Source: Xestospongia bergquistia (taxonomy: Eukaryota > Porifera > Demospongiae > Haplosclerida > Petrosiidae). Taken from it: a stretch of 64,000 bases of DNA. Both the position numbers and the translations under genes were made by a program. Positions 1 to 64,000 of the stretch are shown here, piece after piece (position 1 is the stretch's first letter; every line of letters starts with the position of its first letter). The notes beneath the pieces are model-generated. The model saw only the letters and a list, made by a program, of their open reading frames with translations, made no database searches and had not been told where the DNA came from. The stretch lies in NCBI GenBank assembly GCA_963965975.1, contig OZ014423.1:5482301-5546300 (forward strand), given 5' to 3'.

Positions 1-2
1 CA

Positions 3-2573
3 AAATTTGGAGAGACCCCTCTTCATTTTGCATGTATGAAAGGTCATTTTTCAATGGTGAAGCTATTAATTGAGTTAGTTTAAATGCTTGTTATGTAAAG
101 TATGTCAATTCTATATCTCTAGCTATAAAGCCGACGTTCGTATTGATGATAGATGTGGCAACACAACCCTTCACTATGCTGTTACTAGTAACAATCCGGA
201 ATTAGTAGAATTTCTTTTAAGAGATAAAGATCTATTTGAAATGATTAATAAAAAGAACAATGTAAGTTATATTGATGGTCTTATAAATTAGCTGTTTATT
301 CTTTCTCCCTTAGTTTAATCACTATCCTATTCATCGAGCTGCCATTTTGCAGTGTGTAGAAGTTATTCAAGTATTAATTTCTTACAGAGTTAAATTATCT
401 ACTAAGGACAAGGTCAGTCATTAAAATATGCTTATAGTAGCATTAATTGTTGTTATTATTGTATTACTGTCTGTCTATTACATACTGTTGCTCTGTTGCT
501 CTCTCTGCTGCAGAATGGCCTGACAGCTTATGATTTAGCAACAATACTCTATAATAATGAAAGAGTTGTAGTCACAGAGAAAGGTGTCGAGACAAGGGAG
601 CCTATTATAAAAGAAAATATGGCTAAATATTTTCCATCAGTTCTTAGTAGCGAGCAACATTTTAGATCATCTAGTTTTTCTTACCATCGTGGTTCCTATC
701 AGATCGGTATGGATGGATCAACTGTTAGCTTACCAGTGTCAGCTGTAAGTAACTCTCTCTTTCTCTCTCTCTGTAATTTGTTCATTGTGATATATGTATA
801 CATTAGGGTGTTACTAGAAAGAAACCATCAGCTACTCAGGCAAAAAGACCTGTCAATTTGTCTTTCTCTAATAGTTACTCGAGACAAGTAAATTATAAAT
901 TATGATGGTAGTAAGAGTTATTACTCTCTCTCTCTCTCTCTTTCTCCCCAGGCTTCTAGTGGTGGATCTTCTCAAGGTAGTCGAGCTTCTTCCGACATTT
1001 ATTTGAAGGACAAAGAACAAGCTGTTAGATTATCTCAATATTTAGACAGACAAACTTCAACTGACGAACTACAAAAAATAGTACTAGATCAAAGTCAGTA
1101 TTATAAATGATTACAAAATTATTACATCATCTTTTTCTCTCCTTTATTAGCTGCTTATGAAGCTCCTATTGACATGTTCTTCATTCCACCAGTGGAATCT
1201 TTCTTGATTCATAAAGATGAAACTCGGTATCATTCTAAAGATCATGATATTCGACTTAAAGTTCATGAAAAATACTGGATTATTGATCCTAATGAGACTC
1301 TTGAGTGTAAATTGGCAGCTAGCCTTCATTGGAACCACGCCTACCCACCTAATTATATTTTTGTGAGTCCAATCTGTTTCTTTAGCTGTAAAACCAAGAG
1401 ATATTGTGAGATTAAACTCACACTGCCTCACGCACTGCATTTTCCCTCTGAGAAACATTACCGGTGAGTCTGTCTCTTAGGTGGCTGGTTAAGGAGGCAA
1501 TCCTAATGTTAACCAGTATCCTTATCACGTTGATTTTGTTCCCATTTCAGGAGGATTGTTATTTTCTCTGCTACTACTGTCAATCTTGTGGCAGGAAATG
1601 GACCAACTTCTCCTTCTGCGAGAGAGTTTTGTCGTGTCCAAACATCTGATCTCACAGTTGAACCACACTGTGTTACCTTTTCTACATCTCTCAAGTTCCC
1701 TACTCTTTTTGCTGTGGGTGTTGCCTCTGCTCCTCAAGCTCCAAAGAGTGCTATCCCATATCCTCTTCTTCCACTGAGGTGTTGCCTCTATGTAGCTCGT
1801 CCTAGTGATCGTGATCAGTATTTAACTAATACCGATATTTGGGTCTACATAGCTATGAGCTTGAAAACAGTTGAAATGGTAAGAATAGGAGTCTTTTTCT
1901 CCCTCTCAGGATATACTTGCTGTCTCTCTTTCTGTAGGCAATGCAGAAACATGTTATGCCTCATGATTTTACTTTGGAAGAGAAAGGGTTTGTCTTCTCT
2001 GGTCAAGTACTCAAGATTTCAGGTTCATCAGAAACTACAGAATGGGAAGTGTCAAAACGTGGGACAGGACTAGTATGATAGTATACTCTCTTGTGTGTTG
2101 TATCTTATTTCTTTTCTCTTCTAGTTTCGTTATAACCAAGTGGCTTTAAGTCAAGAGACAGATCAAGAGTTATCATCTATGTCTCATCATCAGTCATATC
2201 CATTAAGAGAAGCTTTCTTTGTTGAGTGTCATGATCCTTCTAAGACTCTCAAATGTCGTATCAATGTTGAGTGTGATGGAAAAGAGTTAGTTACAATGCT
2301 CATAACTCCATATATACCAATTAAAAGTGAGTTTATGCTCCTCTCTCCTGTTCTCTCTCTCTTAAACTATAGCTGTATACTTTATTGTATTAAATTTTCT
2401 TTCTCCTAACAGTGACTATACCCCTGGGATTAAATTCAATAAGAGAAATTTCTGGGTCACCTCAGGATATGAGCAGTAGCAGTAAGTCACACATGTAGGA
2501 ACTGTTTACATTATTATTGTCTTTATCTATCTCTTCAGCTGAAAGTATTCCCATGAGGACCTCCAGTGTCTAG
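3..2573 (+). CDS. Ankyrin-repeat / ZU5-UPA-like protein, 5' end outside the window
   Basis: Twelve exons read in one frame: 3-73, 123-261, 314-412, 514-744, 807-887, 952-1093, 1151-1463, 1551-1878, 1938-2072, 2125-2326, 2413-2481 and 2539-2573 (615 codons including the stop at 2571). The first three or four exons are ankyrin repeats (GETPLHFACMKGHFSMVKLL, NTTLHYAVTSNNPELVEFLL, YPIHRAAILQCVEVIQVLI). A Ser-rich linker follows. Exon 1151-1463 looks like a ZU5 fold, ending in a strand pair with KRYCEIKLTLPHAL. The next exons resemble a UPA domain (WVYIAMSLKTVEM, then CRINVECDGKELVTMLITPY). No Death domain is visible. ZU5-UPA pairs are known from ankyrins, UNC5 and PIDD1 as scaffold or autoinhibitory modules. 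The exact role here is unknown. Ankyrin is certain; the ZU5/UPA call is from pattern only. Confidence 0.8.
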
Positions 2574-3135
2574 TAGTCATGTGATATGACTTCTAAGTCA
2601 CATGATCTGTGTGATACCTTTACCAAACTAGTAGTAATTTATTTATAGCTTGACAACTCCCAGTAATTATTATGATAATTAATTCGTTATTAGTCATTCT
2701 ATTATATATCTCTCTATTGTGCATTGTCATATCCTAACTCAAAAGATTTATCATTATCTTTATTCAAATTGTAGTCTTGTTACTAGTTGTCCCTACCCCC
2801 TCAAAATATTTAATGTAATGAAGTTTTATATTTATTTTTTTTATTTCAACCATAGGATTATTGTGATGAAATGTCATTGTTTTATGTGTTGTGTTTTATA
2901 TATCAGCATTATTATAATAGACAATACTTTTATTTATTAAAATGGACAGTGAATAGTTTGAGTTAGTCATTATGTTTTTATAAATAAGTTAGTTTACAAG
3001 TAAATGTTTTCATTGTTTGATTTTAATCAACACAATCTATTCAAGAAAATTTGTTATTAGGAAAATTAACTAAATATTTTTTGTCATATATGAAGATAAA
3101 CTAAACAAAAATAACCTAATTTTAAAAATATTTAA
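2574..3135. other. Convergent 3' intergenic region
   Basis: This spacer lies between the tails of the ankyrin/ZU5 gene and the erlin gene. It is AT-rich, and I see no coding exon or repeat in it beyond presumed 3' UTRs. Confidence 0.6.
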
Positions 3136-5285
<2,150 letters not shown>

Positions 5286-5354
5286 CACGATAGATGAACC
5301 CCTGACAGAGTAGTGACACACCTCCTTATGAATAAACACCTCCTTATTTAAAAC
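5286..5354. promoter_or_regulatory. Compact bidirectional promoter between erlin and DCTD
   Basis: Only 69 bp separate the start codons of the divergent erlin (-) and DCTD (+) genes, so both 5' UTRs and the core promoter must share this space or reach into the neighbouring gene. Two direct copies of ACACCTCCTTAT occur at 5318-5329 and 5336-5347, 18 bp apart. They are the only repeated motif seen and are candidate factor-binding or initiator sites. Confidence 0.5.
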
Positions 5355-5925
5355 ATGGAACCACTTGCTAATGGTGTTTTAAAAAATAAGTGTAGAAAAG
5401 AAGAGAGCAATCAGAAAACATACCCTGTTGTCACTAAGAGAACAGACTATTTGGAATGGGATGAGTACTTTATGGCAGTAGCATTTTTGTCAGCACAGAG
5501 AAGCAAAGACCCAAAGTCACAAGTGGGTTTTCAAAATAATTCATTAAACTAACTTATTACAGCATCTATAATTATTATAATAATGATTAGTATCATGTTT
5601 AATGATTGATATATCTGTAATATATACATGTAATCTCATGTAGCCAGATCTTCTCATTCTTTGGTGAAAGAATCTGGTTACGTGATATTAGTTAACATAA
5701 TATCTTATGTAATTTCTTTTGTTTACTTACTAGGTAGGAGCATGTATTGTTAATCCTGATCACAAGATAGTAGGTATTGGATACAATGGTATGCCTAATG
5801 GATGTAGTGATGATGAGTTACCATGGTCACGAGAAGCTGAGAGAAGATTAGATACTAAATACCCTTACGGTAAGACAGTGACTTGATCAAAATGTATTAC
5901 ACTAGTTTCTCTCTTTCTTTCTCCA

Positions 5926-5981
<56 letters not shown>

Positions 5982-6327
5982 GTATGTCATGCTGAACTAA
6001 ATGCCATACTTAATAAGAACACAGCAGATGTTAAAGGATGTACTTTATATGTTGCTCTATTCCCATGTAATGAATGTGCTAAATTGATTATCCAGTCTGG
6101 TATTAATGAAGTCTTGTTTGTCAGTGATAAATATCATGATAATGAAGAAATGATTGCTAGTAGAAGATTACTGGATATGGCTGGAGTTCAATACAGGTAT
6201 GATACTATATATTGTATATTATAGTAAGTAATGAGGATACAATAAATCTCTATATAACAAATTCTCTATAGTTGATATAAATGTTCCTTTTATATATAGA
6301 GATTTCCTCAATCCTTATATTAAATGA
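5355..6327 (+). CDS. DCTD: Deoxycytidylate (dCMP) deaminase, single domain
   Basis: Four exons: 5355-5522, 5734-5869, 5983-6196 and 6300-6327, totalling 546 nt and 181 aa, the usual DCTD length. The enzyme converts dCMP to dUMP, feeding dTMP synthesis in the cytosol. Visible motifs: the DCTD N-terminal helix [20 protein letters not shown], the nucleotide-binding [18 protein letters not shown], the zinc/catalytic HAE in [10 protein letters not shown], and PCNEC. A short last exon encodes the tail. The intron positions (before VGACIV; within the codon before CHAE) are the same as in every array gene downstream, so this is the likely progenitor type. It is convergent with gene A, with 231 bp between stop codons. 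Confidence 0.95.
5907..5980 (+). repeat. Polypyrimidine (CT)n tract at a DCTD splice acceptor
   Basis: A CT dinucleotide run, almost pure from about 5933, ends directly at the AG (5981-5982) before DCTD exon 3. It therefore serves as the polypyrimidine tract of that intron. Confidence 0.85.
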
Positions 6328-6558
6328 TACACTAAAGTAATAAACAATGTTAATGTTTTAGTGTATCATCACTGAGGACACCTTTATAGCACAATATTAG
6401 AATAATGTACTGCTGAGTACAGTTGGCAGCCTTTTTTATAATTGTTATATTATATGCATAATACTAAGCACACAGAAATGTTAATTTTACATGTTCAATG
6501 CATGGATACATGTTAATTAAGTTAAGAATCTAAGATAATTATAATTTTTCTGCACTTT

Positions 6559-8841
6559 TTAAACATCTTCAGTAGTTGTATTTCTGTGGTTTGTCAGATC
6601 TTCAGTATGTTTAGAATTTTCAGCACTTATAGAAATACTTGTAGAGTCATCAGATGGTGTCTTTTTCTTATGAGCTTTGCTATGGTTTTCGTTGACTTGC
6701 AATTCCAAGTCCTTTACTTCTTCAAATTTTCTTATTTCTTTCCTATAAATATTGTATTTATTAATTTTAATAAGCTAATGGATAATATACATTGGGGGTA
6801 GAGCAGCTTCTAGTGTACTTTGAAAATGTTTAACCATTTCACTTTTTGTTCCACCTGCTTTTTGATCCGTATTATTGTCTAGTCCAGACTTTATCAATTC
6901 TATCACTTTTCTTACTGTTTCTTTAATAGGATCCTCTTTCCTATAAAAATTGTGTGATTGGATGTTAATATGTTTATAGATAGTATATACTTTGGGGCTA
7001 GAGCAGCAGCTAGTATTATTTGAAATGCTCTTTTAACCGTAATTTTTGTTCCACCTTCTGTTGGATCCATAATATTGTTTATTCCAGTGACCATTAATTC
7101 TATTACTTCTCTTGCTGTTTCTTTAATAGGATCCTCTTCCCTATAAAAATTGTGTGATTGGATGTTAATATGTTTATAGATAGTATATACTTTGGGGCTA
7201 GAGCAGCAGTTAGTATTATTTGAAATGCTCTTTTAACCGTAATTTTTGTTCCACTTTCTGTTGGATCCTTAATATTGTATATTCCATTGACCATTAATTC
7301 TATTACTTCTCTTGCTGTTTCTTTAATAGGATCCTCTTCCCTATAAAAATTGTGTGATTGGATGTTAATATGTTTATAGATAGTATATACTTTGGGGCTA
7401 GAGCAGCAGTTAGTATTCTTCGAGAAGCTACATAAAGTTTACCTTTCCCATGTCTAAGATATACAACTTCCTTTATTCCAGACTGTACAATCAATTTAGC
7501 ACACATGTTACAAGGATATTTAGTGACATAGAGAGTACAGCCTTTAACTGATGGAGTTCCCTTACTGAGAATAGCATCATACTCAGCATGACAAACTAAA
7601 ACAATAAGTACTTGGGATTATAAAAATTGCTTACTTACTGTATGAGCCTTTTGAACAATTATTTTTAGTTACTTTTTGAACAGCTCTGGGATTCATACTC
7701 TCAGGGTATCCACTAAAACCAACTGAGATAACCTGTTTGTCTTCTTCTGATACTATACAGGCACCTTGCTGTCAAAGAGTTGTTAGTGACATGTACATAT
7801 TTTAAAGTTAATGATTACTAACTGTCCATTCTGGATATTTTTCATGACTTCCTAGTTTCTTAGCAGATAGCATTGCTATTGACATAAAGAATTGCTCCCA
7901 GGTAAGGATGAGATCCTTTTCTGGTTCACTAGAGGTAATATCTTTGATATCCTTTTCATATAGTCGTTTTGATAATGAAATCTGAATATCATTCCCTGCA
8001 CCAGCTGTTACTGTTACCTGAGGCTCTCTTGGTGTTTCGAATCTAAGTTGTAAAAATAACAAATGTGTTATACCAATTTAGTCAAAATATTGACCTGTAG
8101 CAGCAAACATTTTGTAAGCGAAGCATCTCTACTGCATAATTTATGTCTAACATTTCTGTTCTAGTTCGTCGTTTGATGAACACTCCATATTTAACATGTG
8201 ATATCCCAGATTGTATAATAGCATGAGCACAGTCCTCATCAGGATAAAGGGTCAAGTAGATAGTGCATCCTTCTAAGTTTGTTATAGTCTTGTTTGTGAT
8301 AGCATTGACAGCTGCATGGACAACTGTTAATATGATGATTGTTAAGAGTATTACAATTAATAAATAATTGTTAATTACCATATGGATATTTTCTGTCTAA
8401 ATCAAGTTTTGATTTTTGGTAATCTTTAGAACCTTTCCATGGGAAGTAATGATCATTCTTTCCATCTTTCATGTATGGCATAGAATTGTATCCAATCCCT
8501 ACAATAGTGTTATCAGCAGTTACAATACAAGCTCCAACCTATAGCATTTTAAAGATATTTTACTTGACTGCATGAGAATATCTTACTGGAGTCCTAGGAT
8601 CTTTACTTCTGAGAGCAGCTAAACAAGCAACATTCATAAAGTATTCATCCCAATCATAAATGACTTGTCTCTCAACTAACTGCATTATCTGTTCAATTTC
8701 TGTGTACAGCCGGTACAGGGCTTTTGTGATATCTTTTTTCTCGATAGTACCCTCAAGACTTGTTTCTTCTGATTCTTCAGCAATTTTCTTTTGGTCTTCA
8801 AATAGATCTGTCCTTTCTGACTGAGATTGTGGAGTAGCCAT
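6559..8841 (-). CDS. Array gene A: tandem deaminase protein with three 50-residue C-terminal repeats
   Basis: Exons: 8587-8841, 8379-8538, 8095-8323, 7823-8042, 7639-7768, 7391-7595, 7191-7340, 6991-7140, 6791-6940 and 6559-6742 (610 aa). Residues 1-85 are a charged leader plus [18 protein letters not shown]. Domain 1 has [20 protein letters not shown] instead of HAE, and PDEDC instead of PCxxC, so it should be inactive. Domain 2 has [33 protein letters not shown] and PCNMC, so it should be active. Next come three 150-nt exons that each encode one 50-residue repeat (key string TKITVKRAFQIIL). The last exon (EIRKFEEVKDLELQ) is related to the tail exon of genes E, F, H, I and M but ends in a hydrophilic Ser/Thr-rich stretch. 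There is no ZU5 or Death domain. The substrate (dCMP or dCTP) is not known. Confidence 0.85.
6991..7390 (-). repeat. Two 200-bp exon-plus-intron tandem duplications inside gene A
   Basis: Blocks 6991-7190 and 7191-7390 each contain a 150-nt exon and its 50-nt intron, nearly identical in sequence. A diverged third member spans 6791-6990. Each exon begins and ends in phase 2, so copies can be added without breaking the frame. Confidence 0.9.
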
Positions 8842-9648
8842 TATATTTTCCTTGTTTGTCTTAAAAGTATGAGAGAAAAATTAACATAGTAGTCAAAAAA
8901 TATTTCCCACCCTTTATATCCTTGTTTTATTAGTTGACTATATAACTGAGTGTATGACACACCAATAAATGTGCTCACTGAAATATTGTTCATCTTTAAT
9001 GTCTACCTATATTCTTAACTTCTTATAACCTTACCAATGATAGTCTTGACTTGCTCTTCTCAGATAATAGTCTAAATAGCTCAATGCTCACTAATTTCAA
9101 AATCACCCCATGAACCCCTGCTCATCATCAATCATTGTTTTTGTAGTATATTACACTATGAACATAGTTATTTGGTCTATATTCCTATATACTGAATAAT
9201 GATAACTATAGTATGACCAATGTAATGTATTGTGGTTTCTCCTTTGTAAACTGTTATGGTACATTGAGTATGTGTAGTAAGCACATATTGCTTATCTCTT
9301 TGTATATAAGCAATACCCTTGAGTTCTAAAAGATTTGTCATAATACAGTAATAATATGTTTATTAAGTATTAGTGTATTCATGATGTCACAGCATTAGTG
9401 ATTATGAATACATAACTAAGGCAAAAGTTTAATAAAACCTGATATTTTCAATATGTTAAGTATAAAACATTTGTATTGTCGTACAAGTCATTGATAACGC
9501 ACAGATAAAATTTATTTATATACTTAATAATATTTGTTAGATTAATTAGTTCATAATTTACAAAAATCATTGAAAACATTAGTTGATGTAATAGCTAATT
9601 TATCCAGCCTAGTATTAGAGAATTGTTACTTGTCAATGATACGTATCA
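8842..9648. other. Intergenic spacer A/B
   Basis: It contains one decayed copy of the shared upstream module (about 9029-9135; see the finding on exon-like blocks). Otherwise it is AT-rich with no exon seen. It presumably includes the gene A promoter and the gene B 3' UTR. Confidence 0.6.
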
Positions 9649-11938
9649 TTATATCAAACCTTTGGATAAAACCATGCAGACTTCACAATGGAATTTATCA
9701 TCAATTCTCACATTTACGTCCACCATCATCACTTTATCAACACTCCTGTTGACATAATTAATAGCAGTACATTAATAATAAAAATCAATTGCGTACTTTA
9801 TTGACCTTTTATTGTTCTCTTCACCTTCCTCGAGGGCAATATCATTGCTACCTTCTGTTCCAAGAGGCAAACAAGTTTGTAATATTTTCTTTGAGCCTAG
9901 ATACATATTCTTCTCTTTTTTTTCTTTTTTTTTATTCTTGTTAGTTTCTTTTGAAATGTCTTTCAATGTATGGGGCTCTCCATTAGGTTCGTCTCCAGCA
10001 TATATAACTTTTTTTATTCCAGACTGTACTATAACTTTAGCACAGTCATTACAAGGATATTTGGTAACATAGAGAATACAGCCTTTTTCTAGTGAAGTTC
10101 CTTTACTGAGAATAGCATCATATTCAGCATGACAAACTGGAAGTATAAATTAAATTTCAAAGGAAGGTGTATAATACCAACTTACTATGTGGATCTCCAA
10201 CATAATAATCCATATCCATTTCATCATTAACAGCTCTGTAATTCATACGCTCTGGATATCCACTGTAGCCAATGGAAATCACTTTTCTGTCACCTGTTAC
10301 TATACAAGCTCCTTGCTAGAAATGATAAGCTAATAATAATATCATTACAAGTAAATAAATGCAAAATGTTATGAAAATGTAGGGACTTTAATCTTTTAAA
10401 AAGAACAGAAACGAGTAGAAATGGCATTATTATCATTCCTACATAAAAGCACAAAATTGAGTAATGTCAAATCAAATCAAAAAAAATAAAGCTAGTATTT
10501 CATTCTTGCAATAATAGTATCAGTTGTCATGACAATAATTAAGAATACTGTCAGAAATTAGTATGATGTACTCTGCTCACATTATGAATGAGCACAACTC
10601 AGTGTTATAACTCTGGGTAGGAATGAGCTAGAGAAATGGTTGACTATTCATAAGGTTTTGCAACTCTGAAAATTTCATTAAAAACTAGGTCATAAATCAT
10701 TTTATGAATGTTTAGAAAAGTATATGAAATGTTTCTGAATCTGTACTGCTTTTTAGCAGAGATATTAGTAATAGATAATTTATATTGAACACTATATAGT
10801 CCTCAATAAGCATTTTAAAGTTTATTATTATCTTACTGTGCTTTTGGGACTTCTTTCATGTCTTCCTTGTTTTCTAGCAGATAACATTGCTACAGCCATA
10901 AAGAATTGATCCCATTCAATGTGCTCACTTTGTTTTAGCCGTAACCTTTTGGACAAACTTACTACCTAATATAAATACATATAAATCAGACATGGCAACT
11001 GATGAGCTTTTGAGAACCTTATATTCAGTAATTGTAGCTACTTGAACTTTTTTGACATCTTTAGTATAAACTTTGGGCTCATTTATCAGATTACATTCAC
11101 TACGGAAATTATATTTACAACAATATGGTAATATAACATACATGAGGTTAACTTCTCCATGGTGAAGTAATTCTGTGGCATCAATAATATCTGGTTGATC
11201 TTCTCTACCTGGCTTTATAAACTTGCCATATTTAACAGTAGATATACCTGCCTGTATAATAGCATGAGCACAATCTCTGTCAGGTTTTAATGTCACATAG
11301 ATAGTACATCCTTCTAGACTTGGTGTAGTCCTGTTTATGATGGCATTGACTGCTGCATGAACAACTGACATAAAATGTATAAAATTATCAAAGATAGTAC
11401 AAAATTGTGGAAAGTGGAAAAAACTTACCATATAAATGTTTTCTTTCAAAATCATATCGAGTGTCATTGAAGGTTTCATCTTCTTTGCCCTTCCATGGAA
11501 ATACTTTATCATTATGGTGTTCTTTGTTATCATCAGATTTTTTAATATAAGGCATAGAGTTATATCCAATACCTACAACTCTTTTGTCAGAGTTAACTAT
11601 ACAAGCTCCAACCTGTAATGGTTTATGATAAATGAACAATTTATTATATCAACTTACTGGTGTACTTTGGTCCTTACTTCTGAGAGCAGCTAAACAGGCA
11701 ATACTCATAAAATATTGATCCCAGTCATAAATCACATTTGGTGCTGGGACAATTTTCTCTATATCTTGTAGTATTTTTCGAATCTCAAATACTTTACTTC
11801 TAACTATATCATCTTTTGGACTCAATAGTCCTCCAAGTAGTCCACTTATCTCATTTTTCTTTTCATTGAGTTTAGACTGTCTATCTGAAACTTATATAAC
11901 AATAATAGGTTAGTTTTTTAATGATGCCAACCTGCCAT
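9649..11938 (-). CDS. Array gene B: tandem deaminase protein with short C-terminus
   Basis: Exons: 11932-11938 (ATGGCAG only), 11658-11890, 11429-11612, 11142-11364, 11042-11099, 10837-10965, 10186-10315, 9806-10136 and 9649-9745. They sum to 1392 nt (463 aa). Domain 1: [33 protein letters not shown] (Glu lost) and PDRDC (one Cys lost). A small linker exon carries EPKVYTKDVKKVQ. Domain 2: [33 protein letters not shown] and PCNDC. The domain 2 exon runs on into a lysine-rich then acidic linker (NKKKEKKEK, LEEGEENNK), and a final small exon of unknown nature (EVCMVLSKGLI) ends the protein. The last exon is the least certain. Subfamily 2; ZU5 and Death modules are absent. Confidence 0.8.
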
Positions 11939-13605
11939 TGTAGACAGTGTGGTAGCTTTTAGCTATGATTTATTATTCTATCTTGTTATATTGGTGATGA
12001 CTCTTGACTATATAAAAGAAGAACTATTGTTTACTGATAATATATATAGACTATTATGAGTGTTTACTTAATATAATAACATTATATAATTTTTATCACT
12101 TGCATCTATAATACTTCAGACAAATCTCATTATACAATACAGGTATTATTTAGTAAATGGATTAGTGCTCACTTTTGGTACCTTCCAATAAGAGTTTATG
12201 ACCAAAATGGTTCTTAAGTTCTTATAGCTTTACCAACAAGATAGCCTTGACTTCTTTTTCTCAAATAATACACTGTTCACTGTGAATCTAATTTTATAAT
12301 CACACCATTCTACTTTTGCCTCGTCATCAATTATAACTGTCATAATATATTACACTATGAATATAACTGTTGTGTCTATATTCCTACATTATCAATAATG
12401 ATAATCATTGCCTTGTTTGGCACTATGTGTGTAAATGTTTGGCACATGAATACGACTTATTGCTTTACTACTATATTATAAATATAATTAATGTATCAAC
12501 TACCGTACACTAATTTACACTAATGATAGAGTGTCAACAACTGTCAGTTTTGAATTCTATGTTTATTTAGTATAGTGAAAGTTTTGAATTTTAATTCAAA
12601 ATTTGATGTAGTCCATAATAATAACTAAATATACTATTACATTTTAAATGATGTAGTACAATTACTGGACTATAGTCTTTATACTGCTGTCATTGGTGTA
12701 TATCCTAAATAGGGTATATCTACTCAATCACTTGCAATAAAGTACATGTTTTGTGTTGTTACAAAGATCAACTTTTATTGTATCATCAGTAATGGCTGAC
12801 TTAAGTAGAAATTAAATAAACTTTAAATTTATTATTTTATATTAATTACTTAAAAGTAATACTACTACCTGTAAAATACATGTAGTATAGCATTTTATAT
12901 TCTTACCAATGATGGTCTTTGCCTTTCTTCTGAGATTATAGTCAGAATAATAATGTAGTTTGCTATAGTTTAATGATCATGCACCTAATCAATTCTTGCC
13001 TTCTATCAATACTGACTCTACTCTTACGCTATCGACAACAGTTTTCTTGTTTGACACTAGTTATATCGACATTAATTCACCACATGAATATCTTTATAGA
13101 GTATATAGTACATTATGTTAATAAGTACATACCTCAATGTATTAACTACTTTTCACTAGATAACATTATCCTAGGACAACATCCTGGGATATGCCAACTG
13201 CATCCAGGTGCCCTGGATCAGCCTATGTCTTTCTAGACATCTGGGCCTATGGCACCCTATGTCCTAAAGTATATTTTAAAGGATGATGTGATATTCACAT
13301 ATCCCAGGATATAATAGGATATCATTTGACTTCAGGACTACATCTATGTACATGTTCTGAGTCCAAGTTGTTCCACACATTCTTAGCATTATGACTCCAA
13401 ATGTTTGTGATTATTATAATTCTTATCATACTCAATTAAGTTTTAGAAATTTAAATTGACAAAATATCTTACATGAAATGACTGATTCGTCAACAAAGCC
13501 ACTAACACTGTTATTTGTTATGTCAATGATAAGGAATCATCAATATTATTAAAACCAATACATATATGCGTACATATAAAAACATTAAAAAGGTTGTAAA
13601 AGACT
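11939..13605. other. Intergenic spacer B/C with shared repeat modules
   Basis: Copies of the exon-like upstream block lie at about 12228-12345, with a more decayed one at 12905-13030. A copy of the GATATCC-rich module lies at 13164-13335. No intact exon is seen. Confidence 0.6.
12009..12017 (-). promoter_or_regulatory. TATA-like element upstream of gene B
   Basis: TTTTATATA on the minus strand, about 70 bp upstream of the ATG. The same element at the same distance precedes genes C (16784-16792), D (22568-22576) and K (50990-50998), inside an otherwise conserved block. It is a plausible core promoter but untested. Confidence 0.4.
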
Positions 13606-16600
13606 TTAAGCAAAAGAAAGTTTTGGGACTATTTCTTCAGCCAGAGCTTCTTCTCCTACTATTGCTAAAGCTACTAGAATGGTCTTCCAGTTGCAAGATG
13701 TAGACGACAATTGTATCCATTTTCTAAACATTTCTTCACAGCAACTTTCACAAGCAGGATTGTCTCTCTTGATAATAGCCAGATCACTGTTTGGAACTCC
13801 AAGCATATGACCTACAGCTTCCCACTTGTCCAAAACCATGGAAAATCGTGCACATATGTAAGGTTTATGTACCTTCTCTATAACTCCAAATGACATGAGG
13901 ACTGGTATGTCAGGCATTCCATAGGTTTTATCAAATTGTTCATATTTTGATGCATATGACACTGTAGAAACAATATTTGTTATATTAGCTATGTAACTTA
14001 ACTTTGTTATGTTATAAACCTTTTGTTGGCAAGAATTTAAAAAATACATTTTCTGTTCTCATTCCATGAAGTGTTACCAATGGTGCACATGGTTGTTCTA
14101 TACTGTCTTCAGATCCATCTGATTTAATATATAACTGAAAATGTTGTAAAGCAGAATCTGGTGTACTCTTATCCACATCAGATTTGTTGATCTTAATAAT
14201 AAAAGTTGTAGTAGGTAAAATATTTCAGATAATCATTATATTATTATACCTGACATGGTGCAATAATATCCACCTTCCAGCTTTTCTCTACTTTGTTATA
14301 TTGAATATAGTTGTCTTCTCCAAATTGAAACTTTTTTGGTTCAATATACTCTATCCAGTCACTATAGACATCTTTAGCTCTCTGTTATATAAGACAGATA
14401 TCAGTAATGTCTATAGTGACCCAATCTTACCTGCTTAAAAGGTCTCAAATCTTTAGTCACTACTATGTTCAGCTCCCATGTATTGGTTTCAATTTCCTTG
14501 TAATAGACCATCCAAACATATCTCAAGTTGTTACTAAACTCAAGGCTGATTGTAATGGCAAAAATACAGAATTTAGGAACTTGAATAAGCACACCATAAT
14601 TTTCTTTGAAGGAGGTAATGGCTTTGTAATCAGCAAATTGAAATTTATAAGGAAGTGAGGGTTCAGGGCAGATAATAAAGCCCAACTCTTTACTATCATT
14701 TTTAGAGAGAAGCTCAGCATGATGCTCAAGGTGAACTTCAATTGGTTCATTAAATTTGGGTGAGATCTGGATCTGAAAAAAGCAGCTTATTGGCTGGCAA
14801 TTAGCAGGAAGGACAAATGGACCTGAGGGGTGGAGCTGAACACCTATCCTGATCTTGTTTGGTTTAGCAAATGGTGGTACAACTATTCCTATTCCATCCC
14901 TTGTCACATTGAACCTCTGCTTTTGATCAGTAGCACAGAAAATCTCTACAATGACTCCTAAAGTATATGAAGTTTGAAAAGCATTTTTTAAAGTTTTGAT
15001 ACTGATTCTAGAGCTATTTGAACATTTATCTATAGAGCTATGTTATCATTAAATAGCCCCTGTTAATTAACTAACTCATACAATAATCATTACCTGGGTC
15101 ATGTAGTATGACTTCAATTTTTTCATTTGCTTCATAGGGAACCAAACAACATTTTGTCAGTATTCTCTTGGAGCCTAAATACATGTTGTGTTTTTTCTTT
15201 TTTGTTTGCTCTTTCTGATCTGTTTCTTCTATAAGCTCTTCTAATGTATAATGTTGTTGACCATCCTGTGGTGTATCGTTATCTGGAACATATATAACCT
15301 CCCTTATTCCAGATTGTACTATAACTTTAGCACAGTCATTACAAGGATATTTAGTGACATAGAGAGTACAATCTTTAACTGGTGGAGTTCCAGTACTGAG
15401 AATAGCATCATACTCAGCATGACAAACTACAAATACAAATTTAAAGATTTGACTGATCTCTAATATATTACAACTTACTGTATGGATCTCCAGCATAATA
15501 GTCCATATCTGTTTCTTCATTAACAGCTCTGTAGTTCATTTGTTCTGGGTATCCACTGTAGCCAATTGAAATCACCTTTTTTTCTTTTGATGCTATACAA
15601 GCTCCTTGCTAGAAGTAAAGAATTGATTGACACAGATATGATAGCATTATTATCTTACTGTGCTCTGAGGTCTTCTTCCATGTCTTCCTTGTTTCTTTTT
15701 AGATAACATTGCAACAGCCATAAAAAATTGTTCCCATGTAAGATAGTCTGGATTTTTTTGTTTTAGTTTCATTCTTTTTGACAAACTTATAGTTGTATTC
15801 TATAATAATATAATTCAATTAATGAGCCCTTTTGTTTTGCATTGAACCTTTTTGTCAGAACAAATGTAAGCAACAGGCTCCTTTGGTACAACATATTTAC
15901 TATTTTAGAAGTAACAAAATTATAATTTTATAAATATAAAACATACATGAGGTTAACTTCTCCTTGGTCAAGCAGCTTAGTGGCACCAGTAATATCTGGC
16001 TTGGCTTCTCTACCTTGCTTTATAAAGCTGCCATATTTGACAGTAGATATACCTGCCTGTATAATAGCATGAGCACAATCTCTGTCAGGTTTTAATGTAA
16101 CATAGATAGTACATCCTTCTAGACTTAGTATAGTTCTGTTTATGATGGCATTGACTACAGCATGAACAACTGTTAGTATAAAATTATTTTAAGAGTAGGC
16201 CGACAAAACTATTAATTTACCATATAACAGCTTTTTGTCATAATCATATCGAGTTTCTTCGAATGGTTTTCCTGATTTACCTGTCCATGGAAATACTTTG
16301 CTATCATCATCTTCATGACCTTTAATATAAGGCATGGAGTTATATCCAATACCTACAACTCTTTTGTCAGAGTTAACTATACAAGCTCCAACCTGTAATA
16401 ACTAATGATCAATGAACAGTTCATTATACTAACTTACTGGTACACTTTGGTCCTTACTCCTGAGAGCAGCCAAACAGGCAATACTCATAAAATATTGATC
16501 CCAGTCATAAATTACATCTGGATCTGGGACAATTTTCTCTATATCTTGTAGTTTTTTTCGAATCTCAATTACTTTACTTCTAACTGTATCATCTTTTGGA

Positions 16601-16715
16601 CTTGATAGTCCTCCAACTAATCCTTTTATCTCATCTCTCTTTTTAGTGAGCTTAGACTGTTTATCTGAAACTTGTATAACAACAAGTTATATTTCTAATG
16701 ATGCCAACCTGCCAT
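13606..16715 (-). CDS. Array gene C: tandem deaminase fused to ZU5-UPA-Death
   Basis: Exons: 16709-16715, 16438-16670, 16221-16392, 15947-16169, 15848-15899, 15659-15799, 15479-15608, 15094-15426, 14431-14957 (ZU5 and start of UPA), 14250-14381, 14020-14191 and 13606-13961 (Death). They sum to 2478 nt (825 aa) with no stop. Domain 1 is degenerate (HAVVNAI, PDRDC). Domain 2 keeps CHAEYDAIL and PCNDC. ZU5 is marked by RDGIGIVVPPFAKPNKIRI. UPA strands follow (VWMVYYKEI, WELNIVVTKDLRPF). The Death fold is marked by LDKWEAVGHMLGVP and WKTILVALAIVGEEALAEEI. ZU5-UPA-Death is the arrangement of UNC5 and PIDD1 tails, where UPA can hold the Death domain closed. The fusion to a nucleotide deaminase suggests a cytosolic signalling enzyme; that role is inferred. 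Confidence 0.87.
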
Positions 16716-19073
16716 TATAGACAGCTTGGTGGCTGTTAACAATGATTTACTATTGCTATCTGTTATTGGTGATGATTCTTGACTATATAAAATAAGAACT
16801 ACTGTTTATTGAAAATGTATGTAGACTACTTTGTCTTGTAAGTGTTTAAGTTACTTAATATAATAACTTAATATAATTGTTATCACTTTTCTGTTATAAT
16901 ACTTCAAACAAATCTCACTTATGTAATAAAGATATTATTTAGTTAATGGAATATTACTCACTTTTAGTGCCTACTAATAACAATTTATGAACAAAAATGT
17001 TTCTTAAATTCTTATAGCTTTACCAATAATGATACTCTTGACTTGTTCTTCTCAGATAATAACTCACTACTCACTATGATTCTAATTTTATAATCACCCC
17101 ACCTATTCCTGACTCGTCATCAATTATGACTGTCATATTATGCTATGAATGTATGTACTTCTACATAATGAATATTTACCTTATTTGGTACTTTATGAGT
17201 AAATGTTTGTCATGTGAATATAGAGTATTACTCTCCTACTATATTATATACATTATTTATGTAATGATAACATAACACATAACATGTTTATTTAGTATAG
17301 TGAGTGTTTTGAATTCAAAATTCAAACTCTGATGTAGTCCATAACTTATAACATCTCTATACTACTGTCATATGGTGTCTATCCCTTATAAGGTATATAT
17401 TTATTTAATCTCCTACAATGGTTATTAAGCTATTGATAGCTAAGTAGATAAGTAAGATTAAAATATTCAGTAAGCACATGCATTTCATTCTTTGATATAG
17501 ACATAGAATACAGTCTGGATCAGACTATCCCTGTCACACCATGCATCTAATATATGGCTAGGACATTCTAAAATATTACTTCACTGGGTTCACATTCTGG
17601 TTGGACTATTTTTTTATATGATAATCTATCAAACATTGCTCACTTTGTGTATTGTTTTGTTAGTTGACTATTGCTATATAACTGAGTGTATGACACACCA
17701 ACAATGTAATCAATACTCACTTGAATATTGTTTACCTTTAATGTTTTTCTATAAGAGTTTATGAATAGATTATTAACTTCTTTTAGCCTACCAATGATAA
17801 TCTTGACTTGTTCTTCTCAGATAATAGTCTCAATAGCTCACTGCTCACTGTGAATCTAACTTTTTAATCACACCACTCTATTCCTGCCTTGTCATCGATT
17901 ATAACTGTCATAATATATAACATTATGAATGTAACTACTGTATCTACACTCCTACAATATGAATAATGATAATAATTACCTTGTTTGGCATTACGTGTGT
18001 AAATGTTTAGCACGTGAATATAACATATTGCTATACTACTGTATTATAAATACAATTAATGTATCAACTACCAATACACTAATGTACACTAATGATAGAG
18101 TACACTTACTGTCAATAACTGTCAGTTTTGAATTCTAATGTTATTTTTATTTAGTATAGTGAAGTTTTGAATTCAAAATTCAAATTCTGATGTAGTCCAT
18201 AACTACATATATTATTAGGTTTAATGATGTATCACAATTACTAGACTATAATAATCTCTATACTGCTGTCATATAATGTGTGCTATATAGGGTATATCTA
18301 TATAATCTCTTACAACAAAGTACAAGTTTTGTGCTATTATATACATCAACTGTTAGTGTACTCATTTTGTCATTAGCAATATCTGACTTAAACATGATTG
18401 CTTAAAAATAAATACTACATAATAATTACATTTACCTGTCAAATACTTGTAGTATAACATTTTATATCCTTACCAATAATGGTCTGTTTCTTTCTTTTGA
18501 AATTTTAACCAAAATAATATAGTTCACTATAGTTTAGTCATCACCTAATCAACTTTTGCCTTCTTATCAATTCTGACTCTACTATTATACTATAGATATA
18601 ACTGATAATAGTTTCCTTGTTTGACATTATTTATATCAACATTAATTTGGCACATGAATATTTTGATAGATTATATAGTATATTGTGTTAACAAAGTACT
18701 TATATTAATATATTAACTTCTGTTCAAATGACATCCTGGAACATCCTAGGATATGCAGGCTACATCCAGGGTCAACCTAGTCTTTTTGGACACCTGGTTT
18801 ATGGCCCCCTCTGTTCTAAATATATTTCAAGGAATCATGTGATATCCACGATATCTCAGGTCATACTAGGATATCTTTTGATTTTTGTACTACATTCTAT
18901 GTATATATATCCAAACTGTCTAATATATCCCATATCCCATAATATCCCTTCGCTGCTTACTTTATAGATAGTAGCTATACATATGGCATTACAAACACAC
19001 ATAATGAACATTCTAAACAACAAACTACACTTTCATATAATACTTAGTAAAATAAACAAGCAAACAATTTAAT
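16716..19073. other. Intergenic spacer C/D with repeat modules and a decayed first exon
   Basis: It holds a TATA-like site (16784-16792), exon-like blocks at about 17020-17135 and 17800-17910 (both with broken frames), a third decayed block near 18475-18600, palindromic GAATTC blocks near 17310 and 18170, and a GATATCC-rich module at 18728-18880. No intact gene is seen. Confidence 0.6.
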
Positions 19074-22000
19074 TTAGTCTTGTCTCTGTGTAAGTTTTGA
19101 GGCTATTTCTCTAGCCAGAGCTTGCTCTCCCACTTTTGATAAAATTACCAGAATGGTCTTCCATGTTAGTGGTGCACATTGTAATTCTATCCATTTACTA
19201 AAGATTTCTTTACAGCAACTTTGATTTTCATCAGTTACATGTTCATTGATAGTAACCAATTCATCCTCTGGTACATTTAGCATATATCCTATGGATTCCC
19301 ACTTGTCAGAAACCTTAAGAAATCAATTAGATAATTTATTGCATATATATATTAGGGATTTGTGTACCTTTGTAACTATAAATGATTCAAGCTCTGACAT
19401 TTTAGGAATTCCATAAGTTTCCATGTTATCAAACTTTTCATATTCTATTGGAAGCACTAATTATCACAGTAATAACAATAGCTACATATTAGTATGTATC
19501 TTCATTGTGATTACAATGAGTTTCATTATATTATGTACCTGTCACAATTATTGGTTTGAATTTAAAAGATTCAATATCTCCTCTCATTTCTTGTAGTTTC
19601 ACATCCATTGGGTCATCTTTTTTAATGTCTAAGTCCACATATAATTGAATATATTGTAAAGAAGAATCAAGTGTACTCTTATCCACTTCAAATTTGTTGA
19701 TCTTAACAAACAAATAAGATAGTCATAGGTACAATAAATAAAATCTTTTCAAATTACTACCTCACAATGTGTAACTTGAATGAACATTTTCATGTCATTT
19801 ACTGCATCATTACTACATTACTACATTATTACTACATTACTACATTACTACATTATTACTACATTTCCTGGTCACATTGCACTTGGAGAGGATTGCTTGA
19901 TTCTCCAAATTGAAATTCTTGTGGCCCACTGTACACTGTCCAGTCACTGTAATCACCTTTAGCTTTCTACCACATAAGACAGATATCATTAATGTCTATA
20001 GCGACCCAGCAACCCAACCTTACCTCTTTAAAAGGTTTTAAATCTTTTGTCACTACTACATGCAGCTCCCATTTATTCTTTCCGATTTCCCTATAATAGA
20101 CCATCCAAACATATCTGAAGTTGTTACTAAACTCAGCCTTTTGCTTCTTCCATACAATACTGAAGATAGATGACCCATCAATATGAATAATACCACATTT
20201 AGATTGAACTGGAAAGGAGGGGTTGTTGGCTTCATCAGCAAACTCAAATCGATAAGGAAGTGATGATTCAATGTTATGGGAGATAATAAACCCTAACTCT
20301 TCACTGTCAACCTCAGAGGAAAGCTTAGCATAATGTTCAAGATGAACCTTAAATTGCTTATCAAATTTGTGTGAGGTCTGGATCTGAAAAAAGCAGCTTA
20401 TTGGTTGACAATTAGTAGGAAGGATGAATGGACATGATGAAAGGCGCTGAATATCTACCCTGGTATTTCTTTGTACAGCTGATGGTGGTATGACTATTTT
20501 TATTCCATCTCTTGGCACATCGAACATCTGCTCCTGATCAGTAGCACAGAACATCTCTACAATGACTCCTATAAGTAAATGAAATTTGAAAAGCAATTTA
20601 ATTTATACAGACTCTATAACTCTCTGCAGTTATTTATAGTGCTATGTTATCATTCTTAACAAGCAGCTGTTGGTAATTAACTAACTCATAAAATAATCAT
20701 TACCTGGGTCATGTAATATCACCTCAATATCATCAAGTGGTCTGTTGAGATAATATAACACACATTGCAGTATTGTTAATGACATACCTTATTTCTTGGA
20801 CCATCATTTTGTCTGAATTTTTACTACTACCTTGATGGCTTAGTCCCTCTTCTTCTCCTTCTCCTTCTTCTACTCTTTCTCTTCCTTCCTCTCCTCCTCC
20901 TTTTTCATCATCTTTTTTCTTTTTTTGAGGGGGATTCTGTACCAAACATTCTGTCAGTATTCTCTTCGACACTAATAAATTCGTCTTATTTTTTTCCTTG
21001 TTTGTTTGCTTTTCCTGATCTATAAGCTTTTCTTGTTGACCATCCTGTGGTATATCATTATCTGGAACATATATAACCTCCTTTATTCCGGATTGTACTA
21101 TGACTTTAGCACAGTCATTACAAGGATATTTAGTAACATAGAGAGTACAGTCTTTAACTGATGGAGTTCCTGTACTGAGAATAGCATCATACTCAGCATG
21201 ACAAACTATATGTACAAATTAAAGATTTAACTGATCTCTAATATATTACGACTTACTGTATGGATCTCCAGCATAATAGTCCATATCTGTTTCTTCATTA
21301 ACAGCTCTGTAGTTGATTTGTTCTGGGTATCCACTGTAACCAATTGAAATCACCTTTTTGTCTTTTGATACTATACAAGCTCCTTGCTAGAAGTAAAGAA
21401 TTAACATAGATATGATAGCATTATTATCTTTTTAACTGTGCTCTGAGGTCTTCTTTCATGTCTTCCTTGTTTCTTTTTAGATAACATTGCTACAGCCATA
21501 AAAAATTGTTCCCATGATAGATAGTCTGGTTTCTTTTCTTTTGGTTTAATTATTTTCATTCTTTTTGACAAGCTTATAGTTGTAATCTATAATAATATAA
21601 TTCAATTGATTGAATCCTTTTGTCTTGAATTGAACCTTTTTGTTGTCTTGATTAGAGTAAATGTGAACAGCAGGTTCCTTTGGTATAACATATTCACTAT
21701 TTTAGTAGAACAAAATTATAATGTTTAAAATATAAACATACATGAGGTTAACTTCTGCAAGATGAAGTAACTCAGTGGCACCAGTAATATCTGGCTTGGC
21801 TTCTCTACCTGGCTTTATAAATCTGCCATATTTGACAGTAGATATACCTGCCTGTATAATAGCATGAGCACAATCTCTGTCAGGTTTTAATGTCACATAG
21901 ATAGTACATCCTTCTAGACTTGGTGTAGTCCTGTTTATGATGGCATTGACTACAGCATGAACAACTGTTAGTATAAAATTATTATAAGAGTACGCCGACA

Positions 22001-22498
22001 AAACTAATTAATTTACCATATAACACATATCGAGTTTCTTTGAGTGGCATTCCTGATTTTCCTGTCCAAGGAAATACTATTCCATCATCGTTATCATGAC
22101 CTTTAATATAAGGCATGGAGTTATATCCAATACCTACAACTCTTTTGTCAGAGTTAACTATACAAGCTCCAACCTGTAATAGCTTATGATCAATGAACAG
22201 TTTATTATACTAACTTAACTGGTACAGTTCGGTCCTTACTCCTGAGAGCAACCAAACAGGCAATACTCATAAAATATTGATCCCAGTCATAAATTACAAC
22301 TGGATCTGGGACAATTTTCTCTATATCTTGTAGTATTCTTCGAATCTCAAATACTTTACTTCTAACTGTATCATCTTTTGGACTCAATAGTCCTCCAAGT
22401 AATTGACTTATCTCTTTTCTCTTTTCATCAAGCTTAGACTGTCTATCTGAAATTTATATAGCACACAAATTAGATTTCTAATGATACCAACCTGCCAT
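19074..22498 (-). CDS. Array gene D: tandem deaminase-ZU5-UPA-Death with a repeat-borne premature stop
   Basis: Exons: 22492-22498, 22220-22446, 22017-22173, 21742-21964, 21636-21696, 21437-21586, 21257-21386, 20788-21205, 20704-20741, 20024-20568, 19761-19966, 19539-19701, 19368-19444 and 19074-19313. Domain 1 is degenerate (HAVVNAI, PDRDC). Domain 2 is canonical ([14 protein letters not shown]), followed by a Lys- then Glu/Gly-rich linker. ZU5 has RDGIKIVIPPSAVQRNTRV. Exon 19761-19966 holds an ATT/ACT repeat that puts TAG at 19859-19861, which ends the protein at about 687 aa inside UPA. The Death exon downstream (WKTILVILSKVGEQALAREI) is still open. Exon 2 uses a shifted acceptor relative to B and C (MADRQ instead of MAVSDRQ). 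It is either a truncated allele or a young pseudogene. Confidence 0.8.
19799..19866 (-). repeat. Trinucleotide/12-mer repeat inside the gene D UPA exon
   Basis: A run of CATTACTA-type units makes this exon 62 bp longer than its counterpart in gene G (144 nt against 206). It introduces in-frame TAG and TAA codons on the minus strand, and 62 is not a multiple of three. Confidence 0.85.
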
Positions 22499-24394
22499 TG
22501 TAGACAGTTTGGTGGCTTTTAGCTGTGATTTACTATTGCTATCTTGTTATTGATGATGATCCTTGACTATATAAAATAAGAACTACTTTTTTTTGAAAAT
22601 GTATGTAAACTACTTTGTCTTATAAGTGTTTAAGTTACTTAATATAATATAATTGTTATCACTTTTCTGTTTTAATACTTCAGACAAATCTCATTTATAT
22701 ATATTATTTAGTTAATGGAATATTACTCACTTTTAGTGCCTCCCAATAACAATCTATGAACCAAAATGTTTCTTAACTTCTTATAGCTTTGCCAATAACA
22801 AAACTCTTGACTTCCTCTTATCAGATAATAACTCACTACTCACTATGATTCTAATTTTATAATCACCCCACCTATTCCTGACTCATCATCAATTATGACT
22901 GTCATATTATACTATGAGTGTAACTATACATGTACTTCTACATAATAACAATAACAATAATATTTACCTTGTTTGGTACTTTGTGAGTAAATGTTTGGCA
23001 TGTAAATATAGACCTAGTATATTATATAGATTATTTATGTAATGATACATAATATGTTTATTTAGTATAGTGAGTGTTTTGAATTCAAAATTCAAGCTCT
23101 GATGTAGACCATAACTTATAACATCTCTATACTGCTGTCATATAGTGTATATCCTATATAAGGCATATATACTTATATAGTCTCCTACAATGGTTATTAA
23201 GCTATTGATAGCTAAGTAGATAAGTAATACTAAAACATTCACCAACTACATGCATTTCATTCTAAAATATTCACCAAGTACATGAATTTCATTCTTTGAT
23301 ATAGACATAGATATAGACATAGAATACAGTCTGGATCAGACTAGCCCTGTCATACCATGCATCTAATATATAGCTAGGACATCCTGAGATATTACTTCAT
23401 GTGGTCCTTACAGAGAGTAGCTATACAAGCAATAATGTTCAAATTTTAATTCCAGACATAAATCACATTCTAGTTGGACTTTTTTATAGGATAGTTAATC
23501 AAGTTGACTATTACTATATGACTGAGTGTATGACACACCAACAATGTAATCAATACTCACTGGAATATTGTTACCTTTAATGTTTACTTATAAGAGTTTA
23601 CAATCAAAATAAAAGATCCTTAACTTCTTACAACTTACCAATGATAACCACCTTGACTTGTTCTTCTCAGACAATAGTCTAAATAGCTCACTACTCACTG
23701 TGAATCTAATTTTATAATCACCCCACTCTACTTCTGCCTCGTCATCAATTATGACTGTTGTAGTACATTACATTATGAATGTAACTATACTATGAATATA
23801 ACGGTTGTGTCTATATTCCTACATTATGAATAATGATTAACATTACCTTGTTTGTGTTGATGTTTGGCACATGAATATATGGTATTACTCTCCTACTGTG
23901 CTGTGAATATGATATATAAACTACCAATACACTAATGTACACTAATGTAGAGTACACTTACTGTCAACAACTGTCAGTTTTGAATTTGATATTTATTTAG
24001 TATAGTAAATATTTTAAATTCAAAATTCCAATTCTGATGTAGTCCATAACTACATATATTATTAGATTTAATGATGTACATGTAGTAGACTATATCTCTA
24101 TACTACTATGTACTATAATATCTCTATACTGCTGTCATATAGTATATATACTATATAGAGTATATCTACTCAATCTTTAACAATAAGTATAGATGTTGTG
24201 TTATTATAAAGTTCAACTGTTAATTAACTTTTCTTTTCATATGATTGCTTGAACAGTAATACTACATAATAATTGTACTGTTATATACTAAATAAGACCA
24301 CCACTGGGACCAATACTTTTGGCTGTAATAAAGAGATGGTCTTGTTACCAAGGTGCCTCTTTAGAGCGACCAGGTATCACCTTTCGTTTCAAAA
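22499..24394. other. Intergenic spacer D/E with repeat modules and a decayed domain 1 exon
   Basis: It holds the TATA-like element at 22568-22576 and exon-like blocks at about 22790-22905 and 23635-23757. The second block has an open frame, with EVEWGDYKIRF, and a good splice donor. A fragment at about 23400-23475 is recognisable as a decayed first-deaminase exon. No complete gene is seen. Confidence 0.55.
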
Positions 24395-26734
24395 TCATTT
24401 TTTTACTTCTTTAAATTGTCTTACTATTTCTTCTTTACTATAATTATTGTATATATGAATTTTAATAAGTTAATGGATACTATACTTTGGGGGAAGATCA
24501 GCAGCCAGTATTCTTTGAAAGATTTGTTTAACTGTAATGTTTGCATCACTTCCTTTTGGATCCACAGTGTTGTTTATTACAGACAACATCCATTCTACTA
24601 CATCTCTTACTGTTTCTTTATTAAGGTCCTTTTTCCTATAAAAGTCGTGTATTTGAATGTTGGTATATTTATAAGTACTATACTTTAGAGAGAAAGCATC
24701 TTCTAGTATTTTTTGAAAAGCTTGTTTAACTGTAATATCTGTTTTAACTGCTTGTGGATCCTCAACATCATTTATTCTAGACATCATGAATTCTATTATA
24801 TCTCTTACTGTTTCTTTATTGAGGTTCTTTTCCCTATAAAAGCCATGTGTTTTATTTAATGTAAATATGTTTATAGGTATTAAGTATACTTTGGGGGGAG
24901 AGCACCTTCTAGTATTTTTTGAAAAGCTTGCTTAACCATGTCAATGTCTGTTTCACCTGGTTCATGATCCACATTAATATTTATTCCAGACATCATCGAT
25001 TCTATTACATCTCTTAGGTTTTGTCCCTATAAAAGTTATGTGATTAAATGTTAATATGTTAAGAGGTAGTATACTTTGGGGGGAGAGCAGCTTCTAGCAT
25101 TTTGTGAAGAGCTTGTTTAACTGTAATGTCTGTTTCACTTGGTACTGAATCTGTATCAAATTTTATTCCAGATTTCATCCATTCTATTACATGTCTTATT
25201 GTAGGGTTCTTTTCCCTGCAACAATTGTGTGTTTAGATGTTAATACATTTATAAGTAGTATACTTTGGGGGTAGAGCAGTAGCTAGTATTCCTCGAGAAG
25301 CTTCATATATTTTACCCTTGTCAGTATGTTGGTTGGTTTCACCTTCTTCAAAATACATAATTTTCTTTATTCCAGTCTGTACTATTACTTTAGCACACAT
25401 GTTACAAGGGTATTTAGTAACATAGAGAGTACACCCTTTGATTGGTGGAGTTCCTTTACTGAGAATAGCATCATATTCAGCATGACACACTAGAATATAA
25501 TTATTATGTACTTATGATTATAAAAATTGCTTACTTACTGTATGGATCTCCTGAATATTGATCTTTCATATTTTCAACTTTTTGAAGAGCTCTATGATCC
25601 ATACTTTCTGGGTATCCACTAAAACCAACTGAGATAACCTGTTTGTCTTTTTCTGATACTACACAGGCACCTTGCTGTTAAAAAATTATTAGTGATATGT
25701 ACACATTTTAAAACTAATGATTACTAACTGTACACTCTGGGCGTCTTTCATGACTTCCTTGTTTCTTAGCAGATAACATTGCTAATGACATAAAGAATTG
25801 CTCCCAGGTAAGGACAAGATGCTTCTCTGGTTCACTAGAGGCAATAACTCTAGCCTTTTTAATTCTTTTTGATAATGAAATCAGAATTTTTCCCTTAACA
25901 GTATGTTCTACTGTTACCTGAGGCTCTCTTGGTGTTTCAAAATGGCTATATTATATATATGATAAAAGTTCTATTATATCAATATATACTAAATAGTGAC
26001 CTGTAGGAAACTTTTCTTAAACAAAGCAGCTCTGCTGCACGCTTTATGTCTCTTTTAAACTTTCTAGTGAACATTCCATATTTAACATGAGATATCCCAG
26101 ATTGTATAATAGCATGAGCACAGTCCTCATCTAGACAATGTGTCAAGTAGATAGTGCATCCTTCTAAGTTTGGTATAGTCCTGTTTGCAATAGCATTGAC
26201 AGCTGCATGGACAACTGTTAGTATAATGATTGTTAATAGAATAATACAATTAATAATTTATTACCATATACATATTTTTTGTCTAAGTGATATATTGATA
26301 TAAGGTAACTTTCAGAACCTTTCCATGGAAAAAGCTGATCATTATTTTTATCTTTTATAAATGGCATAGAATTGTAACCAATTCCTACAATAGTGTTTTC
26401 AGCAGTTACAATACAAGCTCCAACCTATAGTGTTTTAAAAGACATTTTATTTGACTGTATACTAATGAGAATATCTTACTGGAGTCCTAGGATCTTTACT
26501 TCTGAGAGCAGCTAAACAAGCAACATTCATAAAGTATTCATCCCAATCATAAATGACTTGTCCATCAACTAGCTGCATTATCTGTTCTATTTTTGTGTAC
26601 TGCTCATACATGCCTTTTCTGATTTTTTTCCCATTAATTGTGCCATCATCATTAGAAATTATGTGCTTTAATTCATCCATTTGCTCTCCAAGTGTATTTA
26701 GTACCTTTGATGACTGACTTTGTGAAGTATCCAT
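24395..26734 (-). CDS. Array gene E: tandem deaminase protein with four C-terminal 50-residue repeats
   Basis: Exons: 26480-26734, 26265-26424, 26001-26214, 25729-25945, 25539-25674, 25264-25489, 25075-25215, about 24890-25012, 24684-24833, 24486-24635 and 24395-24437 (604 aa). Leader MDTSQSQSS. Domain 1: HAAVNAIAN and LDEDC (degenerate). Domain 2: [35 protein letters not shown] and PCNMC (intact). Four repeat exons follow, with the pattern TDITVKQAFQKILE and ending LPPK or FSLK, homologous to those of gene A. For exon 24890-25012 I chose the AG inside CCTAAG because the earlier AG would cause a frameshift. The last exon ([12 protein letters not shown] then stop) is a shortened form of the tail exon that carries the membrane anchor in F, H, I and M. 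Confidence 0.82.
24486..25215 (-). repeat. Tandem exon array coding 50-residue repeats in gene E
   Basis: Four exon-intron units of about 200 bp, more diverged from one another than those in gene A. All have phase 2 boundaries and start near GGAAAAGAAC on the coding strand. Confidence 0.85.
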
Positions 26735-26810
26735 TATATTTTTCTTGTTTGTTTTAAAGGCATAAGAGAAAAAAATTATAAATACAATAATCAATCAAAA
26801 TATTGCTCAC

Positions 26811-26876
26811 TTTCACATTATCAGAACTTTTGCTGGTTTTTTTTGTACTTTTTGGCTGACTTTGTGGAGTAGCCAT
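26811..26876 (-). other. Possible extra first exon or duplicated exon start upstream of gene E
   Basis: A 22-codon open stretch starts MATPQSQPKSTKKTSKSS and ends at a GTGAGC donor-like site. It begins like the gene A leader (MATPQSQS). It could splice in frame to AAG|AAAAATATAATG just before the main start, or be the relic of a duplicated exon 1. I cannot decide between the two. Confidence 0.35.
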
Positions 26877-27507
26877 TATTTCATTTTCTTGTTTGTTTTA
26901 GAGAAAATTTAATATAATAGTCAATCCAATATTGCTCACTTTGTTGTTTTGTTAGTTGACTATTGCTATATAACTGAGTGTATGACCAACCAATAATGTA
27001 ATCAATACTCACTGGAATATTGCTCACCGTTAGTGTCTATCTTTAAGAGTATATGATCAAAATAATACTTCTTATAGCTCATCAATGATAATCTTGACTT
27101 CTTCTCAGAAAATAGTCTTAATAACTCACTGCTCACTGTGAATCTAATTTTATAATCACCCCACTCTACTTCTGCCTTGTCATCAATTATGACTGTTGTT
27201 GTATATCACATTATGAATGTAACTATACTATGAATATAACTGTTGTGTATATATTCTACCTTATGAATAATGATAGTAGTTATCTTGTTTGGAATTGGCA
27301 CTATATGTGTGTTGATGTTTGGCACATGAATATATAGTATTACACTCCTACTGTATTATATACAATTTACAGTATAATGATAACATAATATATACATTGA
27401 ACAATGTATAAACTACCATACACTAATGATATTTACTGTCAGCAACTGTCAGTTTTGAATTCTTTAGTATAGTGAGTGTTCTGAATTTAAAATTCAAACT
27501 CTAATGT

Positions 27508-27563
<56 letters not shown>

Positions 27564-27843
27564 ACTACATATATTATTGGATTTAATGATGTAGAACAAT
27601 TACTAGACATTAATATCTTTATATTGTTGTCTACTATAATATCTCTATACTGCTGTCATAATAGTATATACTATATAAGGTATATCTACTCAATCTCCTA
27701 CAATGAAGTACTAGTTTGTGTTATTGTAAAGATCTAATGTTAGGATATTCATTTTGTTATCAGCAATGTCCAATTTAAACAGAAAATATATAAACACTGT
27801 CATTTTTATATTGATTACTTAAAAAGTAATACTGCATAATAAA
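26877..27843. other. Intergenic spacer E/F
   Basis: It contains an exon-like block (about 27070-27195, donor lost), and a (CT)n run at 27512-27540 directly followed by a (TA)n run at 27541-27562. Otherwise it is AT-rich sequence without exons. Confidence 0.6.
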
Positions 27844-30800
27844 TTATACTTTATAAAATACATGTAGTAGTAAACAATACAAACTAACAAGAAAGAAACA
27901 CAACAAACGTCTCATAATGGATACAGTTCTCTGATCTCCTTTAAATTTTAATTCCAATTTTTTTACTTCTTTAAATTGTCTTATTCTTTCTTTTGTTCGT
28001 TTATTTTTCCTATGGAAGTTACATACATGAACAATGAATATTGAGTGATTTATATAGTTATACCGTTTGAGTAAAGCTGCTCGTAGTATTTTTGGAGAAG
28101 CTTCATACATTTTAGCCTTTTTAGTAGTTTCACCTGCTTTATGATATATCACTTCTTTGATTCCAGACTGTACTATCAATTTAGCACAGTCATTACAAGG
28201 ATATTTAGTGACATAGAGAGTACAACCTTTAACTGATGGAGTTCCTTTACTGAGAATAGCATCATATTCAGCATGACAGACTGAAATATATTAGGTACAA
28301 ATAACTCAAGAAATTGTAGTCACTTACTATATGGATTTCCAAGTTTTGTTTTGTCACGTATTGTTTCAACAGTTCTTTGATTCATATTATCTGGAAATCC
28401 ACTAAAACCAACTGAGACCACTCGTTTTTCTTCCTCTGATACTATACAAGCACCTTGCTATAATAATTATGTCAGTAATGTTTATTAGCACAAATAATAA
28501 CTAACTGTATTCTCAGGATGCCTCTCATATCTTCCTTGTTTCTTTCTAGATAGTAGTGCTAATGACATAAAGAATTCATCCCATGTAATGACGAGGTCCT
28601 CTTCTGGTCCACTGAACTTTTTCCTTGATATATCTTTTGCCTTTTTAATTCTTCTTGACAATGAAATTGTTTTTTCTTCTGTTACTTGAGAATTTTTTCT
28701 TACTACTGTTACTTCAGGCTCCTTTGTTCCATTAAACTTGCTAAATGTCAAAGAAATAATAATTTTTCAAAAACTTGAAGTACTTGTGAGACACTTTTCC
28801 TAAACAAAGCAAGTCTACTCCTCGCTTTATGTCTAATTCTTTATCTCTTTCAGACTTTCTAGTGAACATTTCATATTTAACATAAGATATCCCAGATTGT
28901 ATAATAGCATGAGCACAGTCCTCATCTAGACAATGTGTCAAGTAGATAGTGCATCCTTCTAAGTTTGGTATAGTCCTGTTCGCGATAGCATTTACAGCTG
29001 CATGGACAACTGTTAGTGTGATGATTAATTAAAGTAGTACAATTCATAAATAATTATTAATTACCATATGGATATTTTTTTTCTAAATCATATTTCGTTT
29101 TTTGGTAATCTTCAGAACCTTTCCATGGGAAATGATGATCATTCTTTCCATCTTTTGTAAATGGCATAGAATTGTAACCAATCCCTACAATAGTGTTATC
29201 AGCAGTTACAGTACAAGCTCCAATCTATAGCGACATTTTACTTGACTGTGTAATAATGATAATGGAAATTTCTTACTGGAGTGCTAGAGTCTTTACTTCT
29301 AAGAGCAGCTAAACAAGCAACATTCATAAAGTATTCATCCCAGTCATAAATGACTTGTCCATCAACTTGTGACATAATATGTTCAACAATACAAGTACCT
29401 TGAAAATTATCAAAATATTGGATTAATCAATAAATAAGAACATCAAATACATAGTGACTAATTGTTGAGAAATCTTAGGTAGAGGGATAATAGATAGTGA
29501 CTAATGTTTGTGAACTGGTAAATCCCTAGTTTACATCAGAATTTGATTCAAAGCAAGGCTTATAGCAGTAGACAATCCTTTTAAAGATGTATGCTCTCTT
29601 TGAAATAGTCACTAAGTTCTTTTTGATTATTGATAGCTAAGTAAGTAAGAATTTAAATACTAAATATTTAGCAGACACATGTATTTTAATCCATTTATAG
29701 GTGTAAGAGCCAGTCTTGATCAGGTTGACCCTCTATTATATCTAATATATGGCTCAACTACAGGGATAGTCATCATAGTCTTCGTTTCCTTATCTCATTT
29801 ATCAGGATTGCTCACTTTGAATACTTGTATTTATTATATCATCTCTTACCTGACTGTATTACACTTAACTAAGCTTATGATTAAAAGATAACATTCTTTA
29901 TAGACTTACTTCTTTGCCTTTCTTTTGAGATAATAGTCAGAATAATACAGTTCACTGTACTTTTATGATAACACCATCAACTTCTGCCTTGTCATCAATT
30001 ATAACTATTGTAGTAGTATGTTATACTATGAATGTAATCTATACTCCTAAATAATGAATACAATAACCATCCTTGGTATGTTGTGTATATGCTCTTCTAA
30101 CTGTACTATACACAACACATCATACAAAACAATGTATACTAATACACTAATGTAAACTAATAATAGAGTGCACTTACTGTCAGCAACTGTCAGTGGATTG
30201 GATTTCTATTCTTATATTTGCTTAATATAGTGAATGTTTTGAATTGAAAATTCAAACTCTAATGTAGTCCCTTACTACGTATAAATACTATTTAGATTTA
30301 ATATATAGTAAACTATATCTCTATACTTACTGCTTTCTACTATAATATCTCTATACTACTGTCTACTTAGCATCTCTATATTGCTGTCATATAGCGTATA
30401 CTATATAGAATATATCTACTCAATCACTTACAATAAAGTAATAACTTTATTGTATACACTAATGGTAGAGTGCATTAACTGTCACCAACTATCAGTTTTG
30501 AATTCTATGTTTAAACCTTATGCTTATTATTTTATAATAGTAATTTAAAAGTAATATTACATAATAAATACCAGTAAAATACATGTAGCATAACATTCTT
30601 TTTATGTCCTTATGATCTTTGCCTTTCTTTTGAAATTATACCCAAGTAGTATAGTTCAATATATTGTTTTATGATCTAATCTTGCTTTGTTATCAATTCT
30701 GACTCCACTATTACACTATGGATATGAAGTTGTCTTGTTTGACATTATTTATATCAACATTAATTCAGCACATGAATATCTTGATTGAGTATATAGTACA

Positions 30801-31790
30801 TTGTGTTAACATAATACATATACCAATAAATTAACTACTGCATACTAGGTGATGACATCCTAGGACATCTTAGGACATTCTACTAAAACCAGATGTTCTG
30901 CATGGATCAGCCTACGTCTTTCTAGACATCTGGCCTATGGCTCCCTGTGTCCTACATGTATTTCAAGAGATTGTATAATATTCATATCCCAGGTCATACT
31001 AGAATATCTTTTGACTTAAGATAGATAAAATATATAAGATAAAATACCTCCTCTCATTCCTTTTAACTTTATATCCATTGGATGATCATTTTTAATGTCA
31101 TCAGCAATATCTATGATTGCTTAAAAATAAATACTACATAATAATTACATTTACCTGTCAAATACTTGTAGTATAACATTTTATATCTTTACCAATAATG
31201 GTCTGTTTCTTTCTTTTGAAATTTTAACCAAAATAATATAGTTCACTATAGTTTAGTCATCACCTAATCAACTTTTGCCTTCTTATCAATTCTGACTCTA
31301 CTATTATACTATAGAAATAACTGATAATAGTTTCCTTGTTTGACATTATTTATATCAACATTAATTTGGCACATGAATGTTTTGATAGAGTATATAGTAT
31401 ATTGTGTTAACATACACTCATATCAGTATATTAACTTCTGTTCAGATGGCATCCTGGAACATCCTAGGATATGCAGGCTACATCCAGGGTCAACCTAGTC
31501 TTTTTGGACACCTGGTCTATGGCCCCCTCTGTCCTAAATATATTTCAAGGGATCATGTGATATCCACAATATTCCAGGTCATACTATAATATCGTTTGAC
31601 TTTTTGGACTACATTCTATGTATATATATCCAAACTGTCTAATATATCCCATATCCCATAATATCCCTTCGCTGCTTACTTTATAGATAGTAGCTATACA
31701 TATGGCATTACAAACAGACATAATGAACATTCTAAACAACAAACTACACTTTAATGTAGTACTTAATAAAATAAACAAGCAAACAATTTA
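27480..31790. repeat. Segmental duplication: gene F block, copied at about 59.2-63.9 kb with gene M
   Basis: Gene F and its upstream spacer match gene M and its spacer at an offset of about 31.78 kb in direct orientation. The 31018-31045 region lacks about 340 bp present at 62784-63123. Confidence 0.87.
27844..29375 (-). CDS. Array gene F: tandem deaminase protein with C-terminal membrane anchor
   Basis: Exons: 29277-29375, 29065-29224, 28784-29009, 28506-28740, 28328-28457, 28064-28280 and 27844-28009 (410 aa). The N-terminal leader is nearly absent: the first usable ATG gives [17 protein letters not shown]. Domain 1: HAAVNAIAN and LDEDC (inactive). Domain 2: [35 protein letters not shown] and PCNDC (intact). 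The last exon encodes a charged helix ([17 protein letters not shown]) and then a hydrophobic segment ([17 protein letters not shown]) six residues or fewer from the end, which is a tail-anchor design. The 54-nt final intron is open and in frame, so its retention would add 18 residues. Near-identical to damaged gene M. Confidence 0.83.
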
Positions 31791-31792
31791 AT
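29376..31792. other. Intergenic spacer F/G, near-identical to the spacer M/N
   Basis: It holds a leftover of a second-domain exon start (29384-29402), an exon-like block at about 29905-30005, GATATCC-rich modules at 30855-31010 and 31445-31600, and a decayed UPA exon at about 31045-31110. No intact gene is seen. Confidence 0.6.
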
Positions 31793-34724
31793 TTAGTCTT
31801 GTCTCTGTATAAGTTTTGAGGCTATTTCTCTAGCCAGATCTTGCTCTCCCACTATCGATAAAGTTACCAGAATGGTTTTCCATGTTTGTGGTGCACATTT
31901 TAATTCTATCCATTTCCTAAGCATTTCTCTACAGCAACTTTGATTTCCATCAGTTGCAAGTTCATTGATAGTAGCTAATTCATTGTCTGGTACATTTAAC
32001 ATATATCCTATGGATTTCCACTTGTCAGAAACCTTAAGAAATCAATTGGATAATTTATTATATATATATTAGGATTTTGTTTACCTTTGTAACTATAAAT
32101 GATTCAAGCTTTGAAATTTCAGGCATTCCATAAGTTTCAGTGTTATCAAACTTTTCATATTCTATTGGAAGCAATAACTATCACATTAATAACAATAGCT
32201 ATGTATTAGTATGTATCTTCATTGTGATTACAAAAAATTTCATTATATTATGTACCTGTCATAATTGTTGGATTGAATTTAAAAGATTTAATACCTCCTC
32301 TCATTCCTTCTAATTTCACATCCATTGAATCATCTTTTGTAATGTCTAAGTCCACATGTAATTGAAGATGTTGTAAAGAAGAATCAAGTGTACTCTTATC
32401 CACTTCAAGTTTGTTGATCTTAACAAACAAATGAGATAGTCATAGGTGCAGTAAATAAAATCTTTTCAAATTACTACCTCACAATGTGTAACTTGAATGA
32501 ACATTTTCCTGTCTGTTAGTGCCTGGTCATATTGTACTTGGATAGAGTTGGTTGATTCTCCAAATTGAAATTCTTTTGGCCCAATGTACTCTGTCCAGTC
32601 ACTGTAATCACCTTTAGCTTTCTATCACATAAAACAGATATCATTAATGTCTATAGTGACCCAGCAACCTAATCTTACCTGTTTAAAAGGTTTTAAATCT
32701 TTTGTCACTACTACATGGAGCTCCCATGTATTCTTTCTGATTTCCCTATGATAGACCATCCAAATATATTTGAAGTTGTTACTAAACTCAGCCTTTTGCT
32801 TCTTCCATACAATAGCAAAGATAGACGACTCATCAATATGAATAATACCACATTTAGATTGAACTGGAAAGGAGGGGTTATTGGCTTCATCAGCAAATTT
32901 AAAATGATAAGGAAGTGACAATTCGATGTTATGAGAGATAATAAAGCCCAACTCTTCACTGTCAACCTCAGAGAAAACCTCAGCATAATGTTCAAGATGA
33001 ACCTTAAATTGCTTATCAAATTTGCGTGAGGTCTTTATCTGAAAAAAGCAGCTTATTGGTTGACAATTAGTAGGAAGAATGAATGGACATGATGAAAGGA
33101 GCTGAATATCTACCCTGGTATCTTTTGATATAGCCAATGGTGGTACGACTATTTTTATTCCATCTCTTGGCACATTGAACATCTGCTCCTGATCAGTAGC
33201 ACAGAACATCTTTTCAGTGACTCCATACATTATAATACCTTGTAATGTTAATTCTACTTCAGTAAACTGATGAACACTATTTATAAAAGGAAACATTGTA
33301 TCTATCTAGAATGACTTTTTATGTACAATACCTTATTGAGCATGGAACAACTTGTAGTATTGTTCGAGAAGCTTCATACATGTTATACTTTTTATCTGTC
33401 TTTTTTTGTACGCCTTCTTCAAAATATACAACTTTCCTTATTCCAGACTGTATTATTAATTTAGCACAGTCATTACAAGGATATTTAGTGATATAGAGAG
33501 TACAGTCTTTAACTGGTGGAGTTCCCTTACTGAGAATAGCATCATACTCAGCATGACAAACTAGATTTATATTAACATAGTACTGGTAAATCAAGAAATT
33601 GTTCTTACTTACTATATGGATCTTCAATATTTGTGCTGTCATGTACAGTTTGTACAGCTTTTCGATTTATACTATCTGGAAATCCACTAAAACCGACTGA
33701 GATAACTCGATTATCTTCTGCTGACACTATACAAGCACCTTGCTACAATATGCCAGTTATATATATATATATATAATATAATGTTGATCATCACAAGTAC
33801 TAACTGTATGTTCGGGACGCCTTTCATGTCTTCCTTGTTTTGTAGCAGATAACTTTGCTAATGACATAAAGAATTGCGTCTGTGTAATGATAAGGTTCTT
33901 CTCTGGTCCACTGAACTCTTTATCTTTTGGTTCATTAATTCTTTCTATCAAAGAAATCTTTTTTGTTTTACCATCCATTTTAACTTTAACATGAGGCTCT
34001 TTTGTTATTTTAAATTTGCTAAATATCATAGAATAATTTAAAACTTTAAAATTCAAAAATACCTTAGGGAAATTTTTCCTAAGCGAAGCAACTGTGCTCC
34101 TTGTTTTATGTCTGGTTGTTCATCTCTTTGTTCATTTCTAGTGAACATTCCATATTTTACATGAGATATTCCAGATTGTATAATAGCATGAGCACAATCT
34201 TCATCAGGACAAAGGGTTAAATAAATAGTACATCCTTCTAAATTTGATACACTCCTATTAGCAATAGCATTGACAGCTGCATGGACAACTGTATATATAA
34301 CGAATAATACAATTAATTGACAATAATTATGTACCATATGAATACTTTGTCTTCAAGTAATCCTCTGGGTTTTGAGAACTTGTCCAAGGAAATTTATCAT
34401 GGTCAATGTCACCAGGCATAGAATTATAACCAATTCCTACAATAGTGTTATCAGCAGTTACAATACAAGCTCCAACCTATAGTGTTTTAAAAGACATTTT
34501 ACTTGACTGTATAATAATACATCCCAATCATAAATGACTTGTCCATCAACTAGCTGCATTATCTCTCCAATTTTTGTATATTGCTTATACATGTTTTCTC
34601 TAATTTTTTTTTCATTAACAGCACTATCATCATCAGGAATTTCTTGTAGTAAGTTCTCAATAAGTTCCTTTTGCTTTTGAAGTTTTTCTTTGATCTTTAA
34701 TGACTGACTTTGTGAAGTAGCCAT
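31793..34724 (-). pseudogene. Array gene G: tandem deaminase-ZU5-UPA-Death copy with exon 1 deletion
   Basis: Exons matching gene L: exon 1 remnant up to 34724 (about 34520-34724), 34335-34476, 34063-34288, 33805-34018, 33613-33742, 33332-33560, 32679-33276 (ZU5, with the preceding small exon fused to it), 32478-32621, 32256-32418, 32085-32161 and 31793-32032 (Death). Exon 1 lacks about 85 bp present in L. That removes the helix [16 protein letters not shown] and the splice donor, so translation reads VIYDWDVLLYSQ and soon stops. Everything downstream is open and nearly identical to [10 protein letters not shown] with [14 protein letters not shown] with PCNDC, RDGIKIVVPPLAI for ZU5 and WKTILVTLSIVGEQDLAREI for Death. 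Initiation further downstream could still yield a one-domain form. Confidence 0.75.
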
Positions 34725-37700
34725 TATATTTTTCTTGTTTGTTTTAAAAGCATAAGATAAAAAATTATAAATACAGTAGTCAATTGAAAATATTGCTCAC
34801 TTTGTATATCCTTGCTTTGTTAGTTGACTATTGCTATATAACTGGTTCACCAATAATGGGATCAACACTCACTGGAATATTAGTCACACTTAACATTTAC
34901 CCTGTAAGAGTTTATGATCAAAATAATCTTATAGCTTTGCCAATGATAGTCTTAATTTGTTCTTCTCAGATAATCAATACTCTAAATAGCTTTCTGCTTA
35001 GTGTGAATCAAATTTTATAATCATCCCACTCTACTCTTGCCTCGTCATCAATTATGACTGTCATAGTATATCACATTATGAATGTAACTACTAACTATGA
35101 ATATAACTGTTGTGTCTATATTCCTACATTATGAATAATGATAATAGTTATCCTGTTTAGCACGTGAATATATAGTGTTGCACTACTGTATTGTAAATAC
35201 AATTATTGTATCAACTACCGTACACTAATGTACACTAATGATAGATTACACTTACTGTCATTAACTGTCTGTTTTAAATTCTGTTTATTTAGTATAGTGA
35301 AAGTTTTGAATTCAAAATTCAAACTGAGGTAATAACTTCATATATTAGATTTAATGATGTAGTAGACTACAATATTTCTACACTGCTGTCATATAGTATA
35401 TATACTATGTAGGGTATATCTACTTTATTATTTGTAATAAAGTAATGAGTACAGGTGCTCTTGCATTCATTTGGTTACTAACAACATGTACAGCTGACTT
35501 AAACAAGATTACTTGAAAGTAATACTACATATTGATTGGTAAAGTACCTGTAGTATAATATTTTGTATCCTTACTATTGATTCTCTTTGCCTTTCTTCTG
35601 AGATTATAGTTAGAATAATAATCACCTATTCTACTCTTGCTTTGTTATCAATTCTGACTCTCTACTTTTACACACTAACTATGCTATTTTACATTATGGA
35701 TTATAACCAATAATAGTTGCCTTGTTTGACGCTATTTATATCAACATTAATTCATTAAATGAATATCTTGATAGAGTTTATAGTATATTGTGTTAGCATA
35801 ATACATATACCAATGTATTAACTACTTTAATTACATCCTGGAACATCCTGGGATATGCAAACTACACCAGATGCTCTGAGTCAGCCTAGTCTTTCTGAAC
35901 ACCTGACCTATAGTCCCTATGTCCTAAGTGTATACCATGGGGTCATGTGATATCCACATATCTCAGGTCATACTAGGATATCTTTTGGTTTCTGGACTAC
36001 ATTTTTGTATATCCAAATTGTCCTATTTATCCAATATCCATTCACTACTTACTCCAGAGAATAGTTATATACGAGCAATACTTATGTAATGTTAATCCCA
36101 ATCATAAATTCATAAATCGCATATCCAGTTGCTATATATACACAACTTCAAATTTTTCACTGGATATTTACCAAATTATATAATTATCTTAGTTAAAAAA
36201 CTATTATTAGATAACTTGAATACAAAACTTAGTAAATGTCCTTTTAAAAATAAATGAACTGCTTAAATACAAGTGTTTTTATACAACTGTCTTGACAACA
36301 AGTTAGATTTCTAATGATGCCAACCTGCCATTGTAGACAGATTGGTGGCTTTTAGCTGTGATTTACTATTGCTATCTGTTATTGGTGATGATTCTTGACT
36401 ATATAAAACAAGAACTACTGTTTATTGAAAATGTATGTAGACTACTTTGTCTTAAGTTACTTAATATAATAACTTAATATAATTGCTATCACTTTTCTGT
36501 TTTAATTCTTCAAACAAATCTCATTTATGTAATAAAGATATTATTTATTTAATGGAATATTACTCACTTTTAGTGCCTCCCAATAACAATTTATGAACAA
36601 ACTGTTTCTTAAGTTCTTATAGCTTTGCCAATAACAATACTCTTGACTTCTTCTTATCAGATAATAACTCACTACTCACTATGATTCTAATTTTATAATC
36701 ACTCCACCTATTCCTGACTCGTCATCAATTATGACTGTCATATTATACTATGAATGTAACTATACATGTACTTCTACATAATGAATAACAATAATATTTA
36801 CCTTGTTTGGTACTTTGTGAGTAAATGTTTGTCATGTGAATATAGAGTATTACTCTCCTACTATATTATATACATTATTTATGTAATGATAACATAACAC
36901 ATAACATGTTTATTTAGTATAGTGAGTGTTTTGAATTCAAAATTCAAACTCTGATGTAGACCATAACTTATAACATCTCTATACTGCTATCATATATATA
37001 GTGTATATCCTATATAAGGCATATATACTTATATAATCTCCTACAATGGTTAAGTTATTGATAGCTAAGTAGATAAATAAGACTAAAATATTCACCAAGT
37101 ACATGCATTTCATTCTTTCACAGACATAGAATACAGTCTGGATCAGACCAGCCCTGTCAAACTATGCATTTAACATATGGCTAGGACATCCTGAGATATT
37201 ATTTCACTGGGTCCTTACAGAGAGTAGCTATACAAGCAATAATGTTAAAATTTTAATTCCAGACATAAATCACATTCTGGTTAGACTTTTTTTATATGAT
37301 AGTTAATCAAATATTGCTCACTTTGTATATCCTTGCTTTGTTAGTTGACTATTGCTATATAACTGAGTGTATGACACACCAACAGTGTAATCAATACTCA
37401 CTGGAATATTGTTACCTTTAATGTTTACCTATAAGAGTTTACAATCAAAATAATAGATTCTTAACTTCTTACAACTTACCAATGATAACCTTGACTTGTT
37501 CTTCTCAGACAATAGTCTAAATAGCTCACTGCTCACTGTTAATCTGATTTTATAATCACTCCACTCTACTTCTGCCTCATCATCAATTATGACTGTTGTA
37601 GTATATCACATTATGAATGTAACTACTATACTATGAATATAACTGTTGTGTCTATATTCCTACATTATGAATAATGATAATATTTACCTTGTTTGCAATT

Positions 37701-38224
37701 GGTACTATATATGTGTTGATGTTTGGCACGTGAATATAAAATATTACTCTCCTACTGTATTATATACATTTTATATTATAATGATAACATAATAAATATA
37801 TTGAACAATGTATAAACTAATGTACACTAATGATAGAGTACACTTACTGTCAACAACTGTCAGTTTTGAATACTACTGTTATGTTTATTTAGTGTAGTGA
37901 GTGTTTGAATCCAAGTTTTAAACTCTGATGTATATAATTATATATACATATAACTACATGTATTATTGGATTTAATGATGTAGAACAATTACTAGACAGT
38001 AATATCTCTATGTTGTTGTCTACTATAATATCTCTATACTGCTGTCACAATAGTATATATACTGTATAGAGTATATCTACTTAATCTCCTACAATAAAGT
38101 ACTAGTTTTGTGTTATTGTAAAGATCTAATGTTAGTATATTTATTTTGTTATCAGCAATGTCGCATTTAAATAGAAAGTAAATAAACCTTATTATTTTTT
38201 ATATCGATTGCTTAAAAAGTAATA
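34725..38224. other. Long spacer G/H with repeat modules and relics of lost genes
   Basis: It contains exon-like blocks at about 34935-35060, 36625-36740 and 37480-37600 (the last with open frame and donor), and a GATATCC module at 35830-35990. A decayed domain 1 exon lies at 36055-36130 and another at 37215-37285. At 36310-36410 is a relic of a subfamily 2 promoter with its 7-nt first exon. The 34725 to about 37250 part recurs downstream of gene L. Confidence 0.6.
36310..36410 (-). pseudogene. Relic promoter and first mini-exon of a lost subfamily 2 array gene
   Basis: The block with CCTGCCAT (minus-strand ATGGCAG) followed about 70 bp upstream by TATATAAAA is the same as at the 5' ends of B, C and D, but no deaminase exons follow it. 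A second copy lies at about 57705-57790. Confidence 0.6.
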
Positions 38225-39768
38225 CTACATAATAATTTTACCTATAAAATAAATAGTAGTAAACAATACAAAATTTACAACAAAAAAACACAACAAATGT
38301 CTCATAATGGATACACTTCTCTGATTTTCTTTAAATTGTAATACCAATTCTTTTACTTCTTTAAATTGTCTTATTCTTTGATAGAAGTTGTAAATATGAA
38401 CAATAAATGTTGAATAATTTATATAGTTGTACCTTTTGGGTAAAGCTGCTTGTAGTATATTTTTAGAAGCTAAATATATTTTACCCTTGTCAGTACTTTG
38501 GTCTGCTTCACCTGCTTTATGATATATCACTTCTTTAATTCCAGACTGTACTATCAATTTAGCACAGTCATTACAAGGATATTTAGTAACATAGATAGTA
38601 TAGCCTTCAACCAATGGAGTTCCTTTACTGAGAATGGCATCATATTCAGCATGACAGACTGGAATATATTAGGTACAAATAATTCAAAAAATTGTAGTCA
38701 CTTACTATATGGATCTCCAAATTTTGTTTTGTCACGTATTGTTTTAACAATTCTTTGATTCATATTATCTGGATATCCACTAAAACCAACTGAGACAACT
38801 CGTTTTTTTTCCTCTGATACTATACAAGCACCTTGCTATATAATTATGTCAGTAATATTTGTTAGTACAAGTAATAACTAACTGTACGCTCAGGACGCCT
38901 CTCATATCTTCCTTGTTTCTTTCTAGATAGTAGTGCTAATGACATAAAGAATTCATCCCATGTAATGACAAGTTCCTCTTCTGGTCCATTGAACTCCATT
39001 CCTGGTGTGTTTGATATATATTTTGCCTTTTCAATTCTTTTTGACAATGAAATTTTTTCTTCTTCTGTTACTTGAGAATTTTTTCTTATTACTGTTACTT
39101 CAGGCTCCTTTGTTGTGTTAAATTTGCTAAAAGTCAAAAGAAATAATAATTTTTCAAAAACTTGAAATACTTGTGAGACACTTTTCCTAAACAAAGCAAG
39201 TCTACTCCTCGCTTTATGTCTAATTCTTTATCTCTTTCAGTCTTCCTAGTGAACATTTCATATTTAACATATAATATCCCAGATTGTATGATAGCATGAG
39301 CACAGTCTTCATCTAGACAATGTATCAAGTAGATAGTGCATCCTTCTAAGTTTGGTATAGTCCTGTTTGCAATAGCATTTACAGCTGCATGGACAACTGT
39401 TAGTGTGATGATTAATTAAAGTAGTACAATTCATAAATAATTATTAATTACCATATGGATATTTTTTGTCTAAATCATATTTCGCTTTTTGGTAATCTTC
39501 AGAACTATTCCATGAGAAATGGTGATGATCATTCTTTCCATCTTTTGTAAATGGCATAGAATTATATCCAATCCCTACAATAGTGTTATCAGCAGTTACA
39601 ATACAAGCTCCAACCTATAGGGTTTTAAAAGACATTTTACTTGACTATGTAATAATGGCAATTTCTTACTGGAGTGCTAGGATCTTTACTTCTGAGAGCA
39701 GCTAAACAGGCAACATTCATAAAGTATTCATCCCAATCATAAATGACTTGTCCATCAACTTGTGACAT
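38225..39768 (-). CDS. Array gene H: tandem deaminase protein with C-terminal membrane anchor
   Basis: Exons: 39670-39768, 39452-39614, 39171-39396, 38883-39126, 38706-38835, 38433-38658 and 38225-38375 (412 aa, no lesion seen). Short N-terminus [17 protein letters not shown]. Domain 1: HAAVNAIAN and LDEDC. Domain 2: [35 protein letters not shown] and PCNDC. The tail exon has [16 protein letters not shown] and a hydrophobic segment (LLCFFVVNFVLFTTIYFIG) at the very end, predicting a tail-anchored membrane protein with the deaminase in the cytosol. The last intron is 57 nt and open in frame, so a retained form would add 19 residues. Sister of gene I and cousin of F and M. Confidence 0.84.
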
Positions 39769-41134
39769 AATATGTTCAACAATACAAGTACCTTGAAAAT
39801 TAACAAAATACTGGATTAATCAGTAAATAAGAACATCAAAATACATAGTGACTAATGATTGTGAGCTGTAAATCCCTAGTTTACATCAGAATTAAATTCA
39901 AAACAAGGCTTATAAAAGTAGATAATCCTTTTAAAGATGTGTGTTCTCTTTGAACCAGTCACTTAGTTCTTTTCGGTTATTGACTATTGATAGCTAAGTA
40001 AGAGAGACTAAAATATTCAGTAAGCACATCTAGTTCAATTCTTTCAGAGACATAGAATACAGTCTGAATCAGACTAGCCCTGTCACAACATGCCTCTAAC
40101 ATATGGCTAGGACATCCTGAGATATTACTTCACTGGGTCCTTACAGAGAGTAGCTATACAAGCAATAATGTTAAAATTTTAATTCCAAACATATATCACA
40201 TTCTGGTTGGATTTTTTATATGATAGTTAATCAAAATATTGCTCACTTTGTATATCCTTGCTTTGTTAGTTGACTATTGCTATATAACTGAGTGTATGAC
40301 ACACCAACAGTGTAATCAATACTCACTGGAATATTGTTACCTTTAATGTTTACCTATAAGAGTTTACAATCAAAATAATAGATTCTTAACTTCTTACAAC
40401 TTACCAATGATAACCTTGACTTGTTCTTCTCAGACAATAGTCTAAATAGCTCACTGCTCACTGTTAATCTGATTTTATAATCACTCCACTCTACTTCTGC
40501 CTCATCATCAATTATGACTGTTGTAGTATATCACATTATGAATGTAACTACTATACTATGAATATAACTGTTGTGTCTATATTCCTACATTATGAATAAT
40601 GATAATATTTACCTTGTTTGCAATTGGTACTATATATGTGTTGATGTTTGGCACGTGAATATAAAATATTACTCTCCTACTGTATTATATACATTTTATA
40701 TTATAATGATAACATAATAAATATATTGAACAATGTATAAACTAATGTACACTAATGATAGAGTACACTTACTGTCAACAACTGTCAGTTTTGAATACTA
40801 CTGTTATGTTATAGTGAGTGTTTGAATCCAAGTTTTAAACTCTGATGTATATAATTATATATACATATAACTACATGTATTATTGGATTTAATGATGTAC
40901 AACAATTACTAGACAGTAATATGTCTATGTTGTTGTCTACTATAATATCTCTATACTGCTGTCACAATAGCATATATACTGTATAGAGTATATCTACCTA
41001 ATCTCCTACAATAAAGTACTAGTTTTGTGTTATTGTAAAGATTTAATGTTAGTATATTTATTTTGTTATCGGCAATGTCACATTTAAATAGAAAGTAAAT
41101 AAACCTTTTTATATCAATTGCTTAAAAAGTAATA
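39769..41134. other. Intergenic spacer H/I
   Basis: It contains a decayed domain 1 exon at 40140-40205, an exon-like block with open frame and donor at about 40404-40523, and spacer sequence duplicated from 37.3-38.2 kb. No intact gene is seen. Confidence 0.6.
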
Positions 41135-42678
41135 CTACATAATAATTTTACCTATAAAATAAATAGTAGTAAACAATACAAAATTTACAAGAAAAAAACA
41201 CAACAAACGTCTCATAATGGATACACTTCTCTGATTTCCTTTAAATTGTAATACCAATTCTTTTACTTCTTTAAATTTTTGATAGAAGTTGTGAATATGA
41301 ACAATAAATGTTGAATAATTTATATAGTTGTACCTTTTGGGTAAAGCTGCTTGTAGTATATTTTTAGAAGCTAAATATATTTTACCCTTGTCAGTACTTT
41401 GGTCTGCTTCACCTGCTTTATGATATATCACTTCTTTAATTCCAGACTGCACTATCAATTTAGCACAGTCATTACAAGGATATTTAGTGACATAGATAGT
41501 ATAGCCTTCAACCAATGGAGTTCCTTTACTGAGAATGGCATCATATTCAGCATGACAGACTGGAATATATTAGGTACAAATAATTCAAAAAATTGTAGTC
41601 ACTTACTGTATGGATCTCCAAATTTTGTTTTGTCACGTATTGTTTTAACAATTCTTTGATTCATATTATCTGGATATCCACTAAAACCAACTGAGACAAC
41701 TCGTTTTTCTTCCTCTGATACTATGCAAGAAACTTGCTATAATAATTATGTCATTAATATTTGTTAGTACAAGACTACAAGTAATAACTAACTGTACGCT
41801 CAGGATGCCTCTCATATCTTCCTTGTTTTTTTCTAGATAGTAGTGCTAATGACATAAAGAATTCATCCCATCTAATGACAAGTTCCTCTTCTGGTCCATT
41901 GAACTCCATTCCTGGTGTGTTTGATATATATTTTGCCTTTTCAATTCTTTTTGACAATGAAATTTTTTTTTCTTCTACTACTTGAGAATTTTTTCTTATT
42001 ACTGTTACTTCAGGCTCCTTTGTTGTGTTAAATTTGCTAAAAGTCAAAAGAAATAATAATTTTTCAAAAACTTGAAATACTTGTGAGACACTTTTCCTAA
42101 ACAAAGCAAGTCTACTCCTCGCTTTATGTCTAATTCTTTATCTCTTTCAGTCTTCCTAGTGAACATTTCATATTTAACATAAGATATCCCAGATTGTATA
42201 ATAGCATGAGCACAGTCCTCATCTAGACAATGTGTCAAGTAGATAGTGCATCCTTCTAAGTTTGGTATAGTCCTGTTTGCAAAAGCATTTACAGCTGCAT
42301 GGACAACTGTTAGTGTGATGATTAATAAAAGTAGTACAATTCATGAATAATTATTAATTACCATATGGATTTTTTTTTTCTAAATCATATTTCGCTTTTT
42401 GGTAATCTTCAGAACCATTCCATGAGAAATGATGATGATCATTCTTTCCGTCTTTTGTAAATGGCATAGAATTGTATCCAATTCCTACAATAGTATTATC
42501 GTCAGTTACAATACAAGCTCCAACCTATAGGGTTTCAAAAGACATTTTACTTGACTATGTAATAATGGCAATTTCTTACTGGAGTGCTAGGATCTTTACT
42601 TCTGAGAGCAGCTAAACAGGCAACATTCATAAAGTATTCATCCCAATCATAAATGACTTGTCCATCAACTTGTGACAT
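41135..42678 (-). CDS. Array gene I: tandem deaminase protein with membrane anchor, final intron apparently fixed as exon
   Basis: Exons: 42580-42678, 42362-42524, 42081-42306, 41793-42036, 41607-41736 and 41135-41559 (428 aa). It is a copy of H. Relative to H the last exon has lost about 11 bp including the splice acceptor AG, but the former intron is open and in frame, so reading through it restores the anchor (LLCFFLVNFVLFTTIYFIG). Domain 1: HAAVNAFAN and LDEDC. Domain 2 starts QVSCIVSEE where all others have QGACIV, and keeps CHAEYDAIL and PCNDC. The A10 run near KKNPY keeps frame. Confidence 0.8.
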
Positions 42679-44027
42679 AATATGTTCAACAATACAAGTA
42701 CCTTGCAAATTAACAAAATACTGAATTAATCAGTAAATAAGAAAATCAAAAAGGATTATAAAAGTAGATAATCCTTTTAAAGATGTGTGTTCTCTTTGAA
42801 CCAGTCACTTAGTTCTTTTCGGTTATTGACTATTGATAGCTAGAGACTAAAATATTCAGTAAGCACATGTACCTTACCAATAATTGTCTTGACTTGCTCT
42901 TCTCAGGTAATAGTTGACTGAATAACTCACTGCTCACTGTGAATCTAATTTTATAATCACCCTACTCTACTTCTGCCTCGTCATCAATAATGACTGTAGT
43001 TATGTATTACACTATGAATATAATTATTGTGTCTATATTCCTACATTATCAATAATGATTATCATTACCTTGTTTGGCACTTTGTGTGTAAATGTTTGGC
43101 ACATGAATACATAGTATTACTCTTCTACTGTATTATATACATTTTATATTATAATGATAACATAATAAAAATATTGAACAATATATAAACTACCGAACAC
43201 TAATGATATTTACTGTCAACAACTGTCAGTTTTGAATTCTACTGTTATGTTTATTTAGTATAGTGAGTGTTTTGAATTCAAAATTTAAACTCTGAGGCAG
43301 TAACTACATATATTATTTGATTGATCATGATGTAGTAGACTATATCTCTATAGTGTTGTCTACTATAATATTTATTTCTGCTGTCATATAGTATCTCCTA
43401 TATAAAGCATATCTATGCCATCTCTTACAATAAAGTACAGGTTTTGTGCTATTACAAGATCAATTGTTAATGTATTCATTTCGTCATTAGCACTGTCTGA
43501 TTTAAACACAATTGCTTAAAAAGTAATACTACATGTCTATATTTACCTATAAAATACATGTAGTATAACATTTTATATCCTTACCAATAATGGTCTTTGC
43601 CTTTCCTTGGAAACTATAGCTAAATAGTATAGTTTATTATAGTTTTATGATCTACTCTTACCTTGTTATCAATTCTGACTCTACTATTATGCTATGAATA
43701 CAATTAATAAGATATGTTGGTTCACACTATTTATATCTACATTAAATCAGCACATGAATATCTTGATAGAGTATATAGTACATTGTATTAACATATTACA
43801 TATACCAATATATTAACTACTATTCACTAGTCAATAATATCCTAGGACAACATCCTGTGATATGCCAACTACATCCAGATGTCCTGGGTCAACGTATATC
43901 TTTTTGGACACCTGGCCTAGCCCTTCTATGGTATAAGTGTATTTCAAGGGATTATATGATATCCACATATCCCACGTCATGCTATTATATCATTTGACTT
44001 CAGGACTACATCTATGTCATCTATGTC

Positions 44028-44125
44028 TATGGCCTTTTCAATTCTTTTTTGGCAATGAAATCTGAATTTCTCCTTTAGCAGTTTGTACCATTGTTACATA
44101 AGGCTCTTTTGGTGTTTTAAAATAG
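44028..44125 (-). pseudogene. Relic of a second-domain leader exon
   Basis: The minus strand still reads KTPKEPYVTMVQTAKGEIQI, matching the gene E exon that begins FETPREPQVTV, then breaks at a stop. Neighbouring exons are missing. Confidence 0.65.
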
Positions 44126-44444
44126 AAAAAAGGTGACTTCATTTGCAAAAAGGGATTTTTTGTTAAACATCTCACAAACAGGGTTTTTTATATATTCGGT
44201 TGCTATGTATGTATACACATCTTTGAATTTTCACTGAATATTTACTAATTTATATCTCAGTTAAAAACTATTATTAGATAACTTGAATACAAAATTAAGT
44301 TAACATCTTATTAAAACTGAATGAATTGCTTACATGCAAATGTTTTATATAAATAAATGTTTTCACAGAAACATTCCCTCATGGCAAATCAGGTCACACT
44401 TTATTAATATACTTTATCAATATATGACTACTACTCACCTATAG

Positions 44445-44555
44445 TAACCTTTTCCTAAGCAAAGCAACTCTACTGTATGTTTTATGTCTTATATTTTAGT
44501 TCTATTCTGTTCTCTGGTGAACAATTCACATTTATTATGAAATATCCCAAATAGT
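44445..44555 (-). pseudogene. Relic of the 3' part of a first-domain exon
   Basis: It matches the stretch after PDEDC in genes A and E (…CCTAAGCAAAGCAACTCTAC… on the plus strand) with scattered substitutions. It probably belonged to the same lost gene as the relic at 44028-44125. Confidence 0.55.
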
Positions 44556-44714
44556 AAAGATAATTCCTTAATACTGTAATGAGTACAATAAGGAATCATT
44601 ATGCTGTCATAGTCTGAATATTGTAAATTTAAAATTATATAGCATTACAAACACACTCAGTGAATAATTTGAAACAATAACTACACTTGTCAATATAGTT
44701 AAGGAACTGTTTAT

Positions 44715-46512
44715 TTAGTAATCTTTACCTGGAACATGTAATTCAACTTCAATATGATTGAATTGTCTGTTGTGATAATATAACACACATTGCAATATTA
44801 TTAACCACATACGTTATTGCTTCTTCATAATTTTCACTACTGCCTTGATGACTTGGTTCACCTTCTTCTTCTGCTCCTCCTTCTCCTTCTCTACCCTCTT
44901 TATCATTGTCTTCTTGTTTCTTTCTTTTTTGAAGAGGAACCAAACACTCTGTCAGTATTCTCTTGGAACCTAAATACATGTTTCGACTTTTCATTATCCT
45001 TTTTTTCACATAATTTTTTTCTTTTAAGAGCTCTTCTAATGTATGTGGTCTATCATCACAAGGCTTGCCTTTAGCGTATACAACTTTTTTTATTCCAGAC
45101 TGTACTATTACTTTAGCACAGTCACTGCAGGGATATTTAGTGACATAGAGAGTACAGCCTTTAACTGATGGAGTTCCTTTACTGAGAATAGCATCATACT
45201 CAGCATGACAAACTGGAAGTATAAATTAAATGACAAAGGAGTACATATGTCACTAACTTACTGTGTGGATCTCCAGTATAATAATCCTTATCCATTTCAT
45301 CATTAAGAGCTCTATAATTCATATGGTCTGGGTATCCACTGTAGCCAATTGAAATCACCTTTTCGTCTTCTGATACTATGCAAGCTCCTTGCTAGAAAGA
45401 AATGATAATTATAATGATGTGATATTCTTATCTAACTGTAAACTCAGGACGATTTTCATGTCTTCCTTGTTTCATAGCAGATAACTTTGCTATAGCCATA
45501 AAAAAATTGCTTCCATGTAATGAAGTCTGGTTTCTCTTGTTTTAGTTTCATCCTTTGTGACAAACTTATAATCTATAAATATAATAAAGTTAACGAAACC
45601 CTGTTTTTTGCAGTTAACCTTTTTTTCATCTGTATGAACTACAGGTTCCTTTGGCACCTTATATTTACTATTTTTTAAATGAAAATTTATGACCACTCTT
45701 ATAAATGTAAACGTGCACACATAAGGTTAACTTCTGCATGACGAAGTAACTTGGTGGCACCAGTAATATCTTCTTGATCTTTTCTACCTGGCTTTACAAA
45801 CTTACCATATTTGACAGTAGATATACCTGCCTGTATAATAGCATGAGCGCAATCTCTGTCAGGTTTTAATGTCACATAGATAGTACATCCTTCTAGACTT
45901 TCTGTGGTCCTGTTTATGATGGCATTGACTGTTGCATGAACAACTGTTAGTATAAAAATTTCAATTGTTAGTAGATCATCAAAACACTATACCATATAAA
46001 TGTTTTCCATCATAATCATATCGAGTTTCATTAAATGGTTTTCCTGATTTGCCCTTCCATGGAAATACTTTATCATTATGGTGTTCTTTGTTGTCATCAG
46101 ATTTTTTAATATAAGGCATGGAGTTATATCCAATACCTACAACCCTTTTGTCAGAGTTAACTATACAAGCTCCAACCTGTAATGTTTCAGTTATGATCAA
46201 TGAATAGTTTATTATATTAACTTACTGGTACCCTTGGGTCCTTACTCCTGAGAGCAGCCAAACAGGCAATACTCATAAAATATTGATCCCAGTCATAAAT
46301 TACATCAACCTCTGGTTGCATAATTTTGTTTACCTCTTGCAACTTTTCTTGAATTCCATGTACAATTTCACAAACAGTTTCTTCATCTTCAGTAGGCAAT
46401 TCTTGAAGCAATGAGGTTATCTCATCTGCCATTTCTCTCAACATAGACTGTTTATAATTATCTGAATTTTAATCAGTATAAGTTATTTTCCCTATTAATT
46501 CTAACCTGCCAT
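44715..46512 (-). pseudogene. Array gene J: tandem deaminase, frameshifted and cut short before ZU5
   Basis: Exons: 46506-46512, 46226-46461, 45993-46176, 45721-45943, 45619-45667, 45437-45572, 45262-45391, 44813-45212 and 44715-44766. They sum to 1417 nt, one more than a multiple of three. The extra base lies in a run of seven T (coding strand) at about 45499-45505; the other genes have six and read FFMAVA. Domain 1: HATVNAII and PDRDC. Domain 2: CHAEYDAIL and PCSDC, then a Lys- then Glu/Gly-rich linker. The small exon ends HIEVELHVPG, exactly where ZU5 begins in C, D and K, but here it runs to a stop. ZU5, UPA and Death are gone. If the extra base is an assembly error, the protein would be 471 aa. 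Confidence 0.75.
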
Positions 46513-47524
46513 TGTGAACTGCTAACTTGCTATTGTATATCTTGTTATACCAATGATAACTGTTTCTGTACAGTATATAATAATGACAACATTATTTATA
46601 CCATAACTTGTGATAGATCACTATAACTGTTTGTCAAGTAACTTGTATCCATACTTATATTTATGTAAAGTAATTTTTAAATATTATATCTTGCTGGTTA
46701 TAACACTGTTGCTCTAATAGTCAAGTAGCAGTATTATTACTACTATACAGTGAATAATATTATACAGTAAAGATATATTTCTGTTGTTCTTTAGCTTAAA
46801 GAAAGCCATTGCAATAGTCAATCTTAATTACAATGCTTTTCATTTTCATTGCCTACCTCTATCATTACTAATTACAAATTATTATGTATGGCAAAATTAT
46901 AAATAATAAATTCTTCTCTTCTTACAGCTTACCAATGTTATTCTCATATAATAGTCTAAATAGCTCACTGCTCACTGTGATTCTAATTTTATAATCACCC
47001 CACTCTACTTCTGCCTCGTCATCAGCATGACTGTCATAGTTAATGTACTATGAATGTATCTATGCTATGAATGTAATGATCAGTATATACTCCTACATAA
47101 TGAATAATGATAACAGTTACCTTGTTTGGCATGTGAATATAGAGCAATGCTCTCCTAACATTATATATCTAAAAGTGATGAATTTTGAATCCAAAACACT
47201 CGCAGACACTATACTAAATAAACATAGAATTAATACACTTACTGTGGTTTCATGTCAACAATCATTGTAGATTTGAATTCTGTTTTATATCTATCTACTA
47301 AACCCAGCATTTTGAATTCAAAACTTAAATTAAATATAATCTATGAATGTATCTGTCTTCACTGTAATAGTATTACTATTAATCAGTATTAGTAAATACA
47401 CTAAACTTTCACTATAATATTATGGCTACTGTTGTGAATATAAAATATATGGAGTCAACAACAATAGTCAAACAGTTTTTAAGTATTTAAAAATGTTTAT
47501 TTGTAAAGGTCCAAAGTTGTGTGT
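46513..47524. other. Intergenic spacer J/K
   Basis: One exon-like block at about 46925-47035, which still carries the palindrome-flanked module. No GATATCC module and no exon seen. Confidence 0.6.
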
Positions 47525-50500
47525 TCAACCAGAGTTTGCTCTCTTATCAAGTTCCAAGGCTATGTCTTCAGCCAGAGATTGCTCTCCTATTGTTGCTAAA
47601 GCTACCAGAATGGTCTTCCAAGTACAGTTTACAGAGCAGAATTGTGTCCATTTACTGAACATTTCTTTACAGCAGTCTTCTTCTGCTGAATGAGCTTTTT
47701 CAATGCTAGTCAATTCTTTATCTGACATTTGAAGCATATTGCTTATGAATTTCCACTTTTTAGAAATCTTAGGAACAAGCTTAATATCTCTAATTTTTAT
47801 TAATATTTTGTATACCTTTTTTATAATGCCAAATGATATGAGATCTTGCATTTCAGGCTTTTTGTAAGTATCTTTGTTATCAAATCGTTCATATTGTGAT
47901 GCATCATATGGTTCTATAGGAAACAATAATTTAAAAAATATATAGGATTATCTTGCACAAAATTATACAACTTTATTTTTCACCTATTGATAATGTTGTC
48001 TTTCTAGCAATGAATACAAAAGATGTACATCTTTCTCTCATTCCTTGCAGTGTCACATACAGTGGATCAGGCAGCTTTGCAATCTCTACTGATTCATCTA
48101 ATTTAATATACAATTGAAGATATTGTATAGAGGAATCTAGTGTACTCTCATCCACATCAAATTTGTTGATCTAAACAATAAAAAGGTAGCATAAATGACA
48201 ATAGTAGTGAAAGAATTTCTGATACAAACATACTTTATTGCGTGCAACTATAACTCTCCAGTTTTTTTGTTTAAAGTCTTTCCAGTTTTCAATTTGAATA
48301 TAGTTGTCTTTTCCAAATTGGAAATTTTTGGGTTCAATGTACTCTGTCCAGTCATTGTAATCACCTTTAACTCTCTGTTATATGAGACAGATATCAATAA
48401 TGTCTACAATGACCCAATCTACCTGTTTAAAGGGCTCCAAGTCTTTAGTTACCACTACATGTAACTCCCATATTGTGATTTTAATTTGCTGATGGTAGAC
48501 CATCCAAATATATCTAAAGTCATTACTGAACTTTGGTTTTGTCTTCTTCCATACAACAGCAAAGATAGTGGACTCATTAATCTTATCAGTGTGAATAACT
48601 CCATGCTTAGAGCCAACTGGAAAGGTTGTGTTATTGTCTTTATTAGCATATTCAAATTGATAAGGAAGCGAGGACTCAGTGCTACAAGAGACAATAAAGT
48701 CCAAGTCTTTACTATCGTCATCAGACAGCTCAGCATAATGTTGAAGATGAGCCTCAACTTGTCTACTAAATTTGTGTGAGCACTGGATCCAATAGAAGCA
48801 ACTTATCGGCTGACAATCAGTAGGAAGGATGAATGTACCTGAAGATAGGAGGTGAATATATACATCTATCCTGGCATCTTTTGGTACAGCTGATGGTGGT
48901 ACAACTATTTTTATTCCATCTCTTGACACATCAAACATCTGCTCCTGATCAGTAGCACAGAACATCTCTACAATGACTCCTATAAGTAAATGAAATTTGA
49001 AAAGCAATTTTAATTTATACAGACTCTATAACTCTCTGCAGTTATCTATAGTGCTATGTTATCATTCTTAATAAGCAGTTGTTGGTAATTAACTAAGTCA
49101 TAAAATAATCATTACCTGGGTTATGTAATATCACATCAATATCATGAAGTGGTCTGTTGAGATAATATAACACACATTGCAGTATTGTTGATCACATACC
49201 TTATTTCTTGAACCATTGTATTGTGTGAATTTTTGCTATTATCTTGATGGCTTAATTCACCTTCTTCTACTACTCTTTCTTCTCCCTCTTCTCCTCTTAT
49301 TTCTTCTACTGTTTCTCTTCCTCCTCCTTCTTCTTCTCCTCCTTTTTCATTTTCTTTTTTCTTTTTTTGAGGGGGAGTCTGTACCAAACATTCTGTCAGA
49401 ATTCTCTTGGATCCTAAATACATGTTGCGTTTTTTCTTTTTTGTTTGCTCTTTTTGATCTGTTTCTTCTATAAGCTCTTCTAATGTATAAGGTTGTTGAT
49501 CATCCTGTGGTGTATCGTTATCTGGAACATATACAACCTCCTTTATTCCAGACTGTATTATAACTTTAGCACAGTCATTACAAGGATACTTAGTGACATA
49601 GAGAATACAGTCTTTAACTGATGGAGTTCCTGTACTGAGAATAGCATCATACTCAGCATGACAAACTACATATACAAATTAAAGATTTGACTGATCTCTT
49701 AATATATCAACTTACTGTATGGATCTCCAGCATAATAGTCCATGTCTGTTTCTTCATTAACAGCTCTGTAGTTCATTTGTTCTGGATATCCACTGTAGCC
49801 AATTGAAATCACCTTTTTGTCTTTTGATACTATACAAGCTCCTTGCTACAAATGAAGAATTAACATAGATGTAATTGTATTTTTATCTAACTGTGCTCAA
49901 ACGGCTTCTTTCGTGTCTTCCTTGTTTCTTTTTAGATAACATTGCTACAGCCATAAAAAATTGTTCCCATTTAATGTAGTCTGGCTTCTCTTCTTTTGGT
50001 GTAACTTTTTTCATTCTTTTTGACAAGCTTATAACCTATGATAATATAATTTAATTGAACCCTTTTGTCTTGAATTGAACCTTTTTGTCAGAGTAAATGT
50101 GAACTGCAGGCTCTTTTTTCACAATATATTCACTATTTTAGTAGGAATAAAATTAAAGTTTTTAAAATATAAACATACACAAGGTTAACTTCTCCATGAT
50201 GTAGTAATTCAGTGGCACCAGTAATATCTGGTTGATCTTCTCTACCTGGCTTTATAAACTTGCCATATTTAACAGTAGATATACCTGCCTGTATAATAGC
50301 ATGAGCACAATCTCTGTCAGGTTTTAATGTCAAATAGATAGTACATCCTTTTAGACTTTGTGTAGTCCTGTTTATGATGGCATTGACTGCTGCATGAACA
50401 ACTATTAGTATAAAATTATTATAAGAATGAAAATTGACAAAACTAATTAATTTACCATATAACAGCTTTTTGTCATAATCATATCGAGTTTCTTTGAATG

Positions 50501-50930
50501 GTTTTCCTGATTTACCTTTCCATGGAAATACTATGCCATCATCATTATTACAATCTTTAATATAAGGCATAGAGTTATATCCAATACCTACAACCCTTTT
50601 GTCAGAGTTAACTATACAAGCTCCAACCTATAATGGTTTATGATCAATTATGTGTTTATTGTATTAACTTACTGGTGTACTTGGGTCCTTACTTCTGAGA
50701 GCAGCTAAACAGGCAATACTCATAAAATATTGATCCCAGTCATAAATTACATCTGGTACATCTGGTATTGGGAGAATTTCCTTTATTTTTTGTAGGTTTT
50801 TTTCAATTTTAAAAACTTTCTTTGTGACTTCATCACTTGAAATTGTTAAATCTCTAAGTTCTGAAACAATCTTTTCTTTAATCTTATCAAGTTTTTTTTG
50901 TCTATCTGAAACTTCATTACAACTTGCCAT
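47525..50930 (-). CDS. Array gene K: full-length tandem deaminase-ZU5-UPA-Death protein
   Basis: Exons: 50673-50930, 50456-50627, 50179-50401, 50081-50132, 49892-50035, 49716-49845, 49200-49665, 49116-49153, 48423-48979, 48234-48374, 47984-48170, 47816-47913 and 47525-47767. They sum to 2709 nt (902 aa) with no stop, the most complete copy here. Domain 1: DQYFMSIACLAAL, HAAVNAII and PDRDC. Domain 2: [25 protein letters not shown] and PCNDC. A linker of about 90 residues is first Lys-rich, then Glu/Gly-rich. ZU5: RDGIKIVVPPSAVPKDARI. UPA: YIWMVYHQQI. Death: WKFISNMLQMSDKEL and WKTILVALATIGEQSLAEDI. Unlike B, C and D the first exon is not split (MASCNEVSDRQKK), so the first intron is lost or was gained elsewhere. 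An upstream in-frame Met at 50957 exists, but the B/C/D alignment supports 50930. Confidence 0.88.
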
Positions 50931-53099
50931 TGTAGACAGCTTGGTGGGTTTTAGCAAAGATTTACTATTTCTATGTTGTTATTCTTGACTATATAAAATA
51001 AGAACTACTGATAATATATGTAGACTACTTTGTCTTATGGGTGTTTACTTAATATAATAAATTAATATAATTATTACTCAGATAATAACTCACTACTCAC
51101 TATGATTCTAATTTTATAATCATCCCACCTATTCCTGACTCGTCATCAATCATGACTGTCATATTATGCTATGAATGTATGTACTTCTACATAATGAATA
51201 TTTACCTTATTTGGTACTTTGTGAGTAAATGTTTGTCATGTGAATACAGAGTATTACTCTCCTACTATATTATATATATTATTTATGTAATGATGATATA
51301 ACACATAACATGTTTATTTAGTATAGTGAGTGTTTTGAATTCAAAATTCAAAATCTGATGTAGTCCATAACTTATAACATCTCTATACTGCTGTCATATG
51401 GTGTCTATCCTTTATAAGGTATATATTTATTTAATCTCCTACAATGGTTATTAAGCTATTGATAGCTAAGTAGATAAGTAAGATTTAAATATTCAGTAAG
51501 CACATGCATTTCATTCTTTGATATAGACATAGAATACAGTCTGGATCAGACTATCCCTGTCACACCATGCATCTAATATATGGCTAGGACATTCTAAAAT
51601 ATTACTTCACTGGGTTCACATTCTGGTTGGACTATTTTTTAATATGATAATCAACCAAACATTGCTCACTTTGTGTATTGTTTTGTTAGTTGACTATTGC
51701 TATATAACTGAGTGTACGACACACCAACAATGTAATCAATACTCACTTGAATATTGTTTACCTTTAATGTTTTTCCATAAGAGTTTATGAATAGATTATT
51801 AACTTCTTTTAGCCTACCAATGATAATCTTGACTTGTTCTTCTCAGGTAATAGTCTCAATAGCTCACTGCTCACTGTGAATCTAACTTTTTAATCACCCC
51901 ACTCTATTCTTGCCTCGTCATCAATTATAACTGTCATAATATATAACACTATGAATGTAACTAATGTATCTACACTCCTACAATATGAATAATGATAATA
52001 ATTACCTTGTTTGGCATTATGTGTGTAAATGTTTAGCATGTGAATATAACATATTGCTATACTACTGTATTATAAATACAATTAATGTATCAACTACCGT
52101 ACACTAATGTACACTAATGATAGAGTACACTTACTGTCAATAACTGTCAGTTTTGAATTCTAATGTTATTTTTATTTAGTATAGTGAAGTTTTAAATTCA
52201 AAATCCAAATTCTGATGTAGTCCATAACTACATGTATTATTAGGTTTAATGATGTATCACAATTACTAGACTATAATAATCTCTATACTGCTGTCATATA
52301 ATGTGTACTATATAGGGTATATCTATATAATCTCTTACAACAAAGTACAGGTTTTGTGCTATTATATACATCAACTGTTAGTGTACTCATTTTGTCATTA
52401 GCAATATCTGACTTAAGCATGATTGCTTAAAAATAAATACTACATAATAATTACATTTGCCTGTCAAATACTTGTAGTATAACATTTTATATCCTTACCA
52501 ATAATGGTCTGTTTCTTTCTTTTGAAATTTTAACCAAAATAATATAGTTCACTATAGCTTAGTCATCACCTAATCAACTTTTGCCTTCTTATCAATTCTG
52601 ACTCTACTATTATACTATAGATATAACTGATAATAGTTTCCTTGTTTGACATTATTTATATCAACATTAATTTGGCACATGAATGTTTTGATAGATTATA
52701 TAGTATATTGTGTTAACAAAGTACTTATATTAATATATTAACTTCTGTTCAAATGACATCCTGGAACATCCTAGGATATGCAGGCTACATCCAGGGTCAA
52801 CCTAGTCTTTTTGGACACCTGGTCTATGGCCCCCTCTGTCCTAAATATATTTCAAGGGATCATGTGATATCCACAATATCCCAGGTCATACTATAATATC
52901 GTTTGACTTTTTGGACTACATTCTATGTATATATATCCAAACTGTCTAATATATCCCATATCTCATGATATCTCTTCGCTGCTTACTTTATAGATAGTAG
53001 CTATACATATGGCATTACAAACAGACATAATGAACATTCTAAACAACAAACTACACTTTCATATAATACTTAGTAAAATAAACAAGTCAACAATTTAAT
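50931..53099. other. Intergenic spacer K/L, similar to the spacer C/D
   Basis: It holds the TATA-like site at 50990-50998, exon-like blocks at about 51075-51160 and 51815-51930, GAATTC palindromes near 51335, and a GATATCC module at 52755-52905. The 51.1-53.1 kb stretch is close to 17.05-19.07 kb. No intact gene is seen. Confidence 0.6.
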
Positions 53100-55063
53100 T
53101 TAGTCTTGTCTCTGTGTAAGTTTTGAGGCTATTTCTCTAGCCAGAGCTTGCTCTCCCACTATTGATAAAATTACCAGAATGGTTTTCCATGTTTGTGGTG
53201 CACATTTTAATTCTATCCATTTCCTAAGCATTTCTCTACAGCAACTTTGATTTCCATCAGTTGCAAGTTCATTGATAGTAGCTAATTCATTGTCTGGTAC
53301 ATTTAACATATATCCTATGGATTTCCACTTGTCAGAAACCTTAAGAAATCAATTGGATAATTTATTATATATATATTAGGATTTTGTTTACCTTTGTAAC
53401 TATAAATGATTCAAGCTTTGAAATTTCAGGCATTCCATAAGTTTCAGTGTTATCAAACTTTTCATATTCTATTGGAAGCAATAACTATCACATTAATAAC
53501 AATGGCTATGTATTAGTATGTATCTTCATTGTGATTACAAAAAATTTCATTATATTATGTACCTGTCATAATTGTTGGATTGAATTTAAAAGATTTAATA
53601 CCTCCTCTCATTCCTTCTAATTTCACATCCATTGAATCATCTTTTGTAATGTCTAAGTCCACATGTAATTGAAGATGTTGTAAAGAAGAATCAAGTGTAC
53701 TCTTATCCACTTCAAGTTTGTTGATCTTAACAAACAAATGAGATAGTCATAGGTGCAGTAAATAAAATCTTTTCAAATTACTACCTCACAATGTGTAACT
53801 TGAATGAACATTTTCCTGTCTGTTAGTGCCTGGTCATATTGTACTTGGATAGAGTTGGTTGATTCTCCAAATTGAATTTTTTTTGGCCCAATATACTCTG
53901 TCCAGTCAGTATAACAATCTTTAGCTTTCTATCACATAAAACAGATATCATTAATGTCTATAGTGACCCAGCAACCTAATCTTACCTGTTTAAAAGGTTT
54001 TAAATCTTTAGTCACTACTACATGGAGCTCCCATGTATTCTTTCTGATTTCCCTATGATAGACCGTCCAAATATATTTGAAGTTGTTACTAAACTCAGCC
54101 TTTTGCTTCTTCCATACAATAGCAAAGATAGACGATTCATCAATATGAATAATACCACATTTAGATTGAACTGGAAAGGAGGGGTTATTGGCTTCATCAG
54201 CAAATTTAAAATGATAAGGAAGTGACAATTCGATGTTATGAGAGATAATAAAGCCCAACTCTTCACTGTCAACCTCAGAGAAAACCTCAGCATAATGTTC
54301 AAGATGAACCTTAAATTGCTTATCAAATTTGCGTGAGGTCTTTATCTGAAAAAAGCAGCTTATTGGTTGACAATTAGTAGGAAGAATGAATGGACATGAT
54401 GAAAGGAGCTGAATATCTACCCTGGTATCTTTTGATATAGCCAATGGTGGTACGACTATTTTTATTCCATCTCTTGGCACATTGAACATCTGCTCCTGAT
54501 CAGTAGCACAGAACATCTTTTCAGTGACTCCATACATTATAATACCTTGTAATGTTAATTCTACTTCAGTAAACTGATGAACACTATTTATAAAAGGAAA
54601 CATTGTATCTATCTAGAATGACTTTTTATGTACAATACCTTATTGAGCATGGAACAACTTGTAGTATTGTTCGAGAAGCTTCATACATGTTATACTTTTT
54701 ATCTGTCTTTTTTTGTACGCCTTCTTCAAAATATACAACTTTTCTTATTCCAGACTGTATTATTAATTTAACACAGTCATTACAAGGATATTTAGTGATA
54801 TAGAGAGTACAGTCTTTAACTGGTGGAGTTCCCTTACTGAGAATAGCATCATACTCAGCATGACAAACTAGATTTATATTAACATAGTACTGGTAAATCA
54901 AGAAATTGTTCTTACTTACTATATGGATCTTCAATATTTGTGCTGTCACGTACAGTTTGTACAGCTTTTCGATTTATACTATCTGGAAATCCACTAAAAC
55001 CGACTGAGATAACTCGATTATCTTCTGCTGACACTATACAAGCACCTTGCTACAATATGCCAG

Positions 55064-55101
<38 letters not shown>

Positions 55102-56116
55102 ATGTTGATCATCACAAGTACTAACTGTATGTTCGGGATGCCTTTCATGTCTTCCTTGTTTTGTAGCAGATAACTTTGCTAATGACATAAAGAATTGCGT
55201 CTGTGTAATGATAAGGTTCTTCTCTGGTCCACTGAACTCTTTATCTTTTGGTTCATTAATTCTTTCTATCAAAGAAATCTTTTTTGTTTTACCATCCATT
55301 TTAACTTTAACATGAGGCTCTTTTGTTATTTTAAATTTGCTAAATATCATAGAATAATTTAAAACTTTAAAATTCAAAAATACCTTAGGGAAATTTTTCC
55401 TAAGCGAAGCAACTGTGCTCCTTGTTTTATATCTGGTTGTTCATCTCTTTGTTCATTTCTAGTGAACATTCCATATTTTACATGAGATATTCCAGATTGT
55501 ATAATAGCATGAGCACAATCTTCATCAGGACAAAGGGTTAAATAAATAGTACATCCTTGTAAATTTGATACACTCCTATTAGCAATAGCATTGACAGCTG
55601 CATGGACAACTGTTTATATAACGAATAATACAATTAATTAACAATAATTATGTACCATATGGATCCTTTATCTTCAAGTAATCCTCTGGGTTTTGAGAAC
55701 TTGTCCAAGGAAATTTATCATGGTCAATGTCACCAGGCATAGAATTGTAACCAATTCCTACAATAGTGTTATCAGCAGTTACTATACAAGCTCCAACCTA
55801 TAGTGTTTTAAAAGACATTTTACTTGACTGTATAATAATGAGAATATCTTACTGGAGTCCTAGGATCTTTACTTCTGAGAGCAGCTAAACAGGCAACATT
55901 CATAAAGTATTCATCCCAATCATAAATGACTTGTCCATCAACTAGCTGCATTATCTCTCCAATTTTTGTATATTGCTTATACATGTTTTCTCTAATTTTT
56001 TTTTCATTAACAGCACTATTGTCATCAGGAATTTCTTGTAGTAAGTTCTCAATAAGTTCCTTTTGCTTTTGAAGTTTTTCTTTGATCTTTAATGACTGAC
56101 TTTGTGAAGTAGCCAT
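53100..56116 (-). CDS. Array gene L: tandem deaminase-ZU5-UPA-Death (subfamily 1)
   Basis: Exons: 55853-56116, 55656-55797, 55384-55609, 55126-55339, 54920-55049, 54639-54867, 53986-54583, 53785-53928, 53563-53725, 53392-53468 and 53100-53339 (808 aa, no lesion). Leader MATSQSQSLKIKEKLQKQ. Domain 1: [22 protein letters not shown] and PDEDC. Domain 2: [34 protein letters not shown] and PCNDC. There is no acidic linker. The exon before ZU5 is fused to the ZU5 exon (FTEVELTLQGIIMYGVTEKM), where subfamily 2 has an intron. ZU5: RDGIKIVVPPLAISKDTRV. Death: WKSIGYMLNVPDNEL and WKTILVILSIVGEQALAREI. The near-identical partner G lost part of exon 1. Confidence 0.87.
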
Positions 56117-59100
56117 TATATTTTTCTTGTTTGTTTTAAAAGCATAAGATAAAAAAATTATAAATACAGTAGTCAATTGAAAATATTGCTCACTTTGTAT
56201 ATCCTTGCTTTGTTAGTTGACTATTGCTATATAACTGGTTCACCAATAATGGGATCAATACTCACTGGAATATTAGTCACACTTAACATTTACCCTGTAA
56301 GAGTTTATGATCAAAATAATCTTATAGCTTTGCCAATGATAGTCTTAATTTGTTCTTCTCAGATAATCAATACTCTAAATAGCTTTCTGCTTAGTGTGAA
56401 TCAAATTTTATAATCATCCCACTCTACTCTTGCCTCGTCATCAATTATGACTGTCATAGTATATCACATTATGAATGTAACTACTAACTATGAATATAAC
56501 TGTTGTGTCTATATTCCTACATTATGAATAATGATAATAGTTATCCTGTTTAGCACGTGAATATATAGTGTTGCACTACTGTATTGTAAATACAATTATT
56601 GTATCAACTACCGTACACTAATGTACACTAATGATAGATTACACTTACTGTCATTAACTGTCTGTTTTAAATTCTGTTTATTTAGTATAGTGAAAGTTTT
56701 GAATTCAAAATTCAAACTGAGGTAATAACTTCATATATTAGATTTAATGATGTAGTAGACTACAATATTTCTACACTGCTGTCATATAGTATATATACTA
56801 TGTAGGGTATATCTACTTTATTATTTGTAATAAAGTAATGAGTACAGGTGCTCTTGCATTCATTTGGTTACTAACAACATGTACAGCTGAATTAAACAAG
56901 ATTACTTGAAAGTAATACTACATATTGATTGGTAAAGTACCTGTAGTATAATATTTTGTATCCTTACTATTGATTCTCTTTGCCTTTCTTCTGAGATTAT
57001 AGTTAGAATAATAATCACCTATTCTACTCTTGCTTTGTTATCAATTCTGACTCTCTACTTTTACACACTAACTATGCTATTTTACATTATGGATGTAACC
57101 AATAATAGTTGCCTTGTTTGACGCTATTTATATCAACATTAATTCGTTAAATAAATATCTTGATAGATTTTATAGTACATTGTGTTAACATAACACATAT
57201 ACCAATGTATTAACTACTGTAATTACATCCTGGAGCATCCTGGGATATGCAGACTGTACCAGGTGCTCTGAGTCAACCTAGTCTTTCTGAACACCTGACC
57301 TATAGCCCCATGTCCTAAGTGTATACCATGATGTCATGTGATATCCACATATCTCAGGTCATACTAGGATATCTTTTGGTTTCTGGACTACATCTTTGTA
57401 TATCCAAATTGTCCTATTTATCCAATATCCATTCACTACTTACTCCAGAGAATAGTTATGTACGAGCAATACTTATGTAATGTTAATCCCAATCATAAAT
57501 CGCATATCCAGTTGCTATGTATACACAACTTCAAATTTTTCACTGGATATTTACCAAATTATATAATTATCTTAGTTAAAAAACTATTATTAGATAACTT
57601 AAATACAAAACTTAGTAAACGTCCTTTTAAAAATAAATGAACTGCTTTAATACAAGTGTTTTTATACAACTGTCTTGACAACAAGTTAGATTTCTAATGA
57701 TGCTAACCTACCATTGTAGACAGATTGGTGGCTTTTAGCTGTGATTTACTATTTCTATCTGTTATTGGTGATGATTCTTGACTATATAAAATAAGAACTA
57801 CTGTTTATTGAAAATGTATGTAGACTACTTTGTCTTATAAGTGTTTAAGTTACTTAATATAATAACTTAATATAATTGTTATCACTTTTCTGTTTTAATA
57901 CTTCAAACAAATCTCATTTATGTAATAAAGATATTATTTATTTAATGGAATATTACTCACTTTTAGTGCCTCCCAATAACCATTTATGAACAAACTGTTT
58001 TTTAAATTCTTATAGCTTTGCCAATAACAATACTCTTGACTTCTTCTTATCAGATAATAACTCACTACTCACTATGATTCTAATTTTATAATCACCCCAC
58101 CTATTCCTGACTCGTCATCAGTTATGACTGTCATACTATACTATGAATGTCACTATACATGTACTTCTACATAATGAATAACAATAATATTTGCCTTGTT
58201 TGGTACTTTGTGAGTAAATGTTTGGCATGTAAATATAGAGTATTACTCTCCTACTATATTATATACATTATTTATGTAATGATAACATAATATGTTTATT
58301 TAGTATAGCGAGTGTTTTGAATTCAAAATTCAAACTCTGATGTAGACCATAACTTATAACATCTCTATAGCTATACTGCTGTCATATAGTGTATATCCTA
58401 TATAAGGCATATATACTTATATAGTCTCCTACAATGGTTATTGAGCTATTGATAGCTAAGTAGATAAGTAGGACTAAAAAATTCACCGAGTAAATGCATT
58501 TCATTCTTAAATATTCACCAAGTACATGAATTTCATTTTTTGATATAGACATAGAATACAGTCTGGATCAGACTAGCCCTGTCATACCATGCATCTAATA
58601 TATAGCTAGGACATCCTGAGGTATAACTTCATGTGGTCCTTATAGAGAGTAGCTATACAACTAATAATGTTCAAATTTTAATTCCAGACATAAATCACAT
58701 TCTAGTTGGACTTTTTTATAGGATAGTTAATCAAATATTGCTCACTTTGTATATCCTTGCTTTGTTAGTTGACTATTGTTATATAACTGAGTGTATGATA
58801 CACCAATAATGTAATCAACATTCACTGGAATATTGTTTACCTTTATTGTTTTCCTATTAGAGTTTACGATCAAAATAAAAGATCCTTAATTTAGAGTTTA
58901 TGATCAAATAATAGATTCTTGCTTCTTATAGCCTACAAATGATAACCTTGACTTGTTCTTCTAGATAATAGTCTCAATAGCTGACTGCTTACTATGATTC
59001 TAATTTTATAATCACCCCACTCTATTCCTGACTCGTCATCAATTATGACTGTCATATTATGCTATGAATGTAACTATACATGTACTTCTACATAATGAAT

Positions 59101-59273
59101 AACAATAATATTTACCTTTTTTGGTACTTTGTGAGTAAATATTTGGCATGTGTATAGTGTTACTCTCCTACTATATTATATACATTATTTATATAATGAT
59201 GCATAATATGTTTATTTAGTATAGTGAGTGTTCTGAATTTAAAATTCAAACTCTGATGTAGTCTCTCTCTCTC

Positions 59274-59346
<73 letters not shown>

Positions 59347-59626
59347 CTACATATATTATTGGATTTAATGATGTAGAACAATTACTAGACATTAATATCT
59401 CTATATTGTTGTCTACTATAATATCTCTATACTGCTGTCATAATAGTATATACTATATAAGGTATATCTACTCAATCTCCTACAATGAAGTACTAGTTTG
59501 TGTTATTGTAAAGATCTAATGTTAGGATATTCATTTTGTTATCAGCAATGTCCAATTTAAACAGAAAATATATAAACATTGTCATTTTTTATATCAATTA
59601 CTTAAAAAGTAATACTGCATAATAAA
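56117..59626. other. Long spacer L/M with repeat modules and relics
   Basis: The first 2.6 kb copies the spacer after gene G. It includes exon-like blocks (about 56335-56455, 58020-58135, 58935-59055), a GATATCC module (57228-57378), a relic subfamily 2 promoter and mini-exon (57705-57790), and decayed domain 1 exons (57445-57500, 58630-58710). A (CT)n run (59262-59316) is followed by a (TA)n run (59317-59344). Confidence 0.6.
59262..59344. repeat. Compound (CT)n(TA)n microsatellite
   Basis: About 55 bp of CT followed by about 28 bp of TA. The copy upstream of gene F (27512-27562) has the same structure but is shorter, so its length has changed since the F/M duplication. Confidence 0.9.
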
Positions 59627-61148
59627 TTATACTTTATAAAATACATGTAGTAGTAAACAATACAAACTAACAAGAAAAAAACACAACAAACGTCTCATAA
59701 TGGATACAGTTCTCTGATCTCCTTTAAATTTTAATTCCAATTCTTTTACTTCTTTAAATTGTCTTATTCTTTCTTTTGTTCGTTTATTTTTTCTATGAAA
59801 GTTACATACATGAACAATGAATATTGAGTGATTTATATAGTTATACCGTTTGAGTAAAGCTGCTCGTAGTATTTTTGGAGAAGCTTCATACATTTTAGCC
59901 TTTTTAGTAGTTTCACCTGCTTTATGATATATCACTTCTTTGATTCCAGACTGTACTATCAATTTAGCACAGTCATTACAAGGATATTTAGTGACGTAGA
60001 GAGTACAACCTTTAACTGATGGAGTTCCTTTACTGAGAATAGCATCATATTCAGCATGACAGACTGAAATATATTAGGTACAAATAACTCAAGAAATTGT
60101 AGTCACTTACTATATGGATTTCCAAGTTTTGTTTTGTCACGTATTGTTTTAACAGTTCTTTAATTCATATTATCTGGAAATCCACTAAAACCAACTGAGA
60201 CCACTCGTTTTTCTTCCTCTGATACTATACAAGCACCTTGCTATATAATTATGTCAGTAATGTTTATTAGCACAAATAATAACTAACTGTATTCTCAGGA
60301 TGCCTCTCATATCTTCCTTGTTTCTTTCTAGATAGTAGTGCTAATGACATAAAGAATTCATCCCATGTAATGACGAGGTCCTCTTCTGGTCCACTGAACT
60401 TTTTCCTTGATATATCTTTTGCCTTTTTAATTCTTCTTGACAATGAAATTGTTTTTTCTTCTGTTACTTGAGAATTTTTTCTTACTACTGTTACTTCAGG
60501 CTCCTTTGTTGCATTAAACTTGCTAAATGTCAAAGAAATAATAATTTTTCAAAAACTTGAAATACTTGTGAGACACTTTTCCTAAACAAAGCAAGTCTAC
60601 TCCTCGCTTTATGTCTAATTCTTTATCTCTTCCAGACTTTCTAGTGAACATTTCATATTTAACATAAGATATCCCAGATTGTATAATAGCATGAGCACAG
60701 TCCTCATCTAGACAATGTGTCAAGTAGATAGTGCATCCTTCTAAGCTTGGTATAGTCCTGTTCGCAATAGCATTTACAGCTGCATGGACAACTGTTAGTG
60801 TGATGATTAATAAATTCATAAATATTTATTAATTACCATATGGATATTTTTTTGTCTAAATCATATTTCGTTTTTTGGTAATCTTCAGAACCTTTCCATG
60901 GGAAATGATGATCATTCTTTCCATCTTTTGTAAATGGCATAGAATTGTAACCAATCCCTACAATAGTGTTATCAGCAGTTACAATACAAGCTCCAATCTA
61001 TAGCGACATTTTACTTGACTGTGTAATAATGATAATGGAAATTTCTTACTGGAGTGCTAGAATCTTTACTTCTAAGAGCAGCTAAACAAGCAACATTCAT
61101 AAAGTATTCATCCCAGTCATAAATGACTTGTCCATCAACTTGTGACAT
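59627..61148 (-). pseudogene. Array gene M: damaged copy of the membrane-anchored gene F
   Basis: Exons by comparison with F: 61050-61148, 60837-60997, 60566-60791, 60288-60522, 60111-60240, 59847-60063 and 59627-59792. Two independent lesions are visible. Exon 60837-60997 is 161 nt where F has 160, owing to a poly-A (coding strand) length change before YPY, which shifts the frame. In exon 60111-60240 the CAA of NMNQRT has become TAA (60160-60162). Both domains otherwise match [10 protein letters not shown] with LDEDC, and CHAEYDAIL with PCNDC. The anchor [17 protein letters not shown] is unchanged, so inactivation is recent. Confidence 0.78.
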
Positions 61149-63886
61149 AATATGTTCAACAATACAAGTACCTTGAAAATTATCAAAATCTTGGATTAAT
61201 CAATAAATAAGAACATCAAATACATAGTGACTAATTGTTGAGAAATCTTAGGTAGAGGGATAATAGATAGTGACTAATGTTTGTGAACTGGTAAATCCCT
61301 AGTTTACATCAGAATTTGATTCAAAGCAAGGCTTATAAAAGTAGACATTCCTTTTAAAGATGTGTGTTCTCTTTGAAATAGTCACGTAGTTCTTTTTGAT
61401 TATTGATAGCTAAGTAAGTAAGAGTTTAAATACTAAATATTTAGCAGACACATGTATTTTAATCCATTTATAGGTGTAAGAGCCAGTCTTGATCAGGTTG
61501 ACCCTCTATTATATCTAATATATGGCTCAACTACAGAGATAGTCATCATAGTCTTCATTTCCTTATCTCATTTATCAGGATTGCTCACTTTGAATACTTG
61601 TATTTATTATATCATCTCTTACCTGACTGTATTACACTTAACTAAGCTTATGATTAAAAGATAACATTCTTTATAGACTTACTTCTTTGCCTTTCTTTTG
61701 AGATAATAGTCAGAATAATACAGTTCACTGTACTTTTATGATAACACCATCAACTTCTGCCTTGTCATCAATTATAACTATTGTAGTAGTATGTTATACT
61801 ATGAATGTAATCTATACTCCTAAATAATGAATACAATAACCATCCTTGGTATGTTGTGTATATGCTCTTCTAACTGTACTATACACAACACATCATACAA
61901 AACAATGTATACTAATACACTAATGTAAACTAATAATAGAGTGCACTTACTGTCAGCAACTGTCAGTGGATTGGATTTCTATTCTTATATTTGCTTAATA
62001 TAGTGAATGTTTTGAATTGAAAATTCAAACTCTAATGTAGTCCCTTACTGCGTATAAATACTATTTAGATTTAATATATAGTAAACTATATCTCTATACT
62101 TACTGCTTTCTACTATAATATCTCTATACTACTGTCTACTTAGCATCTCTATACTGCTGTCATATAGCATATACTATATAGAATATATCTACTCAATCAC
62201 TTACAATAAAGTAATAACTTTATTGTATACACTAATGGTAGAGTGCATTAACTGTCACCAACTATCAGTTTTGAATTCTATGTTTAAACCTTATGCTTAT
62301 TATTTTATAATAGTAATTTAAAAGTAATATTACATAATAAATACCAGTAAAATACATGTAGCATAACATTCTTTTTATGTCCTTATGATCTTTGCCTTTC
62401 TTTTGAAATTATAGCCAAGTAGTATAGTTCAATATATTGTTTTATGGTCTAATCTTGCTTTGTTATCAATTCTGACTCCACTATTACACTATGGATATGA
62501 AGTTGTCTTGTTTGACATTATTTATATCAACATTAATTCAGCACATGAATATCTTGATTGAGTATATAGTACATTGTGTTAACATAATACATATACCAAT
62601 AAATTAACTACTGCATACTAGGTGATGACATCCTAGGACATCTTAGGACATTCTACTAAAACCAGATGTTCTGCATGGATCAGCCTACGTCTTTCTAGAC
62701 ATCTGGCCTATGGCTCCCTGTGTCCTACATGTATTTCAAGAGATTGTATAATATTCATATCCCAGGTCATACTAGAATATCTTTTGACTTTTGGACTACA
62801 TCTATATGTGTATTCTGAGTCCAAAGTCTTATGTATCCCTTATCTCAGGATATCCTAAGATATCACTTCACTGTGTCTTTACTCCAGAGAGTAGCTACAC
62901 AAGCAATACTCACTCCTTTAATGAGTACACTAAAGAATCATTATGTGTCGTAGTCTGAATATTGCAAACTTAAAATATTATAATATGGCGTTACAAACAC
63001 ACTCAAGGAATATTCTAAACAACAAATTACACATTCATCTAGTACTTAATAAAACAAAAAGCAAACAATAAAATTAGACTTGTCTCTGTGCAATTGTTGG
63101 TTTATTGACAAAGAATTTAAAAGATAAAATACCTCCTCTCATTCCTTTTAACTTTATATCCATTGGATGATCATTTTTAATGTCATCAGCAATATCTGAC
63201 TTAAACATGATTGCTTAAAAATAAATACTACATAATAATTACATTTACCTGTCAAATACTTGTAGTGTAACATTTTATATCTTTACCAATAATGGTCTGT
63301 TTCTTTCTTTTGAAATTTTAACCAAAATAATATAGTTCACTATAGTTTAGTCATCACCTAATCAACTTTTGCCTTCTTATCAATTCTGACTCTACTATTA
63401 TACTATAGAAATAACTGATAATAGTTTCCTTGTTTGACATTATTTATATCAACATTAATTTGGCACATGAATGTTTTGATAGAGTATATAGTATATTGTG
63501 TTAACATACACTCATATCAGTATATTAACTTCTGTTCAGATGGCATCCTGGAACATCCTAGGATATGCAGGCTACATCCAGGGTCAACCTAATCTTTTTG
63601 GACACCTAGTCTATGGCCCCCTCTGTCCTAAATATATTTCAAGGGATCATGTGATATCCACGATATCCCAGGTCATACTAGGATATCTTTTGACTTTTTG
63701 GACTACATTCTATGTATATATATCCAAACTGTCTAATATATCCCATATCCCATGATATCCCTTCACTGCTTACTTTATAGATAGTAGCTATACATATGGC
63801 ATTACAAACACACATAATGAACATTCTAAACAACAAACTACACTTTAATGTAGTACTTAATAAAATAAACAAGTCAACAATTTAAT
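61149..63886. other. Spacer M/N with repeat modules and a relic UPA exon
   Basis: It is near-identical to the spacer F/G. It holds a leftover second-domain exon start (about 61157-61175), an exon-like block (61680-61770), GATATCC modules (62628-62785, 63540-63695), a decayed domain 1 exon (62880-62935) and a relic UPA exon (63115-63195). Confidence 0.6.
63115..63195 (-). pseudogene. Relic UPA exon
   Basis: The minus strand reads NDHPMDIKLKGMRGGILSF, a decayed match to the UPA exon of D, G and L (DDPMDVKLQEMRG). It is isolated from other coding exons. A shorter copy lies at 31045-31110. Confidence 0.7.
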
Positions 63887-64000
63887 TTAGTCTTGTCTCT
63901 GTGTAAGTTTTGAGGCTATTTCTCTAGCCAGATCTTGCTCTCCCACTATTGATAAAGTTACCAGAATGGTTTTCCATGTTTGTGGTGCACATTTTAATTC
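63887..64000 (-). CDS. Array gene N: C-terminal end of a Death-domain array gene, 5' part outside the window
   Basis: Only the last Death-domain exon is inside the window: CAPQTWKTILVTLSIVGEQD then LAREIASKLTQRQD and stop. It matches G (and L) almost exactly, so the gene beyond the edge is probably another tandem deaminase-ZU5-UPA-Death copy. Confidence 0.75.
   Translation of the reverse strand, partial: ELKCAPQTWKTILVTLSIVGEQDLAREIASKLTQRQD

Follow-up and report, generated by a model that had tools for sequence, protein, structure and literature searches.

Predicted two-domain deaminases with ZU5-Death and other tails in a tandem array of the sponge Xestospongia bergquistia

The minus strand of a 64-kb window (the whole stretch of DNA analyzed) from Xestospongia bergquistia carries 13 whole two-domain deaminase genes (A to J, L, M and N) and the end of a 14th; the extended locus, with O and P included, comprises 15 copies. 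ZU5 and Death exons follow the deaminase core in six of them (C, D, G, L, M and O), and the deaminase-ZU5-Death gene architecture is, from the sequence, near certain. An earlier note on this DNA had proposed a tandem array of at least 14 such deaminases, several fused to a ZU5/Death tail, and both points are borne out; the position it gave for the start of the array, 6559, is the exact stop of copy A. An incomplete literature search found no description of this architecture. There is about an even chance, in our estimate, that this is an expanded, DCTD-derived family of cytosine-nucleotide-deaminating rings with swappable outputs, Death signaling being one of them. The expanded family is apparently specific to this lineage.

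The array and its neighbor

The features, with positions in the window, are:

5448..6196, plus strand: canonical single-domain dCMP deaminase (deoxycytidylate deaminase, DCTD) gene; main exons 5448-5522, 5734-5869, 5983-6196
6559..8799, minus strand: copy A, deaminase 1 and deaminase 2, then three tandem 150-nt exons (7340-7191, 7140-6991, 6940-6791) and a last exon (6742-6559)
9868..11891, minus strand: copy B, two deaminase domains; no ZU5 found
13606..16674, minus strand: copy C, deaminase-deaminase-ZU5 exon-UPA position-Death; open, 802 aa without start codon
19074..22453, minus strand: copy D, deaminase-deaminase-ZU5 exon-UPA position-Death; open, 839 aa without start codon
24485..26719, minus strand: copy E, two deaminase domains and tandem exons of ~150 nt
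27844..29387, minus strand: copy F, two deaminase domains; hydrophobic C-terminal tail
31802..34691, minus strand: copy G, deaminase core with ZU5 and Death exons; damaged, end of exon 1 missing
38225..39780, minus strand: copy H, two deaminase domains; hydrophobic C-terminal tail
41135..42690, minus strand: copy I, two deaminase domains; hydrophobic C-terminal tail
44938..46468, minus strand: copy J, two deaminase domains; frameshift near 45506; no ZU5 found
47525..50930, minus strand: copy L (reference), deaminase-deaminase-ZU5-Death; spliced model, Pfam, Death fold search
50930-50673, 50627-50456, 50401-50190, minus strand: copy L exons through domain 1
50035-49892, 49845-49716, 49665-49200, minus strand: copy L exons through domain 2
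49153-49116 and 48979-48423, minus strand: copy L 38-nt exon and ZU5 exon
48374-48234, 48170-47984, 47913-47525, minus strand: last exons of copy L, the final one Death, with optional intron 47815-47768
53100..56116, minus strand: copy M, deaminase-deaminase-ZU5 exon-UPA position-Death; ATG to stop, 782 aa
59627..61160, minus strand: copy N, near-duplicate of F; frameshift near 60850
63896..64000, minus strand: copy O, last 105 bases (3' end, Death) inside the window; extends to 67198

Nine of the 15 copies are without a Death tail, so the tail is not essential for the family. At least four copies are damaged: G as above, O by one in-frame stop (exon 4), and J and N by one frameshift each. Three pairs are near-identical (F/N, 98.5 percent over 3.5 kb; G/M, 98.1 percent over 3.4 kb; H/I, 96.1 percent over 2.8 kb) and could in part be assembly duplicates.

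Gene models through the Death domain

Stop-free, in-frame models of 782-881 residues, with GT-AG introns throughout, were built for C, D, L and M, and the open reading from the deaminases to Death that had been claimed from the sequence stands in these four. The L model has 12 exons and 881 aa (or, if one Death intron is kept, 11 exons and 897 aa); D has 13 exons (839 aa), C 10 (802 aa) and M 11 (782 aa). For C and D a 7-base ATG exon directly upstream, read by eye, would provide the start codon. A first L model, used for the PDB search and the first Pfam scan, was without 32 linker residues.

Models predicted from DNA, with an aligner that favors in-frame joins, might unite what are separate neighboring deaminase and ZU5-Death genes through spliced alignment alone. 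Against such an artefact, the gap between the exon of the second deaminase domain (D2) and the ZU5 exon is just 55-220 bases in C, D, L and M, which is too short to fit an ordinary 3' end and promoter; the introns linking the two exons measure 46-136 nt in these copies, and D, L and O have a 38-nt exon in the gap. Exon length counted from D2 through ZU5 differs among L, C, D, M and O by multiples of three, and exon order is identical in six copies. Separate genes are thus a very remote prospect.

A dead and an apparently live deaminase domain

In all four models scanned (C, D, M and the first version of L), Pfam recognizes a pair of deaminase domains that score 132-138 bits. The HAE and PCxxC zinc/catalytic motifs are present in the first domain (D1) in none of 14 readable copies, the first zinc cysteine being replaced by D; the GYN nucleotide motif, as in DCTD, is kept in all 14. 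D2 has the opposite pattern, with HAE and PCxxC kept in 13 of 13 readable copies and GYN in none, its Asn replaced by S to read GYS or GFS (J has no readable D2, and neither domain is readable in N). Judged by motif, D1 is apparently dead and D2 apparently active, and this split of catalysis and nucleotide-binding motif across two fused domains is directly testable. Core dN/dS is 0.23-0.60 in six pairs from four of the six ZU5 copies.

The canonical DCTD gene lies tail-to-tail with the array, ending about 250-360 bases from the stop of copy A, and its spliced alignment contains HAE, PCNEC and GYNG. It clusters with human DCTD (support 86/82) in a tree of 11 of the 15 copies, G, J, N and O being omitted as damaged. 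Its intron phases are those of the array cores: phase 0 before (V/Q)GAC and phase 1 before CHAE or VHA, in D1, D2 and DCTD alike. DCTD (PDB 2w4l) is also the best PDB match of L (115 bits, first L model). The neighboring gene is likely of the parent type of the array. DCTD itself is a single-domain homohexamer that unites catalysis and GYN, whereas the array proteins are two fused domains, with HAE/PCxxC in D2 only, GYN in D1 only, and extra tails.

That all 14 dead domains retain GYN though catalysis is gone would suit a nucleotide sensor, in which D1 is purely ligand-binding (dCTP/dTTP-like), the Death tail fires on a change in the pool, as in viral DNA replication, and D2 catalysis only resets the system. 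PMC12088426 has the GYN motif of DCTD binding dCTP/dTTP, with hexamers stabilized by dCTP. However, the GYN Asn also lies within the CDADC1 substrate pocket, so that its retention in D1 may be structural, and the fully kept catalytic residues of D2 would be superfluous for a pure sensor; we regard this reading as rather doubtful.

Comparison with CDADC1 and substrate clues

CDADC1, the two-domain animal deaminase first named as a comparison, proves a good analogue. This vertebrate (d)CTP deaminase (PDB 9hfq) likewise has two fused DCTD-like domains, the first dead and the second live, and PMC12088426 describes trimers and hexamers of dead-plus-live chains. Family membership is neither shown nor rejected by tree constraints joining the CDADC1 CTD to D2 (p-AU 0.217) or its NTD to D1 (p-AU 0.368), the CDADC1 rows being short and very long-branched. 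If the array were an invertebrate CDADC1, CDADC1 would not be vertebrate-specific; the dead N-domain and live C-domain by motif, a Lys423/Lys452/Tyr457 pattern in D2 and the unrejected groupings all agree with this. But L is nearer human DCTD (115 bits) than CDADC1 (32 bits, first L model for both), and the losses are reversed: the CDADC1 NTD keeps PCxxC and has lost GYN, where D1 has lost one zinc cysteine and kept GYN, and the CDADC1 CTD keeps the GYN that D2 has lost. The described CDADC1 structure also has no ZU5/Death tail. We hold the identity improbable. A profile comparison of 170 against 73 bits was set aside because the profile holds the genome's own DCTD as one of its 12 rows.

CDADC1 lysines were sought in 9 of the 13 readable D2 rows and 2 of the 14 D1 rows. 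D2 has Lys at the K423 position in 9/9 and at K452 in 8/9, and both are absent from the two DCTDs and two D1s compared; K450 has a counterpart in 4/9 and K392 in 1/9, K337 is not aligned, and the 450-452 stretch is a gappy loop. The Asn equivalent to N367, which gives room for the substrate sugar, occurs in none of the nine. Lacking this Asn, and mostly K392, D2 could have weak or altered activity. The 7fh4 deaminase, which we take to be that of XP-12, has a leucine at the K423 position, as read from the alignment. So identified, it is triphosphate-active according to PMC12088426, and triphosphate use as such hence does not require K423. A role of the family in sensing or depleting deoxycytidine nucleotides, as proposed, is plausible from its residues: the D2 zinc and catalytic residues and two CDADC1 triphosphate lysines speak for it, and another lysine and an Asn, both missing, against it.

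The suggested kinship with bacterial anti-phage dCTP deaminases fared less well. The PADLOC dCTPase profile matches the two cores tested at 113 and 123 bits, and among single domains it scores D1 at 65, D2 at 71 and the canonical DCTD of this genome at 100 bits. As an ordinary DCTD domain outscores both, the match is generic, and a specific link to bacterial dCTP-deaminase defense was rejected. Pfam also lists no NTPase part in the array models.

The ZU5-Death tail

Profile searches of exons 47525-48979, on which the earlier note had staked its reading, found both ZU5 and Death in L. Against a Pfam cut-off of 21 bits, ZU5 scores 24.1 in the first L model and 26.2 in the tail alone; L is the only copy above it, with D at 15.7, M at 15.4 and C unlisted. 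Death (cut-off 22.6 bits) is recognized in M at 23.3 and in the whole L exon alone at 23.2; the L score falls to 22.2 once the optional intron is spliced out, and is 20.3 within the tail and 18.8 in the first full model, and C (17.6) and D (17.1) fall below. UPA, the third domain claimed, has no Pfam match in any scan of the models or tail, and a genome search, run without a positive control, was likewise blank; the region at its position does align with ankyrin-ZU5 genes. A search for TRADD_N, also without a positive control, found nothing.

With the Death model as query, each of the ten best Foldseek matches is a Death-domain entry (FADD, THOC1, ankyrin); the matches are weak, at E 0.18 at best, and include the ankyrin-B ZU5-ZU5-UPA-DD structure at E 0.45. 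The AlphaFold model of the ZU5 exon failed (pLDDT 33), and the ZU5-UPA part of L had no sequence match in the PDB. All 16 PDB matches of a nine-row tail profile, made from an alignment of 9 of the 15 tails, fall within the Death part. The order of ZU5, middle region and C-terminal Death is that of the UNC5, PIDD1 and ankyrin module, from which the array tails differ in the unrecognized UPA, the enzyme upstream and the want of an HFS-type autoproteolysis site. An autoproteolytic ZU5 of the PIDD/FIIND type was considered and rejected: the site, an HFS or SFS triad at the end of ZU5 in that type, reads I-F-A or I-F-S by eye in five of five aligned copies.

Apparent exchange of tails

A tail may be ZU5-Death, a tandem series of 50-residue exons, or else a hydrophobic C-terminus; neither of the last two has a Pfam match above cut-off. 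Core and tail histories conflict among the copies: M has a core from one subfamily and a tail from another, and in O the change-over lies directly upstream of ZU5. From these sequence histories the tails look interchangeable between cores. They also evolve fast (Death dN/dS 0.51-1.62), which could reflect relaxed constraint.

Elsewhere in the genome, about 88 of 107 tail matches, by hand count among the matches listed, are ZU5 exons outside the array. None of those examined adjoins a deaminase, their neighbors being ankyrin-like repeats or a polyubiquitin-like frame, or else other sequence; the genome apparently also joins ZU5/UPA-position/Death to ankyrin repeats, and perhaps to polyubiquitin. 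PMC3482391 describes ZU5 proteins as expanded in sponges, and ZU5 exons are likewise numerous here.

Several tail types, one a hydrophobic end, and a canonical DCTD gene adjoining the array would fit metabolic housekeeping, that is, an amplified dCMP/dCTP deaminase whose tails just localize or scaffold it (hydrophobic anchor, ankyrin-like ZU5), with no death signaling. CDADC1, too, is without an established immune role and not significantly induced in chronic infection, according to PMC12088426. However, such an enzyme is not usually found in so large an array, with several copies damaged and the histories of core and tail in conflict, and a Death domain is, by general knowledge, a signaling module. 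Housekeeping appears rather unlikely to us.

Possible mechanism and significance

From the observed domains, motifs, open splicing frame and conflicting core and tail histories we infer a fusion history, a ring, a substrate, signaling and a role in immunity. The preferred reading, of deaminating rings with swappable outputs, would begin with a DCTD-type gene, two three-exon DCTD units of which fused; unit 1 would then have lost catalysis and kept the nucleotide-binding motif, and unit 2 kept the catalytic residues. Three such chains would probably assemble into a ring, like that of DCTD or CDADC1, to bind cytosine (deoxy)nucleotides and deaminate them; dCTP/CTP or dCMP would be the likeliest of these. 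The tail at the C-terminus would serve as an exchangeable output, ZU5/UPA-position/Death in six copies. Assembly of the ring on a nucleotide or other trigger would cluster the Death domains and recruit a Death-fold adaptor, leading to defense or cell-death signaling while the enzyme shifts the nucleotide pool. An immune or cell-death function is suggested by the Death tail, tail exchange and expansion.

A bolder version, which we offer tentatively as possible though improbable, is a nucleotide-pool receptor: a DCTD-derived ring, with a dead ligand-binding and a live (d)CTP-deaminating domain in each chain, would drive Death assembly, exchange of tails would swap outputs as in a modular immune-receptor family, and an upset in the cytosine deoxynucleotide pool, such as a DNA virus might cause as it replicates, would directly trigger cell death or immunity.

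New here are the D1/D2 motif split, the CDADC1-like lysines of D2, the seemingly interchangeable tails and the core/tail conflict. If transcribed as modeled, the array joins an enzyme of deoxynucleotide metabolism to a Death-domain signaling tail, among copies with exchanged tails. If the proposed reading is true, nucleotide metabolism would be linked to Death-fold signaling in an animal, in parallel to bacterial anti-phage nucleotide depletion, and the family would provide a natural comparison for the puzzling CDADC1 of vertebrates.

The array and its gene models

The window (bases 5482301-5546300 of contig 13, in a genome of 146 Mb and 21 contigs) contains deaminase exons that recur on the minus strand among its stop-to-stop frames. 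An exon-wise search with the exons of copy L, covering the window plus flanking sequence of 10-20 kb, located 15 two-domain copies, 13 of them complete inside the window and the 14th interrupted at its right edge; the array of at least 14 such deaminases claimed by the earlier note is thus borne out. In models built with a purpose-written spliced protein-to-DNA aligner, copies C, D, L and M have all exons open, GT-AG introns, a length divisible by 3 and both ZU5 and Death exons. The end of exon 1 is missing from copy G, copy O has a single in-frame stop, and J and N each need a frameshift.

Recent duplicate blocks of 96-98.5% identity pair window positions 27510-31017 with 59292-62790, 31113-34518 with 52419-55839, and 37056-39841 with 39985-42751. 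Some might be assembly duplicates; damage is already present in some of their copies. Stretches of about 90% identity lie directly upstream of C and D (16679-17589, 22465-23502) and, for G and M, at a distance of about 1.5 kb upstream (36295-37212, 57678-58734); they are possibly common promoters or a mobile repeat.

Division of labour between the deaminase domains

The first domain (D1) is predicted to be dead and the second (D2) live. In all 14 readable D1 sequences Ala, Val or Thr stands in place of the catalytic Glu and Asp in place of the first zinc Cys, and the GYN motif is unbroken; all 13 readable D2 sequences have HAE and PCxxC unbroken and GYN changed to GYS or GFS. According to PMC12088426, GYN belongs to the dCTP/dTTP-binding site of the single-domain dCMP deaminase DCTD and is retained by the live domain of CDADC1, the vertebrate two-domain enzyme, whereas in the array family the dead D1 retains it; the split is therefore opposite to that of CDADC1.

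At CDADC1 positions 423 and 452, described as triphosphate contacts in PMC12088426, the second domains tested have Lys423 in 9/9 and Lys452, in a loop (450-452) where the alignment is gappy, in 8/9. Equivalents of both lysines are absent from both DCTDs and both D1s compared. Counting against a triphosphate substrate, besides the gappy loop, are the occurrence of Lys392 in 1/9 second domains and of Asn367 in 0/9, and the Leu at position 423 in 7fh4, presumably the triphosphate-active XP-12 enzyme. The lysine pattern tilts towards dCTP/CTP as the D2 substrate, short of proof.

Origin of the two-domain core

The array adjoins a related gene in the window:

5448-6196, plus strand: canonical DCTD gene

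To its left, plus-strand positions 406-2409 hold four open frames with no Pfam match above cut-off. Intron positions and phases are common to the DCTD gene, D1 and D2 (phase 0 before the (V/Q)GAC motif, phase 1 before the CHAE/VHA motif), and copy L, the one copy scored, reaches 115 bits against human DCTD and 32 bits against CDADC1. D1 and D2 each form a single group across copies, with strong support for D2 and weaker support for D1, which suggests that the domains fused before the array grew. Tree tests left unrejected a single clade of D1 and D2 (p-AU 0.12), a grouping of D1 with the DCTDs (0.221) and pairings with the domains of CDADC1 (0.217, 0.368). Given these tree results, motifs and score favour, without establishing, an independent origin from DCTD.

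Single-domain DCTD-like genes also occur elsewhere. At contig C8:5137983-5139202 (locus L012) two stand head-to-head with about 180 bases between them; one has HAE and GYN, the other has HAT and lacks GYN. The same two types lie on opposite strands at contig C7:2527000-2531500 (L011), one copy being frameshifted. These genes are the live/dead pairing in separate-gene form.

Domain content and continuity of the fused copies

The earlier note had read two deaminase domains, ZU5, UPA and Death into the fused proteins. The deaminase part stands in every model searched with Pfam, the family being found twice per protein (132-138 bits) in L, C, D and M. ZU5 (cut-off 21 bits) is recognised in L, at 24.1 bits in a first, slightly short model and 26.2 in the L tail; the models of D (15.7) and M (15.4) fall under cut-off, and for C the domain is unlisted. 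Death clears its cut-off of 22.6 bits in M (23.3) and in the entire L exon by itself (23.2). Scores stay below it for that exon minus an optional intron (22.2), for the tail (20.3) and first complete model (18.8) of L, and for C (17.6) and D (17.1). UPA was recognised in no scan of the L, C, D and M models, the L tail or, in a search lacking a positive control, the genome; that name is a positional label only, because no profile has recognised it and the ZU5 exon gave no usable structure model.

The AlphaFold model of the L Death exon (mean pLDDT 78, with copy C as the single aligned relative) retrieved Death-domain entries throughout the Foldseek top ten (FADD, THOC1, two ankyrins, DR3), if weakly, with a best E of 0.18 and none below 0.001. 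By sequence search the region matched THOC1 first (E 0.0007) and FADD next at E 0.12 or worse, in 15 rows of which two were unrelated vacuolar-sorting matches. A nine-row tail profile gave 16 matches, every one a Death-domain protein (FADD, THOC1, PIDD; best E 4e-5) and none to ZU5 or UPA.

Three facts favour core and tail as a single predicted gene. Introns in C, D, L and M measure 45-169 bases, and those from D2 to ZU5 only 46-136, spans into which a separate 3' end and promoter would not normally fit. In D, L and O the D2 and ZU5 halves are linked, with compatible phases, by an exon of 38 bases, a length not divisible by three. Measured from the D2 exon through the ZU5 exon, copies C, D, L, M and O differ in length by multiples of three, which is supportive only, because the aligner favours frame.

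Tail types and exchange

ZU5-Death tails occur in copies C, D, G, L, M and O. Spliced models and hydropathy distinguish two further types:

6791-7340 (A), 24485-25210 (E) and right flank (P), minus strand: three or four tandem exons in each gene, about 150 bases long and coding a unit of about 50 residues
27844-28150 (F), 38225-38520 (H), 41135-41430 (I) and 59627-59940 (N), minus strand: hydrophobic C-terminal end

The hydrophobic end resembles the tail anchor of tail-anchored proteins, with a mean hydropathy over 19 residues of 2.0-2.3 in the three copies tested (F, H, I). Neither feature was found in B and J.

D and M share 59-62% identity in the core (dS 0.8-1.2) versus 76-85% in the tail (dS 0.05-0.18); L and C have the reverse pattern, a close core and a divergent tail. 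DNA blocks agree with this apparent conflict: copy O resembles C and L in its core (91-92%) and G and M in its tail (95-96%), switching inside about 85 bases directly upstream of the ZU5 exon. By such comparisons the tails of the array are modules.

The tail module elsewhere in the genome

About 88 of 107 tail matches among the best candidates listed (a hand count) are ZU5 exons outside the array, and by this measure the module is widespread beyond it. Eleven of these loci were opened. Six on contigs C1 and C6 have ankyrin-like frames upstream of ZU5, recognised by eye and verified with Pfam in one. On contig C11, positions 3873-8068 of locus L038 (4873873-4878068) hold a polyubiquitin-like frame, its ubiquitin verified, that is followed after about 350 bases by ZU5, middle and Death-like exons, which suggests a putative polyubiquitin-ZU5-Death gene. 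The four on contig C7 include the nearest relatives of the array tails among the matches listed (51-57%), with other sequence preceding ZU5. In one of them, L028 (4-7051; C7:2658004-2665051), that sequence is a 114-base repeat in about 62 copies, which stops shortly ahead of a ZU5-Death gene belonging to those nearest relatives.

Proposed function

No paper on a deaminase with ZU5 and Death was found among the literature matches listed (deaminases, CDADC1, death domains, sponges, immunity), and an earlier mention is possible. Lineage specificity is an assumption, because the eukaryotic genome search covered this genome alone, which is probably that of a sponge. We consider it an evenly balanced proposition that dead and live domains would assemble into rings, that the interchangeable tails would serve as their outputs, one being a Death-fold signal, and that this signal would act in innate defence or cell death. 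A reading that puts sensing first and a metabolic one are each distinctly less probable, at about the same level. Ring assembly is proposed by analogy with CDADC1, which forms trimers and hexamers (PMC12088426). An immune role would likewise have its analogues in the Death-domain and TRADD-N expansions of marine invertebrates (PMC8195603) and in the ZU5 expansion of sponges, for which PMC3482391 proposes defence.
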